Assembly: GCF_000496755.2 (NCBI RefSeq) | Contig: NZ_AYKS02000112.1 | Location: 51,727-115,726, forward strand | From: Serratia sp. DD3 | GTDB taxonomy: Bacteria > Pseudomonadota > Gammaproteobacteria > Enterobacterales > Enterobacteriaceae | Reading direction: 5' to 3' | DNA: 64,000 bases | Shown here: positions 1 through 64,000 of the stretch, piece by piece | How positions within the stretch are numbered: position 1 is the stretch's first letter | Layout of the letters: each line of letters begins with the position of its first letter | Notes under the pieces: generated by a model | Database searches by the model: none | The model's input: only the letters and a program-made list of their open reading frames with translations | What the model was told of the DNA's origin: nothing | Translations under genes and position numbers: made by a program

Positions 1-747
1 GGTAATATCCATAGACAGCATCACTTGCCCCAGTTGACCGCGTTCGGCAATAGCTTGCAGCATCGCCACCCGCTTACTGTCTGGGTAATAGTTATTTTTA
101 CCAATGGTGTCGAATTGCACCCAGGCACCTTGGTCAAGAATCGGCAAAATGGTGGCGAGATTGTCGCTCAGGTCGCAATGCCCAATCACAATATGCTGGG
201 CGGCAACCCCCAAACTTTTCAGCAGTTGTAACTGCTCATAACCCATGGTGCTGAGGGTAGTATGAGTGGAGATCGGCCTGCCCGTCTGTTGGTGGGCCAA
301 TGCTGCGGCGGCAAACACCCGCCGCTCCTCATCAGTAATCTTCCCCCGGCTGGTGCCAATTTCAGCAATCACACCGGCTTTCATGCTAGTACCATCAATC
401 CCCTGCTCAATCTCAGCGCACATCTCAGCGGCAATTTGCTCCACACTCAGTTGTGCCAGATGAGCAGGATAAAATGCCTGCTGGTAATAGCCGGTAGAGG
501 CGACAATGTTCATGCCGCTATCACGCATCAACGCTTGGAGAAACGCGGCATCGCGCCCCATATAGCGGTTGGTCATTTCGACAATATTGCGCACCCCCAG
601 GGCAAACAGTTCACGCATCTCCTGGCAAATCAGCTCATATTGATCCAACTTGCAGTCGATATCGTTTTTGCCACCAGAAAGGTCAATATGCAGATGCTCA
701 TGCACATAGGTGTAACCGCTACTATCAATCCAGGTTGTGCTGCTCAT
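1..747 (-). CDS. php: Phosphotriesterase-like protein Php/YhfV, 3' end cut by window edge
   Basis: The frame is open from an ATG at 747 to the left edge (249 codons). The E. coli protein is about 292 residues, so roughly the last 40 are missing here. Near the N-terminus there is a [11 protein letters not shown] segment carrying the HxH metal ligands. Further on are [12 protein letters not shown] (metal-bridging Lys/Glu region), STHTT and IGHCDL (His ligands), and at the edge MLSMDIT with the catalytic Asp region. The order and text match E. coli Php closely. This is a binuclear-metal amidohydrolase of the phosphotriesterase family; its physiological substrate is not established. Its ATG overlaps the yhfW stop as ATGA, so the two genes are translationally coupled at the end of the yhf operon. 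Confidence 0.93.
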
Positions 748-1979
748 AAGGGGCTCCTGAGTGAATCATCGGTCTGGATCAGGGGTAAGAATGAGCTGCC
801 ATGTTGTGGTGCCGGGGCGTGAAAGAAATCGCACACCGTGGCACCAATATCAGCCAAGCTGCTACGCAAGCCAAAATCCCCCGTGGGGGCCCCTGGGGAA
901 TAAACCAGCAGCGGTACCCTTTCCCGGGTGTGTTTACTATGACCAATGGTCGGATCATTGCCATGATCGGCGGTCACTATCAGGCAGTCGCCCTCGCCAA
1001 TGGCCGGTAAGATGTCCGCCAGATGACGATCCACCAGTTGTAAACGGTCAAGATAACGCTCGACACTCTGGGCATGCCCCGCAAGGTCGGTTTCCTGAAT
1101 ATTGGTGCAGATAAAACCATCCCCCGGCTTTTGCAGCTCCGCCAGCGTGATGGTTAAAATCGTCTGGCTATCCACCAGATCGAGATAGTTGGTGCCGTGA
1201 GGGTTTTCCACAATATCGGCGACTTTCCCAATCAATACTGTGCTGATACCTACTTGATGCAGTTTTTCTGGTACCTGTACCGCCGCATTGACGCCGTACC
1301 CCATATGCAGCACTTGGAAGCCGTTTTCATAGGCACCGGAGGCCGGAGCATTGATGCCGATATATTGACCCAGCTTGCTCTCCGCCGCCTGATGAATGCG
1401 CTGGTTATCGCCAATCAAGCCGCCAAAGGCAATCACCCGGGCAACCTTGACCTGCTCACGCACAATGCGGCCCATTTTTTTCACTTGATCAAACGGGATC
1501 AGCGTCAGGTTGGCGGTGAGATTAAATACCAGCCCCAGATCGGCTTCGATATTATCCCCCACGGCCACCGCATCATTCACCCACAGGTATTGCAGCGGGT
1601 TCCCCTTGCGCTCCACCTGATAGCCCGCCTGCTGCAGCGCCGCTTCAACCTGATCAATCACCGCTGAAAAAGGAATGCAGAGTGGTGCTTGTGGCCGGGT
1701 ACCCATGATCTCCTGGTGCCCCATAAAGGTATCCCCCCCTTCATGCTGCAGGTTGGACCGGCCAAACAACGCACTGGCACTGGGTTGCATCACATTGGCT
1801 TGAAAACCCAATGCATTAATCAACCCCAAGCGCTCCAACATCGGCAGACGGACATCCGGGTTGGCCTGCAAAATATGCGCACAGGTATTGGCCCCCAGGT
1901 CCTCTGGCCGCTGCTGTGCCACATCGTCCATGGCACCAATACCGAAACTATCAATCACCAGCACCAGAAACTTAGCCAC
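744..1979 (-). CDS. yhfW: Phosphopentomutase-like metalloenzyme YhfW
   Basis: A 411-residue member of the phosphopentomutase/alkaline-phosphatase superfamily, the same size as E. coli YhfW. The N-terminus reads [14 protein letters not shown] with the metal-binding Asp. [11 protein letters not shown] segment carries the active-site Thr that is phosphorylated in DeoB. The C-terminal part has [18 protein letters not shown], with Asp/His ligands of the two-metal site. It probably isomerises a phosphorylated sugar, but the substrate is unknown. It starts 8 nt inside the end of yhfX and its stop overlaps the php start, so it sits in a tightly coupled operon between the PLP-fold protein and the phosphotriesterase. 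Confidence 0.92.
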
Positions 1980-3147
1980 AGGCGTTCCCCTTCTTCATAT
2001 TGCCCAGACTGTCGTAGATCCCTTCCAGCCTCAGTTCGCCGCTGGCAACACCGGACACCAGTGCCACATCGCTGCGGGTAACAAAAATTTGGGTACGGAA
2101 GCACATCACCACCGGGCTACCGATGGGGTAAACCCCGGATAAACCGATATGATAATCAATGCTTGAATCATCCGGCGGTTGCACTGTTGCCCGCTGCCAT
2201 AAACCGTTTTCATCAGTGGTCACTAATGCCTGCTGGAGATGCCCACGGCGATAGTAGCCGCCACCATAGCAGTAGCTGTTACCAGCAAAATGGTGGGAAA
2301 CCTCGGTGAGATAGAGCATGGCAATCTGCTCTGGCTGTTCCCCAGTAATATTGGCGGGGATGGTGCCAGTTAGCGCATGGCCCGGTTCGCTATGGGTCGC
2401 CCCCTGTTGTGCCAACAGCGGCAAGGTGGTGCAACTAGCGGCAGAAGGTGCGTTGATCTGCTTGATGTCCTCACCACTTTGCTGCAATTGCTGGCTGGCT
2501 CGCAGCAGCGTTTGCAGATTATGAGTGGGTAAGGTTTGCTGCAATTGTGGATCCCACAACAGACAAGGGAAGTGAGTCACCCCTTGCAATACTAACCCTG
2601 GCATCGCCGCGATTTGTGCCGCGACATCCGGCAATTGTTCCAATGCAAAACCCGCTTCCTGACCCGGATAGAGCAGATCTCCCTCGGCAAAGACCTTTAA
2701 CATCACCGGCTGGACCATCCCTAACTGCTGGGCATGTGCCGAGATTTTGGCCGCTTTCTCCAGCGAGAACAGCGTTATCACCTCTGGGCGCTGCGCCAAT
2801 ATTTGCGGGATCAAGTTATCGGGGATCTGCACCAGGTGCCCAACGTGACACAGCGGCACACCGGCAGCAGCAAGCTGCTGTGCCTCACGGAAATCCACCG
2901 CCACCACGCCACGGTAACCCAATGCCACCAAGCGTTTCGCCAACCAAGGGTTACGGCCAATCTGTTTGGTCATTAGATAGAGTTCTATGCCACAGGCCTG
3001 AGCGGTTTGCAGCAGCAGACGGGCATTAGCCATAACCCTATCAACATCAATGATATAGGTATCAGGTGAAATCAGCCCCTGAGCCCATAACGCCCTGGCG
3101 GCATCAATCAGCCGGGGGTTTTGTTTTTGCAGTGCATTAATAAACAT
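1972..3147 (-). CDS. yhfX: Alanine-racemase-fold PLP protein YhfX
   Basis: A 391-residue protein of the fold-type III PLP family (alanine racemase N-terminal barrel), matching E. coli YhfX in length and neighbours. Lys61 in [11 protein letters not shown] is the expected PLP lysine. The C-terminal half has the [13 protein letters not shown] and [19 protein letters not shown] segments typical of the family's beta domain. The ATG at 3147 is preceded by AAGGGAAA, a good ribosome-binding site. The gene overlaps yhfW by 8 nt. By family it could be a racemase or decarboxylase-like enzyme acting on an amino-acid derivative; the reaction is not known. Confidence 0.91.
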
Positions 3148-3225
3148 ATTTTCCCTTCTGCAGCCCTGATGGTCGTCACTGTTTAATTTTCATTAATGTG
3201 AATATTTAAATCACAAAACAGTGCG

Positions 3226-3606
3226 CTAGTGCTCACCCTGCTCCTGCCGCTGCAATAAACTATGCTGTAATAAACTATAGAGATTAGCCAACAAGTAACC
3301 TTCTTCATTAGGGTGTACTTGATGACCGGAAACTTGTAACAGATCCTGATGGATTAACCGCAGTTGCGGATAACATTCTGCCTCGCGGATCTCTTGCAGC
3401 AGTTCTTCATCCAAGCCCTGAATCACCACATCTTGCTTGGAGCGCATTAACGCACTGGCCATATGGGTCAGCGCCATAATCCCCTGATCATTGCGCACCG
3501 TAATTGACCAGCGGTTCTCCAGCGCATCCAGCACCTTGAGCATGCCATCACGCACCTCACTATCAATCACCCCACCCAGACGGAGCAGTTGTAATCTTTG
3601 TTCCAC
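3226..3606 (-). CDS. yhfY: PRD-domain protein YhfY
   Basis: A small 126-residue protein equivalent to E. coli YhfY, which consists of one PTS-regulation-domain (PRD)-like unit. It is mostly helical, with Leu-rich ends (EQRLQLLRLGG, LYSLLQHSLLQRQEQ) and conserved-looking His residues (ALTHMASALM, QVHPNEEGYL) of the type phosphorylated in PRDs. The start is a GTG preceded by GAGGAAT. It lies 43 nt after yhfZ and 78 nt before yhfX. It probably modulates the yhf regulator or pathway in response to a phosphorylation state; that role is inferred from family only. Confidence 0.85.
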   Translation of the reverse strand: MEQRLQLLRLGGVIDSEVRDGMLKVLDALENRWSITVRNDQGIMALTHMASALMRSKQDVVIQGLDEELLQEIREAECYPQLRLIHQDLLQVSGHQVHPNEEGYLLANLYSLLQHSLLQRQEQGEH

Positions 3607-3649
3607 GGTTATTCCTCAATAATGGTTATCTCTTACTCATTGTTATCTC

Positions 3650-4555
3650 TCAATACACAGGCCTGATATCGCCAGCAACCACATGCTGCTGGTGTTGTAA
3701 CAGCCGGTGGCGATCCAACAGGGTGTGTAACAACTGCTGCATTTGCACATCATTTGGCCGGGTGAGGATCACCGCCTCTGACGCGCTGGTAAAACACTCA
3801 TCACCACAGAGGGATTCAGTCACCAACCCCAGTGGGGTCAAATCATCATCATGGCCGACGTTCCAGATGGCAGCATCAATATCACCGCTAACAATCTGCT
3901 TCAGGCACTCATGGTAAGAGATCTCCACCAGCGTGATCGGCTGCCCGGCAAAAAAGGCGGCGGTCATGATTTTCTGGTCCGCAGAGGCGCTGTCTATCCC
4001 CACTTTGCGGATGGTGTCCCGTTCACCGCGCCGATAAATCAGTTGGTGCTGCTCGGTGTAACTGTGCTCCCCCAGAGACAACGCCACCTGCACCTGTTGC
4101 CGTTTAACGTAACTTTCTGCGGCTAATCGGGAGGTCACAGCCAAATCGTAAAGGCCATTCAGCAAACACTCGATACGGACATCCGAACCACGCATATGGG
4201 CAAAATAAAAAGAGATATCGGCAAACTGGGCTTTCAAACCGCTGGCCAACCCTTCATAAATGCGGGTATAAGGCAGCGGCATCGCACAAACCACATTACC
4301 GATATTGGCATGTTTCAGCAGCACCTTCTGGTCAGCGGTAACAATAAAGCTGCCATTGCGCCCACGGCGTTCAATGCCAATCGCCCCCGCCTGCTCCAGG
4401 CTCTTTAACGCCCCCTGCATCAGCCCGACCGATAAGTCGCTCTCTTTCGCCAGGGCATCGATGGTTTTCAGCCGGTTACCTGGCTGTTCGGTTAACAGAT
4501 AACGGGCCAGAAACGACTGGGCAATGCCCTCTTTTTTTATAAATTTATGGTTCAT
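3650..4555 (-). CDS. yhfZ: Transcriptional regulator YhfZ
   Basis: A 301-residue protein, the same length as E. coli YhfZ, at the promoter-proximal end of the yhf operon. Residues about 20-80 form a GntR-like winged helix (NRLKTIDALAKESDLSVGLMQGALKSLEQAGAIGIERRGRNGSFI). The rest resembles a periplasmic-binding-protein-like sensor domain (MPLPYTRIYEGLASGLKAQF onward). It is the probable autoregulator of the operon. A perfect inverted repeat lies 25-50 bp upstream of the start. The start ATG at 4555 follows a weak purine-rich GAGAAAAA sequence. Confidence 0.88.
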   Translation of the reverse strand: MNHKFIKKEGIAQSFLARYLLTEQPGNRLKTIDALAKESDLSVGLMQGALKSLEQAGAIGIERRGRNGSFIVTADQKVLLKHANIGNVVCAMPLPYTRIYEGLASGLKAQFADISFYFAHMRGSDVRIECLLNGLYDLAVTSRLAAESYVKRQQVQVALSLGEHSYTEQHQLIYRRGERDTIRKVGIDSASADQKIMTAAFFAGQPITLVEISYHECLKQIVSGDIDAAIWNVGHDDDLTPLGLVTESLCGDECFTSASEAVILTRPNDVQMQQLLHTLLDRHRLLQHQQHVVAGDIRPVY

Positions 4556-4579
4556 TTTGTCATTTTTCTCGGTATTGAT

Positions 4580-4605
4580 TTTATATTCATAAAAATGAAT
4601 ATAAA
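4580..4605. promoter_or_regulatory. Perfect inverted repeat upstream of yhfZ (probable operator)
   Basis: TTTATATTCAT is followed by a 4-nt spacer AAAA and the exact inverted copy ATGAATATAAA, an 11-bp-arm palindrome 25 nt before the yhfZ start. A GntR-type regulator binds such sites as a dimer, so this is a good candidate for YhfZ autoregulation. The assignment is inferred from position. Confidence 0.55.
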
Positions 4606-4721
4606 GGTCAACACTAGAATCCCCAAAGGGAGAGCGGGGTCACAATCGTGTTTGCTTTACCATTGATCATATAGTTACATAACCTAATTGCGGCATGTTA
4701 CGAACCAATATTGCATAGATA

Positions 4722-4739
4722 GCCGGGTTCCCTCCCGGC
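4722..4739 (-). terminator. GC hairpin after the last tail gene
   Basis: GCCGGG and CCCGGC arms flank a 6-nt loop, 7 nt downstream of the fibre-gene stop on the minus strand. There is no long T-run, so it may be a weak terminator or an mRNA 3' stabiliser. The same TCCCTCCCGGCATT text recurs after the neighbouring gene at 6497-6510. Confidence 0.45.
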
Positions 4740-4746
4740 ATTATCA

Positions 4747-6462
4747 TTACTCATCTTGATCAAAAATTGGGTCTGGCTCATCACTCGCGGGCATTTCTAC
4801 GCGCAGGTCAATCCAGCGTCCGGATGGTATATCGAACGGTGTGCCGTCAGGCATTGGTACATAAATGGGGATATTGTTGTAAACCTCGCCACTGTCCATG
4901 GTTTCAATATTCCGTGCTGAATATGGGCCCGTATCGTATGTGCGATGATACGTGCGGATCTCTATGTCGCCGTCCGGCAGTATTCTTGATTCAATCCAAA
5001 TTACTGGCCGTTTGTTATCATCAACAGGAATTTCGATGCCGTTCCCAGCCCCTCCCCATGCACCATCGCCGTTAAACCCGAGCACCCCGGAAACCCGGTA
5101 GATACCAGTATCAATGCGCTCAGTTGTCACACCCTGACTCTCATCATTTAGCTCGCTGGAACCATCACCGTACAACTTAACAATGGGGCTAGCGGCTTTG
5201 ATAAAGCCGTTGGCGTCCACTGTGGTGTTGAAATCCGTCCATGTGCGCTTTTCAGAAATTGGAGTGTATCCACTGGGCTTTGTTGCTGTCCACACAAGCC
5301 CGTCTATTGGTGTTACACCGTTGAGCGTTCCTGTTTCAACGTTGCCAATCAGTGCAACGCGCGGAGAGTTGTATCCGTTACCGGATATCCATAATTCCCA
5401 CATCCCAGTAGTGGTATTATATATTGCGCCGCAGTTTATATTATTTAGAGGGTTTGATGATGTCATGCCGTGCCTCATCATCTGTAACCCGTTGGACGCG
5501 AGGATAGTTGTGGTTGCTCCCCGCGCACTGAAATAGATATACGCAATATCCATTCCAATTTCACCGTATTGTCGCCCTTGGGTAATCATAAAAAGCATTC
5601 CGCGACTACTCCCCGCAGTAATGCTCTGCTGCGCGATTTTACAATAACGCTCACCGGATGATGCAGACGGAATCAGCGGCGGCGCAATTTGCACATCAAC
5701 GCCTGCAACTACTGGCTTATTCCCGACAAACAAGCCGTTCAGAGCATATGTAATTCCTGTTCTCGCGTTAACATAGAAAACAGGCTTACCTTGGCTCACT
5801 CCGGGGCTAAGCCCTACACCAACTGTTGGCACAATAGCAAAGCCGTTCCACGTGCCTATATTTGTATTATTCGTATCCGTGAAAGACGCGGTGTCGTTAC
5901 CTTTGAAAAATATCGGATAGTTCCCTAGTGTTGTGGAGAGAGTTCCAATATCAGCAGCCGTCATGTTAGTTGTTGAAATAAGACCTTTTGGTACGGATAC
6001 AAGGCCATCGGCGCGGCCTTGTATAGAATAAGTAGTTCCATTCCAACGCATAGAGAGTGTTCCTGTGGAAGTATCAGCAAACACCGCTGATTTTTCTACA
6101 GCATTAACATCACGAAAACGTATCAAAACATTTGGCGTTAAAGGTGTGGCAACAATTTGATGATCTCCATTAAATATAAGATTACTTTTAAATTCAACGG
6201 GTCCTGCTACTGTTTGATTGGTATTCGTTGTCTTACTCAATGCATCTGCCATTGCAGCAACGGCGCTATTCTCGCTGGCTTTCGCTGATGCTGCTGATGC
6301 GGACGCGTCATTACTAAACATCCATGCACGATCAGCAGACGCGGCGGCGCTATCAGCGGCTTGACTACTTGATGCCGCGTTTGCTGCTGCTTGCGTATCC
6401 CGTGGTTGCAATTCGTCTTTCACGCCTACAATGTTGCTTGCTGGTAAACCGTTAGATGACAT
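4747..6462 (-). CDS. Phage tail fibre protein
   Basis: A 571-residue fibre. The N-terminus (GLPASNIVGVKDELQPRDTQ) is followed by an Ala/Ser-rich heptad-like stretch, about residues 25-75 (AAANAASSSQAADSAAASA, SASAASAKASENSAVAAM), typical of trimeric fibre shafts. Beta-rich repeats follow. The C-terminal module at about residues 420-560 (IVKLYGDGSSELNDESQG, WIESRILPDGDIEIRTYHRT, SGRWIDLRVEMP) recurs at the tips of many enterobacterial phage fibres. It should bind the surface receptor and set target range. It is the last gene of the tail operon and, unusually, is not followed by its own assembly chaperone; the only one lies upstream. It is bordered by short GC hairpins that could mark a module-exchange point. 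Confidence 0.8.
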   Translation of the reverse strand: MSSNGLPASNIVGVKDELQPRDTQAAANAASSSQAADSAAASADRAWMFSNDASASAASAKASENSAVAAMADALSKTTNTNQTVAGPVEFKSNLIFNGDHQIVATPLTPNVLIRFRDVNAVEKSAVFADTSTGTLSMRWNGTTYSIQGRADGLVSVPKGLISTTNMTAADIGTLSTTLGNYPIFFKGNDTASFTDTNNTNIGTWNGFAIVPTVGVGLSPGVSQGKPVFYVNARTGITYALNGLFVGNKPVVAGVDVQIAPPLIPSASSGERYCKIAQQSITAGSSRGMLFMITQGRQYGEIGMDIAYIYFSARGATTTILASNGLQMMRHGMTSSNPLNNINCGAIYNTTTGMWELWISGNGYNSPRVALIGNVETGTLNGVTPIDGLVWTATKPSGYTPISEKRTWTDFNTTVDANGFIKAASPIVKLYGDGSSELNDESQGVTTERIDTGIYRVSGVLGFNGDGAWGGAGNGIEIPVDDNKRPVIWIESRILPDGDIEIRTYHRTYDTGPYSARNIETMDSGEVYNNIPIYVPMPDGTPFDIPSGRWIDLRVEMPASDEPDPIFDQDE

Positions 6463-6490
6463 AATAATTCCCCTAAATTTTCATTGTGAC

Positions 6491-6506
6491 CCGGGATCCC
6501 TCCCGG
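6491..6506 (-). terminator. GC hairpin after the fibre-assembly gene
   Basis: CCGGG and CCCGG arms surround a short loop just after the stop at 6516. The flanking text (GGG-A/T-TCCCTCCCGGCATT) is shared with the hairpin at 4722-4739, so each of the last two genes of the operon ends in the same element. Confidence 0.4.
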
Positions 6507-6515
6507 CATTTCAGA

Positions 6516-7121
6516 TTATGGTGCTACTGGCCACTCAATATCCGGGGCGGTATAAATGTCTACCCGGCCCAGTAAGACCCGGTATTTTTTCCACTGCAAG
6601 AAAGCAGCGGATTCCGCCTCAGTTGCCATGTCCAATTCAACTGCATCAGTCAAGATAGCTACCTGCTCATTTGCAACCCGTTGACGTTGAGCTAGTTCAG
6701 CCTGCGCAGCGGCTACATCTGCGGCATGTTGCGCTGCCGTGTCAGTCACCCACTTTTCACCGTCCCATACATCATGGGGCGTTGATGGGGCCATCAGGGT
6801 TAACTCCGCTGCTAAAGGACCCAGCGTAGTGACTTGCACTGGCTGACCGGTTGCGGTGTGATAAACCGTTTGGCCGCGATAGTCCTGTACCATCTCCCAT
6901 GCATTGACGCCTAAGTTCCGCACGATAGCAAAGCCAGTTTTCGGCGTCGGTGGTTCATCTGCGAAACTGTACGCAGGTAGGCCGACACCGACTGGCAAGT
7001 ATTCGTGCAGCACCTGCTGATATTCCCGCTGTGTGGGTTCAATAGTGTAAATAGGCAACCATCCGGCAGTTATCGTCAAACCAGTTTCATCCAGAATTGC
7101 AATTGGTAATTTGTTACTCAT
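6516..7121 (-). CDS. Tail fibre assembly protein (Tfa family)
   Basis: A 201-residue protein of the caudoviral tail-fibre assembly family. The N-terminal part has INxPLP-like text (TPKTGFAIVRNLGVNAWEMV, DYRGQTVYHTATGQPV). A DVWDGEKWVTD hinge leads into a helical Ala/Gln-rich stretch and the C-terminal LQWKKYRVLLGRVD and PDIEWPV motif, diagnostic of Tfa. Such proteins chaperone fibre trimerisation and may stay on the tip. It starts 1 nt after the stop of the collar-type fibre gene, its likely client. Confidence 0.9.
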   Translation of the reverse strand: MSNKLPIAILDETGLTITAGWLPIYTIEPTQREYQQVLHEYLPVGVGLPAYSFADEPPTPKTGFAIVRNLGVNAWEMVQDYRGQTVYHTATGQPVQVTTLGPLAAELTLMAPSTPHDVWDGEKWVTDTAAQHAADVAAAQAELAQRQRVANEQVAILTDAVELDMATEAESAAFLQWKKYRVLLGRVDIYTAPDIEWPVAP

Positions 7122-7122
7122 T

Positions 7123-7857
7123 TTACGCGGCTCTCACTATGTAGTTGAAGGTAACGTTACGGGATCGGGTTTCAACAGCTCGTTTGTACCTCGCTCGCGA
7201 CACTGACCTTATGGTTTCATCACCAAATGATTCTCCTAGCATAAATCCATCGATTGAATCGGTGGCTGGATACTGTGCGGCACGCGGGGTTGATACAAAA
7301 AACTCGTTTATAGCCATACCGTTCGTTGCAGTCATGAGACCAATTGCATCACTTTGCGTGCTCAGCATTACTCGCCCTGCATCTACCCCACGCCCATCAT
7401 CCCAACCACGAATAAACTCACCGCGCAAATCGGGTAATACTCCGGATGGGTATGCCAGGGCCAACAGTGGATATAGTGATGTATTGAATGTCGAACCATT
7501 GCATTTTAGCCATCCCACCGGAGGCACGGACGTTGGCCACGGTATTGGTGTGCCGATCGGTAAAACTGATCCGTCACTGGACTGCAAATACAGCTTATTA
7601 AGCGCAGCACGTAAACTGCTCTGCACCACCGCCAGGTCACCATTATCCAGCACATCATTACCGCTGTTATCCGCGATAAACTGAGCTACAACGGAGGCAA
7701 TGACTGACGACTGGCGCCATGCGGTGTTTAGCTCACGGGATTTTGCTACGCCAGACTGAAACCCAGTGCGGCGAGCGGCCAAAGACTGGTACTCGGTGTT
7801 GCTTAATACGTTGGCGTTACCAGCTGTGCCAAACGGTAAAAACTCATTTTTAGCCAT
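7123..7857 (-). CDS. Tail fibre protein with phage tail collar domain
   Basis: A 244-residue fibre. The N-terminus is FLPFGTAGNANVLSNTEY, a segment found at the base of many Mu/P2-type fibres. Around residues 100-150 is a collar-domain motif (GTPIPWPTSVPPVGWLKCNG, YPLLALAYPSGVLPDLRGEFIRGWDDGRG). The C-terminus ends in RNVTFNYIVRAA, typical of short-tail-fibre tips. It is compact for a fibre and sits between the DUF2612 baseplate protein and the Tfa chaperone. It probably attaches to the baseplate and contacts receptor. Confidence 0.87.
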   Translation of the reverse strand: MAKNEFLPFGTAGNANVLSNTEYQSLAARRTGFQSGVAKSRELNTAWRQSSVIASVVAQFIADNSGNDVLDNGDLAVVQSSLRAALNKLYLQSSDGSVLPIGTPIPWPTSVPPVGWLKCNGSTFNTSLYPLLALAYPSGVLPDLRGEFIRGWDDGRGVDAGRVMLSTQSDAIGLMTATNGMAINEFFVSTPRAAQYPATDSIDGFMLGESFGDETIRSVSRARYKRAVETRSRNVTFNYIVRAA

Positions 7858-7864
7858 GCTATTC

Positions 7865-8521
7865 TCATCCTAAATTAATACCCCAAAAGCCAGCGTCTAA
7901 GCCGACAATGAAGCTGTTATCAACATCGAAGCCGAATAGCTCCCCGGGTTCACTGACGATTGTGTAACTATTGATCCCCACTGTTGACGGCTTAACGTCT
8001 AAATAACCTTGGGCGATAATCGCTTTCATCACCGCTGAAATACCCTCTCCGGTGATGAAAATATCCATCGTCATATCGAAGTTATCGACAGCGAATATGC
8101 GCGTTTTACGGTCTGGGAATATCGCTTGATAAACATCGCTCAGGGTTTCGGTGGTGCCATCCCAGTGGTTGGCGGCTATCTTGGCGCGTAAAATGGTGCG
8201 GTAGGTGTCATCATCAAGTACGGTAATGCCGTCGCCTGCGTCGAACTCCCCTTTCCAAATTCCTTGGTCAGCACCAATGCCGTCGATGTCAAAACTAAAG
8301 AACACACCTTCAATCGGCGTTTTTACAGTGCGTCCGATGCCGATCCATAGACCAACCGCGTCGAGCTGCACACCAATCGCGGTATCCAAATCAAAATCAG
8401 CAACCAGGTTATTGGTTACATCCTGAATATTGATAAATGGTTGCGTGATTAAAGTGATGTGATCGAAAAACTTCGGTTTATGCCGATGATATGACGTTAT
8501 CAGCCCCTGGTATCTGGTCAT
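7865..8521 (-). CDS. Baseplate protein, DUF2612 family
   Basis: A 218-residue protein with the DUF2612 signature: QPFINIQDVTNNLVADFDLDTAIGVQLDAVGLWIGI, then a beta segment, then DDDTYRTILRAKIAANHWDGTTETL. In this tail type it replaces the P2 gpI-like baseplate component next to gpJ. It overlaps the end of the baseplate J gene by 4 nt (ATGA), so the two products are probably made stoichiometrically. Role: peripheral baseplate wedge or fibre attachment. Confidence 0.85.
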   Translation of the reverse strand: MTRYQGLITSYHRHKPKFFDHITLITQPFINIQDVTNNLVADFDLDTAIGVQLDAVGLWIGIGRTVKTPIEGVFFSFDIDGIGADQGIWKGEFDAGDGITVLDDDTYRTILRAKIAANHWDGTTETLSDVYQAIFPDRKTRIFAVDNFDMTMDIFITGEGISAVMKAIIAQGYLDVKPSTVGINSYTIVSEPGELFGFDVDNSFIVGLDAGFWGINLG

Positions 8522-9705
8522 ACCGTCACCACAGTCACGTTAGCCGGCGCGCAAGCCGCAGCCTCGTTAAAGCCAACAACAATATTTGACGGGGCTAATG
8601 TGCCAGGCGCGGTGCCGATCTGCAGGTCGATAATGTCGTACGTCGAGCCGTCAGCGCTGCCGTTAAGATTCGCTGGTAAAAACAAGCGGGTGATGAACAC
8701 CGGCTCGCCGATCCGGATAGCGTTGATGTATTCAGAAACAGTTCGCTTGATTTCATCGCCAATTGCCGAGGTGTAGCCAACGAACGGCGTTAATCTAACT
8801 TCAACGAAAACATCTACAGCAGTCGGCCGGAAAAAGCTGATCGGATGCACGATACCGTAGTTGTCGGTTACTGGGATCGTTGTGGTACCGAATGTACCGC
8901 CGCCTGGCGTTTTCTTGGTTGCGATAGTTTGAGCGATAGCTGTAGCGTCGCCCCCATCAACCACTAGGGAAATTGAGTGCGCCGGTAACCCGTTAGCGTC
9001 CGTTGTAGCGGTGTCGTTCTCATAGCCCCTGTACCGCTCGACGCTGGGCAGTGTCGCCACGGCCCCCATAATGCCATCCAACACAGTCAGTGACGGCAGT
9101 GCCACTGAGCGCGTTTGACGCTGGCGTAGTTCCGCATCGGTTTCAACCGGTCTGCCGGGTGTTGCCGCTGCCGGGTTGGTGACTGACTGCCAACCCTGCG
9201 TAGGGGTGCCGATCACTGTGATAGTGCCCGGTGGTGCAACAATCGCCCCGTCTACCTGACACGTTGCTGTGACCGTAACGTCACCATCGGTACCGATTGT
9301 GACAACGGACGGTAATGACCACGAAATGCCGTTGCTATCGCGCACCACGCCGTTGGTGATTTGTCGCCCAACCTGCCCAACAATTAAAACGTCAGCGGTT
9401 GAACGGCTGGCAGGCGTTACCGCTATGCCGTTAATTTTAACGTTGGAAGCCAGCGCCCCGAACTGGGCCGTTGCCGGGCTGAATGAGTTGTACACCGCAA
9501 TGGCGGTGTTGTTGGCGTCATGAATGCCCAGCGCGTAAATAGCCAGCATCTGACCGTCTTTGCTGTCTGGCTCCAGATAGACATCTTCACCATAAATCTG
9601 GCGGAAATAGTCGCTCAAAGTGTCGATGATGGTCTGGTAATCAGGCGCAGTAATGCCACTCGCGGTCACCGTGGCCGCAAGCCCGAGTGTTTTAAGATTT
9701 AACAT
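8518..9705 (-). CDS. Baseplate J-like protein
   Basis: A 395-residue baseplate J/gp47-family protein. The early part, YQTIIDTLSDYFRQIYGEDVYLEPDSKDGQML, is the classic J signature. It is followed by RSTADVLIVGQVGR, TPGRPVETDAELRQRQTRS and the GGDATAIAQTIATKKTPG block of wedge proteins. It builds the hexameric baseplate ring that triggers sheath contraction. Stop and start overlaps with both neighbours show tight packing within the tail operon. Confidence 0.92.
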   Translation of the reverse strand: MLNLKTLGLAATVTASGITAPDYQTIIDTLSDYFRQIYGEDVYLEPDSKDGQMLAIYALGIHDANNTAIAVYNSFSPATAQFGALASNVKINGIAVTPASRSTADVLIVGQVGRQITNGVVRDSNGISWSLPSVVTIGTDGDVTVTATCQVDGAIVAPPGTITVIGTPTQGWQSVTNPAAATPGRPVETDAELRQRQTRSVALPSLTVLDGIMGAVATLPSVERYRGYENDTATTDANGLPAHSISLVVDGGDATAIAQTIATKKTPGGGTFGTTTIPVTDNYGIVHPISFFRPTAVDVFVEVRLTPFVGYTSAIGDEIKRTVSEYINAIRIGEPVFITRLFLPANLNGSADGSTYDIIDLQIGTAPGTLAPSNIVVGFNEAAACAPANVTVVTV

Positions 9706-10058
9706 TATGCCTCGCTGGTGACTGTGGTTTCGCCGTACAGCGTATTGATGGTGGCGGTAAAGGTGACCTGACGCGTTTCGCCATTCTGTTGAGTGTTAAA
9801 CGTCTGGATCTCCGAGACCCCCGGTGTGGCGAGGATACGTTCACGCACCACCATGTTATAAGCCATTGACTGATGTTTGCCGAGTATCGCCTCACGGTAG
9901 GGAGTCCCCGCCGCCAAATCCAGAAACCATTCCCCCTGCCATAAGGCAAAACGCGTTTTTAGCGCCTGGGCTACGGTTGCTGGGCTGTTGGTCAGAAAGG
10001 TGCTATCCCCCTGGCCAAAGGTGTAATCCCCGTTGCTCTCTTCTCTACGGTATCTCAT
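9705..10058 (-). CDS. Baseplate protein, GPW/gp25-like position
   Basis: A 117-residue protein with DSTFLTNSPATVAQALKTRFALWQGEWFLDLAAGTPYREAILGK, ending in ITTLYGE-like text (NTLYGETTVTSEA). Position (between the spike and gpJ) and size fit a gp25/gpW-type wedge protein, although the sequence family is one usually labelled as a hypothetical phage protein. It overlaps the spike gene by 4 nt and the J gene by 1 nt. Confidence 0.7.
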   Translation of the reverse strand: MRYRREESNGDYTFGQGDSTFLTNSPATVAQALKTRFALWQGEWFLDLAAGTPYREAILGKHQSMAYNMVVRERILATPGVSEIQTFNTQQNGETRQVTFTATINTLYGETTVTSEA

Positions 10059-10813
10059 TGTGGTTTACCTGTGTTGCCACCGCCGGTCTGTACGCCGCCG
10101 TGGGTGTGGTTGACCAGGCTCTTGCCACTTGCAGTAACATCGTTGGTGACTTTTATCGGCCCCAACATAGTGGCACTGCCGCCGCTACTGCCCATCCCTT
10201 GTGACAGGTTGCCATTGATGGTGACATTGCCATTGAGCACAATTTGCGGCGAGGTGATTTCTGTCCCGCCTTGGGCGCTGGCGGTCAATTTGCCAGGAGT
10301 GGTGACAGTAACGGCATGGCTGCCAGGTTCCAACTCAATAAACGCCGCGCCATCGTCACTGCGTAGTTGCGCGCTACGGGTGCTGATGCCACTGAGTTTA
10401 TAGCGCTGTGATTGTGGGCCTGGGATAACAAACGCGTCCGAAAGATCATGCATTCGTTGATCCACCCGTTCCTGCGTATCGCCGTTTTGCCACCAGAAAT
10501 CGATACAGCGGTCAGCAAACACCACTAGGCATTCATCCCCGGCTTTAATCGGGAAGGTGAGCGTCACCCCACCACCACGGGGGAAGACCACCGGTAAATC
10601 CAGCAATAAAGGGTAATCTACCGACTTCATTTTGCGCCCTTGCTGCTCGCTATCCGGCATCACGGTTTTAATACCCAGTGAAACCACGCAGGTGACAGAC
10701 TCCGGGTCGAAGGATTTAATGGTGCCTGGGGCGGCGGTGCGGGTGCGGGCAATCACCTCCTGTTGTATCTGTTGATAAATATCCTGCTCATCAATAGGTC
10801 GAGTGGTTCTCAT
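10055..10813 (-). CDS. Baseplate spike, Gp138-like
   Basis: A 252-residue protein. The N-terminal OB-fold region (PGTIKSFDPESVTCVVSLGIKTVMPD, then DLPVVFPRGGGVTLTFPIKAGDECLVVFADRCIDFWWQNG) is the Gp138 domain. The C-terminal half is a repetitive beta helix (VTVTTPGKLTASAQGGTEIT, VLNGNVTINGNLSQG) ending in a Gly/His-rich tip (HTHGGVQTGGGNTG) of the kind that binds a metal at the membrane-piercing point. It serves as the central spike below the tube. It overlaps the hub gene by 4 nt. Confidence 0.87.
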   Translation of the reverse strand: MRTTRPIDEQDIYQQIQQEVIARTRTAAPGTIKSFDPESVTCVVSLGIKTVMPDSEQQGRKMKSVDYPLLLDLPVVFPRGGGVTLTFPIKAGDECLVVFADRCIDFWWQNGDTQERVDQRMHDLSDAFVIPGPQSQRYKLSGISTRSAQLRSDDGAAFIELEPGSHAVTVTTPGKLTASAQGGTEITSPQIVLNGNVTINGNLSQGMGSSGGSATMLGPIKVTNDVTASGKSLVNHTHGGVQTGGGNTGKPQ

Positions 10814-11907
10814 TTGCCCCCCTGTGATTGAGTTGATACTGGTGCATGAGCGTCACAGACAAGGTCCATATACCAGTTTTGTCCCCGGGTATCCCCCAGG
10901 TAAGTGATACTGCGGACAATATAGAGACCATCGGAAGAGAGACGGGCTGATTGTGGTTTGCTTTCAGCGGGTTGGCTCGCCGCTGATTTACCGGTAGCTG
11001 ATTTACCGGTAGAGGGTTTAGCTGCGGCTTGACTCTGCTCGGCAATAGCGGAATCCGGCGTTGAGCTCTTTAAGCTCTCGGCATCCACCTCAATCAAGCC
11101 ATTGAGTTTGATATTGGGGTTAATCAGGCAACGCACATTGATGCCAACCTCAGAAGAACTACTCCCCCCACTGCCGGCGGTCTTTTGCGGCTGAACCATC
11201 AGGCCACTGCCCGCATTAAGTGTAATCGCCTGATGGGCGCTCATCTCTTTGGTGTAGATATCAAGCCGATCACCGACAAACTGCCATATCGCCCCACCGG
11301 GGAACTGTTTAACCAGTTCGGTGAGATAATCTCTGACAAAACCATGAAACACTTTGCCCCGGGGGAATACAGTGGTTGGGAAGGTGGGCAGCATCCCCGC
11401 CACCATGCCATAGGGTTTAAGTGCCTCCAGCAACAGATCATAAACATTTTTCAGCGTATAGCCTTTGGCCAGCGGGGTTTTGATAAACGCTTTATTATAG
11501 GCATCAAAACCGTCACTAGCCTGGATCACCAGCCAGCTATCGGTCACTGCCGTTTTCCCGGTGGCGGTGAAGCGGATGTCGCCACTAAACAGCAAACCAA
11601 AGTTCATATCATCATGTTGGCCCACCTGATCATCAGAGATGACTTTTACCTTGCCCACATCACTGGCAGCAACATCGGGGGCAATACCGTCATATCCGGC
11701 GATAATTTTCATTTTAGAAAACTGACGGCCAATAATTTTATTTTGTGTCTCTGTGGACAGATTATAAATAGTGACGGTGGCAACACTGGGGCTTGAGGCA
11801 CTTTTCCATTCTATTTTAAAGGTCACTTTGAATTCACTGAGAAGTATGCCATTACCGTTATTATCGGTTAAGACCAATTCAAAGTGGCGCATCCAGTTTC
11901 GGCTCAT
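10810..11907 (-). CDS. Baseplate hub protein
   Basis: A 365-residue protein. The N-terminus RHFELVLTDNNGNGILLSEFKVTFKIEW and VATVTIYNLSTETQNKI is typical of hub proteins that pair with Gp138-type spikes (the gp27/gpD role). A PGGAIWQFVGDRLDIYTKE segment follows. Near residues 285-330 there is a low-complexity linker rich in Ala/Ser/Lys/Pro (AKPSTGKSATGKSAASQPAES), after which conserved text resumes (GLYIVRSITYLGDTRGQNWYMDL). It connects tube and spike. Confidence 0.83.
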   Translation of the reverse strand: MSRNWMRHFELVLTDNNGNGILLSEFKVTFKIEWKSASSPSVATVTIYNLSTETQNKIIGRQFSKMKIIAGYDGIAPDVAASDVGKVKVISDDQVGQHDDMNFGLLFSGDIRFTATGKTAVTDSWLVIQASDGFDAYNKAFIKTPLAKGYTLKNVYDLLLEALKPYGMVAGMLPTFPTTVFPRGKVFHGFVRDYLTELVKQFPGGAIWQFVGDRLDIYTKEMSAHQAITLNAGSGLMVQPQKTAGSGGSSSSEVGINVRCLINPNIKLNGLIEVDAESLKSSTPDSAIAEQSQAAAKPSTGKSATGKSAASQPAESKPQSARLSSDGLYIVRSITYLGDTRGQNWYMDLVCDAHAPVSTQSQGGK

Positions 11908-12215
11908 GGCGACTCCGGAATAAAATAAAGGTGACTCGCCAAACCCAGGTTGGTTTTACTGGGGTATTGTTCTGCCGTATTTTCAACCGCCACCACTAAC
12001 GCCCCTTTAATGCCCAGATGTTTATATTGTGCCAGCAGGTCGACCCCCGGCACTAAGGGTGCGCCAGAAATTAATACCTCATCAGCACTATTCATCAAAT
12101 CCATCACCCAACCCGCCGCATCACGCCAAATAATACGCATATTCAGTAATTGCCCCGCTAGGGTAATACTAAAGTGCTGATTATTAGGCGTCAGGGGGAT
12201 CTCCTGTAGATTCAT
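11904..12215 (-). CDS. Small baseplate (plug-type) protein
   Basis: A 103-residue protein (MNLQEIPLTPNNQHFSITLAG, NMRIIWRDAAGWVMDLMN, GLASHLYFIPESP) of the family found immediately before the hub in Gp138/DUF3383-type tails, often called a plug protein. A strong TTTTTTCCTC complement (GAGGAAAAAA) precedes the ATG. Upstream lies a 390-nt gene-free structured stretch, so the RNA leader of this gene is exceptional within an operon of otherwise overlapping genes. Confidence 0.72.
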   Translation of the reverse strand: MNLQEIPLTPNNQHFSITLAGQLLNMRIIWRDAAGWVMDLMNSADEVLISGAPLVPGVDLLAQYKHLGIKGALVVAVENTAEQYPSKTNLGLASHLYFIPESP

Positions 12216-12606
12216 TATTTTTTCCTCACTAAGGTATACGCCAATTTACGGTTTAAAACCGACATGCCATCAGACAAAAATATTGTCAAAGTGAGCACAG
12301 TAGTTAACCGCCATTGAAGGCGTTGAACGTAGATGAGGCACATAGGCAAAAACGCCAAGGATGGCGTTTTTAGGCGAGACAGACAGGGAGGTCTGTAGCA
12401 GCCGGCCGTTATGTGCCACAGCGTAGTGAAAGCAGTCGCGTAGCGACCGCCTGAGTTGGCGAAGGCGCGGGTTATCAGGGGCCACGCCTTTGGCCCCTGA
12501 TTCGGTCGCAGGCACAACAAATTCATGGGATAAAAAACGTTAGGCGGCCGAAACCTGCCACGGTAAGGACAAATAACTAGGGTTGCCTTACTGCGGCTTA
12601 AGCCAC
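12216..12606 (-). other. Structured non-coding stretch inside the tail operon
   Basis: No convincing gene is seen here. The longest frames lack ribosome-binding sites, and their stops and starts do not couple to neighbours. Instead there is a series of perfect or near-perfect hairpins: 12273-12287 (5 bp), 12306-12324 (6 bp with a bulge), 12348-12371 (10-bp arms AAAAACGCCA/TGGCGTTTTT, loop AGGA), 12379-12396 (6 bp), 12435-12447 (5 bp, 3-nt loop) and 12474-12501 (11-bp arms ATCAGGGGCCA/TGGCCCCTGAT, loop CGCCTT). The 12348-12371 hairpin reads as a short intrinsic terminator on the minus strand. It could be a regulatory RNA, an attenuator or a small inserted element. Confidence 0.6.
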
Positions 12607-13170
12607 TTAACCTTGAGGAGATATCGCTCTACTCACCGGTACCGGGGATTTGGTACCGGCATTCTGCACCCCGGCGGTACTCACCCCGTTGGACATATTG
12701 GCTTTATCTGTCACCTTTTGTGTTTCAGTGATAATCACCTGCTGTAATACCAGCTTGCAACTAAGCACATTTTCTGTGCTCGCATTGGTGGTTACGTCCA
12801 TAGACTTGATCAGCATATTTTTGTATTGCCGCTTGCCAGTGATCACATCTAACGGAGTACGACTCTGTTGCTGATCCTGCAGTTTCTGGTAAACCACTTG
12901 CGGGCTTTCACCCAATGACAACCCGGTGTCGATATCAAAAATCTTGGTGGTATCAACCCCATCTAGCAACGAGCCTCCGCCAGCAAAACCCAATTCCATC
13001 GTCACACTGGCTGGCAGCATATAAGCATGGTCACTAATGGGGGCTCCATTTTCTACCGGATGTTGAGTGATTTGTAGGGTGTCACTATGTGCCTCTGAAA
13101 TCACTACCGTTGGCACAATAATACCAATGCGCCGTCGGGACTGGGGAAACGAGAAAGCGAGAATATCCAT
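12607..13170 (-). CDS. Dit-like distal tail/baseplate protein
   Basis: A 187-residue protein starting MDILAFSFPQSRRRIGIIVPTVVISEAHSDTLQITQHPVENGAPISDHAY, the N-terminal core of Dit-like phage proteins. It is followed by GKRQYKNMLIKSMDVTTNASTENVLSCKLVLQQVIITET. It likely forms the ring joining tube and hub below the tape measure. Its start shares one base with the tape-measure stop (TGATG). The C-terminal tail is Ser/Thr/Pro-rich and probably disordered. Confidence 0.8.
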   Translation of the reverse strand: MDILAFSFPQSRRRIGIIVPTVVISEAHSDTLQITQHPVENGAPISDHAYMLPASVTMELGFAGGGSLLDGVDTTKIFDIDTGLSLGESPQVVYQKLQDQQQSRTPLDVITGKRQYKNMLIKSMDVTTNASTENVLSCKLVLQQVIITETQKVTDKANMSNGVSTAGVQNAGTKSPVPVSRAISPQG

Positions 13171-14993
13171 CAGCAGTACCCCTCATCTGTGGTCAGTTGC
13201 TCATAAAGACGAGCATTGAGATTAAATTGGCCGTCAAGCACTGCCATCCCGGTTAAGGTCGGTTCAACAGCCCCATTAATAGTAATCACCGTATTTTGAT
13301 TCAGTGTATTGCCACCCTTTGCCACATTGCCTGATAACCCCATAGCGGGGCTATAGAGCGTAGGGGAATAATTACTGGTTGTTGGCGGTAAGCTATTAAT
13401 CATCCGCTGTGGATCAGACATTAATATCTTATCCGCTATGGGAGAATCTGGTGAAATAAAGCCTAATAGATTAGGTAATGACCAGTTATCAGGCAATTTT
13501 TTTGCTGACCCACCCATCCATTTAGGAAGATACTCATTAACTTTGTCATTGGCTGCAAAATAAAGGCTTTTAACACCTTGCCCGGCTGGACTTTCTATCG
13601 CTATCTTTCGGGCTTCGTTCAGCGATTCCCCTGCCCCAGTAATATCACCACTAATCAGTTTGCGTAATGCATCTACCAGCGCACCAACAAACTTGATACT
13701 GCTACGCACACTTTCGATAATCTGGTCAAACAGCCGTTTGCCGTCGAATTTTGAGAAATCGATTGTAATAAAATCGAACCATTTTTTGGCTGTATCACCA
13801 ATAATAGTGCCTAGCTGGCTTATTTCTTCACCGAAACTTGAAGTATCTATGTCTAGCCATTGCTTGGCGGCATCGCCAATAGCACTACCGAGTTGCGTTA
13901 TTTTGCCCCACAATTCACCAAAATCCGCCCCCAAGCTGCCGATAGCCTCCCTGACATACTCAAAAGCCTGAACAATGGGCCCCCAGTCAAACAGGCTCTC
14001 CCCACCCGCCTTCCAGGTTTGGAAATCGTCATACAGCGCCATCAGCGCGGTCGCCACCGCTAAAATGATGCCCAGTGGCGAAGTCATAAAGGCGCTACCC
14101 AACACACGCCAGGCCGTCAGAATGGCACCAAACACACCAATCACGGTTTGCGAGCTACTATCCAGGCTATCCCACCACTTAATCACTTCGCTAATGCCGA
14201 CAAAGGCGTAATAGGCCAATTTACCCAGCTTTTCACCCACCCAGGCAGCAGCGCGCCCAACACCATTAATAAACGTTTCCAGCCGCGGGCCATCAGACAT
14301 AATACGTTCAAATAACTGGTTCAGTGGGCCGCTCAAGCCCCCAGCAATCTCACTGCCTATCTTGTTACTCACCATGTCAGACAAGGTGCTTAATCTGCGC
14401 ACTGAGGTCATATAGGCGTTGGACTGTTGTGCCGCTTTTTCCGCATTCAGCCCAGTGACTGCCAGCATCTGGCTATATTCTTCCATAGGCTGGCGCATGC
14501 TTTGCAGCGCGTGTTGATCAACACCTATCTGTTGCGCCAATGAACTGGCTTGACCCGCTGGCATTTGCGCCATACGGTCACCGAGATCCATCAAAATGGC
14601 CTGATTATCTCGTTGTTGCCCTTTGCCATCACGGGTCTTCACCCCGATGCCATTAAGTATCTGTTCTGCTTTGGGGTTGTTTTCCATAAACCCCGCCAAG
14701 CTATTCAGCGAATTAAGCGCATCGGCGGAATCGGCCCCGGTTTGTTCTGCAGCATAACCCAGTGCCAGGATCCCGCTAGCACTGCTGCCGACACGCTTGG
14801 CGCTGAAGTAGACTTTATCGAACTCTTCTGCCACCTGGGTGGTAAAAGTCACCACCTTGCCAGTGGTCTCTGCCAGTGTAGAGGCCACGTTCAACAGGCT
14901 GGATGCCATGCCTGCCAACCGGGTAGAAAGTTTCATCTCACTGGCGCTATCACCTAAAACTTGGGGGTTGGTCATTGTTTTAGCGTTGCTCAT
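13170..14993 (-). CDS. Tail tape measure protein
   Basis: 607 residues from the ATG at 14993, preferred over an in-frame ATG 33 nt upstream because GGAGGCGGG lies directly before it. The N-terminal third is helical (LSTRLAGMASSLLNVASTLAET, FDKVYFSAKRVGSSASGI). The middle has a hydrophobic double segment, about residues 280-325 (GVFGAILTAWRVLGSAFM, LGIILAVATALMALYDDF), usual for tape measures. A beta/Asn-rich tail follows. Its length sets tube length, so the particle should have a fairly short contractile tail. It overlaps the upstream small gene by 14 nt. Confidence 0.9.
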   Translation of the reverse strand: MSNAKTMTNPQVLGDSASEMKLSTRLAGMASSLLNVASTLAETTGKVVTFTTQVAEEFDKVYFSAKRVGSSASGILALGYAAEQTGADSADALNSLNSLAGFMENNPKAEQILNGIGVKTRDGKGQQRDNQAILMDLGDRMAQMPAGQASSLAQQIGVDQHALQSMRQPMEEYSQMLAVTGLNAEKAAQQSNAYMTSVRRLSTLSDMVSNKIGSEIAGGLSGPLNQLFERIMSDGPRLETFINGVGRAAAWVGEKLGKLAYYAFVGISEVIKWWDSLDSSSQTVIGVFGAILTAWRVLGSAFMTSPLGIILAVATALMALYDDFQTWKAGGESLFDWGPIVQAFEYVREAIGSLGADFGELWGKITQLGSAIGDAAKQWLDIDTSSFGEEISQLGTIIGDTAKKWFDFITIDFSKFDGKRLFDQIIESVRSSIKFVGALVDALRKLISGDITGAGESLNEARKIAIESPAGQGVKSLYFAANDKVNEYLPKWMGGSAKKLPDNWSLPNLLGFISPDSPIADKILMSDPQRMINSLPPTTSNYSPTLYSPAMGLSGNVAKGGNTLNQNTVITINGAVEPTLTGMAVLDGQFNLNARLYEQLTTDEGYC

Positions 14994-15171
14994 TGTCCCG
15001 CCTCCATTTCTCGATGCGGTGTTCATTTGCTATTTTTACATCGAGATAATCATTCATCAGGGCGATATCGAAGAGATCCAGCGATCCCCCCTTTAGTTCA
15101 GCCATTGAGCACATTCCGGCCTCAACCGGGCGCAGAAGATAATCTTCCCCGCCCGGTAAAGACTCCAGCAT
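14980..15171 (-). CDS. Small tail protein, DUF6889-like
   Basis: A 63-residue protein, MLESLPGGEDYLLRPVEAGMC then LKGGSLDLFDIALMNDYLDVKIANEHR. This small family is found between the tail chaperone and tape measure of contractile phages. It starts at TAATG, sharing bases with the chaperone stop, so it is made by translational re-initiation where many phages use a frameshift. No slippery heptamer is evident at the junction. Confidence 0.8.
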   Translation of the reverse strand: MLESLPGGEDYLLRPVEAGMCSMAELKGGSLDLFDIALMNDYLDVKIANEHRIEKWRRDNEQR

Positions 15172-15602
15172 TAAGCCGCTGGAGCTGCTTCCTGTGCTTG
15201 TTTCTCTTGGAGACCGCCCCAGAAATTTCCCAATGAATCACCCACCACGCGGGCGACAATCTGCAGCATGCTCATCAGGTCGATATCATCAAACATCAGT
15301 TGCCCGTTGTTGAATATCGCCACGTAATTACTCCCCTGCTGGCGCAATACCACCGACAGGCTGGGGTGAATAATCGCATTGCTGTCCTCGTCACTCAGAT
15401 CCGCCAGGGTCTGGGCAATGGCTGGGAGCGCTGTTTTGAAGGCATCATCAAGGGTGATCTGCCCGCTTTTTAACTGCTTGAGTACCTTAAGCTCCCCCAG
15501 TAACCCAGAAAGAACCGGCAACAGTTTGCGCGAGACCCGCAATTGATCGAACACATTCAGTTTATTGGCCCGGTATTGCTGGCCATTAATTTCAAACTCC
15601 AT
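15171..15602 (-). CDS. Tail assembly chaperone
   Basis: A 143-residue protein, MEFEINGQQYRANKLNVFDQLRVSRKLLPVLSGL then DALADLSDEDSNAI-like text. It lies directly between the tail tube gene and the tape measure, the position of gpG-type chaperones, which coat the tape measure during assembly. The C-terminal end is Gln/Ala-rich (LQEKQAQEAAPAA). It starts 10 nt after the tube gene. Confidence 0.8.
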   Translation of the reverse strand: MEFEINGQQYRANKLNVFDQLRVSRKLLPVLSGLLGELKVLKQLKSGQITLDDAFKTALPAIAQTLADLSDEDSNAIIHPSLSVVLRQQGSNYVAIFNNGQLMFDDIDLMSMLQIVARVVGDSLGNFWGGLQEKQAQEAAPAA

Positions 15603-15612
15603 TCACGCCCCC

Positions 15613-16053
15613 TTAAAAGGTGCCAAGCAGTTGGTCAATTTTACCCGCCTCAAAAACCCAGTTGACGGTGCCGCCAGTGGCACCGTTCTGCCAATTGGGT
15701 TGTTGCTGGAAAGCCACGGCGCGCGCCACACAAACGTCGTTACTGGCACTATTCCGCAACACAATCACGTTTTTTCCCCAGGTGGCTGAAGAGAGTGATT
15801 GCGCGTTATACATCGCGCTCAACTTGGCATTTACCGGGCTGGTTTTAAGCAGGCTAACCGTCACCTTGCCGTTTTTACCCGGGTGCATGCTGTGCATCAC
15901 TTCGCCATCTGCACCCAAGACCATGGTATTTTTCGCCGCAGCCATCTCTACGGTGATCCCCTCTTCGCCGTTGCCTGAGCCACTGCCCAGATCAAACGCA
16001 CCACTTGGCCCCACAATAGAAGCTGAAAAATCCAAAAAACTGTAAGTAGACAT
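15613..16053 (-). CDS. Tail tube protein, DUF3277 family
   Basis: A 146-residue protein starting MSTYSFLDFSASIVGPSGAFDLGSGSGNGEEGITVE, with MHPGKNGKVTVSLLKTSPVNAKLSAMY, the DUF3277 pattern of tube proteins paired with DUF3383 sheaths. It forms the inner hollow tube driven through the target envelope. It lies 9 nt downstream of the sheath gene and is presumably expressed at high level. Confidence 0.88.
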   Translation of the reverse strand: MSTYSFLDFSASIVGPSGAFDLGSGSGNGEEGITVEMAAAKNTMVLGADGEVMHSMHPGKNGKVTVSLLKTSPVNAKLSAMYNAQSLSSATWGKNVIVLRNSASNDVCVARAVAFQQQPNWQNGATGGTVNWVFEAGKIDQLLGTF

Positions 16054-16062
16054 GTTTTACCC

Positions 16063-17544
16063 TTATCGGTTTACATTGATGATAACGTCAGCGAAGTGCA
16101 CAGCCCCGGCCAACTTGATTGCGCACTGGATCACCGGTGCTTTACGTGCTTCACGATCCGCCTGAGCCTGGCTGGCAACCGGTGGTGCATAGGTGTAGTA
16201 ACCGGTGGTCAAGGTGTCGCCGCTCTTCAATTGCCCTACAGGATCGCCATTCCACACCCCAGGAGCGATCAGGCCGTTGGTCACACCCTGCTCCAGCGAA
16301 CCCGTCACACTGGCCAACAGGCGGGTAATGCCCTGATCGGTCTGTGGCACTTTGCTGGTGCTGGTATAGAGCATGTTATAAAGGTTGTTCTGCACGTAGT
16401 TCTGCAGCCAATCCAGGCCGTGGCGCTCATCGAAGAAGTCACCGTTAGCCATCACCCCTTCTTGAATAATTGCGGTGTCGTTGTCGTAATTGACGAACAC
16501 GTTGCAGTTTTTCTTTTGCAGTGTTCTGGCTTGGGTTTGAGTCAGGAATTCCGCTGCCACACCCGGTTGCTGCTTAAACTTCAAGGTGATGGTGGTGTTG
16601 TTACCCAGGAAGTTGACGGTAAAGGCACGGCCAAAAATCGAAGCACTGGCGTAAGGGCTGGCACTGGAGTACTGCACCAGCGTACGCCCATATTTTAGTG
16701 CTTTCAGTTGGCTGGCAATGTCGTCAGTGATGTCTGCATCAAGCACTGCGGTATTCTGGGTGGTATGCCCATAAATGCGCGCTGTGTCATCAGACTGAAT
16801 AAATGCCGCGATGCTGAGCACATCGTCATTTTTAAGTGAAGTATCGGCAATCTGCAGCCCGTACCAGTCGGTAGACATATCCGCCAGTTTGAAAATACAA
16901 GACTGAATAGTTTCAGCGGCAACCCGCGCAATGGCTAACGCACCGTTGTTTTGTGCCGCCTTGATCATCAGCGAGATGTCAGTGCCGGTGGTGTTGGCAG
17001 CGCCGTAGCCAACCGATGACATTGTCCCGGTGGTTTTCGACGCGATGATAAAGCGGTTATTGGCCGCATCCCAACTGGCGGTCGCATCAATCAGCTTCTC
17101 GGTAATCCGTGCTGCCACCCCATTAAGGTTGGTTTCTGCGGCAAAACTCAAACCAGTGATCGCTTTTTCGCTGCCATCAATGGTGATTTTCATCGCGCCA
17201 TTGGTGACCGCATTCCAGGTGCTGATGGCCATTTCAGCCGGGGTCAGCATACCGCAGCGCAGTAACGCCGCTTGGTCCGCCTTGACCCAGCGGCCAATCA
17301 ATAGCGTTTGCGGCTGGGGCATTTGCTGATAATACATTTGTGCGGCCTGGTACTCAGGCGTTTCCATACCAAAATCTGCGCCGACTTGGGTAATGCTCGT
17401 GTAGCTGCGCATACGCTGACTACCGTCGATTACCGGAGAACCGCCAACAATCAGCAACGCCCCGAAGTTTCTCCCCTGCGCCGCGCGCAAGGCCATATTC
17501 ACCGTAACAGATACGATGTTAGATACAGGTAAACCCTGTGACAT
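16063..17544 (-). CDS. Contractile tail sheath protein, DUF3383 family
   Basis: A 493-residue protein starting [40 protein letters not shown], the DUF3383 sheath signature. The C-terminus ([40 protein letters not shown]) also matches. It polymerises around the tube and contracts on receptor binding. Its presence makes this a contractile (myovirus or R-type) particle. The GLPxSNIVxV start recurs at the N-terminus of the 571-residue fibre at 4747-6462. Confidence 0.92.
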
Positions 17545-17547
17545 AAG

Positions 17548-18096
17548 TTATTCTCCGAAGAAATTTACTGGTGCTGCCACCAGCGATTGGATGCCATATT
17601 CGCGAATCACTTTGCGAGATAGGCGGACAGTGATGTCGTGGCGACGAACCCATTGCTCATCAATTAATTCTGGGCTCGGGGTAATGTCGCCAACGCTGTG
17701 TAACGACAAGCCAACAGTTTTTAACTGCTCGTTGTTTTGGTTTAGCGTCACACCATCACGAAATTGCGCCGCAATACGTTGACTGCCTGGGCCGTAAAAG
17801 CTGACCAGGCACTCAATGGTTTCATGCCGCCAGAGTTCGGCACTGGCCGCTTGCTGGGTTTCGAACACCGTATCGGTGTCCCCCTGCAGCAGCGAGATAC
17901 CAAATTCACACCCATTACCCGCCGCAAAAGATAATTGAGGTGGAATGGGTGCCCAGCGGGGGTGAACCGCCCCTTCAGGCAAGCCGGAAACGCCGACGAT
18001 CCAGTAGCGAAGTAACTGCTCCAGTTCCTCGTCATATTCCGGCCCGGACGCAATAGGTGTTAAATAGCCAGTGTGGTTGCTCGTGTTATCGCTCAA
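17548..18096 (-). CDS. Neck/tail terminator protein
   Basis: A 182-residue protein (EELEQLLRYWIVGVSGLPEGAVHPRW, SLLQGDTDTVFETQ, WRHETIECLVSFYGPG, EQWVRRHDITVRLSRKVIREYGIQ) of the phage neck terminator type that caps the tail before head joining. It starts with TTG at 18096, supported by GGGAGG 5 nt upstream. It is the most head-proximal tail gene. The next genes upstream in the transcript are the lysis cassette rather than head genes. Confidence 0.78.
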   Translation of the reverse strand: MSDNTSNHTGYLTPIASGPEYDEELEQLLRYWIVGVSGLPEGAVHPRWAPIPPQLSFAAGNGCEFGISLLQGDTDTVFETQQAASAELWRHETIECLVSFYGPGSQRIAAQFRDGVTLNQNNEQLKTVGLSLHSVGDITPSPELIDEQWVRRHDITVRLSRKVIREYGIQSLVAAPVNFFGE

Positions 18097-18206
18097 TAGA
18101 CCTCCCTATGGCGGTAATGTGGATAAACCCGGCCGACGGTTGCTAGGCATAGCCGCCCGCCGCCGATGATCAAGCCGGTGATATCTCGTTTGGGTAGGGT
18201 GATTTG
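18093..18206 (-). pseudogene. Short open frame before the neck gene, possible head-gene remnant
   Basis: A 37-codon open frame (ITLPKRDITGLIIGGGRL, then VYPHYRHREVY) has no clear start of its own. It ends in a TGA overlapping the TTG start of the neck gene, the arrangement expected for the 3' end of a translationally coupled upstream gene. It may be what remains of a head-tail joining gene after deletion of the head module. It is short, so chance is possible. Confidence 0.25.
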
Positions 18207-18234
18207 TTACAAAGTGGCTCTAAATAACGGTGCG

Positions 18235-18513
18235 TTAAGCCCTAAACGGCAAGGGGTGCGCAGAACGCCACAAATTCAGCACATCAATGCGATAGGCACA
18301 GAGTTCCAGCGCGGTTTGTAGCTGCAGCGCATAACTGCCAATATCCCCCCAGGTCGTGCCTTGCAATGCGGGCTTTTCACAGGGAGTAAAGACGGTTTCC
18401 GGCGGCATCAGGACCACCGGCTGCGGTACCGGGGGGAGCGGCGCTTTACTGCAAGAGCTCAATAACAGCACCAGGGGCAGCAGTAACAGCGCACTGATCG
18501 TTTTTAGTTGCAT
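18235..18513 (-). CDS. Rz1-like outer-membrane spanin lipoprotein
   Basis: 92 residues from the ATG at 18513. The signal MQLKTISALLLLPLVLLLSSC carries a lipobox (LLSSC), so the mature protein is a lipoprotein, followed by a Pro-rich segment (APLPPVPQPVVLMPPE). It overlaps the 3' end of the Rz gene in another frame, the standard Rz/Rz1 nested arrangement. Together they fuse inner and outer membranes in the last step of lysis. Confidence 0.85.
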   Translation of the reverse strand: MQLKTISALLLLPLVLLLSSCSKAPLPPVPQPVVLMPPETVFTPCEKPALQGTTWGDIGSYALQLQTALELCAYRIDVLNLWRSAHPLPFRA

Positions 18514-18772
18514 CACGGTACCTCCTTTGGTTGTCGCTGGCCTGTTGCCGCAGTTGCTGCTCTTTCTGCTGCTGCGCGGCGAGCAAAGCGCGATTTTGCG
18601 CATCTTGCGTTTGCAAAGTGCCAATTAGGGCGGCTTGTTGTGCCAGTGACTTGCTCTGCTCTGCCAACAATTCCTTGGCCGTATCCAGGCGGCTGGAAAG
18701 AATGGTGCTGTACCAACCCAGGCAGATGGCCACCAGCAACGCGCCGATCAGGCCGTATTGCCCTAGTTTCAT
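18446..18772 (-). CDS. Rz-like inner-membrane spanin
   Basis: A 108-residue protein with one N-terminal membrane anchor (LIGALLVAICLGWYSTIL) and a long Gln/Ala-rich coiled coil (LAEQSKSLAQQAALIGTLQ, LLAAQQQKEQQLRQQASDN), as in the Rz/LysB family. It overlaps the endolysin stop by 4 nt (ATGA) and contains the start of Rz1. Confidence 0.87.
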   Translation of the reverse strand: MKLGQYGLIGALLVAICLGWYSTILSSRLDTAKELLAEQSKSLAQQAALIGTLQTQDAQNRALLAAQQQKEQQLRQQASDNQRRYRDATKNDQCAVTAAPGAVIELLQ

Positions 18773-19185
18773 GGGTACTCCTGGCGGCGCAGTTCAAAAT
18801 GTGGGCCATCGTAGAACTTCTCATCATTGCTACGGCCGTTTTCATTCCAGTCACCGCCCCAACGAATCCTGACACCGAGCTCTTTTGCCGCCTGGAACAT
18901 GGCATCAGACACCGCCTTGAATTTACTTTGGTCATTCCAGGGAATGGCGCTATTCACCAGTGGGGCGCAATCAACAGCATGGCCCGTAATGTGCCGACTA
19001 TTGAGCGTTTGACTGGCACCATTGCGTACTAGCTGGCGCTGGCGTTCCTCGCTGCGGACCCCCTCAATCACTCTGAAGTCCACCGAAGTCAGTTCAATAG
19101 CGCGGCGTACTACGGCAACCAATTCCGGCCTGACTCCACGTAAGTTGGTTTCACTCACTTTTCCTAAAATAAATTTACTGGCCAT
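18769..19185 (-). CDS. Endolysin, M15 L-alanyl-D-glutamate-type peptidase
   Basis: A 138-residue single-domain peptidase. SRHITGHAVD at residues 63-72 supplies the Zn ligands His65 and Asp72, and GPHFEL near the C-terminus supplies His129. This is the SxHxxGxAxD / HxH layout of M15 (VanY/T5 endolysin-like) enzymes. It has no signal peptide, so release depends on the holins encoded just upstream. It cuts the peptide stems of peptidoglycan. Confidence 0.92.
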   Translation of the reverse strand: MASKFILGKVSETNLRGVRPELVAVVRRAIELTSVDFRVIEGVRSEERQRQLVRNGASQTLNSRHITGHAVDCAPLVNSAIPWNDQSKFKAVSDAMFQAAKELGVRIRWGGDWNENGRSNDEKFYDGPHFELRRQEYP

Positions 19186-19468
19186 TTTTCGTTCTCAGTC
19201 CGTTAAAAAGCTGCGCTAAATTGCCCCGCACCACAAAAACTGCGATGCAAAGTATCGAATTAATCACCGTTTCAGAGATGTCATGAGCGGGGTAATCCCC
19301 CATCAGTGCGCGGATCGGCACTGAGCCAGCCGCCACGATAAGCAGGTAGGCGGCGAAGGAGATAAAAGGTTTATGTGCTGAACCACTGCGACTGTAGAGC
19401 ACCAATCTGAGCGCCAGTAGGCCGCAGGCAATGGAGTTGATAATCAGTAACAGTTGGTCGGCGTTCAT
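19175..19468 (-). CDS. Holin, three-helix phage type
   Basis: A 97-residue membrane protein with three hydrophobic segments (LLLIINSIACGLLALRLVLY, FISFAAYLLIVAAGSVPI, ETVINSILCIAVFVV) and a charged C-terminus (GLRTKNGQ). This fits the Phage_holin_3_7-like class. It overlaps the endolysin by 11 nt and the second holin-like gene by 4 nt, within a compact lysis cassette. Confidence 0.85.
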   Translation of the reverse strand: MNADQLLLIINSIACGLLALRLVLYSRSGSAHKPFISFAAYLLIVAAGSVPIRALMGDYPAHDISETVINSILCIAVFVVRGNLAQLFNGLRTKNGQ

Positions 19469-19836
19469 TTGGGCCCCCTTAGACGATCAATCAAACCCGT
19501 CGGGTTACCCGCTTGATTGCTGATAAACATCAGTAAGCGGACCGCTACGGCTGATGCGACAATCGCCCCTAACGGCCTGGCGGCCATGACACTTTCGGGG
19601 GTGATTGAGGTAATAATCGAGGCGACAAAATCGGCCCCGAGGATGCCTGCGATCATCGAGACCACAAATAGCAACCCCTTAATGCGCCAAGTTAAATCTG
19701 TTGCTGAAACCACAAAAAGCACTGAACCGGCAAAGGCACCGACCATCGCCCCAGCATCAATACCTGATAGCAGCCCGATAAAAGTGACACTGGTGACGGC
19801 TGCTGTCGCCGCACCGGTGCTAATCGGCTCTGACAT
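19465..19836 (-). CDS. Second holin-like membrane protein (LydA/Phage_holin_3_3-like)
   Basis: 123 residues from the ATG at 19836, chosen because AGGAG lies 7 nt before it; the frame extends 30 codons further upstream into a hairpin region. It has several membrane segments (AAVTSVTFIGLLSGIDAGAM, VGAFAGSVLFVVSA, LLFVVSMIAGILGADFVASI, GAIVASAVAVRLLMFI). It resembles the LydA-type holins. With the 97-residue protein it may form a holin/antiholin pair. Confidence 0.8.
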   Translation of the reverse strand: MSEPISTGAATAAVTSVTFIGLLSGIDAGAMVGAFAGSVLFVVSATDLTWRIKGLLFVVSMIAGILGADFVASIITSITPESVMAARPLGAIVASAVAVRLLMFISNQAGNPTGLIDRLRGPK

Positions 19837-19883
19837 AATGATCTCCTGTTGTTCGCTTCGCTCAGCGAACGCCGGGCGATAGA

Positions 19884-19910
19884 AATAAAAAAGGCCCACC
19901 GAAGTGAGCC
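19884..19910 (-). terminator. Intrinsic terminator upstream of the lysis genes
   Basis: On the minus strand, GGCTCAC-TTCG-GTGGGCC is followed by TTTTTTATT: a 7-bp stem with a UUCG-type tetraloop and a U-run. It lies between the antiterminator gene and the first holin, where a Q-dependent phage has its tR' terminator. A further short hairpin (GTTCGCT/AGCGAAC) sits at 19851-19870. Confidence 0.75.
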
Positions 19911-19981
19911 TGAAGTTGTATTGCAATTTTTATTAGTGCACGAAAATATCCTGCTGCTTATGGATAACTTCGCGCTTTGTC

Positions 19982-20040
19982 ATCCCCACGCTTATTCTCA
20001 AGACCGTCTCTCTAGGTGCGGCTTGAATAAGAATGGGGAT
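19982..20040. other. Long imperfect hairpin between Q gene and lysis cassette
   Basis: ATCCCCA-cg-CTTATT-ct-CAAG-a-CCG pairs across a 12-nt loop with CGG-CTTG-AATAAG-aa-TGGGGAT, giving a 59-nt stem-loop with small internal loops. It lies between two intrinsic terminators, so it would be in the untranslated leader of the late transcript if the late promoter is upstream. It may be part of the antitermination region. Confidence 0.45.
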
Positions 20041-20049
20041 CTGCGGGAC

Positions 20050-20094
20050 AAAAAAAAGCTGCCGGTGCGACTGGGTTGTCACTAACGGCAGCTT
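20050..20094 (-). terminator. Intrinsic terminator after the antiterminator gene
   Basis: The arms AAGCTGCCG and CGGCAGCTT, extended by partial inner pairing, are followed on the minus strand by a run of eight T. It lies 10 nt after the stop at 20104. It would end the early transcript unless antitermination occurs. Confidence 0.78.
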
Positions 20095-20103
20095 ATGTGG
20101 TAA

Positions 20104-20628
20104 TCATACCCTCGTGGCTAATGCCTTGTCAAGCCACTTGTCAGCAATATGTGAAACTTTAGCGACACGTTTACGACCGATAAAGGCATTTTGCAGTGGT
20201 TGGTAGAGAATAAACAGGCTGGCACTCAGGATCTGATCCACTTCATTGCGGCAGGTGCCAAATGACGGTTTGCGCCACTCTTCCCCTAAACGTCCGTTGA
20301 ATTTGCGCGGTTTTGCTGTCTGATGATAGTAGGTGGCAATGGCTCGCTTGGATGAGCCATGGGCGTAATAACTCAGCAGGATGCCAAACGCTTTTTTATC
20401 AATCGACATCACTGAATCCACCACCTGGGAAATCAACATCCCGTCGTCGTCATTGCACTTCGGCCTGGCTCGGTATCCTGAGGGTTCCACGCTCTCCATA
20501 TAGCGGGCGATCACATTACTTTGCCGCTTTTCCAACCGCCCAGAATAGACCCACGCCCCCCAGAGCTCCAGCCAACCATTAAGCCAATTATGTTGTTCTG
20601 TTGTCAGGCTCAATTCTTTAACTGCCAT
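20104..20628 (-). CDS. Antiterminator Q-like protein
   Basis: A 174-residue protein with LELWGAWVYSGRL near the N-terminus, KCNDDDGMLISQVVDSVM, then FGILLSYYAHGSSKRAIATYYH, a helix-turn-helix-like block. This pattern is that of lambdoid Q proteins of the phage 82 type, which bind near the late promoter and let RNA polymerase pass terminators. A strong GGGGGAG precedes the ATG. It sits just ahead of the lysis/tail operon, and two terminators separate it from the first holin. Confidence 0.8.
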   Translation of the reverse strand: MAVKELSLTTEQHNWLNGWLELWGAWVYSGRLEKRQSNVIARYMESVEPSGYRARPKCNDDDGMLISQVVDSVMSIDKKAFGILLSYYAHGSSKRAIATYYHQTAKPRKFNGRLGEEWRKPSFGTCRNEVDQILSASLFILYQPLQNAFIGRKRVAKVSHIADKWLDKALATRV

Positions 20629-20761
20629 AGGATCTCCCCCATTTTGTAATGTTATTTTTGAATGTTGCTGTTTTTGTTCTGTGATAGGTGCCGCCGGGCA
20701 CGGTGGATATCGCGGGTGTGCTATAGCGGCAAAGTCGGGTAAAAAATGGATGCGGATTCTG

Positions 20762-20959
20762 TTAGCGCCATATCCGGCTGATCATCGAGCGAGGTGTGGG
20801 TTTGAGATAACGCTGCTCATGCAGTTGTACGATCACATCCCACAATTTAGGGTCGGCATTTAAGGTTCTTTCTGCCTGTGCCCCCGTACGACGATAAGTT
20901 TCAAGCAGTTGGATCGATTCTTCGGTAGTGACTGCTTGGTGAATAAAGCTGGTTTTCAT
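20762..20959 (-). CDS. Small phage protein of unknown function
   Basis: 65 residues (MKTSFIHQAVTTEESIQLLETY, then TLNADPKLWDVIVQLHEQRYL, ending SMISRIWR). The ATG has AGGTG 8 nt upstream. It lies between the replication and antiterminator genes on the same strand, with a basic C-terminus. No family is recognised. Confidence 0.5.
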   Translation of the reverse strand: MKTSFIHQAVTTEESIQLLETYRRTGAQAERTLNADPKLWDVIVQLHEQRYLKPTPRSMISRIWR

Positions 20960-21126
20960 AGTTACACCTGTTATTTTCTGTTTTTTTGTTTCCTCTTCTG
21001 GTGGTTCACTCGCCGTGTTAAGCCCTCTGGCAGTGATGCCAGATAATCAATGGGTGACCTCTCCAGCAGGTGCAGAGAAGGTGGTTGGGGTTATGACCAA
21101 AGAGGGATTGGGATTGTGCCAAGCAC

Positions 21127-21867
21127 TTATCGCTTGGATGAACCCGAAGAGAGATTGAATTTTTTGCGTATTGCAGCGATGTACTGTAACCCCTGTTCAT
21201 TGCTGACCGGGGTGTGTATCCGGGTGATCATGGCCGCAGGAGCCGGGAGATCTTCACCCGCTTCAAGGCGCTGGATCATGGCTGCCAACACTTTAGTGCA
21301 ATGCTTGCGTAGCTCAGACTCTGTCAGCCTGAGAGCACGCATCTCTGAATAGAGTTGGGTGACCATCAGCCAGCAGGCGTTGCTTTGCCAAGAATAGCTT
21401 GACCAAGAATAGCTTTGCCAAGGATAGTGCTCGGCACTTTGGTAGTAACCGCGTTCGGCGCTGTATTTCATTACCATGTCATACAGTTCGCGCTCATCAG
21501 GCAAGCCAAACAGGCGGCTGGCCCCCTGTTGGCACCAGGCAATAAATTGCCCCGGTGATGGCCAGAATGGCGATTCACAGGCTCTGGCATGTTGCATTCC
21601 GGCAGAAAGCTGTTCACGGCGGTGAATACCATTTTCAGCAAAAGCGGCAATCCACTGTTTTTTGGCTGCCGATTCATCCGCTTCGCTACGCAAGTTGGTT
21701 TGGCGGGCCGCCGGGAACACCTGTTTAAGTTGTTTAAATAGCGTATCAACCAGTTTTTCTGCATCCGGGTTGACGATACTCTGCACATTGGCGGGCTTTT
21801 GCCGATAGATTTCGGCCAGTGTCAGCGCATCACGTTTAGCGATGGCCGTCCTGAGTCGATGGGTCAT
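21127..21867 (-). CDS. Replication protein P-like
   Basis: 246 residues from the ATG at 21867, which has GGGAGG 8 nt upstream and overlaps the preceding gene as ATGA. The sequence RLRTAIAKRD, LVDTLFKQLKQVFPAARQTN, KKQWIAAFAENGI, SPFWPSPGQFIAWC is typical of lambda P-family helicase loaders, which bring host DnaB to the origin. A short local repeat (YSWSSYSWQ, from QSYSW units) lies around residue 150. Its presence shows that a phage replication module is kept. Confidence 0.82.
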   Translation of the reverse strand: MTHRLRTAIAKRDALTLAEIYRQKPANVQSIVNPDAEKLVDTLFKQLKQVFPAARQTNLRSEADESAAKKQWIAAFAENGIHRREQLSAGMQHARACESPFWPSPGQFIAWCQQGASRLFGLPDERELYDMVMKYSAERGYYQSAEHYPWQSYSWSSYSWQSNACWLMVTQLYSEMRALRLTESELRKHCTKVLAAMIQRLEAGEDLPAPAAMITRIHTPVSNEQGLQYIAAIRKKFNLSSGSSKR

Positions 21868-22640
21868 AAGAATTCCTCCCATGATTCTTTGCTGTTCCAG
21901 TGGGGCACCGGCTCGGCATTCACCACCTGCTTGGCTCTTCCCCGCTGTTTTAACTGTTTGTTCTGGTAACTGAGTTTTTGGCTGGCGGTGATAAACCAGT
22001 TTTTGGGCTTCTGATGGCTGAATTCAATATCCAGCTTTTGCAGTTCGTAATTCAGATCGATCAACGGGTAGAGTTGCGCCCAGGCATTGAAGTCTTTGTG
22101 GTTGAGCCGGATCACCTGGCCTTCAAAGGCATAGCGCCCAGAGATGGGGTGAACTATTGCCTCGGTAGGTAAATTCATGGCCTCCACAGGGAAATCTGGC
22201 TCACAGCAGGTAACACCTGCAGGCTGGGAATGATAATTAATATCTTGATCCTCTCCCTTCCCTTCCGGATCCTTTCCGCCAGTGAAGGCTCCATGATCAC
22301 TCACTGAGTGCTCAGTAAGTCGTGGCCTGGGGATGGTAGTTTTTGATGGTCGGTTTATTTTCTGATGTTTATTAAACCCCTTAATATTCAGATAGCTCGC
22401 CTCACTCACTGAGTACTCAGTGAGCAGCCCGTGAGTCATCAGTTCTGCTATCAGCGGTTCGCAATCCATACTGTCCGCAGGGAAGATCTGCATTTTGATC
22501 CGCTTTGGCGAATTGACCAGATTGCCGTTATCGTCAGCAAAATTAAACATGCCAATAAACAGCAGCCTCGCCGCTATTGAGCATTCCGCGACCTTTTCGT
22601 CAGTCCAAAGCTCAGGTTTAACCGTGCGTATTCTTGCCAT
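21864..22640 (-). CDS. Replication protein O-like
   Basis: A 258-residue protein starting MARIRTVKPELWTDEKVAECSIAARLLFIGMFNFADDNGNLV. This winged-helix N-terminus is common to phage replication initiators. The C-terminal part (FNAWAQLYPLIDLNYELQKLDIEF, PKNWFITASQKLSYQNKQ) is DnaT-like. It is the first gene of the leftward early operon and contains two palindromic 20-bp repeats that may be its own origin. Together with the P-like gene it forms an initiator/loader pair. Confidence 0.82.
   Translation of the reverse strand: MARIRTVKPELWTDEKVAECSIAARLLFIGMFNFADDNGNLVNSPKRIKMQIFPADSMDCEPLIAELMTHGLLTEYSVSEASYLNIKGFNKHQKINRPSKTTIPRPRLTEHSVSDHGAFTGGKDPEGKGEDQDINYHSQPAGVTCCEPDFPVEAMNLPTEAIVHPISGRYAFEGQVIRLNHKDFNAWAQLYPLIDLNYELQKLDIEFSHQKPKNWFITASQKLSYQNKQLKQRGRAKQVVNAEPVPHWNSKESWEEFL
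22300..22319. repeat. Putative origin iteron, copy 1
   Basis: CTCACTGAGTGCTCAGTAAG is a near-palindrome and differs at two positions from the copy at 22405-22424, 105 bp away. Both lie inside the O-like gene, where lambda O keeps its iterons. The DNA between them includes an AT-rich stretch (22355-22392). Confidence 0.5.
22405..22424. repeat. Putative origin iteron, copy 2 (perfect palindrome)
   Basis: CTCACTGAGTACTCAGTGAG is a perfect 20-bp palindrome and the partner of the copy at 22300-22319. The encoded peptides also repeat (LTEYSVSEAS and LTEHSVSDHG), so either DNA function or a coding duplication could explain the pair. Confidence 0.5.
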
Positions 22641-22819
22641 GGCAACTCCAATAATTTCTTGTTACTCGCCGTTATTTACGCAGTAGTGGTATTGGTAACG
22701 AGCCCCGGTAAACGCAACGCCGGGGACTTGCTTGGTTATCGCCAACCGGCAGGCTGCACGGCGGCGATAGTTCCCCAGACCTTCCAGGGAGAGAGCCAGA
22801 TATGTTAAAGAGCGAGGTG

Positions 22820-22895
22820 ATAAGTTTGTTTATACAAATTCATAAACAATATAGTTTGTTTATTATTGTTAAAAAATTTTGTTTGTCAAATACCA
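22820..22895. promoter_or_regulatory. Repressor operator region between O-like and repressor genes
   Basis: An AT-rich stretch with two direct copies of AGTTTGTTTAT (22823-22833 and 22853-22863, 30 bp apart), an inverted ATAAAC at 22842-22847 and a further GTTTGTCAAA at 22881-22890. It lies between divergent early genes and the repressor start, where a CI-type repressor binds. The words TATACAAATT and GTTTAT/GTTTAC recur on the other side of the repressor gene at 23826-23846. Confidence 0.6.
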
Positions 22896-22935
22896 TTTTT
22901 CTGGTAAAAATCAGATCTAACAATCTGAGGGTCTT

Positions 22936-23640
22936 ATGGGCATCGCTGAAAGAGTTAAATCAAGAAGGGCTGAGCTTGGCCTGACGCAGGCAGAACTTGC
23001 TGTGCGCGCCAAAACATCACAACAAGCCATACAACAACTTGAAGGGGGGGAGACACAACGGCCACGTTATCTCCCAGAACTTTCTGTGGCTTTAGGGTGC
23101 AGCGTAAAATGGCTTCTGACCGGCGATGAAGATAAACCACCGGCTTATCATCCCAACTCGACGATCCCCCCTGAGCATGAGTGGGCTGGCGTCACCACGT
23201 GGGATGATGACACGCCGCTAGATGATGATGAGGTTTATATCCCCTACTATAAAAATATAGAGCTGGCGGCAGGATATGGCTGTTCAACCAACGAAGACCA
23301 TAACGGATTTAAGCTCAGATTTTCAAAGTCCACACTGCGGCGATATGGCGCAGAGCCCGCAAATGTTATTAGTTTTTCGGTACATGGCGATAGTATGGCC
23401 CCGGTGATCCCCAATAAATCTACCGTCACGGTGGATAAAGGGCACACAGGCATCACTGATGGCGGCATTTATGCCATTGAACAAGATGAGCTTTTCCGGA
23501 TGAAAATGCTCTATCGCCTGCCCGGGCGCCGAATCAGCCTGCGTAGCTACAACAAAGAGGACTATCCCGATGAAGAAACCGACCTGGATAACATCAAAAT
23601 TATCGGGCGGGTGATCAACTGGTCGGTGATGGCCTGGTAG
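22936..23640 (+). CDS. CI/LexA-type phage repressor (S24 peptidase)
   Basis: A 234-residue protein. The N-terminal HTH_3 domain ([31 protein letters not shown]) recognises operators. The C-terminal S24 domain has Ala112-Gly113 in a LAAGYG segment as the likely self-cleavage bond, Ser153 in HGDSMAP, and Lys190 in FRMKML as the catalytic pair. By family, RecA filaments stimulate cleavage after DNA damage, so the phage/tailocin operon is probably SOS-inducible. It is transcribed away from the O-like gene. Confidence 0.92.
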
Positions 23641-23819
23641 TTTGCACCAAGCTTGGGTATCCCCATGCCCAAACTTATCTCCTCTGAAATCAATATAATC
23701 AATTGATTTAAAAAAGAAACAAGCCCTCCCATCAAGTAACACCATGACTTTATCCCCTTCCCCACCTGCCATCTCAAGAAATAAACCCCTTTAAAAACAA
23801 ATAAATACCACAAATTACT

Positions 23820-23850
23820 TATTTATATACAAATTAATTTGTTTACCCGA
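23820..23850. promoter_or_regulatory. Second operator-like site downstream of the repressor
   Basis: ACAAATTAATTTGT (23830-23843) is a perfect 14-bp palindrome within TATATACAAATTAATTTG, followed by TTTAC. The word TATACAAATT is shared with the main operator region (22831-22840). It lies about 80 bp before the small gene at 23927 and could control that rightward transcript. Confidence 0.5.
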
Positions 23851-23926
23851 GAACAATATTTCTTGTATCATTTATCGAAATCACTAACAAAGCATACAAA
23901 TTACAAGATTTATCACTGGAGGCACA

Positions 23927-24175
23927 ATGACCACCATCATCGTTAAGCCAGCAATAGACAATGCCAAGTCGCGCAAATACCAAAAAACCAAGGCGTTCTT
24001 CGCCAAGTAAGACGCAGACCGAGCGTTGGCAAGGAAAATTAACCAAGCTTGGACGAAGTTAACTCGCACCGAGTTACCACGGCGGAAGGAAGAATACAGC
24101 GGATCTTGCTGCTTACCCGAAGTCGCCAAGTTTGCTGCGGGTTACCGTCAATCTGTAAATATAACAGCTCAATAG
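23927..24175 (+). pseudogene. Small early phage gene interrupted by an in-frame TAA
   Basis: The ATG at 23927 has GGAGG 5 nt upstream. The frame reads MTTIIVKPAIDNAKSRKYQ then KTKAFFAK and stops at TAA (24008-24010) after 27 residues. The same frame then stays open for another 54 codons (DADRALARKINQAWTKLTRT, ELPRRKEEYSG, EVAKFAAGYRQSVNITAQ) to a TAG at 24173. The downstream text is protein-like and joins smoothly, so a Tyr-like codon was probably mutated to a stop. The family is not recognised. An alternative is a genuine 27-residue peptide. Confidence 0.5.
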
Positions 24176-24183
24176 GGGGCCCT

Positions 24184-24501
24184 ATGAGCAATTACCAACG
24201 TATGATCGACCAGATGCTGGAACAGTATGAATCTATGTTGGAAAAATCCCCCGATGAGCAAAACCTGATTGGCGACCAGGTCGATCGGGAGATGAAAGGG
24301 CTGAAACTTCACGGCTTTCGTCATGCCGCCAGCGCTCTATTCCCCTGTGCCGATCAAAAACAGCTTGCTGCCGTGATGGATTCAGCCTGGATGGATGAAC
24401 GCTTGTATGACGCTCAGTATGAAATTGTACAACGGATGGTGATGCTGGAACGCACCATGCTGTTATCACGAGAAAAATATCACCTGCGCGGCGCGGCCTG
24501 A
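24184..24501 (+). CDS. Phage-associated hypothetical protein
   Basis: 105 residues from the ATG at 24184; an upstream in-frame ATG is disfavoured because the GGGGG-containing leader (AATAGGGGGCCCT) lies directly before this one. The product is helical and acidic (MSNYQRMIDQMLEQYESMLE, VDREMKGLKLHGFRHAASAL, EIVQRMVMLERTMLLSREKY). It starts 8 nt after the interrupted gene and is the last phage-type gene before poxB. No family is recognised. Confidence 0.6.
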   Translation: MSNYQRMIDQMLEQYESMLEKSPDEQNLIGDQVDREMKGLKLHGFRHAASALFPCADQKQLAAVMDSAWMDERLYDAQYEIVQRMVMLERTMLLSREKYHLRGAA

Positions 24502-24553
24502 GTGACAAACCATAAAAAAAAGTGCATGGTGTTCAGACGATGCAATTTATCGT

Positions 24554-24560
24554 CTACACT
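24554..24560 (+). promoter_or_regulatory. SigmaS-like -10 element for poxB
   Basis: CTACACT matches the RpoS-type extended -10 (CTAYACT) about 100 nt before the poxB start. It overlaps the end of a 7-bp inverted repeat (AGACGAT/ATCGTCT, 24535-24555). E. coli poxB is known to depend on RpoS, which supports the assignment; the transcription start itself is not seen. Confidence 0.5.
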
Positions 24561-24662
24561 GAAAAACCGACCATAATAGTCACCATTCGCAGAAACTAAG
24601 TTGCTATACCACTTTTAATACTCAAACCTGCTGCATGTTCGCTTAAAAATAGGGATGCATAT

Positions 24663-26381
24663 ATGACGACAAAGAAAGTTGCTGAAATTATTGTTGAAGT
24701 GCTTGAAGAAGCTGGAGTCAAACACTGTTATGGCATAGTGGGTGATACACTCAATTATGTTACTGATGCCCTTTCACGCAGCACTATCGAATGGGTACAT
24801 GTGCGGCATGAAGAGGCTGCCGCATTCGCTGCTGGGGCTGAATCTTATATCAGTGGCAGACTCACCGCTTGTGCTGGCTCTTGTGGACCAGGTAGCCTGC
24901 ATTTTATCAATGGCATTTTTGAGGCCCAACGCAACAAAGCCCCGATGGTGCTGATCGCCAGTCAAATTGTTACAGAACAAATAGGTTTCGAGTTCCCACA
25001 GGAAGTGAACTTCAGCTCGGTCTATCAATCTTGTTCGGTATTTTGTGAAACCATCATCAACCCGGCATCCGCAAGGCGGATCATGACGCAAGCTTGCCAA
25101 GCGGCGCTCAACAAGCGTGGTGTTGCTATTGTGGTGGTGCCTGCAGATATCAGCCAGGCTGTTATCAAAGAAGAGTTACACTATTCAGTGCATCACCCGA
25201 ATCCAGTCTTGTTACCTGCCGCTAATGAATTACAAGAAATTGCGGATCTACTTAATCAAGGTAAAAAAATTGGTATTTACGCAGGGGCGGGCTGTGAAGG
25301 TGCCCATGACCTGTTAATTAGCCTGGCCAAAACGCTTAACGCCCCCATCGCGCATACTTCTCGTGCCAAAAATTTTGTTGAGTATGACAACCCATTCAAT
25401 ATGGGCATGACCGGGATGTTAGGTGTCAAGTCCGGCTTTAACATGATGAATAGCTGTGAAACCCTGCTGTTACTGGGGGCTGATTTTGCCTGGTCGCAGT
25501 TTTATCCTGCCAATGCCAAGATAATCCAGGTAGATCGTGACGGTTGCCACCTTGGCCGTCGGCATCCAGTGGATATTGCCGTCGTCGGGGATATCGTGCC
25601 GACCTTGTCTGCACTTTTACCACTGCTGAAGCAAAATACCGATGACAAGTTTCTACAAGAATGTTTGAAACATCGTCAAAGTACGTTAGAGATCCTTCAA
25701 AAGGAAGAAAGTGCTGGTAAAGGCCCGCTGATCCATCCGCAACACCTAGTGCACCTGATCGACAAATACGCTGATGAAGATGCACTGTTCACTGCCGATG
25801 GGGGTTCAGCCATGGTGTGGTTGTTACGCCATGTTCACAGTAATGGCAAGCGGCGCACATTGACCAGTTTGTTACACGGCACCATGGCCAACGCTATGCC
25901 GCAGGCGCTGGGTTTGCAAAAAGCCTACCCTGGCCGTCAAGTGATCTCGCTTTCCGGTGATGGTGGGCTCAGTATGCTGATGGGCGATCTACTCACCGCG
26001 ATACAGGAAAAACTGCCGATAAAAATCGTGGTCATCAATAATGGTTCCCTCAACTTTGTTGAACTGGAACAGAAAACAGACGGGCTATTAAATAATTACA
26101 CTGACCTTCAGAACCCGAATTTTGCCAAAGTGGCTGAAGCGATTGGTTTTTATGGCCAGCAAGTGACCCAGTTGTCAGAGTTGGAATCGGCCGTGCAAGC
26201 GTTTCTCGCTCACACGGGCCCCGCATTATTGGATGTCCATACCAACCCCATGGAATTGGTCATGCCACCGACCATTGAAATCGGTCAAGCGGCAGGTATG
26301 GTGCTGTATGCCGCCAAGGCGACACTTCATGGGCGGATAAAAGATGTTGAGGAATTGGTGGTTAATAACCTGTTTAAATAA
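24663..26381 (+). CDS. poxB: Pyruvate dehydrogenase (quinone), pyruvate oxidase PoxB
   Basis: A 572-residue protein, the same length as E. coli PoxB. Glu50 in VRHEEAAAFAAGAE is the TPP-activating glutamate. The motif SGDGGLSMLMGDLLTAIQ followed by VVINNGSLNF is the Mg/TPP-binding GDG...NN motif. The C-terminus, about residues 545-572, is amphipathic, as needed for lipid binding. The enzyme decarboxylates pyruvate to acetate and CO2, passing electrons through FAD to the quinone pool at the inner membrane, mostly in stationary phase. The gene stands alone with an RpoS-like promoter and its own terminator. Confidence 0.92.
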   Translation: MTTKKVAEIIVEVLEEAGVKHCYGIVGDTLNYVTDALSRSTIEWVHVRHEEAAAFAAGAESYISGRLTACAGSCGPGSLHFINGIFEAQRNKAPMVLIASQIVTEQIGFEFPQEVNFSSVYQSCSVFCETIINPASARRIMTQACQAALNKRGVAIVVVPADISQAVIKEELHYSVHHPNPVLLPAANELQEIADLLNQGKKIGIYAGAGCEGAHDLLISLAKTLNAPIAHTSRAKNFVEYDNPFNMGMTGMLGVKSGFNMMNSCETLLLLGADFAWSQFYPANAKIIQVDRDGCHLGRRHPVDIAVVGDIVPTLSALLPLLKQNTDDKFLQECLKHRQSTLEILQKEESAGKGPLIHPQHLVHLIDKYADEDALFTADGGSAMVWLLRHVHSNGKRRTLTSLLHGTMANAMPQALGLQKAYPGRQVISLSGDGGLSMLMGDLLTAIQEKLPIKIVVINNGSLNFVELEQKTDGLLNNYTDLQNPNFAKVAEAIGFYGQQVTQLSELESAVQAFLAHTGPALLDVHTNPMELVMPPTIEIGQAAGMVLYAAKATLHGRIKDVEELVVNNLFK

Positions 26382-26427
26382 TCCCTGCCAATATCATTAA
26401 AACTCAAGGGGCGAATCAGGCCCCTTG
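26365..26427. repeat. Flanking repeat A: poxB 3' end plus terminator
   Basis: This 63-bp stretch covers the last poxB codons, the stop and the terminator stem. It matches 33898-33960 with a few substitutions and one missing base (for example ATAATCCCTG-C/T-CA then CATTAAAAC-T/C-CAAGG). The two copies bracket the fimbrial/DUF1311 block, as expected for an insertion or duplication boundary. Confidence 0.7.
26405..26427. terminator. Bidirectional terminator between poxB and the fimbrial operon
   Basis: CAAGGGGC and GCCCCTTG form an 8-bp stem with a 7-nt loop. On the minus strand it is followed by AGTTTTAAT, on the plus strand by TTACTTAAT. It sits between convergent genes (poxB stop 26381, adhesin stop 26432). 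Confidence 0.75.
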
Positions 26428-26431
26428 TTAC

Positions 26432-27601
26432 TTAATAATAATTAATCGTAAATGTCATCTTGCCATCACCACGCCCTGGCGTCACTGTATTATCCGTCTG
26501 AATGTAACGGGCTGACAACGGAATCGTCAGTAGCCCTCTTCCTGTGGTAGTCAGTGTATATCTGACTTCACTGTTAAAATTAAACGGTGCCAGAGGTCTA
26601 TCGGGATTTCCTTGACTAATTTGGATACCCACTCCGCTGGCTGCACTGTCTGCAGTCAGAGAGCTTACGGCCATAATCCCGTTATTCGTATCAATAATCG
26701 CATTCAAGGGGGTAAGCATGAGCCCTATCTCATTGTTGTCGGGGCCAGGCGCATTGACTGGGTTCACATCCACGGGATTATCACGACTATAATAACCCTG
26801 AAAGATAGGGCAATTGATTAATGTCAGGGTGGCATTTACCCAGGGCGTCGCAGAGCCAATACCATTAAAGTTGCTAACATCGTACGTTCCCAAGGAAACA
26901 TTCACATCAGGCGTGATGCAAGTGGGTTGTGTAACCACCAACTGACCACTGAAACTGGTCTGAATGCTAGATGAGGGATAAATATTGGCACTGCCATCCT
27001 CCGAAGCAATGGAAACACCTATCGTGGGTAAATCCGCACCATTAATGGTGTAATTCCCTGGCGCTACATTCCCTATTTTGATCAAGCTGGAATCGAGAGA
27101 TACCGAGGTCCCGGTCACATTAAGAGTTCCTTCTTGAGAAACAAGAAATGTGGCTAAAACAACGGGTGAACCATAAACGATCGGCCTACTGCCCTTCCAG
27201 GTAGCAACCCCCACACCAGCAACATCGGTGCTATAAACCGCCCCCGCATAGGGCGAACCATTCCATTGGGACAGTGGCCGCGGAGCAGAAAACACCTGCC
27301 CGATTATCTGTATTGGTACCGTGCTATTGACATCCCCACCACTACAGGTAATGGTTAATGGCGATGAAGACCAGCGAAAGCGATAGAGGACAGTCCCCAG
27401 CGGCAATTCTGACCCGCCGGATATAGATAAATTACCCGGTGCCAGCGGCGTTACATCAGCGCGTGGATTATTGATATTACAGGTGACAGCCGCTTGCACG
27501 GCTGTCGCCGAACCCAACAACAGGCACAAGACCAACGCCAATGTATGGCCTCCCCAAGGTAATCGTATCGGAGGAATACTTGATAACCATGCTAATTTCA
27601 T
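26432..27601 (-). CDS. Fimbrial tip adhesin
   Basis: A 389-residue secreted protein with a long signal peptide ending near ATAVQA. It has a two-domain layout: an N-terminal lectin-like region (CNINNPRADVTPLAPGNLSI, WSSSPLTITCSGGDV) and a C-terminal pilin domain from about residue 225 (PTCITPDVNVSLGTYDVSNF, INCPIFQGYY) ending in GDGKMTFTINYY, the donor-strand-compatible C-terminus. Paired cysteines are present in both domains. It is the last gene of the operon, 12 nt after the usher, the usual place for the adhesin. The receptor is unknown. Confidence 0.85.
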   Translation of the reverse strand: MKLAWLSSIPPIRLPWGGHTLALVLCLLLGSATAVQAAVTCNINNPRADVTPLAPGNLSISGGSELPLGTVLYRFRWSSSPLTITCSGGDVNSTVPIQIIGQVFSAPRPLSQWNGSPYAGAVYSTDVAGVGVATWKGSRPIVYGSPVVLATFLVSQEGTLNVTGTSVSLDSSLIKIGNVAPGNYTINGADLPTIGVSIASEDGSANIYPSSSIQTSFSGQLVVTQPTCITPDVNVSLGTYDVSNFNGIGSATPWVNATLTLINCPIFQGYYSRDNPVDVNPVNAPGPDNNEIGLMLTPLNAIIDTNNGIMAVSSLTADSAASGVGIQISQGNPDRPLAPFNFNSEVRYTLTTTGRGLLTIPLSARYIQTDNTVTPGRGDGKMTFTINYY

Positions 27602-27612
27602 TCTATCGCTCC

Positions 27613-30216
27613 CTATTGATTCTCTCTGGTACAGATGCGGGTCAAACGGACTAACTTGCTCGCTGGATTTCCGGCAGTTCCTGATGGTAGGCTATAGGCC
27701 ACGCTACATTGCATCTCATTGCCATCACCCCATTTCACCTGCAGTCGCCCTGTATCTTCCGCTACACGCGCGTATAACTGCCCGCCTTGGCCTACCGAGC
27801 CCACACTATTGCCCTGATCATCAAAAACATTAGCGCCAAAGGGCAACGCTTCCCCTTGATAGGTAGCATTCACCAAAATAGGTGTCCCTTGCTTGGTGTT
27901 GTACTTCACCTTCACAACGGCCCCAAAATAAGGTGCCACTTGCTGGCTGGTATTCTCTAACTCGACATTATTTGACGTACCTTTAGGATCAATATTGATC
28001 TCATTCATCTGGTAGGGATTCAGGTAAGGCACCAAAGCGTAACCATGCGAATCCACAGTCACCCCCGGATACGAGGATACTTTGGCACCTTCCTCCCCTT
28101 TAGCCTCAATCAAGGCAAAAGTATCGGAGCTGTAAGGTGTAAAGGTCACGCCACCAGAATGGGCAACCATCGACCCATTTATCCCGGCGGAAGCACTATG
28201 GTAGCTTTTACCGGTACTGTAAGTCGCGCTCAGTGCGGTTGCCGGTGAACGGTAGTTGCCACTCAGTGAACCACTCGCTCCCATGCCTTGGTTAGCGTTC
28301 ATCGCCGTCACACCGTAGCTGAACTGGTTGTCCGCTCCGCTAGTACCGGAGACACTGGCCTGCTGACCGTAACGACCACTACTGTCATGGGATAAATCCA
28401 GGCGCAGTTGCGGCGTGTGGATCTGGCTATAACTCCCCAACGGTATGCTGAAGCTCAAGAGATAGTTAGTTTGAGCCGCGCCGAGGCTGGAAAAACTACG
28501 GCTGATACTGAAACCATACGAAAGGTTTTTGTAACGGTTGTTGTATCCTACCTGGTACTGTTTATCGTTGCCGTCTTGGTTCCAGTAGTTCTGCACCGAA
28601 CCGGTGATATACAACTGCCCCCATCCCTCTGGCAAGCCTTGGCTGGCAGTCGCTGTCAGCCGGTTTTTGGCTCTTGAAACTGAGTTTGGTGAATCCCCCT
28701 GTGCCACTGCATCACGAACTTGCATCGCGGTCATAAAATCCATATAGCCATCAGTGGAAAAGCGGTAGGCTGCCAGCGATAAGTTACTGTTGGTTTCGCT
28801 AATCAGTTTACTGTAGCTCACCTGATAACTTTGACCGTTGTAGTTATTACCCGATGAATATTGCCCACTGTCATTGCTATTACCCTCGAGACGTGTCTGC
28901 GCTTGAGTCACGTCGAAGGCTACCGCCCCAATCGGGGTGCCGGTCGCGACACCCAGTTGCAACGCGTAATAGTCTTTACTGGCCTGCAGGCCCCCATAAC
29001 CCGTAATGATGTTAGTCAAGCCAAGCTGATAGGTAGCCTGGTACAGGGCTGGCTTTTCACGCAGATTATCACTGCGCAATTCCCCCGCAGTGATGGAATA
29101 GCGGGATGATCCGGGACGTAACAGTTGCGCCACCGAGGTATAGGGGACTCTGAAGGTTTGCACCGTCCCATCCGATTCACGCACCGTCACGTCAAGATCA
29201 CCACCGAAACCGGTAGGGTACAAGTCATTAATCAGAAACTCTCCCGGCGGAACCGTGGTTTCATACAACACTTGGCCGCTTTGGCTCACGGTGACACGGG
29301 CATTGGTGCGCGCAATGCCGCGGATATCCGGGGCATAACCGCGTTGAGATTCCGGCAACATCCGTTCATCACTGGCCAGTTGAAGACCGAAAAACGGCAG
29401 GGTATCAAACAGTTGCCCAGTGGTATTTGACTGCCCTAATAATACCCGCCCCTTAAGTGATGGAATATCACGCTGTAGATAGGTATTAATATTACTGTAT
29501 TGGTTTGAACCGTCACTTATCCGGTTATACGAACCATTATGGCGTAAATACCAGGCTCCGACATTCAGCCCCGCGTTTACCCCAGCAAACAGTGAGTTAA
29601 AGCTATCCCCCTGCGATTCGCTGGTGTAGCCATTTACGTTATAACCTAATAACAATGCGGGTACGCCGCTATCCCATAATTCCGGGCTAACGGTACCGCG
29701 GGCAGTGTTCAGCATATAGATTTGGGGGATCAGAATATCCAGACGCTGTTCATTACTGTCGAAGTTAACCTGTGCCTCTGGCAGTTTATGCTGTAAATCT
29801 AAGCATTGCTCTGCGTTGTCTAACGTATGCAAAAAATCTTTAGGTAATTTTTCGTAATTAAAAGCGATATTCTTAATCAGATCGCGGGTCAGGCAGGGAT
29901 AAACCGATTTATCTGGCCGAGCTTTGAATTCAATATCGCTATTGCTAACCGCTTGATTATTAACATAGACAATGGTTTTATACACGCCGGGCAACACCGA
30001 AGCGCCATTGGCAAAGCGGCTGAGATCAACCGATTTATTATCATCAACATTCAGGAATGAGGGATCAAACTCAACATTCTTTGTGGTATTCACTGGCGCA
30101 CTAGCATCGATGAGCTTATTTTCAGCCATGGCGCTACCTGCAAAAAGAGCAGATAGGATAGCCATAACCAAAGGAGATAACCTATATTGGATATTATAAT
30201 ACACATCTTTTGACAT
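27613..30216 (-). CDS. Fimbrial outer-membrane usher
   Basis: 867 residues from the ATG at 30216 (MSKDVYYN), which has AAGGGA about 9 nt upstream; a TTG five codons earlier is less likely. The signal peptide ends AGSAMA. The N-terminal domain (VEFDPSFLN, DLSRFANGASVLPGVYKTIVYVNN), the 24-strand barrel with plug, and the C-terminal Cys-bracketed domain (VKWGDGNEMQCSVAYSLP) are all present. The segment GYAPDIRGIARTNARVTVSQ, then PPGEFLINDLYPTG, is the PapC/FimD hallmark. It assembles and exports the pilus subunits. Confidence 0.93.
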   Translation of the reverse strand: MSKDVYYNIQYRLSPLVMAILSALFAGSAMAENKLIDASAPVNTTKNVEFDPSFLNVDDNKSVDLSRFANGASVLPGVYKTIVYVNNQAVSNSDIEFKARPDKSVYPCLTRDLIKNIAFNYEKLPKDFLHTLDNAEQCLDLQHKLPEAQVNFDSNEQRLDILIPQIYMLNTARGTVSPELWDSGVPALLLGYNVNGYTSESQGDSFNSLFAGVNAGLNVGAWYLRHNGSYNRISDGSNQYSNINTYLQRDIPSLKGRVLLGQSNTTGQLFDTLPFFGLQLASDERMLPESQRGYAPDIRGIARTNARVTVSQSGQVLYETTVPPGEFLINDLYPTGFGGDLDVTVRESDGTVQTFRVPYTSVAQLLRPGSSRYSITAGELRSDNLREKPALYQATYQLGLTNIITGYGGLQASKDYYALQLGVATGTPIGAVAFDVTQAQTRLEGNSNDSGQYSSGNNYNGQSYQVSYSKLISETNSNLSLAAYRFSTDGYMDFMTAMQVRDAVAQGDSPNSVSRAKNRLTATASQGLPEGWGQLYITGSVQNYWNQDGNDKQYQVGYNNRYKNLSYGFSISRSFSSLGAAQTNYLLSFSIPLGSYSQIHTPQLRLDLSHDSSGRYGQQASVSGTSGADNQFSYGVTAMNANQGMGASGSLSGNYRSPATALSATYSTGKSYHSASAGINGSMVAHSGGVTFTPYSSDTFALIEAKGEEGAKVSSYPGVTVDSHGYALVPYLNPYQMNEINIDPKGTSNNVELENTSQQVAPYFGAVVKVKYNTKQGTPILVNATYQGEALPFGANVFDDQGNSVGSVGQGGQLYARVAEDTGRLQVKWGDGNEMQCSVAYSLPSGTAGNPASKLVRLTRICTRENQ

Positions 30217-30292
30217 AAGACATCCCTTCAAAAACGCATCCCTTAAATAATAACGGTGCTATTTTTAATCAAAGATTACGGATTGATTGTCA

Positions 30293-30994
30293 TTAATGAA
30301 TAATGCTTTCGAAATTATTGATTGCGCCATAATCATCGACAAAATTGCCAGAAAGTGTACTTCCTGCCTGCCCCGATAAATTGAACGTCATGGTTGCACG
30401 AGGTTCTATCATCGCACCTTCAATTTTCTTACCATTCAGTGTCAGATTCACCAAAGAGACATGGTACGGCGTGAGGTTTGAAGCTTGAATACGATTACCC
30501 TGTGAACTCCAGGTTAGCGCTTTGGCGGCATCTCTGGCATTACCTTGTAGCCCGATCGGCCGGTAAAACAGCTTGATGCGTGAGCGAAAGGCCATCTGCA
30601 GGCGGTTTTCCGCCACCACGACACTATCTTTAGCGGGCACTTCCAACACATTGAGCCAGAATATGGATTCTTTATCCATGGGGAGAGGCTCCCCGGTATA
30701 GCTTATCCGTAGTGTCTGCCCTTTATTTGGGTCAACACGGTTCATCGGCGGGGTTAACACAAACGGCACTTGGATAGTTGATGGCTTGGCATTAGGGTCC
30801 CCTTTATCAATCCAGCTCTGCACCAGGACAGGAGCAGGGCCGACATTGTTAAGTTTAACGCTGACCTCCTTGGCATCAGAAGGATAGATTACGCGTGTTC
30901 CACTGATCACCACACTGGCCAGCGTGCTGGTGCTAAATAAAGCAACTACAGCCAGCCCACACCATTGACGAATACTGCACAAGGGAAATATCAT
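30293..30994 (-). CDS. Periplasmic fimbrial chaperone
   Basis: 233 residues from the ATG at 30994, supported by AGGAAGAT; an in-frame start 25 codons upstream runs into the subunit gene. The signal peptide ends near STLA. The PapD-like body contains GTRVIYPSDAKEVSVKLNN, PVLVQSWIDKGDP, FVLTPPMNRVDPNKGQTLRI and RIKLFYRP, the conserved segments of the first Ig domain, including the Arg/Lys that anchor the subunit C-terminus. It lies between the major subunit and the usher and provides donor-strand complementation. Confidence 0.92.
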   Translation of the reverse strand: MIFPLCSIRQWCGLAVVALFSTSTLASVVISGTRVIYPSDAKEVSVKLNNVGPAPVLVQSWIDKGDPNAKPSTIQVPFVLTPPMNRVDPNKGQTLRISYTGEPLPMDKESIFWLNVLEVPAKDSVVVAENRLQMAFRSRIKLFYRPIGLQGNARDAAKALTWSSQGNRIQASNLTPYHVSLVNLTLNGKKIEGAMIEPRATMTFNLSGQAGSTLSGNFVDDYGAINNFESIIH

Positions 30995-31043
30995 GATATC
31001 TTCCTGAAGATTGGGAGAGGACACCGCCTCCCCCGAAGTTCTG

Positions 31044-31589
31044 TTACATATACTGAATTGAATAAACAACGCTGCTGACTACCGTACCAGCGGTAGTTAG
31101 CCCATTGGCGTAATATTCAACCTCGTACGGCAGAACTGCACTACCGCTTGCAACATCTAAATAAGTGGTATCTCTTCTCTGGCTGGAATTACCCACCTTA
31201 ATCACGGCTTGAGAAGCACTTGAACCATCACGCAGTTGCAGAGCCACTAAAGTGGCAGTACCGGTGGTATTTTTCAGACGGCCAGTGGCCAAGTCAACAG
31301 AAGAACCAGCTTCAAAGTAGGCAGATGCGGTTTGCAACGTACCTGAACAATTAGTCAAAGCCATGTTGAAGTTAGTACGCCCAGCGGTTTGACCTGCAGC
31401 AGTCAACTGGTTAGTACCTACTGTTGGCAATACGACAGTTGCGTTTGCTCCCTGACCATTTACCGAAACATCACAGGTATTGGCGGTCAACTCACCATTA
31501 AAGGTAATGGTACCTGTAGAGACAGCCTGAGCAAGGTTAACAGAACCCAATACTGTGGCCAGGGAGACAGCAATTGCTAACTTTTTCAT
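31044..31589 (-). CDS. Major fimbrial subunit
   Basis: A 181-residue protein with signal MKKLAIAVSLATVLGSVNLA. The mature start VSTGTITFNGELTANTCDVSV is the FimA/type-1 pilin donor strand and first Cys. The second Cys is in ALTNCSGT, and the end is AGTVVSSVVYSIQYM with the penultimate aromatic typical of pilins. AGGA precedes the ATG. It is the promoter-proximal structural gene and the most abundant expected product. Confidence 0.92.
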   Translation of the reverse strand: MKKLAIAVSLATVLGSVNLAQAVSTGTITFNGELTANTCDVSVNGQGANATVVLPTVGTNQLTAAGQTAGRTNFNMALTNCSGTLQTASAYFEAGSSVDLATGRLKNTTGTATLVALQLRDGSSASQAVIKVGNSSQRRDTTYLDVASGSAVLPYEVEYYANGLTTAGTVVSSVVYSIQYM

Positions 31590-31621
31590 ATATATTCCTA
31601 CTACTCATCGTGTTATTAACC

Positions 31622-31643
31622 CATTCTAATATCCATTAGAATG
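31622..31643. promoter_or_regulatory. Inverted repeat in the fimbrial promoter region
   Basis: CATTCTAAT and ATTAGAATG are 9-bp perfect arms around ATCC, 33 nt upstream of the major subunit start. A second cluster of overlapping inverted words (GTATACCCATA, TATGGATAC, GGTATCC) lies at 31651-31682. They sit between the regulator gene and the operon it probably controls; either operator or attenuator is possible. Confidence 0.45.
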
Positions 31644-31704
31644 ATATGACGTATACCCATACAATATGGATACACGGTATCCACCCCGTTAAAACAGAGT
31701 AGAA

Positions 31705-32118
31705 TTACCCGATAAACATTGGTAATACGCTGTAACTGCCTATAAAATATCCAACACCGTGGGCATTTGAAATAAAATCTTCTGGTAGCCCAATGGAGGC
31801 TAATTTATTTCTCAATACCTTTATTAAATACCATAGCCGCTGGCTAGAAGAGTAAGATTGACCCTCTTTCCATACATTTTCTATGATATCATTCTTGGAA
31901 ATAATGGTTCCCGGTTCATTATCCAATAGTAATAACAATAATCTCAATTGCACGTCATTAAGTGTGACCACTTTAAAGAACATTGCATTTTCAGCAGTTT
32001 CAGCACGGTAACACACAAGCCTTTTATTAATAATATCGAGTTGAATGTCTTCTTTGAGCAAAAATCCATAAAGTCTACTTTCCATATATGTCTCGGAACA
32101 CTGTCTCTCTTTGATCAA
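31705..32118 (-). CDS. Winged-helix (CadC/ToxR-type) fimbrial regulator
   Basis: A 137-residue protein consisting of little more than an OmpR/CadC-type winged helix: an N-terminal beta strand (YGFLLKEDIQLDIINKRLVCY), LNDVQLRLLLLLLDNEPGTIISKNDIIENVW, then the recognition helix (SYSSSQRLWYLIKVLRNKL) and wing (ISNAHGVGYFIG). It has no membrane segment and no receiver domain. It lies 115 nt upstream of the pilin gene on the same strand, so it probably regulates the fimbriae. Confidence 0.82.
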   Translation of the reverse strand: MIKERQCSETYMESRLYGFLLKEDIQLDIINKRLVCYRAETAENAMFFKVVTLNDVQLRLLLLLLDNEPGTIISKNDIIENVWKEGQSYSSSQRLWYLIKVLRNKLASIGLPEDFISNAHGVGYFIGSYSVLPMFIG

Positions 32119-32803
32119 AAAAACACCAAAGCCGTCACTGACGGACGGATTATATAACTTGTTAATCCCTTGGCAATCAATTAAATTTTAATGTAAATCC
32201 ATCAAAAAAAACCACAAAACAGAATTTTATTCTAAAAATGTAAGATTTACGGAATTTAAATTTAATTCATAACTATTATACATGAGTTAAGGGGTGTATT
32301 GGTATCGTTTACAGTGATGAGAGATTCATAGTTATATCTTTCGAATGTTAAAAGCTAACAGGATTAAATCACTAAAGAATATTTATTATCTTTAACAATC
32401 AAGTAATTACAACAATAATTTGAGTAAAAACATTCATTAGTAAAAAGTGAAAATTCACTTCAGATAATTAGCGTGATGTACGATTTGTTTGGATAAGGTG
32501 ACACTGACTTGCTGGATTCAGCTTGCTTGAAGCCTGATTGTGGCACAGTGTCAAGGTGTTGATACGATTCATTCAAAACGGCCCCCTTTAGGGTTGCCTT
32601 ATCCTGGATGCCTTATCCTGGGAGCATTTTCCGAGAACAATGGTACGGTCGCTGCCCCCACTTCGCTGAGACGGCTCCATATCATCGAGCTTGTTTAACG
32701 CTATCCTTTGACTCAGCCACTTACAATGCCAATGACTGCAATTTTTCCAACTCATCTGTATGATATATCGCGATAACGGTTAAGCATAAAATGAGAGGGA
32801 TAG
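32119..32803. other. Gene-free region upstream of the fimbrial regulator
   Basis: About 685 bp with no convincing gene. The left half is AT-rich and presumably holds the promoter of the regulator. The right half is more GC-rich and contains an 8-bp inverted repeat TGACACTG/CAGTGTCA spanning 32499-32553 and a 14-bp tandem duplication (TGCCTTATCCTGG unit, 32595-32622). Decayed mobile DNA is possible, but no transposase remnant is recognised. Confidence 0.5.
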
Positions 32804-33220
32804 ATGGATAGAATGGTAAAGACGGCTATTATGCTGCTCTTACTGGTATCGCCCCCCTTGGCGAACGCTAAGGGACTCGATACAAATATTGATGAAACAT
32901 TGGCTAAGTGTACTGACAGCGTTCCGCAACGCTCGAGTGCAGAGATGGCTGCCTGCTATAATACTGCTGTAGATGCTTGGCAAGCGGAAATTGATAAACA
33001 ACTTCAGCTTATGATGCAAGATCGGACCGAGAATGAACTGTCGGCACTAAAAAAAATGCAAACCGCTTGGGTTGAGTATAAAAAATCATCTTTTCAAGCT
33101 TTAGATGTTATTTTTTCCGATCAGCAACAATGGCCGGATGGGCCTGAAATAAACGCTTTTTTTAAAATGATTTTCCTTAGTAAACAAGCAAGGCAACTCA
33201 GCGAGAATTATTTTCGATAG
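32804..33220 (+). CDS. DUF1311/LprI-like secreted protein, copy 1
   Basis: A 138-residue protein with signal peptide (VKTAIMLLLLVSPPLANA). The mature part has AKCTDSVPQRSSAEMAACYNTAVDAWQAEIDKQL, then LKKMQTAWVEYKKSSFQALD. This is the DUF1311 (LprI lysozyme-inhibitor family) pattern with two cysteines and the WxxY/K motif. A second start at codon 4 is possible. A related gene follows 88 nt downstream. A periplasmic lysozyme-inhibitor role is suggested by the family but not shown. Confidence 0.75.
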   Translation: MDRMVKTAIMLLLLVSPPLANAKGLDTNIDETLAKCTDSVPQRSSAEMAACYNTAVDAWQAEIDKQLQLMMQDRTENELSALKKMQTAWVEYKKSSFQALDVIFSDQQQWPDGPEINAFFKMIFLSKQARQLSENYFR

Positions 33221-33308
33221 CGCACCAGGCCCCTACTGTCTAGGGTTATGTACCCTATTATCTTTAATAAATACAATGTATTAAGTCATAAAACCGAGGG
33301 AGAGAATT

Positions 33309-33743
33309 GTGGTAAAAAAAATGATTATTATCGTTTTATTGATATTCATTAACACGGCCAGAGCCGCTGAACTCAGTGCAACATCTGATGACGAATTTGA
33401 GTTAAATTATCAAATTGAGGAAGAATTTGATAAATGTGTCAAGGATGATGCGAAAAATTATAGTACCAGGATGATGAACTGTTATTATGATGCCGCTGAT
33501 GCATGGGAAAAGGAGATCGATAGACTCTTTAAACTTTCCCTTAAAGAACAAAAAGATGAAACAATAAAGTCTGCATTAATCATGAAACAAAAATCGTGGG
33601 TTAAATATAAAGAAGCCTACTTCAAGGCCTTAGATAAAATTTACACTCTGCAAGAAGTAGGAACCGCAGAATTAACCGTTAGCGCCAGTATTAAAATGAA
33701 TTTTCTACTCAATAAAGCCGCGGAATTTACTGAATCCTATTGA
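33309..33743 (+). CDS. DUF1311/LprI-like secreted protein, copy 2
   Basis: A 144-residue paralogue of the preceding gene with a GTG start after GAGGGAGAG. Signal VKKMIIIVLLIFINTARA; mature EEEFDKCVKDDAKNYSTRMMNCYYDAADAWEKEIDRL, then MKQKSWVKYKEAYFKALDKI. The same Cys pair and WxxYK motif are kept, but overall identity is low, so the duplication is old. It is AT-rich compared with its neighbours. Confidence 0.72.
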   Translation: MVKKMIIIVLLIFINTARAAELSATSDDEFELNYQIEEEFDKCVKDDAKNYSTRMMNCYYDAADAWEKEIDRLFKLSLKEQKDETIKSALIMKQKSWVKYKEAYFKALDKIYTLQEVGTAELTVSASIKMNFLLNKAAEFTESY

Positions 33744-33897
33744 ACTAAAGTTGACTCCGGCGGTTGCCTGATTTATCAAACTGATCATACCAGAACTATG
33801 GAAACGCTTGCAGCGGCCCCGATAAGGGTCGAAGCGTAGGAAGAGCTAAGTATCTCGCGTCACTAATACCTCGGCAGCTTGAATGGCAACCAAGTAG

Positions 33898-33960
33898 ATA
33901 ACCGGTTAAATAATCCCTGTCAGCATCATTAAAACCCAAGGAGCGCCGCAGCGCCCCTTG
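33898..33960. repeat. Flanking repeat B: copy of the poxB 3' end
   Basis: An imperfect direct copy of 26365-26427, here without an attached poxB gene. One base is missing relative to copy A, so the former reading frame is broken, and the terminator arms differ (GGAGCGCCGCAGCGCCCC). It lies just before the lac operon end. It marks the right boundary of the fimbrial block. Confidence 0.7.
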
Positions 33961-33961
33961 G
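33936..33961. terminator. Bidirectional terminator after lacA
   Basis: CCAAGG-A-GCGC-CGCA-GCGC-C-CCTTGG forms a long stem with one mismatch, 8 nt after the lacA stop. On the minus strand it is followed by GTTTTAAT. It also lies downstream of the convergent DUF1311 gene. Confidence 0.75.
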
Positions 33962-33968
33962 CGTTTGC

Positions 33969-34568
33969 TCAAAGCCCAGTGCGCTTGGCGCTGCCCTCCC
34001 AAGTATCTTGCTCACCGATCGGCCTTAGCACGCGGCATGGAACACCTACGGCAACCACGTCGGGGGGGACATCTCGGGTCACTACACTCCCTGCTCCAAT
34101 CACGCTATTACGGCCAATGGTCACTCCAGGATTAATTATTACTCCACTGCCTATCCAAACATTATCCTCAATGGTGACGGTTAAAGAAAACTGCTGCCCG
34201 GTAATACGCACCGAGGGATCTATCGGATGCCCGGTGGTGGATATCGTGACATTCGGCGCAATCATCACGTTATCACCAATCAATACCTTTCCGTCATCCA
34301 CCACCACCAGATTAAAGTTGGCATAAAAGTTATCGCCAACAATAATCTGGCTGCCATAAGCAACATGCAGTGGCGGCTCAATCCAAAAATTTTTGCCGAT
34401 TTTCCCCATCAGTTGACGGATCAATGCTTCCCGTTTTATCTGCTCAGAAGGCCGCGAATGATTAAAATCATAAATTAACTCTTTTCCGCGTAAGCGCTCC
34501 TCTGCCATGCCCTCATCAAGATCAGTATATAAATACCCACCTGCTAATCTTTCTCGTTGCGTCATCAT
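33969..34568 (-). CDS. lacA: Galactoside O-acetyltransferase LacA
   Basis: A 199-residue hexapeptide-repeat acetyltransferase. The N-terminal maltose/galactoside acetyltransferase domain (ERLRGKELIYDFNHSRPSE) is followed by left-handed beta-helix repeats (IGDNVMIAPNVTIST, GHPID, IGSGVIINPGVTIGRNSVIGAGSVVT) with the catalytic His in TTGHPID. The C-terminus GVPCRVLRPI matches E. coli LacA. It transfers acetyl from acetyl-CoA to galactosides. AGGA lies 7 nt before the first ATG. It starts 20 nt after lacY and ends the lac operon. Confidence 0.9.
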   Translation of the reverse strand: MMTQRERLAGGYLYTDLDEGMAEERLRGKELIYDFNHSRPSEQIKREALIRQLMGKIGKNFWIEPPLHVAYGSQIIVGDNFYANFNLVVVDDGKVLIGDNVMIAPNVTISTTGHPIDPSVRITGQQFSLTVTIEDNVWIGSGVIINPGVTIGRNSVIGAGSVVTRDVPPDVVAVGVPCRVLRPIGEQDTWEGSAKRTGL

Positions 34569-34588
34569 TACGTTATCCTGGCGCTTAA

Positions 34589-35851
34589 TTACGCCATATC
34601 CCTGACTACGCTAGGTTCTGGTTTAAACGCTGATAGTGGCCCCCGCCCGCTCAGAGTAAACACCGATATCAGCGTAAACGACAGTGCAACCATCCCCAGA
34701 ATAAGATAAGCCCCATGAAAACCGATTCTTTCATACATATTCCCGGCCAAGATCGACATAAAAATAGTGGCTAGTTGTTTAAAGAAACAGAAGCAAACCA
34801 GATAAATAGTGGCAGAGAAGCGCACTTCAAATACGGTGGTAATATATTTAAAACAACCGACAATCAGGAACGGCACTTCAAACATATGCAAGGTTTTCAG
34901 AATAATCACCTCTAATGGTGTAGAGGCAAATGAAGAACCGATAATACGTATCGACATAATGAAACCGGCTAGCAAGAGTGCATTTTTCCCGCCAATACGG
35001 TTCACAATAAGCGGAGCAAAAAACATGATCAATGCATTGAGCAATTCACCCATCGTGGTGACATAGCCAAAAACACGCGTCCCCTGCTCGGCTGAAGAGA
35101 AGAACGAGGTAAAGAAATTGGCGAACTGCTGATCAAACACATCATAAGTGCAGGAAACACCCACCACATACAGAGCCAAAAACCACAGTTTAGGGTTTTT
35201 CAGTAATTCGAATGCCAAGCGTAAACTGAACGGTTTACTGTTGGCACCCAATTTATCTGCAACTTGCGCAGAGCTAGCTGCTTCAGGTTTAGCAATAAAT
35301 AACAGAATCGCCAATATCACTGCACAACCAGAGCCAAGCCAGAAGACAAATTCGTTGTTGATGGTAAACATAATGCCCACCACTGACGCACACAACGCCC
35401 AGCCCACACAACCAAATAAACGCGCACGACCGAACTCAAATGAGCTGCGACGGCTCACTTTCTCGATGTACGCCTCAATAGCCGGTGCACCGCCATTATA
35501 AATAAAACCGAGATAGATCCCACCAGCAATGGACCCCAAGATAATATTAGTGCGTAAAAGTGGGCCAAAAACATAGATAAAGAACGGCGCGAATAACACC
35601 AGCATCCCGGTGATAATCCACAGCAAATGCTTTTTCAGCCCCAACTTATCTGACAGCAAGCCAAAAACCGGCTGGAATAGCAATGAAAAGAAAGAGATAG
35701 TCGCAAAAATAATGCCAGTGTCCCCTTTGCTGATGTTATTAATATCATGCAGCCAAATGGGGAAGAAGGGGAAATAAGCACCCATGATAAAAAAGTAGAA
35801 GAAGAAAAACAGCCCAAACATCCAAAAATTAGTATTTTTCAAATAGTACAT
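34589..35851 (-). CDS. lacY: Lactose permease LacY
   Basis: 420 residues from the ATG at 35851 ([20 protein letters not shown]), which follows AAGGAATT; an upstream in-frame ATG gives a seven-residue extension not found in E. coli. It is a twelve-helix MFS symporter. The sugar-site residues are visible: Glu in [14 protein letters not shown] and Arg in [10 protein letters not shown] (E. coli E126, R144). [17 protein letters not shown] and [11 protein letters not shown] (E. coli His322/Glu325) cover the proton relay. It imports lactose with H+. Confidence 0.95.
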
Positions 35852-35963
35852 GGCGAATTCCTTACGCAACAACCCTACCGCGCGTTGAAGCTAACCTCAA
35901 ATACACGGCAGGGTTTATCTATGAATAATGTTAGTGATAAATACTGTTTAGCCCTGCTGTATG

Positions 35964-39147
<3,184 letters not shown>

Positions 39148-39153
39148 AATTTT

Positions 39154-39215
39154 AAAATGAATAACAAGCACAAAGGTGTAAAGCAAATATCATGGGGAAA
39201 TAGATGTCGGTCACA
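39154..39215 (-). promoter_or_regulatory. lac promoter with CRP site
   Basis: TTTACA (39182-39177) is the -35, in the same GCTTTACACC-TT context as E. coli lac. The -10 is weak (CATTTT or ATTTTA at 17-18 nt spacing), fitting activator dependence. TGTGA-CCGACA-TCTAT at 39215-39200 is a half-conserved CRP site centred about 61 bp before the expected start. Confidence 0.75.
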
Positions 39216-39258
39216 TATTCAGCAAAAGGAGTGAGGGTTGATCCCCTCAGATTGAATT

Positions 39259-40350
39259 TTATTTTTCGTCCAACGTGGCGATTTGACGAGCGATACGCAG
39301 CAACTCCTGAGATAAACTTTTCGGCGAGACATTTTTTTGATTCACTGCCGCTGTTGTATGCCTTTGCACCAGCGAGGTTGCCAAACGCAAAGAGCACCCA
39401 CGAGACTGATGCTGCCCTTCCAGACACTGGACCAAACGTTTCACACTTTCCTGCCCTAACAAGCGGAAATCCTGCTTGATGGTGGTCAGCGGCGGGAAAT
39501 AGTAAGCACTATCTTCGGTGTCATCGTAGCCAACCACCGACATTTGCGCCGGAACTTGCAACCCATACTCCTGTAATGCGCGCAGTACGCCTAACGCCAT
39601 TTGGTCATTAGCCACCAATATTGCCGTCGGGTGTTTTGGCAAACTTAAAATCTGCCCAGCAAGCTGGTAACCGGAAGCCGCATCCCAATCGCCGTGAAAC
39701 ACAGAACAAGGTACCAATTGATGTTCGGCTAACGTCGCTAACCAGCCCTGATAGCGTAAACGACCGGAAATAGAGATCAGAGGCCCGGTAATCAGCGCAA
39801 TGTCGCGATGCCCAAGAGCAACAACATGTTCGACGCCTCGCCGAGTACCTTCATAGGGATCAAACAAAATGCTAAATACCTCGGCATCGGGGTCTACGTC
39901 TAAAAACAGTGCAGGGATCTCGCCACAGGTTTGCACCATGGCATAAGCATCATCGGTTGTCAGGGGGACGTTAATCAACAAACCATCCACCCGTTGTGAC
40001 AGCAGCTCATTCATCGCAGAGCGACAGGCCTGAATGCCAAGATCTTCCACCATGGAAATCACCACGTTAAAACCCAACTGGTTAGCTTGGGTTTTAATTG
40101 CCGATGCGATTTGCGAAGGTGCATGCAGTGCCAACTCGGTGGTGGCCAACCCCAGCGTAAAGCTCTGTTTACCCGCCAGCTGTTGTGCGACACGGTTTGG
40201 CACATAATTCAACGCAGCCATTGCCTGTTCGACCTTAGCACGAGTTTTATCTGAAACATGTTCGGCCCGATTTAATACCCGTGACACAGTCTGATACGAC
40301 ACCCCCGCATAGTCGGCGACATCATTAAGCGTGACAGATTTAGGCTTCAT
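39259..40350 (-). CDS. lacI: Lac repressor LacI
   Basis: A 363-residue LacI-family repressor. The DNA-binding N-terminus KSVTLNDVADYAGVSYQTVSRVLNRAEHVS has the same recognition helix (YQTVSRV) as E. coli LacI, in line with the nearly identical operator. The hinge helix is NRVAQQLAGKQ. The core includes FLDVDPDAEVFSILFDPYEGTR and ILVANDQMALGVLRALQE. The C-terminal Leu-heptad helix (SPKSLSQELLRIARQIATLDE) is kept, so the repressor should be a tetramer able to loop between O1 and O2. A small hairpin (TGAGGG/CCCTCA, 39232-39249) follows its stop. Confidence 0.93.
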   Translation of the reverse strand: MKPKSVTLNDVADYAGVSYQTVSRVLNRAEHVSDKTRAKVEQAMAALNYVPNRVAQQLAGKQSFTLGLATTELALHAPSQIASAIKTQANQLGFNVVISMVEDLGIQACRSAMNELLSQRVDGLLINVPLTTDDAYAMVQTCGEIPALFLDVDPDAEVFSILFDPYEGTRRGVEHVVALGHRDIALITGPLISISGRLRYQGWLATLAEHQLVPCSVFHGDWDAASGYQLAGQILSLPKHPTAILVANDQMALGVLRALQEYGLQVPAQMSVVGYDDTEDSAYYFPPLTTIKQDFRLLGQESVKRLVQCLEGQHQSRGCSLRLATSLVQRHTTAAVNQKNVSPKSLSQELLRIARQIATLDEK

Positions 40351-40575
40351 ACAGTTTCTCGCGTAGATTAATACTAAAAATCAAGCTAATGGAGTTGAAT
40401 CATAGCAGATTCAGTCTATCGATAGAGAAGCTAAACGTAGCAAGATGAAGGGGAGTATTAGCTTCAGCAAGTACAGTTGCTCGTATATTTACCTCATCTT
40501 AACAATTATCTGGGAATAATATTAATCTTTCTTATATTATCCTCTCTGGTCACATGGTAACCTATTGGTTCTGTT

Positions 40576-41123
40576 ATGATGGGATTGAGTTTATTCATAG
40601 TTAGTATTGCTGACAATCCCGTTGTACTTATCAATACATTATTACAGGACACATGGATGTTGTTGCTGGTGGTTAAAAATAATCCTTCTGTATTTGTCAG
40701 TAAAGCGGTGTATCGCCAGCCGACGGCGTTGGTTCAGCATGGTGTCAGAAAATGCCATATTGATACCATCACTTATGGGCAATGCGCACTCTTGGATGAA
40801 ACCGTACTCACCCGCCGTAGCCACACCATCAACAATTTAAACCAGGAGGTCAATCCCACCTGGCATGCAATGCCACTTCAGGCTCGCTTTTTTCTACGTT
40901 TGATGCGGGCAACCAGTTATTGGACAACATTAAAACCATCCTGTATGAGCCCGCTCATACGACCTTACTGCACTCTCGTCTGTTGCGGATTCCGCTCTCC
41001 GTCGTGGTGACTTTGGGGTTGAACGCAGGATTACAGCTTTCGTTACACCCGTTACGACAATCTGCACAGCCGGACTCAGTGAGCGAATTAACGTTAGCGA
41101 GTATTAAAAAACACCCGGGCTGA
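40576..41123 (+). pseudogene. Decayed tssL (DotU) gene
   Basis: The first frame contains unmistakable TssL text (INTLLQDTWMLLLVVKNNPS, then SKAVYRQPTALVQ, then DTITYGQCALLDETVLTRRS, QEVNPTWHAMPLQARFF). An internal deletion lies between ALVQ and DTITY. A frameshift near 40890 moves the homology to another frame (DAGNQLLDNIKTILYEPAHTTLLH, then a hydrophobic VVVTLGLNAGLQLSLH anchor remnant), ending at 41123. No functional product is expected. It lies 59 nt before the NRPS and suggests that a T6SS locus once extended here. Confidence 0.82.
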
Positions 41124-41181
41124 GTAAACCTCACCACCGGGTAACAAAAAGCATTTTGTTATTTTAAGCAAGGAGCTACAA

Positions 41182-42774
41182 ATGAATATTCAGTTAGCAT
41201 CACCGTATACCAGAATATTTTGGACAGAATGGCAACTTGATCCATTGTCAAATAAATACAATATGATAATGGACCAAACTATTACTGGGTCACTGGATAT
41301 CAATAAACTTGAGCGCGCCGTTAAATATCTGATTAATAAGTATCCTGTATTAGACAGTCATTTGGTTGAAGAGGATGGTCAGCTTTTATGGCGTAAAAAT
41401 GCGCATACGCTGGTCACAGAGTTAGAAAAATGCGATAGCCTACAAGCTTTGGCAGCATTAGCCGCGCGCCCTTTCGACCTCAATAATGGCCCACTGTTTA
41501 GCTATGGTTATTATCATGATAAAGACAAAGATCTGTACGAGTTTGTCGTGGTCTATCATCATGTGATTATTGATGGGCTTTCAGTGGCTGACGCTTATGC
41601 TGAAATGTCGGATTATTACAATGACAATTTGATGACGGAAAATCATATTGTTAATGATAATTTTTTTTCGGAGAAGGTTCAGGAATATCTGTTTAAATTA
41701 AAAAACCTCTCCACTGCCAATCCGACAGAATTTTGGCAAAGTGCGTTGGCAGGATTGCCTAAAACGAACGACATTCCTTATATCCAGCACTTTGGGGAAG
41801 ATTCCACTGAACGACAAGTAAAGTTCTATCTTCCAGTTAAAACATGGCAAGTTCTTAAATCGAATTTAAAACATACTAATGCATTTTTGGTGTTTAAAAC
41901 TATTTGGGCTTTATTAATTGCCCGTTATTGCCAAAGCGAGGCAGTACATCTTGCTTACCCGGTCTCGATGGAGAATGGTAGTCATCTGAGGTTAGGCGCG
42001 CAGGTGAATACCGCAGTATTCCCTTTTTTTGTTCATCAAGACGATACTTTTGCTGATATTTATCAACGGACTTTGGCACACCACCACGATTTGAAAGCTA
42101 AACCAGGGCTACGTTTTACTCGCTGGCCGATATATGAAGTGCTGAAAAGCACAGGGATACGACCCAACATCAGTTTTGCCCAAGCACATTTCAATGAGTT
42201 GACTCTGTCGCTGAGGGGATGCCAAACGCGCTGTCATCATCGGTTTGACCAGAGTCTGGCTAACGCTGAGCTCGTTTTGGAATATCAAGAACAGAACGAT
42301 AATATCGCATTTCGTATCCGTTATGAGCCAGAACGCTTTGCCCCACAGCAGATTGCCGCGATGGCTGAGCAGTTTCAGCAGTTATTAAACCAAGTCCTGT
42401 TGCACCCCGAAAAACCGTTAGCGAGCTTTCCATTGCTGACCCCAACCCAACAACGCCAGCAGCTAATCGATTGGAATCCCCCGCAGCCGGAAGCGATGAT
42501 GGCAACAGGGACTTTACACCAGGCAATCACTGAACAAGCGCAAAAATACCCGCAACGCATAGCCTTGGTTGATGAGCAGCAACAACTGACCTACCTAGAG
42601 TTGGAGCAAAAAAGTAACCAGCTTGCTCGCTGTATCACGGAAAACTATCAGCGCATTGCGCAAAAAAGCATTAGCCCCGACACCCTGATCCCGTTTTGCC
42701 TGAACCGTGGCGTAGAGATGATCGTTACCATGCTGGCGATTATGAAAACCGGCGCCGCATATATTCCTTTATAG
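41182..42774 (+). CDS. NRPS N-terminal part: condensation domain and start of adenylation domain 1
   Basis: 530 residues from an ATG preceded by AAGGAG. Residues 1-430 are a condensation domain with HHVIIDG at 126-132 (HHxxxDG). From about residue 440 an adenylation domain begins (TLHQAITEQAQKYPQRIALV, LTYLELEQKSNQLAR, MKTGAAYIPL). A TAG at 42772-42774 then replaces the residue that is normally Asp/Glu in the YxPLDP motif. The frame continues without a shift (PQLPKQRISYILADSH) into the 3227-residue frame downstream. A starting C domain suggests acceptance of an acyl or peptidyl donor. The protein as read is a truncated product unless the codon is suppressed. Confidence 0.85.
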   Translation: MNIQLASPYTRIFWTEWQLDPLSNKYNMIMDQTITGSLDINKLERAVKYLINKYPVLDSHLVEEDGQLLWRKNAHTLVTELEKCDSLQALAALAARPFDLNNGPLFSYGYYHDKDKDLYEFVVVYHHVIIDGLSVADAYAEMSDYYNDNLMTENHIVNDNFFSEKVQEYLFKLKNLSTANPTEFWQSALAGLPKTNDIPYIQHFGEDSTERQVKFYLPVKTWQVLKSNLKHTNAFLVFKTIWALLIARYCQSEAVHLAYPVSMENGSHLRLGAQVNTAVFPFFVHQDDTFADIYQRTLAHHHDLKAKPGLRFTRWPIYEVLKSTGIRPNISFAQAHFNELTLSLRGCQTRCHHRFDQSLANAELVLEYQEQNDNIAFRIRYEPERFAPQQIAAMAEQFQQLLNQVLLHPEKPLASFPLLTPTQQRQQLIDWNPPQPEAMMATGTLHQAITEQAQKYPQRIALVDEQQQLTYLELEQKSNQLARCITENYQRIAQKSISPDTLIPFCLNRGVEMIVTMLAIMKTGAAYIPL

Positions 42775-42828
42775 CCTCAACTGCCCAAGCAACGTATCAG
42801 CTATATTCTGGCGGATAGTCATTGCCCA

Positions 42829-45800
42829 ATGCTGATAACTGAGCAGGCTTTAAAAGCAAAACTACAGGATATGGCGTTACCAGCAGCGTTGTGGGTACCG
42901 GATGCATTGGTCAATAGCAAGGCAGTGAGTGATGCACCTTTGCCTGTCGAGCACTCACCTCATCAGTTGGCTTATGCCATTTATACCTCTGGGACAACAG
43001 GGCAGCCCAAAGGCACCTTGCTGGAACACCAAGGGGTGCTCAATATGGTGCGTGGTTTTCAGGCGATGATCGGCGGTACCGATAAAGCGCGCAACTGCCT
43101 GCAATTTGCCTCCGTAGTGTTTGACGCCCATGTGGCGGAAACCTACATCCCGCTGTGTGGCGGCCATACGCTGGTGGTGGCGACCGAGGAGCAACGTCAT
43201 GATCTGCCAGCCTTATTGGCGCTGATTGAACGTCATCACATTGATTTTGCCCATTTGCCGCCAGCGCTATTAAAGCTTCAACCGAACATTCCAGCTTGTT
43301 TATCGCAAATTGTGGTAGCGGGAGAAGCGACATCTCTCACGTGCCTTGACCACTTCACGCAGCAAGGGCATCAGTTGTTTAATGCTTATGGCCCTTCAGA
43401 AGCGAGCGTGTGTGTCTCTATTAACCTTTATCGCCACAACGGGGCGAATAATATCGGGCGCCCATTGCCGGGTGTGCGCTTGTACGTGTTGGATAGCCAG
43501 CAGCAACCCTTACCCATCGGTGTGCCTGGGGAGCTTTGTATCTCAGGGCTTGGGTTGGCACGGGGTTATCTTAACCAGCCCGAACTGATGGAGGAAAAAT
43601 TTATTGCCAATCCGTTTGCACAAGCGGACGAAAGCGAATTTCAGCGGCTTTACCGTACTGGCGACAAGGTGCGCTGGCTGCCGAATGGTGAACTGGAATA
43701 TGTTGGCCGTAACGACGATCAGGTGAAAATTCGTGGTCATCGGATTGAACTGAGTGAAATTGAACAAGCCTTTGTTGCCGTGACGTCGGTTGCGCATTGT
43801 GCGGTAGTGGTTCGTGGGCAGGAGACGCCACGTATCGTTACTTACTATGTCGCAGAGGTCACACTCAATGATCAATTGGTAAAACGTCAGTTAGCTGAAC
43901 GGTTGCCAGATTATATGGTGCCAGCAGTATTGGTGCAGTTAATGGCGCTACCGTTGACCATCAACGGCAAACTGGATACGCAGGCGCTGCCTGAACCGGA
44001 TTACAGCCAAGTTTGTGGTGATTATCGCATGGCAACTACCTATCAGGAAAAACAGTTGCAAGCCGTTTGGCAACAGGTGATGGGTCTTGAAGACATTGGG
44101 CTCAATGATGATTTCCTGCGATTAGGTGGCGATTCCATTACCGCGATCCGCTTGGTGTCCGAAATGCGCCGGATTGGCTTGGCATGCCGCACGCAAGATC
44201 TTTATCAATATCGTTCTATTGCCGCTTTGCTGGATAATTTGACCACTGCGGCCTTGCCCGATGCAGTGCTGCCTGAGCAGGGTAACCTTAGCCAGGCGAT
44301 ATCCTTGTCACCGACCCAACGCTGGTTCTTCGATCAGGCGTTTGAGCAGAGTCATTACTGGAATCAATCATTCCTGATCCGCGTACCTGAATTAGATTTG
44401 GGGCGTTTACAGCAGGCGATCAATACGTTGGTGGTTCACCATGATATGTTGCGAGCGCGTTTTACATTAGATCAGCAGGGTTCCCATCAGTATTACCAGG
44501 CTGAATTATCCCCTCATCAGTTACGGTGTGCTCACCGAGCCACGCTGTCTGATGCTGAATTGGAGGCATTGTTCAGTCAGTGGCAGAGTGATTTTGATTA
44601 TCAACAGGGCCCTTTGTGGCAATTCGGTTACGTTGATGGCTATCAGGATGGCTCTGCGCGTATTTTCTTCGCTTGTCATCATTTGATTATTGATGCGGTG
44701 TCTTGGCGCATTCTGGTCGAGGATTTACGTCGTTTGTATCTTGGCGAAGACTTGGGGTTAAAGTCTGCCAGCTATCGGCAGTGGGTGAATGCCTTACTGG
44801 ATTATAAACCTGTCGATAAGCAAGAAGTGGATTACTGGCACTTACAGTGTCAGCGCCAGCACGACTACCGTAGTGATTTTGCGTTAAGTCATCAGGTTCA
44901 CCTGCATTATGAGCAACTGGATACGGTGGTGACTGGCAGGCTGATGCAAATGAGCGATCAGGTAAATGACCTGCTGCTTACCGCATGGTTACGCACCTTG
45001 CGCCATTACAGCCATAGCAATAGCCATACGCTGATGCTAGAAAGTCACGGGCGCGATTTACCCTGCGGGCAAATGGATGTCGGGCGCACGCTTGGCTGGT
45101 TTACCGCGATGTACCCAGTGAACTTTACCTTAGCGGATAATCCACAGGCGGATATCGCCCAAGTACGTTCCGCTCTCGAAGCAGTACCGAACCATGGTAT
45201 AGGCTACGGTGTATTACGTAATCGCGGCAACGAGTCCGCGCTAGCCTTGCGCAACCCAGGGATAGTTTTCAACTTTTTGGGGCAATTTACCGACCAGGGT
45301 GGTGAATGGCAACTGCTGGCTGAACCCGCAGGGAAAAACAGCCATCCTGACAATACCAACCGCGAGCTGCTGATATTGAATAGCTGGGTGGCGAACCAAC
45401 AGTTGTGTTTCCGCTTGGATGGTATGCTGACGGCATCGGTCTTAAGGGATGTTGCTCATAGATTCACCATTGAAATCAATCAGTTGATTGATAACCATAA
45501 CGAGTTACCGTGCATAATGGGCGATAAACTGCCCACAACGCTATGGGAGAAATTACAGCAACGCTATACACCGCAAGCGGTTTTCCCTTGTAATAGTTTA
45601 CAACAAGGGTTTATCTATCATGCAGTTAGCCAACCGGACGATCCGAGTTATCGGGTGCAAATGGTGTTGGATTATCTTATCGAGCTAAACCCTACTGCCT
45701 ATCGGCAGGCATGGGAAATGGCCATGGCGCGCTTCCCTATTTTGCGTACTTGTTTTAATTGGCAGTGGCAACCGTTGCAGGTGATTTGTGCAGAAGCGGC

Positions 45801-48800
45801 AATGGATTGGCAATATGTTGATTATCAACAACAGGTTGAGTGGCCATTGGCTCTTGAGCAGTTATGTGAACAACAGCTCACTCAGCCGTTTGATTTGCAA
45901 CAACCAGGCCTGTTCCGCTTACGACTGGTGAAGATTAGCGAACAGCATTACTGCCTGGTTTATACCGTGCATCACAGCATCACCGATGGGTGGAGCGGCC
46001 AGTTATTGTTAAAATACGTACATCTTGCCTACCAACAATTACAAACAGGGCTGCAACCTGAGCGGCAGCAGGAAATTACCTACCTGCAAGCACAGCGATA
46101 CTATATGGAGCAGGCTGAAAACAGCCGAGCCTATTGGCAACAGCGCCAGCTTAACCAATGCCAGGCAAATGATATCTCTTATCTGCTTAGCGTGCCTTAT
46201 GAGCCAAAAAGTATCACCAGCGCAGAACAAACCCTGTTAACGCGCCTGCTGCCTGCCGCTGTATTTTCATCGTTGCAGCAACTTGCACAGAACCAGGGGG
46301 TGACGCTGAATGTGATGTTGCAGTTTGTCTGGCATAAAATTCTGCATATATACAGTCGGCAGGAAGTCACTTTGGTTGGCACTACACTATCTGGCCGTAA
46401 TCTGCCGATTGATGGTATTGAGGAAAGCGTTGGTCTGTATATCAATACGTTGCCGCTGAGGGTGGATTGGGATAACGATCACAGCTGTTTGCAGCAATTA
46501 CAGGTCATTCAGCGTTCGTTGAATGAGTTGGATGAATACAGCTATCAACCTCTGGCTGAACTGAGCTATGGCGGTGAGGCACTATTCCACACGTTGCTGG
46601 TGTTTGAAAACTATCCAAGCGTGGATATGCAGGCTATGCCGGTGAGCATTCGTTCTACTGCCGAGAAAACAGATTATCCCCTGAATCTGTTGGCACATAC
46701 TACCGAAGACGGATTAATGCTTTCTTTGGCGTATGCCACCCCCTATCTGACCGAACAGAAAGCCGATACGCTGTTATCCTTGCTGGTCACGCTGTTGAGC
46801 TCTCTGCCAGCTCATTTATATGTACCGCATTATAAATTACCCCTATTGCCAGTCAGTGGGATGGTTCAGCAACCCATGCCGGTAGCCAATTCGCCGTTTG
46901 ACTATCAACACGCCCTGCACCAGAATTTTATGGATTGGGCGCGGAAGCACCCAGACGATATTGCAGTTATCGATGCATTGGGCAGTTGCAGCTATGGCGA
47001 GCTGTATCAGGCAGCGTTGGTGTTATCAAACCAGATACGCCAGTGCGCAGGGCGTCATTCGGCGTTGGTCGCTATTCTGATGGATAAGGGACGAGCCCAG
47101 GTGATCGCCATCTTGGCTACGTTGATGGCGGGTAAAGCCTACCAGCCGATGGATAAGTCATGGCCAGAAAAACGCCGCTTGACCATCATTGAACAGGCCG
47201 ATATCGAGATCGTCCTGTGTGATGAACCTTGGCAGCATGCTGCTTTCACCTCTCTCGTGTTGGATAGTACCGGTAAAGCAGAAGGTATAGCGTTACCACA
47301 GCCTCTCTTACCCCCAGAGCCGGTAGATCCAGAAGCGTTGGCGTATGTCATTTTTACCTCTGGTTCCACGGGCGTGCCGAAAGGCGTCGCAGTTTCGCAT
47401 GCGGCGATCACCAATACCGTTATAGCGATGAATAGGCAACTGAATGTCGGTGCAGGCGATGCCATTTTTGCTGTCAGCGCGTTGAGTTTTGATGTCTCGG
47501 TCTATGACCTGTTTGGCGTGCTATCTGCTGGGGGGCGTTTGGTGCTGCCTACAGAAGCACAACGCTATCAGCCGCAAGCTTGGTATCAGTTGGTATCACA
47601 GCATCGGGTGACTCTCTGGTTCTCGACACCCGCCTTGTTTGACCTGTTGCTCCAGCATGTGGAGCACTATGCCAGCGACTCTGATTCACCGTTACGTGCA
47701 GTGATGTTAGGGGGGGATTGGGTGCCACCTACATTGGCTCAGCGCTGTTTTACCTGGGCTGAGCAGTGTCGTTTCTTCAACTGTTGGGGGGTAACTGAAG
47801 CTGCTGTTTGTTCAACAATGTATGAAGTGGCGCAAACTGAGCAATTCCAGCAAAGTATTCCGCTTGGGATCACGTTGGCCAACCAGTCGCTTTATGTTCT
47901 GGATGAGCAACTCAAGCCCTTGCCACAGGGAATGGCGGGTGAATTGTATATCGGGGGCGCGGGAGTAGCACAAGGCTATTTCAATGACCCGCAGCGAACC
48001 AGCGAGCGCTTTATTTTCCATCCCACCACCGGTGAGCGCCTCTACCGCACTGGGGACTTGGGGCGTGTGCTTGAAGATAACGATATCGAGTTCCTCGGCC
48101 GTATCGACAATCAGATCAAACTCAATGGTTATCGCATCGAGCTGGGCGAAATAGAGCGTACCTTATCCGTCATGCCAGAAATCAGCCAATGTGTGGCGCT
48201 GGTGACTGAGACGAATCCTCGGATTTTGCTGTATTACACCGCCAGCCAAGTGATGGACAACGCTTACCTGCACCAACTGTTGGCGCAGACGTTACCAGAA
48301 TATATGCGTCCGTCAGATGTGATCGCCTTGGAGAGCTTTCCGTTAAGCGTCAGTGGCAAGATTGATCGCAAAGCGCTGCCGATACCTGGGCAGAGCGAGA
48401 GCCATAAAGAATACACGCCCCCAAGCGATGAGTGGGAAATGCTTTGCTGCGACTTATGGGCTGAGGTATTGCGTACTGAACGCGTTGGCGTCAACGATAA
48501 TTTTTATAGTAGCGGTGGCAATTCGATTCAGGCGATTACCCTTTGTAACCGCCTGAGCCAAGCGTTGGCAAGGGAAGTGACTTTCGCGATGTTCAGTGCT
48601 TACCCCACTATCCGACAGTTTTGCCAGCACCTGAAACAGCAGACAGCGGTGCATACGGCAGGGCCAATCGCAGCACAGAAGAAGACGCAATATCCACTAT
48701 CCTCATCACAAATGCGTTTATGGTTTCTTGATGAACTGATGCAAGGCAGTGATCTTTATCAGGTTCCAGTGCTGTTCGAACTGGGGGCAGAGATTAATAT

Positions 48801-51800
48801 CGCCGCCTATCTGCAGGCATTGCAGGCGGTGGTCTCGCGCCATCATTTGCTGCGCAGCACGATAGTGCAAAATACAGCGTCGGGCGACACAGAGTTTTTA
48901 CTGCACCAGAAACCGTTACCGCTGGAGCGTTTGCAAGTGGCTGCAGACCAATGGGAAGCCACACTAGAAACGGCCATTCATCGCCCATTCAATTTGCGTA
49001 AAGAATATCCTATTCGCAATATATTGATCGAACGCCGGGAGACTGATGGGCGGGTAACCTGTTTCTCCTTGCTCAACGTGCATCACATCGCTTTTGACGG
49101 CTGGTCGGCCAACCTACTGTTGGCTGAACTTGAAGGGCATTATGCCTTCTTTGCCAAGGATACGCCGCTAACGTTACCTGAGCTGACTATCCAATATTCT
49201 GACTATGCGTTGTGGTTGGAGAGCCAACAGGGAAGTGAGCGCAACCAGGCTCGTCAACAATTCTGGTTGGACAAAATGCAAGGATACCAGTCATTGGAGC
49301 TCCCGACGGATTATCCTCGACCTAAAGAGTTTGATCATCGCGGAGCAACGGTTTCATTAAACATCGAGCTGGAACTGAGTGAGCAGTTGCGTAACCTGGC
49401 CCGAGCGACTGGCGTAACGCTCCACGCAGTATTACTGACTGGGTTCACTCTGCTGCTGGGTAAATACAGCCATCAGCAGGATATTGTTATTGGTGCGCCA
49501 GTAGCCAACCGGCCCCATTCTCAAATAGAACCGTTGATTGGTCTGTTTGTTAACACACTGGTATTACGTAATACCATTAACCCTGAATTACGGGTCGATG
49601 AAATGATTCGCCAAGTGTTCAACAATACCGTGGCCAGTCAAGAGTATCAGGACATGCCATTGGAGAAGTTGGTTGAAAGTTTGCATGTTGAGCGCGATCT
49701 GTCCAGACAACCGCTGTTTCAGGTAGTGTTCAGCGTCGAACAGGCGATGGAGACACAGGGGGAAAGGTCGCTATTTACTCCGCTTGACCTCATGCAATAC
49801 TACCAGGTTGCGAAATTCGATTTAGGCCTGCTGATTGAAGATGGGCAACCACAGCTCGTCGCAAATATTAATTACGCCTGCGCGTTGTTTTCCCCAGAAA
49901 CGATCGACGGTTTTATGCAGCATTTTCAGCAGTTGTTACGCGCGATGGTGCAAACGCCAGCGGCAAACGTGGCCAGCCTGAGCCTGCTAAGTGAAGCGAA
50001 ACAACGTGAGTTACTGCAACCTGCTGTGGAGGCCAGACCCGCTGCTGAATATGCCTATGGGATTCATCATGGCTTTATGTCATGGGCCAAACAACACCCG
50101 AACGATATTGCGTTGATCGATTCACAGGGAAGTTGTACCTATGGTGAATTGTATCAATGGTCACTGACGCTCTCTAATCAGATCCGCCAAGGCAATTTTG
50201 GCCATTCAGACCTTATTGCGGTTGTGATAGATAAAGGGCGAGCGCAAATAGTGGGGGTGCTTGCCGTGCTGATGGCTGGCCGAGCGTATTTGCCAATGGA
50301 TACGTCATGGCCAGAGAGTCGCAGGCTGAGCATCATACAGCATGCGAATTGCCGCCTGGTGCTTACCGATAAGCCTTGGCAGCGGGAGGAGTTTTCGACA
50401 ATTTGCCTTGCGCCAGATGGGCGAGCGCTTACATTACCGGCCACAGAGGTGATTCTCCCTGCCGAAGTTGTGGCCCCTACGCAATTGGCCTATGTTATTT
50501 TTACCTCTGGCTCTACTGGCGTTCCGAAAGGGGTGGCCATTCAACATGCTGCGGCCAATAACACGCTTGTCGATATCAATCATCGTCTTAATGTTGGTCC
50601 TGGTGATGCTACGCTGGCCATCAGTGCGCTGAGTTTCGATCTGTCGGTCTATGATATTTTCGGCATGTTATCGGCGGGAGGGCGTTTGGTCATCCCGAGT
50701 GAAGAACAACGCTATCAGCCGGAGGCTTGGTACTACCTGATGGCAGAGTACCGAGTGACGCTCTGGCAGTCTGCCCCAGCGTTGTTTGAGCTCTTGATGC
50801 AATATATTGAACGTGAAGGGCTGGCGCGCAATAACGCTTTAAGCCGCGTCATGTTAAGTGGTGATTGGATCCCGGTGAACCTACCACAGCGCTGTCATCG
50901 TTGGGCGCCTGACTGCCGCTTTATCAGTGCTGGTGGGGCGACGGAAGTGTCCATCTGGTCGATTATCTATGAAGTGGAGAAAGGCGCGCTATTTCAGCAG
51001 AGTATCCCTTACGGTAAAGCGTTAACCAATCAATGCTTTTATATCCTGGATGAGCAGCTAGCGCCGGTGCCGCCCAACGTTATAGGCACGCTGTTTATTG
51101 GTGGTGCTGGCTTAGCTCTGGGTTATTTTAACGATCCAGAGAGAACTGCAGAAAGTTTTATCAATCATCCAATCACTGGAGAACGGCTTTACAGCACCGG
51201 TGATCTCGGGCGCTGGTTGCACGATGGCAATATCGAATTCTGCGGGCGGATTGATAATCAGGTCAAAGTTAATGGTTACCGGGTTGAATTAGGCGAAATT
51301 GAAAATACCCTAATGGCGGTCAGTAACATCAAACAATGTTTAGTATTGAAAGATGCCGGTGAGCAAGAGCGCTTAATTGCTTATTACGTAAGCGATGCAC
51401 CGTTGGATCACTCACGTTTGCTTACTCAGATTCAGGGACATCTGCCGACGTATATGGTCCCTGCTGCGTTTATTTTTATGGCTGAGTTCCCGCTTAATGC
51501 CAACGGGAAAATAGACCGCAAACAACTGCCCTTGCCAGTTGATATGGATACTCGTCGTCAGTATGTAGCGCCAGAAACAAAACAAGAGCAGCAATTGTGC
51601 GTTTTGTGGCAAGAGATATTGCAACAAGAGGTCATCGGTGTGACCGATGATTTCTTTGCCTGCGGGGGGAGTTCTATTCTGGCAATTTCGCTGTGCCAGA
51701 AAATGTCTAGCATATTGTCTGAAACCGTACCAGTGGTGAAACTGTTTAAATACCGCACTATCCGAGGCATGTTGGCAGTGGAAAACTATCAGCCCGTTCA

Positions 51801-52512
51801 GCGAATTAACCGTTACCAGCGGGGGGCCGACAGCCTGTGGATGATTCATCCTGCTTTAGTAGGGTGTGAAGCCTATCTCGATTTCGCCAAGGCGTTGGAA
51901 GGGGAGGTAAACTGCTTTGGGGTGGATAACTACAACCTTTATCACAGCGAGCAGCAATTGACCGAACTGTCCACCGTAGCCGCCTACTATCTGGCTAAAA
52001 TGGAGCAGCAAGGGCTGCTAGAACAACCCGTGATTCAACTGTTGGGTTGGTCTTTGGGTGGGGTGATTGCCCTGGAGATTGCCGCCATGCTAGAGGCCCG
52101 TGGCATCAGGAATATCCAGCTTTACTTGTTAGACAGTTTCTATCAGGTCAAGGTTGATTATCAGGCTACACCGGACTTGCGTAAAAACATGCTGGCAGAG
52201 TTAGGAGTATATGGGGAGGCGGCGATACGGGCGTTGGTCGCCGAAGAGGCGGAGAATGCCATTGGCCGAGGAGAGATTTCTGGGCGATTACGGCATACCC
52301 AGGTTACGCTGTTCAAGGCCACCCAAATGTCTGCCTACTATCAATCCTTGGCTGGAGATCAACTGATAAAGTGTATTGAGGATAATGGTCTAGCAGCGGT
52401 GTGTGACCAATTGAATATTATCCCGTTAGCCTGCAATCATCACAATATTCTTGATCGTGTGAGTGAGATTCGCAGCGTGGTATGCAACCAACATCATTCG
52501 ATGGTCGTTTGA
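42829..52512 (+). CDS. NRPS C-terminal part: A1-T1-E-C2-A2-T2-C3-A3-T3-TE
   Basis: A 3227-residue frame in register with the upstream half. Order: rest of A1 (YTSGTTGQPKG; to about 44010); T1 with LGGDSITAI; epimerase E (44280-45500: HHLIIDAVSW, ESHGRD, RTLGWFTAMYPV); C2 (HHSITDG); A2 (46900-48380; FTSGSTGVPKG, SFDVSVYDLFG); T2 (SGGNSIQAI); C3 (HHIAFDG); A3 (50060-51530; SFDLSVYDIFG); T3 (CGGSSILAI); type I thioesterase (51820-52512) with GWSLGG Ser and NHHNIL His. T1 has the GGDSI form expected before an E domain. It would build a tripeptide with a D-residue first. No tailoring, transporter or phosphopantetheinyl transferase gene is adjacent. Confidence 0.9.
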   Translation: MLITEQALKAKLQDMALPAALWVPDALVNSKAVSDAPLPVEHSPHQLAYAIYTSGTTGQPKGTLLEHQGVLNMVRGFQAMIGGTDKARNCLQFASVVFDAHVAETYIPLCGGHTLVVATEEQRHDLPALLALIERHHIDFAHLPPALLKLQPNIPACLSQIVVAGEATSLTCLDHFTQQGHQLFNAYGPSEASVCVSINLYRHNGANNIGRPLPGVRLYVLDSQQQPLPIGVPGELCISGLGLARGYLNQPELMEEKFIANPFAQADESEFQRLYRTGDKVRWLPNGELEYVGRNDDQVKIRGHRIELSEIEQAFVAVTSVAHCAVVVRGQETPRIVTYYVAEVTLNDQLVKRQLAERLPDYMVPAVLVQLMALPLTINGKLDTQALPEPDYSQVCGDYRMATTYQEKQLQAVWQQVMGLEDIGLNDDFLRLGGDSITAIRLVSEMRRIGLACRTQDLYQYRSIAALLDNLTTAALPDAVLPEQGNLSQAISLSPTQRWFFDQAFEQSHYWNQSFLIRVPELDLGRLQQAINTLVVHHDMLRARFTLDQQGSHQYYQAELSPHQLRCAHRATLSDAELEALFSQWQSDFDYQQGPLWQFGYVDGYQDGSARIFFACHHLIIDAVSWRILVEDLRRLYLGEDLGLKSASYRQWVNALLDYKPVDKQEVDYWHLQCQRQHDYRSDFALSHQVHLHYEQLDTVVTGRLMQMSDQVNDLLLTAWLRTLRHYSHSNSHTLMLESHGRDLPCGQMDVGRTLGWFTAMYPVNFTLADNPQADIAQVRSALEAVPNHGIGYGVLRNRGNESALALRNPGIVFNFLGQFTDQGGEWQLLAEPAGKNSHPDNTNRELLILNSWVANQQLCFRLDGMLTASVLRDVAHRFTIEINQLIDNHNELPCIMGDKLPTTLWEKLQQRYTPQAVFPCNSLQQGFIYHAVSQPDDPSYRVQMVLDYLIELNPTAYRQAWEMAMARFPILRTCFNWQWQPLQVICAEAAMDWQYVDYQQQVEWPLALEQLCEQQLTQPFDLQQPGLFRLRLVKISEQHYCLVYTVHHSITDGWSGQLLLKYVHLAYQQLQTGLQPERQQEITYLQAQRYYMEQAENSRAYWQQRQLNQCQANDISYLLSVPYEPKSITSAEQTLLTRLLPAAVFSSLQQLAQNQGVTLNVMLQFVWHKILHIYSRQEVTLVGTTLSGRNLPIDGIEESVGLYINTLPLRVDWDNDHSCLQQLQVIQRSLNELDEYSYQPLAELSYGGEALFHTLLVFENYPSVDMQAMPVSIRSTAEKTDYPLNLLAHTTEDGLMLSLAYATPYLTEQKADTLLSLLVTLLSSLPAHLYVPHYKLPLLPVSGMVQQPMPVANSPFDYQHALHQNFMDWARKHPDDIAVIDALGSCSYGELYQAALVLSNQIRQCAGRHSALVAILMDKGRAQVIAILATLMAGKAYQPMDKSWPEKRRLTIIEQADIEIVLCDEPWQHAAFTSLVLDSTGKAEGIALPQPLLPPEPVDPEALAYVIFTSGSTGVPKGVAVSHAAITNTVIAMNRQLNVGAGDAIFAVSALSFDVSVYDLFGVLSAGGRLVLPTEAQRYQPQAWYQLVSQHRVTLWFSTPALFDLLLQHVEHYASDSDSPLRAVMLGGDWVPPTLAQRCFTWAEQCRFFNCWGVTEAAVCSTMYEVAQTEQFQQSIPLGITLANQSLYVLDEQLKPLPQGMAGELYIGGAGVAQGYFNDPQRTSERFIFHPTTGERLYRTGDLGRVLEDNDIEFLGRIDNQIKLNGYRIELGEIERTLSVMPEISQCVALVTETNPRILLYYTASQVMDNAYLHQLLAQTLPEYMRPSDVIALESFPLSVSGKIDRKALPIPGQSESHKEYTPPSDEWEMLCCDLWAEVLRTERVGVNDNFYSSGGNSIQAITLCNRLSQALAREVTFAMFSAYPTIRQFCQHLKQQTAVHTAGPIAAQKKTQYPLSSSQMRLWFLDELMQGSDLYQVPVLFELGAEINIAAYLQALQAVVSRHHLLRSTIVQNTASGDTEFLLHQKPLPLERLQVAADQWEATLETAIHRPFNLRKEYPIRNILIERRETDGRVTCFSLLNVHHIAFDGWSANLLLAELEGHYAFFAKDTPLTLPELTIQYSDYALWLESQQGSERNQARQQFWLDKMQGYQSLELPTDYPRPKEFDHRGATVSLNIELELSEQLRNLARATGVTLHAVLLTGFTLLLGKYSHQQDIVIGAPVANRPHSQIEPLIGLFVNTLVLRNTINPELRVDEMIRQVFNNTVASQEYQDMPLEKLVESLHVERDLSRQPLFQVVFSVEQAMETQGERSLFTPLDLMQYYQVAKFDLGLLIEDGQPQLVANINYACALFSPETIDGFMQHFQQLLRAMVQTPAANVASLSLLSEAKQRELLQPAVEARPAAEYAYGIHHGFMSWAKQHPNDIALIDSQGSCTYGELYQWSLTLSNQIRQGNFGHSDLIAVVIDKGRAQIVGVLAVLMAGRAYLPMDTSWPESRRLSIIQHANCRLVLTDKPWQREEFSTICLAPDGRALTLPATEVILPAEVVAPTQLAYVIFTSGSTGVPKGVAIQHAAANNTLVDINHRLNVGPGDATLAISALSFDLSVYDIFGMLSAGGRLVIPSEEQRYQPEAWYYLMAEYRVTLWQSAPALFELLMQYIEREGLARNNALSRVMLSGDWIPVNLPQRCHRWAPDCRFISAGGATEVSIWSIIYEVEKGALFQQSIPYGKALTNQCFYILDEQLAPVPPNVIGTLFIGGAGLALGYFNDPERTAESFINHPITGERLYSTGDLGRWLHDGNIEFCGRIDNQVKVNGYRVELGEIENTLMAVSNIKQCLVLKDAGEQERLIAYYVSDAPLDHSRLLTQIQGHLPTYMVPAAFIFMAEFPLNANGKIDRKQLPLPVDMDTRRQYVAPETKQEQQLCVLWQEILQQEVIGVTDDFFACGGSSILAISLCQKMSSILSETVPVVKLFKYRTIRGMLAVENYQPVQRINRYQRGADSLWMIHPALVGCEAYLDFAKALEGEVNCFGVDNYNLYHSEQQLTELSTVAAYYLAKMEQQGLLEQPVIQLLGWSLGGVIALEIAAMLEARGIRNIQLYLLDSFYQVKVDYQATPDLRKNMLAELGVYGEAAIRALVAEEAENAIGRGEISGRLRHTQVTLFKATQMSAYYQSLAGDQLIKCIEDNGLAAVCDQLNIIPLACNHHNILDRVSEIRSVVCNQHHSMVV

Positions 52513-52531
52513 CAAAACGCATGTTGACCTG

Positions 52532-52562
52532 CAGGGTGAGCCCATGAATGAGGCTCACCCTG
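52532..52562 (+). terminator. Intrinsic terminator after the NRPS
   Basis: CAGGGTGAGCC and GGCTCACCCTG form a perfect 11-bp stem with a 9-nt loop, followed by TTTAATC, 20 nt after the NRPS stop. This separates the NRPS from the next gene. Confidence 0.85.
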
Positions 52563-52658
52563 TTTAATCGGTTAGGTTCCTAGGGCTTCCATCCCTTGCC
52601 GTCTACAAGTCACTCGAATTAGATGCTAACTATTAACGGTTGTTAGTAAGGAGAATCA

Positions 52659-53246
52659 ATGAATTATCAAATAGCACCACTGTGGTTCTACTCAGGAAAG
52701 ATTTTTTTGCTGGTGGTCTTGGCTATTGGTTTGGCCTTTTTTGGTATCAATGCCCCGATATTTTATTTTCTATTGGTAGGATTGGTTATCCCTGTGGGTA
52801 TTTCTGTTCGCTTACACCAATTGAAAGAAAAAAGTTTGGTGGTGATCCCCAAAGAACTGTCTCAATGGACGGTCTATGTGCAGGGCATCCCGGTACAGGA
52901 AAACCGCAGTGTCTTGACTAACCCCTGTTTTGCTATTCAAACACACCTGCAAGCATTTTTCTTTCGGGCTTTTATGCTTAAAGGGCTAATTCAGGCTGCC
53001 ACATTGTTGATGTTGATTGTGCAACTTTTCCACACCACTAATCCGTGGGTATTACCCATCGGCCTATTTGTTGCGGTGTGGCTGGTGCTTAAGTGTATTG
53101 AGACAGGAAAAATATTGGTCGCTGTGGCACGCCAAACATGGTCACTGGAAGAAGTAACCAGCGAGACCGGCACCAGTTGGTATCGTGCGGGGTTCAGCAA
53201 ACAAGAGCAACCGACCACTGCATTAGAGAGATTGTTAGCGCTCTAG
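52659..53246 (+). CDS. Membrane protein of unknown function
   Basis: 195 residues; AAGGAG lies 7 nt before the ATG. Hydrophobic segments lie at about residues 12-50 (IFLLVVLAIGLAFFGI, FYFLLVGLVIPVGISV) and 105-145 (LIQAATLLMLIVQLF, VLPIGLFVAVWLVL), with cytoplasmic-looking charged loops between and at the C-terminus. The family is not recognised. It lies downstream of the NRPS terminator in the same direction. Immunity or export for the NRPS product is conceivable but unsupported. Confidence 0.65.
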   Translation: MNYQIAPLWFYSGKIFLLVVLAIGLAFFGINAPIFYFLLVGLVIPVGISVRLHQLKEKSLVVIPKELSQWTVYVQGIPVQENRSVLTNPCFAIQTHLQAFFFRAFMLKGLIQAATLLMLIVQLFHTTNPWVLPIGLFVAVWLVLKCIETGKILVAVARQTWSLEEVTSETGTSWYRAGFSKQEQPTTALERLLAL

Positions 53247-53299
53247 TTTTTTAGGCGGGCAGCCACCTGAAGGCGGTTGCCCGATGTGAAAAACACTAA

Positions 53300-54055
53300 C
53301 TATTGGCAGGCAACTAAATTTGCCATCTGCTCTGCATCAGGCAAACCGAGGATTTGCTGTAGCACATTATCTTTATTCAGATAATAGATTGCTGGCGTTC
53401 CACTAGCCCCTAACTGCTCCATAATTTGCTGATTAGCCTGAATTTGTTTGAAGACCTCCGGGGGCGTACTTTTCAGTGTCGGCATTATTTTGCCGTTCGA
53501 ACTCTCTAAATCGCTCCAGGTTTTTTGTGGATTATCTGACGCAAGCACCGCAGCCGCATATTGACCACTCTCTGGGCGAATAACGCCCACCAGCAGCGTG
53601 GTGGTTTTAATCTTATTCTCTTTCAGATGAGGCTGTATCTGTTGCCAGAATTTTTTGCAGTAGGGACAAAAAACGTCGGAAAAGACCACTGCATGGCAGA
53701 GAGCCCCTTCATTACCTTCTTTAATGCCTGGCATATTCACTAGTCGTTGCCACATTTCACGACCAGCGGGGATATAAATTTCTTGATTGATAATTTTCTC
53801 ACTGAGATTATTACCTTTATCATCATAAAGATAACCAGCAATAACATGCTTTTTATCTGGCGTAAGATACAAGGTCACCCCCGTATCCTGATGCTTGCCA
53901 AGCCAGCCTTCCACTCCACCTGGTGCGGTAAAGGGTTTAATAATCTCAATGCCTTGCTTCTCAATTTGCTTGATCGGTTCTGGCACATTAGTCGTTTGTG
54001 CCTGTGTTGTCAGGCTGAGCAACAAGAGCGTGCAGACGAGTAAAGACGTTTTCAT
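53300..54055 (-). CDS. dsbG: Thiol:disulfide interchange protein DsbG
   Basis: A 251-residue periplasmic protein with signal peptide ending near TQAQ. The N-terminal dimerisation domain (GIEIIKPFTAPGGVEGWLGKHQD) is followed by a thioredoxin fold with FSDVFCPYCKKFW, where Cys130 and Cys133 form the CPYC redox pair specific for DsbG (DsbC has CGYC). The cis-Pro loop is GTPAIYYL. It protects or isomerises cysteine sulfenic acids and non-native disulfides and is recycled by DsbD. It is a stand-alone gene convergent with the membrane-protein gene. Confidence 0.88.
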   Translation of the reverse strand: MKTSLLVCTLLLLSLTTQAQTTNVPEPIKQIEKQGIEIIKPFTAPGGVEGWLGKHQDTGVTLYLTPDKKHVIAGYLYDDKGNNLSEKIINQEIYIPAGREMWQRLVNMPGIKEGNEGALCHAVVFSDVFCPYCKKFWQQIQPHLKENKIKTTTLLVGVIRPESGQYAAAVLASDNPQKTWSDLESSNGKIMPTLKSTPPEVFKQIQANQQIMEQLGASGTPAIYYLNKDNVLQQILGLPDAEQMANLVACQ

Positions 54056-54243
54056 TGTGGTCTCTTATTTAATAGTGGTGAGGTGAGTAAACCTGCATTT
54101 CTGAGTCCGTGAAGTGAATCCTCTTTATTCAACCTGGGGGATAAAACATCACGTGTGCTGTCGGGCCAAAAATCATAAAGGGGGAAAATAGCCAGAAGCA
54201 TCAATGATACCAAAGATACCGTACAGCACTTTGGTGTTTTCAT

Positions 54244-54995
54244 CTAAAACGCGTTTAGCATTATTAATGTTATCCATAGTCGCCATTTATCTCGCAGAGG
54301 AACCATTTGAATACCTGGATTTACCTTACTGTATACCAACAGATAGTAGTTGATGTGGGTTGAACCGGGTAGAATCAGGTAGAGTTTCGACGCGCCATAA
54401 TCATCTAATTCGCTGAATTTTAAGCATAATAAATGGTCCCTACAAGGATCTGCATCATGCAATTTGAAGAACTACGCGAAGCCTGCAATACCCACGGAGA
54501 ACTGACCCAGGCTGACACGTCACGCATACCGAAGGGCGATATTTCCAGCACGATTTGGAACGTGCAGATATCGATACAGCCCAACACTGCCATTATCGCC
54601 TGATACAAAACATACCGAGCCTTGCGTTACACCAAAGCCCCCTGATACAGCTACATTAGGCAAACCTAATGTATACTGCGTATTGTGTAACCACATCTAT
54701 CTAGGGAAAAAAATCTGCCCCTATTGCAAAGGTCACCTCTACACCACTGCGTTGAGGTTGCGGGATCCGAACTGGCTCTTGCAAAAAAATAGTAAGGTAA
54801 AATAGTTCCCATCGCGAGCCGAAGTTATAGAGTACCTGGACCATCAGCTATACCATTAACGGTTCGCACTCCAATCCCAGCAGCCCCAATCTCACTTACC
54901 GTGACCCAGCCCGAATCTTCTAACTATTTGACTTGAATAATGTATGTTGCTCGGAATACACTCATAAGCCATATTAATATTCAGGACAGGCAGTC
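54244..54995. other. Gene-poor region between dsbG and the T6SS genes
   Basis: No clear gene. There is a 9-bp-arm inverted repeat TACATTAGG/CCTAATGTA (54652-54673). A short open frame starts at 54457 (MQFEELREACNTHGELTQ, 48 codons). A minus-strand fragment near 54840-54920 reads protein-like (GWVTVSEIGAAGIGVRTVNG). The mixture suggests decayed genes left by rearrangement at the T6SS boundary. Confidence 0.45.
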
Positions 54996-55649
54996 GTGAT
55001 ACCTAACAAGGAAGAGCAATACATCGATACGGCTGATTTTCTTGATGCACTTTTATTGGATACTTGGCTGCTCGCGTTGACGATTAGCCATGGTCAATCG
55101 GTCACAGTGGATCAGCAACTACACCGCCAGTGTATGGAACGGGTTCAGCAGGTACAAGACAAGCTGACGGCGGCCAACGCACCCGCATCTGTGATTGATG
55201 AAATCCGCTTTGCCCATTGTGTTTTCCTCGATGAAACCATCATGAATCAGCCTGATACCGATGTTTCAGTCTGGTTGGAACTCACGCCGTTGCAGGGGCA
55301 TTTCCTCGGGCATACCAACGGGGGTGACCTGTTCTATCAACATATCGAGGCGTTATTGCAAGCCCCCTCGCCTTCTGTAGCGCTGGTGAGTTGTTATCAC
55401 CGGATGCTGTTACTCGGTTACAAGGGCAAATATCACACCGAAGACCATCGCGAGCGCATGTCGTTCATTCGGCAACTGGAAAAGTTATTACCGCAAACCA
55501 CTGGCACTCATGACCCCAACAGCATAGTCATCAGCCGTGGAAAACGTGAAATCCCGTTATGGCGCTCCCCCTGGTTATTGATGACGGCCTTGGTGCTGCT
55601 CACTGTCGGCACATGGGCAGGTGCTCGATTGTTTTTACTGACGCAGTAA
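54996..55649 (+). CDS. tssL: T6SS inner-membrane protein TssL (DotU family)
   Basis: 217 residues from a GTG supported by AGGA about 9 nt upstream. The cytoplasmic DotU fold is seen in LLLDTWLLALTISHG, IDEIRFAHCVFLDETIMNQ, LTPLQGHFLGHTNGGDLFYQHIEALL and LLLGYKGKYH. A single C-terminal membrane anchor (LLMTALVLLTVGTWAGARLFLL) follows, with no OmpA/peptidoglycan-binding extension. It forms part of the TssJLM membrane complex. It differs in sequence from the tssL remnant at 40.6 kb. Confidence 0.9.
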   Translation: MIPNKEEQYIDTADFLDALLLDTWLLALTISHGQSVTVDQQLHRQCMERVQQVQDKLTAANAPASVIDEIRFAHCVFLDETIMNQPDTDVSVWLELTPLQGHFLGHTNGGDLFYQHIEALLQAPSPSVALVSCYHRMLLLGYKGKYHTEDHRERMSFIRQLEKLLPQTTGTHDPNSIVISRGKREIPLWRSPWLLMTALVLLTVGTWAGARLFLLTQ

Positions 55650-55671
55650 GCGAAATAAAGGATTAAAACTG

Positions 55672-58176
55672 ATGGGCATAGTGGACTACATCATTGAGAG
55701 TGGTAAATACGGCGCATACAACCATTATCAACTCAGGCTGAAAAAACTTAACCGGGAACGCCCGGATATTCAGATTTCGGTGCTCAAATTCAGTGGCACC
55801 GAAGCCCTTAGCCAAATCCCGCGTTATGAAATTGAGTTCACCAGTGCCACCGCCGATATTCCTGCCAATCTGCTTATCAACTACTCCGCCGAACTGCTGA
55901 TGTACCCCGATGGCAAACCGTTTCAGAAACTGACCCCGCGTATTATTCCCGGCATCATCACCCAGTTCCGCCAATGCAACACCTCCGCCGATGAAACCCG
56001 CTATGTCGCGGTGCTGGAACACAAAATGGCCCGCATGGCCCAGGGGCGCAACAGTGCGGTGTTCCTCAATGACAGCATCATTAGCATGACGGAAAACACT
56101 TTTGGCAATCACCTGATCGACAAACTGGGTTTTGCCTTCAAACTCAACACCCAGTATCCGTTGCACGATTTTTTCATACAGTACCAGGAATCGGATTATA
56201 CCCATGTGGCCCGCCGCCTGGCGGATGCCGGTGTCACCTTTTATCGCCAGTATGATGAAGAGAGCAATGAAGATGTCATTGTCTTGACTGACCACTCGCG
56301 TGGCTGGATCAGCGGGCCTACCATTCCTTATCGCCACCCGGCCGGGTTATTTGATGGCGGGCAGGAGTCAGTGTGGGACATGCAGGTAAACCGCTCGGCG
56401 ATCCCTAAACAGGTGGGGGTCAACGATGACAACTACCGTGATGCGCAAAGCGATATGAAGGCAGCAGTCACCACCAGTGAGGAGTATCGCGCCTTACGGG
56501 CCAGTGACAATCGCTGGGCAGAGCATTACCCAGAGGCGGGGAAAGCCTACCAGGAACAACCCGGCCAAGGGATCTGGTACGCCGATATTCGCAAACAGCG
56601 CCACCTCAGTAGATTGATTACCTTTGAAGGCAAGTCCAACTGTATGGCGCTGCGCCCCGGCATGATTATCACCACCCCGGGCAAGGTGTGGCCGGATGCA
56701 CCGGATGGCTTGCTGGTTGTCTCCACCAGTTGCAAAAATATTGCCCGTGACAGTGCTTATTTTATTACCTTCAATGCCATTCCATGGAGTGCCAACACCA
56801 CCTGGCGGCCAGAAGAACTCCCCTGGCCCACCGTCAGTGGTAACCTGCCCGCACGGGTTTCCAGTACTGATGAAAACGACATTTACTCGCACATTGATGA
56901 GCAAGGGCGCTACCGTATTCGCTTCGACCTGGATCAGGGGGAGTGGCAAAAAGGCTTTGAGAGCTGCTGGGTGCGCCTGGCCAAACCCTATGCCGGGGGG
57001 GAATACGGTTTTCACTGGCCGCTGTTAGACGGCACCGGTGTGATGGTGGGGTTTGAAAGTGGTGATATCGACCGCCCCTTCATAGCGCACGTGATGCATG
57101 ACTCACGCCACGAGGACCATGTCACCCAGCAGAACCACAAACGCAATATCCTGCTGACCCCGGCAAAAAATACGCTGTTGATGGATGACTGGCGGGAGCA
57201 TGAGTTTATCAAACTCAGCACCCCGCATTCCGGCCTCAGTGAGTTGAACCTCGGCCACTTGGTGGATAAACAGCAAAATCTGCGTGGTGAAGGCAGTGAA
57301 CTGCGTACCGATGCCCATCTTGCCGTGCGTGGTGCCAAAGGTGTGTTGCTCACCAGTGAGGCCAGCCCCAAAGCGGAAGGCCAGCAACTGGACATGGCAG
57401 CTACCATTAAACAGCTTGAAAAAGCACTGGCGCTGGCCAAAACCCTTGAGCAGACGGCACAAACTGCCGATGCATCGCCAGTCAGCACCAGCACGCAGCA
57501 AGCGCTGGCCACCGCACTCCATACATTAAAAGAGCCCGGTGTGGTGATGCATGGTGAGGCTGGTATTGCCCAAACCACCCCACAATCACTGCAACAAACT
57601 GCGGGGGAAAACCTGATTGCCACTGCCGGTCAAGACGCCAGCTTCAGCGTCTTTCGCCAGTTTTCTGTTGCTGCGGGTCAAATGGTTTCGCTGTTCGCCC
57701 ACAAACTCGGTCTGAAACTGATTGCTGCCGCTGGCCGGGTGCAGATCCAGGCGCAGAAAGACCAGATGGAACTGACCTCTTTTGCCGATATGCAAATCAG
57801 CAGCACCAATGGGCGTATTGTGCTCAATGCCAAAGAAGAGCTGCTACTGATGTGCGGCGGAGCCGGTATCCGTATCAAAAATGGCGTGATTGAAGAGCTT
57901 GGCCCGACGCGTATTGTGCAAAAGACACCAAACCTGGTCTATCAAGGGGGGGAAAGTGTGAATCAAGCGATGCCATCGTTTAACAAGGGCGAATTTGTAC
58001 GTCGTTATATTCTTCATGCCGATGGCGACCCTGAGCAGGTATTGAAAAACCAGGCTTTCCGTATCCATCGGAAGGATGGTTCGGTGCTAGAAGGTGTCAC
58101 CGATGAGCTCGGGCAGTCACCACTGCTCACCATGAATGAGCTGGAAAAAGTGGCACTTGAGATAATAAGGAAATAA
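55672..58176 (+). CDS. vgrG: T6SS spike protein VgrG (TssI)
   Basis: An 834-residue VgrG. It has a gp27-like N-terminus (FSGTEALSQIPRYEIEFTSA, FIQYQESDYTHVARRLADAG), a gp5-like OB fold (YSHIDEQGRYRIRFDLDQGEW, WVRLAKPYAGGEYGFHWPL) and a DUF2345-type beta helix from about residue 560 (GVVMHGEAGIAQTTPQSLQ, SNGRIVLNAKEELLLMCGGA). A short C-terminal extension ends RKDGSVLEGVTDELGQSPLL and carries no recognised effector domain. It lies 22 nt after tssL and just before the lipase effector, which it probably carries. Confidence 0.93.
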   Translation: MGIVDYIIESGKYGAYNHYQLRLKKLNRERPDIQISVLKFSGTEALSQIPRYEIEFTSATADIPANLLINYSAELLMYPDGKPFQKLTPRIIPGIITQFRQCNTSADETRYVAVLEHKMARMAQGRNSAVFLNDSIISMTENTFGNHLIDKLGFAFKLNTQYPLHDFFIQYQESDYTHVARRLADAGVTFYRQYDEESNEDVIVLTDHSRGWISGPTIPYRHPAGLFDGGQESVWDMQVNRSAIPKQVGVNDDNYRDAQSDMKAAVTTSEEYRALRASDNRWAEHYPEAGKAYQEQPGQGIWYADIRKQRHLSRLITFEGKSNCMALRPGMIITTPGKVWPDAPDGLLVVSTSCKNIARDSAYFITFNAIPWSANTTWRPEELPWPTVSGNLPARVSSTDENDIYSHIDEQGRYRIRFDLDQGEWQKGFESCWVRLAKPYAGGEYGFHWPLLDGTGVMVGFESGDIDRPFIAHVMHDSRHEDHVTQQNHKRNILLTPAKNTLLMDDWREHEFIKLSTPHSGLSELNLGHLVDKQQNLRGEGSELRTDAHLAVRGAKGVLLTSEASPKAEGQQLDMAATIKQLEKALALAKTLEQTAQTADASPVSTSTQQALATALHTLKEPGVVMHGEAGIAQTTPQSLQQTAGENLIATAGQDASFSVFRQFSVAAGQMVSLFAHKLGLKLIAAAGRVQIQAQKDQMELTSFADMQISSTNGRIVLNAKEELLLMCGGAGIRIKNGVIEELGPTRIVQKTPNLVYQGGESVNQAMPSFNKGEFVRRYILHADGDPEQVLKNQAFRIHRKDGSVLEGVTDELGQSPLLTMNELEKVALEIIRK

Positions 58177-58180
58177 CAAC

Positions 58181-60295
58181 ATGGCGGTAGCAGGTAAAAA
58201 ACCCATTCGTACAGAGGGGCGTGTTTCCAGTAATGATATCGGCGTAGCTTGTGAAGCCGGCGATATGGTCAATCAACGTTGCGGCGTTCATCGGCCTATG
58301 CCCTGCATTGTTATTCTGGTGCATGGGGTTAACGATGTGGGGGAAGCTTATCAAAATCAGGATGAAGGGATTTGTGCCGGGCTAAATGACCGCTTGGGCC
58401 GTTACGATCTCCACCCCCATGAGTGGAAACCCCATGAATTTATGATTTCAGATGTCGATGGCAACATATCGTTCAAGACATGCTCAATATCCGACCAGAA
58501 CTGTGTGGGTGAGGTTAACCGCTCACCGATTATCCCCTTTTATTGGGGCTATAAGCCGGTGGATCACACCACCTTTACTGCTGACCAAAAACGCTACCGC
58601 GATGAACTAATAAAAAAGAAGCAGGATGCTGATTTACCCTATGATACTTACCAGCAAAATGATTCCAAAATAATCAAGAAACACGATAATCAGAATCTGG
58701 ATAATCTTAATAACTGGCTCGATCCGGCTTTTGCCAAAGGCGGTGGCACCTTTGCCAATGCCACTACCAACATCCCAGATATGTTCGGCCCGGGTGCTAG
58801 TGGTGCAGCATTAACTGTCGTGGGAGCCTTCTCCCGCTCCGCAATGAACGGCGGGGACTGGAGCCACCCGATATACAACAACCCGCACCGTATCTACCAG
58901 GCTTATGCCGCCCGGCGGCTGGCAGATTTGATTATTGCTATCAGACGCAACGAGCCATCCAAGAGAGATACTATCAATATTGTGGCTCATAGCCAGGGGA
59001 CCATTATTACCCTACTGGCCAATATGTGGGTTAAAGCCGAGGGGCTGGAGCCTGCTGATTGTGTCATCCTGAATCACTCCCCCTATTCGCTGGAAAGCCG
59101 CAAGCTGGAAAACGTTCAGCCGGGTAATCAGCAAACCAGTCAGGCTCGGCAAAAGACTCTGGCAAATTTTTGTAAGTTGATGGCAACCAATGCACTTTAT
59201 AACGGTGGTAAAGCTCACGATGCGGCTTATATCAAAAAACTGGATGACACCACCTGTCTACACCGGGTTAATCGTTGGGGGGATAGCCGCTACACCCGCA
59301 ATAACTTTGGTATGGTCTACAACTACTTTTGCCCTAATGACCAGGTGGTTTCCATGTTGCCGGTTCAAGGTATGGGCTGGCATGGGGTGCCGGATAAGGT
59401 ACGCAGCCAACTAGGGGATAATTTTAATCAGCGGGCTTTCTGTAAAGGGGCCAAAGTGGGTGAACAAACTGGTTACCATTTCGCTATGCCGCCCGCCAGT
59501 AAGGACGACCCGGCAATACCACTGCAAGATGCCAAATGGAATTTTAACGATATCACGGTAAATGCCCCGCTACTGCCGGTCTCTTTTACTTTTGTGCTGC
59601 AAGGCCAGAACAGCAAGAATAGATATCAGTACGATCTGGCTGATAATGATATCTATATCTCCAAGGCTGCCATGAAAGCAGAACGGTTGATCAGCGAAAC
59701 GATAGACATCCCCAACTCATCGCAATTTCGTTATCTCAACGACGGGCGACGACTGGACCCTACCCAGATAAAAGAGATAGAAAGCCTATCCCCCAATAAT
59801 ATCGAGGTGATCGATGCCAGAGTGACTGGTGATTATAATAGTCCACTCCAAAAGATAACCCTGCGCCGCCGGATGACTGATGACGAACTAAATGAGGCAC
59901 TAAAAGTACCATCCTCTTATAGCCAGCACTCATCCATTGTCCGCAGCACTTTTGCACCAAGAATGGCCATGGTTTATGACTTGGCGATTGGTCAAAACAA
60001 AGCATTTGAAAATAAAGATTTCTGGGAAAGCTTACTACTGCAAGCAGACTGGCGACGTGGGGATCTAAATCCACTAGAGAAAGTCAAAATTTATTACAAA
60101 AAAGGGATATTACCTCCTGAATTCAAGCAACTGATGAACAAACCTGAATTACCACATGGTATTCCAACCGATAAAGAATTTGGAGTAGTCAATGACTACG
60201 GCCCCCGTCAGCGTGTTAAGCCGGGTAGCAAACAGGATAGTGAAAATCAAATGGTGGACGTTGTGCAATGGGAACCACCAAAACCGCTGGTTTGA
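58181..60295 (+). CDS. T6SS lipase effector, Tle3-like
   Basis: A 704-residue alpha/beta hydrolase. PCIVILVHGVNDVG (His48-Gly49 oxyanion region) and INIVAHSQGT with Ser271 as the probable nucleophile (AHSQG) are seen, together with HPHEWKPHEFM and a large C-terminal region of the DUF3274 type (NYFCPNDQVVSMLPVQGMGW supplies an Asp). It starts 4 nt after vgrG, with AAGGAAAT before it, and is followed by three Tli3-like lipoprotein genes. By family it degrades membrane phospholipids of target cells from the periplasm. No signal peptide is present, in keeping with T6SS delivery. Confidence 0.87.
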   Translation: MAVAGKKPIRTEGRVSSNDIGVACEAGDMVNQRCGVHRPMPCIVILVHGVNDVGEAYQNQDEGICAGLNDRLGRYDLHPHEWKPHEFMISDVDGNISFKTCSISDQNCVGEVNRSPIIPFYWGYKPVDHTTFTADQKRYRDELIKKKQDADLPYDTYQQNDSKIIKKHDNQNLDNLNNWLDPAFAKGGGTFANATTNIPDMFGPGASGAALTVVGAFSRSAMNGGDWSHPIYNNPHRIYQAYAARRLADLIIAIRRNEPSKRDTINIVAHSQGTIITLLANMWVKAEGLEPADCVILNHSPYSLESRKLENVQPGNQQTSQARQKTLANFCKLMATNALYNGGKAHDAAYIKKLDDTTCLHRVNRWGDSRYTRNNFGMVYNYFCPNDQVVSMLPVQGMGWHGVPDKVRSQLGDNFNQRAFCKGAKVGEQTGYHFAMPPASKDDPAIPLQDAKWNFNDITVNAPLLPVSFTFVLQGQNSKNRYQYDLADNDIYISKAAMKAERLISETIDIPNSSQFRYLNDGRRLDPTQIKEIESLSPNNIEVIDARVTGDYNSPLQKITLRRRMTDDELNEALKVPSSYSQHSSIVRSTFAPRMAMVYDLAIGQNKAFENKDFWESLLLQADWRRGDLNPLEKVKIYYKKGILPPEFKQLMNKPELPHGIPTDKEFGVVNDYGPRQRVKPGSKQDSENQMVDVVQWEPPKPLV

Positions 60296-60314
60296 GCAAA
60301 AGGAACAGATAAAA

Positions 60315-61061
60315 ATGAAAAATATACTAACCTTGTTGATCGGGCTGGTTGTACTAACAGGTTGTTATGCCGCACCTAGCTCCCCCCCCACTCAAGTGGT
60401 GTATCGTTTTGACGATCATCGCTATCTGGAGTTAGTGGGCTTTAACTGTGAAGGGGCACTTTGGTATACCGACACTCAGCGCAATATTCACAGTGAAGTA
60501 ACTTCTCAATTTTATCGCATTTTCACAAAACGGTATATCCACCCATCAGAACAATATATAGCAGTAACTATGTATGAAGGCTCAGCTTTTTATATTTCGA
60601 AAGATTATGGGCAAACTTGGCAAGGTGCTCGCTATACTCCTGGTGGAGGAGCAAGGCGTTATGGAGACACGAACCCTGAAAGTGACGATATCCTTTCCTT
60701 CACTGTCGTTAACGACCAAGGATTTATCCAAACTAAATCCGGCAATCTCTATATGAGTTCCAAACCCTTTGATGACCCGCGACTGCAACCGGGTGGTACT
60801 GGCATCCCTTACACCTATCGTGACTACGATGGTTCAACACAACATGATCGGCTCATGCCCGGTAGTTCAGGGCTGGATTGGGGAAGGGAATATATCTCTT
60901 GGAACGCTGTAGATGGACCTGACCATTGGGACATTGGTGCTCACAATCCCAAATGGCAAAATATCCCCAATAAAGTGCCCGAAGTTAAAAACTATCGTGG
61001 TTGGGATCATATGCAGTGCAACCCGGATTTAGGGTTACCGGCATCAGGGTCGAAGTCATGA
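60315..61061 (+). CDS. Tli3-like immunity lipoprotein, copy 1
   Basis: 248 residues from the ATG at 60315 (AAAAGGAACAG upstream). The signal ends with lipobox VLTGC. The shared core is PTQVVYRFDDHRYLELVGFN, GALWYTDTQRNIHSEVTSQF, KDYGQTW and LSFTVVNDQGFIQTKSGNLY. The C-terminal block is NIPNKVPEVKNYRGWDHMQC. Following a Tle3-type lipase, it is most likely a periplasmic immunity protein blocking the effector. It differs from copy 2 mainly in the signal and middle (YRDYDGSTQH, PGSSGLDWGR). Confidence 0.83.
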   Translation: MKNILTLLIGLVVLTGCYAAPSSPPTQVVYRFDDHRYLELVGFNCEGALWYTDTQRNIHSEVTSQFYRIFTKRYIHPSEQYIAVTMYEGSAFYISKDYGQTWQGARYTPGGGARRYGDTNPESDDILSFTVVNDQGFIQTKSGNLYMSSKPFDDPRLQPGGTGIPYTYRDYDGSTQHDRLMPGSSGLDWGREYISWNAVDGPDHWDIGAHNPKWQNIPNKVPEVKNYRGWDHMQCNPDLGLPASGSKS

Positions 61062-61813
61062 AAAAGATAGTGACCGCAATGCTTATCACGACACTCAGTG
61101 CGCTAACTGCCTGTAGTGCGGTCACGGCCAACCAACCGCCACCAACGCAGGTGGTGTATCGTTTTGACGATCACCGTTATCTGGAGTTAGTGGGCTTTAA
61201 CTGTGAAGGCGCACTCTGGTATACCGACACTCAGCGCAATATTCACAGTGAAGTTACTTCTCAATTTTACCGTATTTTCACCAAACCCTATCGTCACCCT
61301 TCAGAGCGATATCTAGCTGTAACCATGTATGAAGGAGCCGGTTTTTTCGTTTCAAAAGACTATGGACAGACATGGTACTTAGCCAGATATATGCCTGGAG
61401 GGGGGGCGAAACGTTATGGGGCTTCAAATCCTGAAAGTGATGACATCCTTTCCTTCACTGTCGTTAACGACCAAGGTTTTATCCAAACCCAATCCGGCGA
61501 TCTCTATATGAGCTCCAAGCCTTTTGATGACCCGCGTATGATGCCCGGCGGTACAGGCATTGACTATACCTATGAAGGAGAAAAACATCACCTCCGACCA
61601 AGATATAATGGTACCGATGATAACAGTTACTGGGGTAAAAATTACACCTCCTGGGCTTCTGTTCAGATGGACTCCGGTTGGTCAACCTTTTCCTATGAAA
61701 CTAACTGGCAAAATATCCCCAATAAAGTGCCCGAAGTTAAAAACTATCGTGGTTGGGATCATATGCAGTGCAACCCGGATTTAGGGTTACCGGCATCAGG
61801 GCAGAAGCAATGA
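61058..61813 (+). CDS. Tli3-like immunity lipoprotein, copy 2
   Basis: 251 residues from the ATG at 61058, overlapping the copy 1 stop as ATGA. Signal with lipobox LTAC (ALTACSAV). It has the same core as copy 1 but GFFVSKDYGQTWYLARY in place of AFYISKDYGQTWQGARY. The region from about residue 170 is unique (IDYTYEGEKHHLRPRYNGTD, NSYWGKNYTSWASVQMDSGW), so this copy may recognise a different effector variant. It is translated by coupling with copy 1. Confidence 0.83.
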   Translation: MKKIVTAMLITTLSALTACSAVTANQPPPTQVVYRFDDHRYLELVGFNCEGALWYTDTQRNIHSEVTSQFYRIFTKPYRHPSERYLAVTMYEGAGFFVSKDYGQTWYLARYMPGGGAKRYGASNPESDDILSFTVVNDQGFIQTQSGDLYMSSKPFDDPRMMPGGTGIDYTYEGEKHHLRPRYNGTDDNSYWGKNYTSWASVQMDSGWSTFSYETNWQNIPNKVPEVKNYRGWDHMQCNPDLGLPASGQKQ

Positions 61814-62568
61814 AGAAGATAGTGACCGCAGTGTTTATCACCACACTCAGTGCGTTAACCGCCTGTAGTGCGGTCACGGTCAACCAACCGCCACCAACCC
61901 AGGTAGTGTATCGCTTTGACGACCATCGCTATTTGGAGTTGGTGGGCTTTAACTGCGAAGGGGCACTTTGGTATACCGACACTCAGCGCAATATTCACAG
62001 TGAAGTTACTTCTCAATTTTACCGTATTTTCACCAAACCCTATCGTCACCCTTCAGAGCGATATCTAGCTGTAACTATGTATGAAGGAGCCGGTTTTTTC
62101 GTTTCAAAAGACTATGGACAGACATGGTATTTAGCCAGATATACGCCTGGAGGGGGGGCAAAGCGCTATGGAGATAGGAAACCTTCACCTGACGATATTC
62201 TTTCCTTCACCGTCGTTAACGACCAAGGTTTTATCCAAACCAAATCCGGTGACCTCTATATGAGCTCCAAACCCTTTGATGATCCGCGACTGCAACCGGG
62301 TGGTACTGGCATCCCTTACACCTATCGTGATTATGATGGTTCCACACAGCATGCTCGCTTAAAGCCAGGTTCCTCTGGGCTGGATTGGGGAAGGGCGTAT
62401 ATCTCTTGGAATGCAGTTAACGACCCTGACCCATGGACGATTTTTGCCTATAAACCTAACTGGCAAAACATCCCGAATAAAGTGCCCGAAGTGAAAAACT
62501 ATCGCGGTTGGGACCGTATGCAGTGCAACCCGGTTTTAGGGTTACCTGCATCACAACAAGGAAAATAG
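61810..62568 (+). CDS. Tli3-like immunity lipoprotein, copy 3 (mosaic)
   Basis: 252 residues from the ATG at 61810, again an ATGA overlap. The signal and first half (ALTACSAV, GFFVSKDYGQTWYLARY) follow copy 2, while the second half (DPRLQPGGTGIPYTYRDYDG, PGSSGLDWGRAYISWNAV) follows copy 1. It also has private changes (DRKPSPDD, DPWTIFAYKPN). Recombination or gene conversion between the first two copies is the simplest explanation. Role as for the others. Confidence 0.83.
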   Translation: MKKIVTAVFITTLSALTACSAVTVNQPPPTQVVYRFDDHRYLELVGFNCEGALWYTDTQRNIHSEVTSQFYRIFTKPYRHPSERYLAVTMYEGAGFFVSKDYGQTWYLARYTPGGGAKRYGDRKPSPDDILSFTVVNDQGFIQTKSGDLYMSSKPFDDPRLQPGGTGIPYTYRDYDGSTQHARLKPGSSGLDWGRAYISWNAVNDPDPWTIFAYKPNWQNIPNKVPEVKNYRGWDRMQCNPVLGLPASQQGK

Positions 62569-62571
62569 AGA

Positions 62572-63051
62572 ATGAAAAAATTAATCGGACCACTCATCGT
62601 TGCATTGCTATCGGTCATCATAACTGGCTGTGGAATAAAAAGTGCCGGAACCGCCTGCCCACCCTTACAGGGTACTTATAAAGTTGAAGATAATGGATTT
62701 ATTTACATTAAAAAACAATATGTTGATGAATATGTCGCGGCAATAACTGTTGCTGAAAGTTCCCCTCAAGTCCTAGCGGTGATGATCCCCAAAAAAGAAG
62801 ACCTAATTAGAGACCAATTACCTGAATGCAGTGTCATTCTCAAAGGTATTGGTCTTCTCGCACCGACGAATAAAGATAAGACCTATAACGTCTCTGATGT
62901 ATCACAGAATTACTCTAGTGAACGCAAAATTGATACGCCGTTAGTATTAATGGTCATGGCTGGTTTTCAGTCGAACGTCTATGGTGTGGTAAAAGTATCA
63001 GATACGTTATCTGAAACAGCCTTATCTGCATTTGAAACCGTGAATGAGTGA
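62572..63051 (+). CDS. Putative lipoprotein in the effector block
   Basis: A 159-residue protein with signal and lipobox (VIITGC), 3 nt after the third immunity gene. It is unrelated to the Tli3-like copies. The body (PPLQGTYKVEDNGFIYIKKQ, AITVAESSPQVLAVMIPKKE) is not assigned to a family. Position suggests an additional immunity or accessory role. It is AT-richer than the T6SS core genes. Confidence 0.6.
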   Translation: MKKLIGPLIVALLSVIITGCGIKSAGTACPPLQGTYKVEDNGFIYIKKQYVDEYVAAITVAESSPQVLAVMIPKKEDLIRDQLPECSVILKGIGLLAPTNKDKTYNVSDVSQNYSSERKIDTPLVLMVMAGFQSNVYGVVKVSDTLSETALSAFETVNE

Positions 63052-63117
63052 GTAAACAAAAAATGGTAACCCTAATATTATCCCTAGGCCAATAACCACT
63101 CATTTCAGGAGAGGATC

Positions 63118-63372
63118 ATGCGTGGAGTTATTCGCCTTGGCGATCCCCATTCACACGGTGGTACCGTTGCTACGGCTTCCGGGCCGCTGTTCGATGGCAA
63201 GAATGTGATGTTGGTGGGGGATCAGGTCTCCTGCCCACAACATGGTCAGGTTGCCGTGACCGAAGGGCACCCCACCTGGATCATGTCCGGCAAGGCGGTG
63301 ATTATTGATGGTTGCCAGGCGCAATGTGGCTGTGTCTTGCGCTCCACCTTGCCCAACGCAGGAGTACAGTAA
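63118..63372 (+). CDS. PAAR-domain spike-tip protein
   Basis: An 84-residue single PAAR domain (GVIRLGDPHSHGGTVATASG, GDQVSCPQHGQVAVTEGH, GKAVIIDGCQAQCGCVL) with His and Cys zinc ligands. AGGAGAGG precedes the ATG. It caps the VgrG trimer and sharpens the T6SS spike. It is short, with no C-terminal toxin, so the lipase effector is probably carried through VgrG contacts rather than fused to PAAR. Confidence 0.92.
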   Translation: MRGVIRLGDPHSHGGTVATASGPLFDGKNVMLVGDQVSCPQHGQVAVTEGHPTWIMSGKAVIIDGCQAQCGCVLRSTLPNAGVQ

Positions 63373-63375
63373 CTG

Positions 63376-64000
63376 ATGCAATGGATTTTGCCACAGATGG
63401 CGCGTAACGCACCGCCCAAATTCCCCGCCTGGTGGTTATGGCTACTGCTGCCGTTGGTCTGTGTCGCTTTCGCCGGTTTGGTGTTGCTGTTTACCTGGCC
63501 GATTGATCGCGGTTTTGCCAATCTACGCTTCTGGTTCTGGCTGCTGGCCGCACCGCTATTGACTGCCGCTGCGCTGGCCCTGTTCTACTTGAGCCATCTG
63601 CTGCATCAGTGCCGCGAAATTGCCTGGCGGCATCTGTTCCTTGACCGTAAAAAAGCCCACTGGATGACACAGGGTCGCCGCAGCCTGAAGCTGGCTGCCT
63701 GGCATCTGGTCACGCCGCAACCCGAGCTGATGTTGCGTATTCTCGGCCTGAGTGGCACGGTACCGGAGTCCCCTGCCATCACGTTGCGCTTACCGGTTGA
63801 TAGTACAGACCGGCTCGGGGAGTCCCCCCTGCGCCAGGGGCTGCTGACACTGCTGGAGCCCTTGCAACCGGCCCTGAAAACCTTGCCGGTGGTGGATATC
63901 TGGTTATCGGCTGCCGCTCACCCGGAAGAGGCGTGCCACCAGGCTTTAGTGCAAACCTGGCACGCCTTGCTGGGGCGGCCCCTTTCCGCCAACCGCATTC
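63376..64000 (+). CDS. T6SS-associated membrane protein, 3' end cut by window edge
   Basis: The frame is open from the ATG at 63376 (4 nt after the PAAR stop) to the right edge, about 208 codons. Two membrane segments lie at about residues 18-42 (WWLWLLLPLVCVAFAGLVLL) and 50-73 (FWFWLLAAPLLTAAALALFYL). A cytoplasmic or periplasmic domain follows (WRHLFLDRKKAHWMTQGRRS, PESPAITLRLPVD). Position after PAAR in a T6SS block supports a secretion-associated function. The family is not assigned. Confidence 0.7.
   Translation, partial: MQWILPQMARNAPPKFPAWWLWLLLPLVCVAFAGLVLLFTWPIDRGFANLRFWFWLLAAPLLTAAALALFYLSHLLHQCREIAWRHLFLDRKKAHWMTQGRRSLKLAAWHLVTPQPELMLRILGLSGTVPESPAITLRLPVDSTDRLGESPLRQGLLTLLEPLQPALKTLPVVDIWLSAAAHPEEACHQALVQTWHALLGRPLSANRI

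What the first reader, a model, noticed from the sequence alone, without database searches (positions are those of the whole stretch)
4747..24501. Contractile tail plus lysis operon without head, terminase or integrase: candidate R-type tailocin
Seen: sheath, tube, tape measure, hub, spike, baseplate and fibres, then Rz/Rz1, endolysin and holins directly upstream of the neck gene; Q, O/P-like genes and an SOS-type repressor. Not seen: portal, capsid, terminase, integrase. Known tailocins show this layout. Keeping O/P-like replication genes and iterons is unusual for a tailocin and suggests recent origin from a lambdoid-regulated myophage.
Basis: partly seen in the sequence, partly recalled or inferred. 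Interest (0 to 1): 0.72.

Follow-up and report, generated by a model that had tools for sequence, protein, structure and literature searches.

The report
Headless phage-tail weapon keeping replication genes
A Serratia-like chromosome carries a virus-derived locus that still encodes a contractile tail, a lysis kit, a stress-sensitive switch and a DNA-replication start, but no virus head, so it most likely makes bacteria-killing tail particles and may copy its own genes in place to make more of them.

Summary
Window 4747-24501 encodes a contractile tail, lysis genes, Q, O- and P-like replication proteins and a CI-type repressor with an S24 domain. None of 11 head/packaging proteins of intact relatives matches there. 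In phages SEN34 and yong1 that block lies between Rz and the tail terminator; here these genes are 138 bp apart. Of 155 related tail loci on a tree, 94 are headed, 52 headless, 6 partial, 3 undecided; the window is one of 8 headless lineages and groups with headed Serratia prophages. Two near-consensus promoters, the only ones in 20.1 kb, sit at the repressor/O gap and the end of Q. Best reading: an SOS-induced R-type tailocin from a SEN34/yong1-like lambdoid myophage. Unlike the usual definition it keeps O, P and an origin-like array; with the probes used, two other headless lineages also keep replication genes. In-place amplification on induction is a testable idea, not a result. No particle, killing or induction was tested. 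The window's own assembly is not held, so a head donor elsewhere cannot be excluded.

The parts
4612..4619 (.). left border of the insertion, upstream of the host gene yhfZ (3650-4555)
   Evidence: collinearity with Serratia oryzae (L100) ends at 4612 and with Serratia sp. Ag1 (L101) at 4619
4747..6462 (-). tail fibre / second receptor-binding protein (571 aa)
   Evidence: phrog_1591 over residues 394-561
6516..7121 (-). tail fibre assembly chaperone (201 aa)
   Evidence: phrog_105, E 1e-73
7123..7857 (-). short tail collar fibre (244 aa)
   Evidence: phrog_523, phrog_3100; first 86-91 residues match fibre ORFs of headed relatives
7865..8521 (-). baseplate/tail structural protein
   Evidence: phrog_587, same place in the order as SEN34_26
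8518..9705 (-). baseplate wedge, J-like
   Evidence: phrog_6
9705..10058 (-). baseplate wedge, W-like
   Evidence: phrog_120
10055..10813 (-). baseplate spike with gpV-type apex
   Evidence: PF18352, PF18946 Apex
10810..11907 (-). baseplate hub
   Evidence: phrog_196
11904..12215 (-). tail structural protein
   Evidence: phrog_349, same place in the order as SEN34_18
12216..12606 (-). extra stretch between two tail genes that abut or overlap in most relatives; probably non-coding
   Evidence: gap measured; no copy in fetched loci other than L001; no family for the ORF in it
12607..13170 (-). Dit-like tail protein
   Evidence: PF21821
13170..15026 (-). tape measure protein (618 aa)
   Evidence: phrog_2276, E 3e-86
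15171..15602 (-). tail assembly chaperone
   Evidence: phrog_1688
15613..16053 (-). tail tube
   Evidence: phrog_280; position directly after the sheath as in SEN34
16063..17544 (-). contractile tail sheath, DUF3383 family
   Evidence: phrog_205 E 2e-134; relatives carry PF11863
17548..18096 (-). tail terminator
   Evidence: PF23961, phrog_1973
18097..18234 (-). junction where the head/packaging block lies in intact relatives; no head remnant found
18235..18772 (-). spanins Rz1 and Rz (overlapping frames)
   Evidence: phrog_456, phrog_214
18769..19185 (-). endolysin
   Evidence: phrog_465
19175..19468 (-). second holin
   Evidence: phrog_217
19465..19836 (-). first holin (probable ATG at 19836)
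   Evidence: phrog_198 starts at residue 31 of the longer frame 19465-19926
19892..19911 (-). terminator between late promoter and lysis genes (tR'-like)
   Evidence: z -4.4
20103..20132 (-). late promoter (pR'-like), 11 of 12 to sigma-70 consensus
20104..20628 (-). Q-like antiterminator
   Evidence: phrog_943 E 6e-80
20762..20959 (-). small early protein of unknown function
   Evidence: phrog_1212
21127..21882 (-). P-like helicase loader
   Evidence: phrog_109 E 4e-68
21864..22640 (-). O-like replication initiator
   Evidence: phrog_17247, phrog_1408
22278..22321 (-). origin-like array of four degenerate 11-bp units inside O
   Evidence: read by eye against related O genes; overlaps one copy of the 23-nt palindromic repeat
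22823..22889 (-). early promoter (pR-like, 22889-22862, 11 of 12) overlapping operator-like repeats TTGTTTAT/ATAAACAA
22936..23640 (+). CI-type repressor, HTH plus S24 self-cleavage domain
   Evidence: PF01381, PF00717; phrog_4
24049..24501 (+). ORF of unknown function at the right end (likely start 24184)
   Evidence: no PHROG or Pfam family

Best explanation
The locus is a head-deleted, integrase-less descendant of a SEN34/yong1-like lambdoid myophage that most likely works as an SOS-induced R-type tailocin. DNA damage makes the S24-type repressor cleave itself (inferred). The early promoter beside it then transcribes O, P, a small gene and Q (sequence shown, activity inferred). Q lets polymerase from the late promoter read through the terminator into holins, endolysin, spanins and the tail operon (inferred from the lambda-type layout, recalled). 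Tails assemble, are capped by the retained terminator in place of a head, and leave by lysis to puncture related cells chosen by the two fibres (inferred). O, P and the origin-like array are intact-looking and may also replicate the locus in place, raising gene dosage (speculative; see the novel case).
For: Tail, lysis and regulatory genes with open frames. No match to 11 head/packaging proteins, while relatives L004/L005/L006 carry 8, 11 and 11 of 11. Gene order equals the annotated phages SEN34 and yong1 in the late region except for the missing block between Rz and the terminator. The terminator is kept in all 30 headless loci among L004-L083 (headless there means no match to any head or adaptor protein; L002 and L003 are fragments and were left out). 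Eight headless lineages on a 155-locus tree; 9 parsimony changes (the partial lineage counted) against a mean of 46 and minimum of 37 in 300 shuffles. Only 2 near-consensus promoters in 20.1 kb (mean 0.25, largest 2, in 20 simulated sequences), both at the expected control points; terminator z -4.4. Core tail genes are conserved against headed relatives (sheath dN/dS 0.04-0.07, J-like wedge 0.05-0.08).
Against: No particle, induction or killing data. At the looser 9-of-12 threshold, promoters and terminators in 17.5-24.7 kb are no more frequent than chance (8 against 7.6, 7 against 7.6). The dN/dS values compare with headed phages at near-saturated dS (several estimates failed), so they do not show selection after head loss. 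No close headless copy of this exact locus was found to prove upkeep: Serratia sp. S1B has a 96% sheath, but its context is unknown and S1B is not named among the 120 listed of 2976 O hits, many of them unnamed. Tape measure, hub and terminator are far more diverged than the sheath, and the terminator is closer to the headed Yersinia locus L007 (59%) than to the Serratia loci, so the module is mosaic. Replication genes are not a tailocin trait.
Confidence: 0.74

Rival explanations
1. An inert prophage remnant: the head block and integrase were lost by deletion and the rest is simply not yet eroded; no particle of use is made.
For: The right end looks eroded: what may be one small gene at 23927-24175 has an in-frame stop at 24008 (read), and about 390 bp of extra, probably non-coding DNA sits inside the tail operon. 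The nearest relatives are headed prophages. No conserved close copy could be fetched.
Against: The tail, lysis, Q, O, P and repressor frames are open; the deletion keeps the parts a tailocin needs, including the terminator, and the promoter/terminator switches are in place. Headless relatives keep lysis genes plus terminator plus tail in several lineages.
Confidence: 0.17
2. A helper-dependent or tail-donating element: its tails join heads made by a related co-resident prophage.
For: Serratia sp. Ag1 carries two related loci in one genome, one headed (L004) and one with partial head genes (L010); the kept terminator is the part that meets a head in a phage (recalled).
Against: Head-tail adaptor genes are gone, no packaging gene or integrase remains; the window's own genome cannot be searched, so there is no positive evidence.
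Confidence: 0.05
3. An assembly or cloning deletion removed the head genes from an intact prophage.
For: A single deletion at one junction could look like this.
Against: The same junction is in the separately catalogued viral record L001 (100% identity over the gap), though that record may derive from the same assembly; no integrase is present in the element either.
Confidence: 0.04

Closest known systems
Salmonella phage SEN34 (Brunovirus) and Hafnia phage yong1, intact lambdoid myophages
   Same: same order O, P ... Q, holin, endolysin, Rz ... terminator, sheath, tube, chaperone, tape measure, hub, spike, wedges, fibres
   Different: they have an integrase, CII, early recombination genes and a terminase-to-adaptor block; none of these was found in the window
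Headed Serratia prophages L004, L005, L006
   Same: sheath 79-83% identical, same tail order where the contig reaches
   Different: 8, 11 and 11 of 11 head/packaging genes present
Headless relatives near pdxJ-acpS in Dryocola, Cedecea, Erwinia and Pseudescherichia (L012, L061, L083, L080)
   Same: no head; repressor, Q and/or lysis genes shortly before terminator and tail (pdxJ and acpS identified in L012, pdxJ in L083 and L080, L061 by ORF pattern only)
   Different: no O/P-like genes found with the probes used; different chromosomal site
Headless loci L065 (Pseudescherichia vulneris) and L079 (Shimwellia pseudoproteus)
   Same: no head, HTH repressor, O-like gene, Q, lysis, tail; no tyrosine-integrase (PF00589) hit on their contigs
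   Different: DnaB-type helicase instead of P; shorter repressors (151 and 154 aa, not scanned for S24); separate places on the tree
Enterocoliticin (Yersinia enterocolitica)
   Same: headless contractile particle with CI- and Q-annotated genes next to the tail genes (PMC13030884: abstract, sections 3.1 and 4.1, figure legends and tables read)
   Different: no O/P replication genes mentioned in the sections read; family of its sheath not checked here
Carotovoricin (Pectobacterium)
   Same: holin, lytic enzyme, sheath, tube, tape measure, baseplate, fibres (PMC13195805: abstract and two passages)
   Different: conserved place between tolC and ybiB across the genus; sheath family and gene list beyond the passages not checked here

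Membership tests
R-type tailocin | contractile sheath, tube, baseplate, spike and fibres encoded | tested here: met
R-type tailocin | no head or packaging genes in the locus | tested here: met
   0 of 11 in the window
R-type tailocin | no replication genes (as stated in a passage of PMC12090994) | tested here: not met
   O-like and P-like genes present
R-type tailocin | own lysis cassette | tested here: met
   holins, endolysin, spanins
R-type tailocin | no integrase at the locus | tested here: met
   no integrase PHROG hit in the frames scanned; the neighbouring ORFs 3650-4555 and 24663-26381 are host-type genes
R-type tailocin | SOS or stress induction | tested here: inconclusive
   S24-type repressor and promoter layout; no induction data
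R-type tailocin | headless particle that kills related bacteria | not testable with these tools
   needs electron microscopy and killing assays
intact SEN34-like temperate myophage | terminase, portal and capsid | tested here: not met
intact SEN34-like temperate myophage | integrase | tested here: not met
extracellular contractile injection system (Afp/PVC type) | AAA ATPase and multiple sheath paralogues, no lysis genes (recalled) | tested here: not met
   lysis genes present, single sheath, no ATPase hit in the frames scanned

The most novel reading that the evidence does not exclude
A self-amplifying tailocin: on SOS induction the retained O, P and origin-like array fire replication of the non-excising locus in place, so the tail and lysis genes are multiplied before the cell bursts. 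Headless loci with replication genes and no integrase found occur in three places on the tree here (window, L065, L079), which would make this an intermediate or a stable second design among tailocins rather than an accident.
Probability: 0.22. Interest if true: 0.66.

Novelty: new variant of a known kind. Interest (0 to 1): 0.47.

Why it matters
It shows a tailocin-like locus caught between phage and weapon: head and integrase gone, replication and lambda-type control still there. The comparison set suggests that one phage family has lost its head block many times next to the same tail gene, with shorter tape measures in most headless lineages. That makes the route from phage to tailocin, and whether replication genes are useful to a weapon that never packages DNA, directly testable.

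Tried and rejected
Rejected: a T6SS or Afp-type injection system (lysis cassette, single sheath, no ATPase hit). Rejected: an intact phage with a diverged head inside the interval (138 bp between the Rz1 frame and the terminator). Led nowhere: LexA-type boxes in 4.6-24.7 kb (none of form CTG-N10-CAG with 11 of 16 or better); Rfam (0 hits); megablast of the element against phage records (5 Klebsiella records, about 76% over some 157 bp, by position in the spike gene); a genome scan with the single sheath sequence (32 stretches, 0 relatives), followed by the alignment scan. O-gene search of 392 family genomes at E 1e-70 gave 0, and the tool warns that this shows nothing. Right border of the insertion not found: the neighbouring TPP enzyme has only 46-47% relatives, in 4 of 7 genus genomes. 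I considered L065 and L079 as one lineage kept under selection because they are collinear at about 64-74% DNA identity; not accepted as proof, because the L065 helicase is closer to helicases of many other viral contigs, up to 78%, than to that of L079, 70%, so independent head losses from related phages fit too. Literature, listings only unless said: tailocin plus Serratia, 66 papers, 30 listed; carotovoricin, 33, 20 listed; DUF3383, 5; five-term origin search, 3; tailocin plus 'in situ replication', 2; tailocin, tape measure, shorter, length, 3; tailocin plus acpS, 0; at least three of tailocin, replication genes, prophage, headless, 19, 10 listed. Three papers were opened. These searches are not proof that the points are unpublished.
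Full report
What is there. The interval 4747-24501 is one phage-derived block. Its genes run on the minus strand, except the repressor and the right-end ORF. PHROG and Pfam scans give, in transcription order: O-like initiator, P-like helicase loader, a small phrog_1212 gene, Q, two holins, endolysin, Rz/Rz1, tail terminator, sheath, tube, chaperone, tape measure, Dit-like protein, a small tail protein, hub, spike, two wedge proteins, a third baseplate protein, a short fibre, a fibre assembly chaperone and a second fibre. On the plus strand lies a 234-aa repressor with HTH and S24 peptidase domains. Flanks are host genes: yhfZ and a phosphopentomutase-like gene on the left, a TPP enzyme, fimbrial and lac genes on the right.

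No head. Head and packaging proteins of three intact phages with this tail (11 roles; 10 used from PSTCR3) were compared with the window and 86 loci. The window has 0 of 11. Its closest relatives by sheath, Serratia L004 and L006 (83%) and L005 (79%), have 8, 11 and 11 of 11; L004 is cut by its contig. In SEN34 and yong1 the order is Q, holin, lysozyme, Rz, then terminase to head-tail adaptor (yong1 has two further genes before the terminase), then terminator and sheath. In the window the Rz1 frame ends 138 bp before the terminator gene, and that gap matches nothing but the window's own viral records. No integrase was found, and no minus-strand frame longer than 27 aa lies wholly in the gap between repressor and O, where Cro and CII would lie in lambda (recalled).

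Setting. Collinearity with Serratia oryzae and Serratia sp. Ag1 ends at 4612 and 4619, which sets the left border. The right border could not be set, because the gene at 24663 has only 46-47% relatives, in 4 of the 7 genomes searched. The window's own assembly is not held. The host is called Serratia-like from the sheath (96% to Serratia sp. S1B) and from 78% DNA identity of the left flank to S. oryzae and Ag1.

Control. In 20.1 kb only two sites reach 11 of 12 to the sigma-70 consensus, against a mean of 0.25 and a maximum of 2 in 20 simulated sequences. One lies in the repressor/O gap (22889-22862) among TTGTTTAT/ATAAACAA repeats; three of the window's four TTTGTTTAY sites lie on either side of the repressor gene, although four in 64 kb is itself not rare (7 of 100 shuffles). 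The other (20132-20103) overlaps the end of Q and is followed by a strong hairpin and T run at 19911-19892 (z -4.4), before the holin. This is the lambda pR'-tR' layout (recalled). At the tool's looser threshold neither promoters nor terminators exceed chance.

How often this happened. From 163 loci given (window, L004-L086, L191-L269, with some genomes present twice under genome and viral names), 155 had at least 5 of 7 tail genes and were placed on a tree; 8 were dropped. Scored by head genes: 94 headed (including loci cut by contig ends that show at least one head gene), 52 headless, 6 partial, 3 undecided. Parsimony needs 9 changes, the partial lineage counted, against a mean of 46 and a minimum of 37 in 300 shuffles. 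Headless loci fall into 8 lineages: window, Photorhabdus, a large group with Enterobacter, Cedecea and Dryocola, an Erwinia group, and single loci L065, L079, L080 and L053. The node placing the window with L006/L191 has support 0.71; the node above L079 has 0.40, so the count is approximate. Tail genes are exchanged between phages (the window's terminator is closest to a Yersinia locus), which could inflate it.

Tape measure. Headed loci have a median tape-measure frame of 675.5 aa (46), headless 599 (31, the window and the short or broken frames of L058 and L080 included). Against the nearest headed sister group, 6 of 7 lineages are shorter: six headless lineages and the partial one, with L079 the exception (664 against 657) and the window at 619 against 699; frames under 450 aa were not used, L080 had none left, and L053 has no proper sister group. 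This was noticed after the fact and is exploratory.

Replication genes. The review passage read (PMC12090994) lists absence of replication genes as common to tailocins and relatives. The window keeps O and P with open frames, and by eye four degenerate 11-bp units in O like those of related O genes; the repeat tool did not call that array. With the first probes none of 32 loci (30 headless, 2 partial) showed O or P. PHROG scans of chosen upstream genes then found an O-like gene and a DnaB-type helicase in L065 and L079, and probing again with these found replication genes in no further headless locus, several of which are cut short upstream. Neither L065 nor L079 has a PF00589 integrase hit on its contig. 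So at least 3 of 8 headless lineages keep replication genes. They may simply be young.

Selection. Pairwise dN/dS of sheath, J-like wedge and tube against headed relatives is low where it could be computed (sheath 0.04-0.07, wedge 0.05-0.08, tube 0.09-0.18), but dS is near or beyond saturation and several estimates failed. This says the proteins are conserved, not that selection has acted since the head was lost.

Verdict. It works, most probably, like an R-type tailocin and derives from a SEN34/yong1-like lambdoid myophage. It is not filed as a canonical member, because one stated feature, absence of replication genes, was tested and not met. Enterocoliticin is the nearest described tailocin with CI and Q genes by its paper (PMC13030884: abstract, sections 3.1 and 4.1, figure legends and tables read); whether its sheath is of the DUF3383 family was not tested. 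That paper names cryptic prophages of other Yersinia, among them Y. frederiksenii, as similar; the Y. frederiksenii locus fetched here, L007, has all 11 head genes. Carotovoricin (PMC13195805: outline, abstract and two passages) shares the module list.

Noticed in passing
window 23927-24175 (+): May be one small gene interrupted by an in-frame stop at 24008-24010 (read); the right arm of the element seems to be eroding.
   Followed up: no
window 12216-12606: About 390 bp of probably non-coding DNA between two tail genes that abut or overlap in most relatives; no copy in the fetched loci other than L001.
   Followed up: partly
window 21382-21427: Three near-perfect 15-bp-spaced tandem repeats inside the P-like gene.
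   Followed up: no
L010, L062, L211-L213, L215-L217: Loci (L010 and L062 from Serratia; the others viral contigs of unread origin) with a portal-like gene and three further head genes before the tail, but no capsid or terminase match; tape-measure frames of 519-564 aa in the six that could be measured.
   Followed up: partly
L012, L061, L083, L080: Headless tail loci of several genera share a host neighbourhood with pdxJ-acpS (both identified in L012), suggesting an old fixed tailocin site or a common attachment site.
   Followed up: partly
window 41182-52512: NRPS region: a 530-aa condensation protein ends inside an AMP-binding domain just before a 3227-aa frame (that frame not scanned), so the first gene may be split by a frameshift.
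   Followed up: no
window 54996-62568: T6SS DotU, a VgrG and a Tle3-type lipase effector followed by three ORFs of 270-289 aa that may be repeated immunity genes (size only; not compared).
   Followed up: no
window 33969-40350: What looks like a complete lac operon (LacI-type regulator, LacZ, LacY, acetyltransferase) by Pfam.
   Followed up: no
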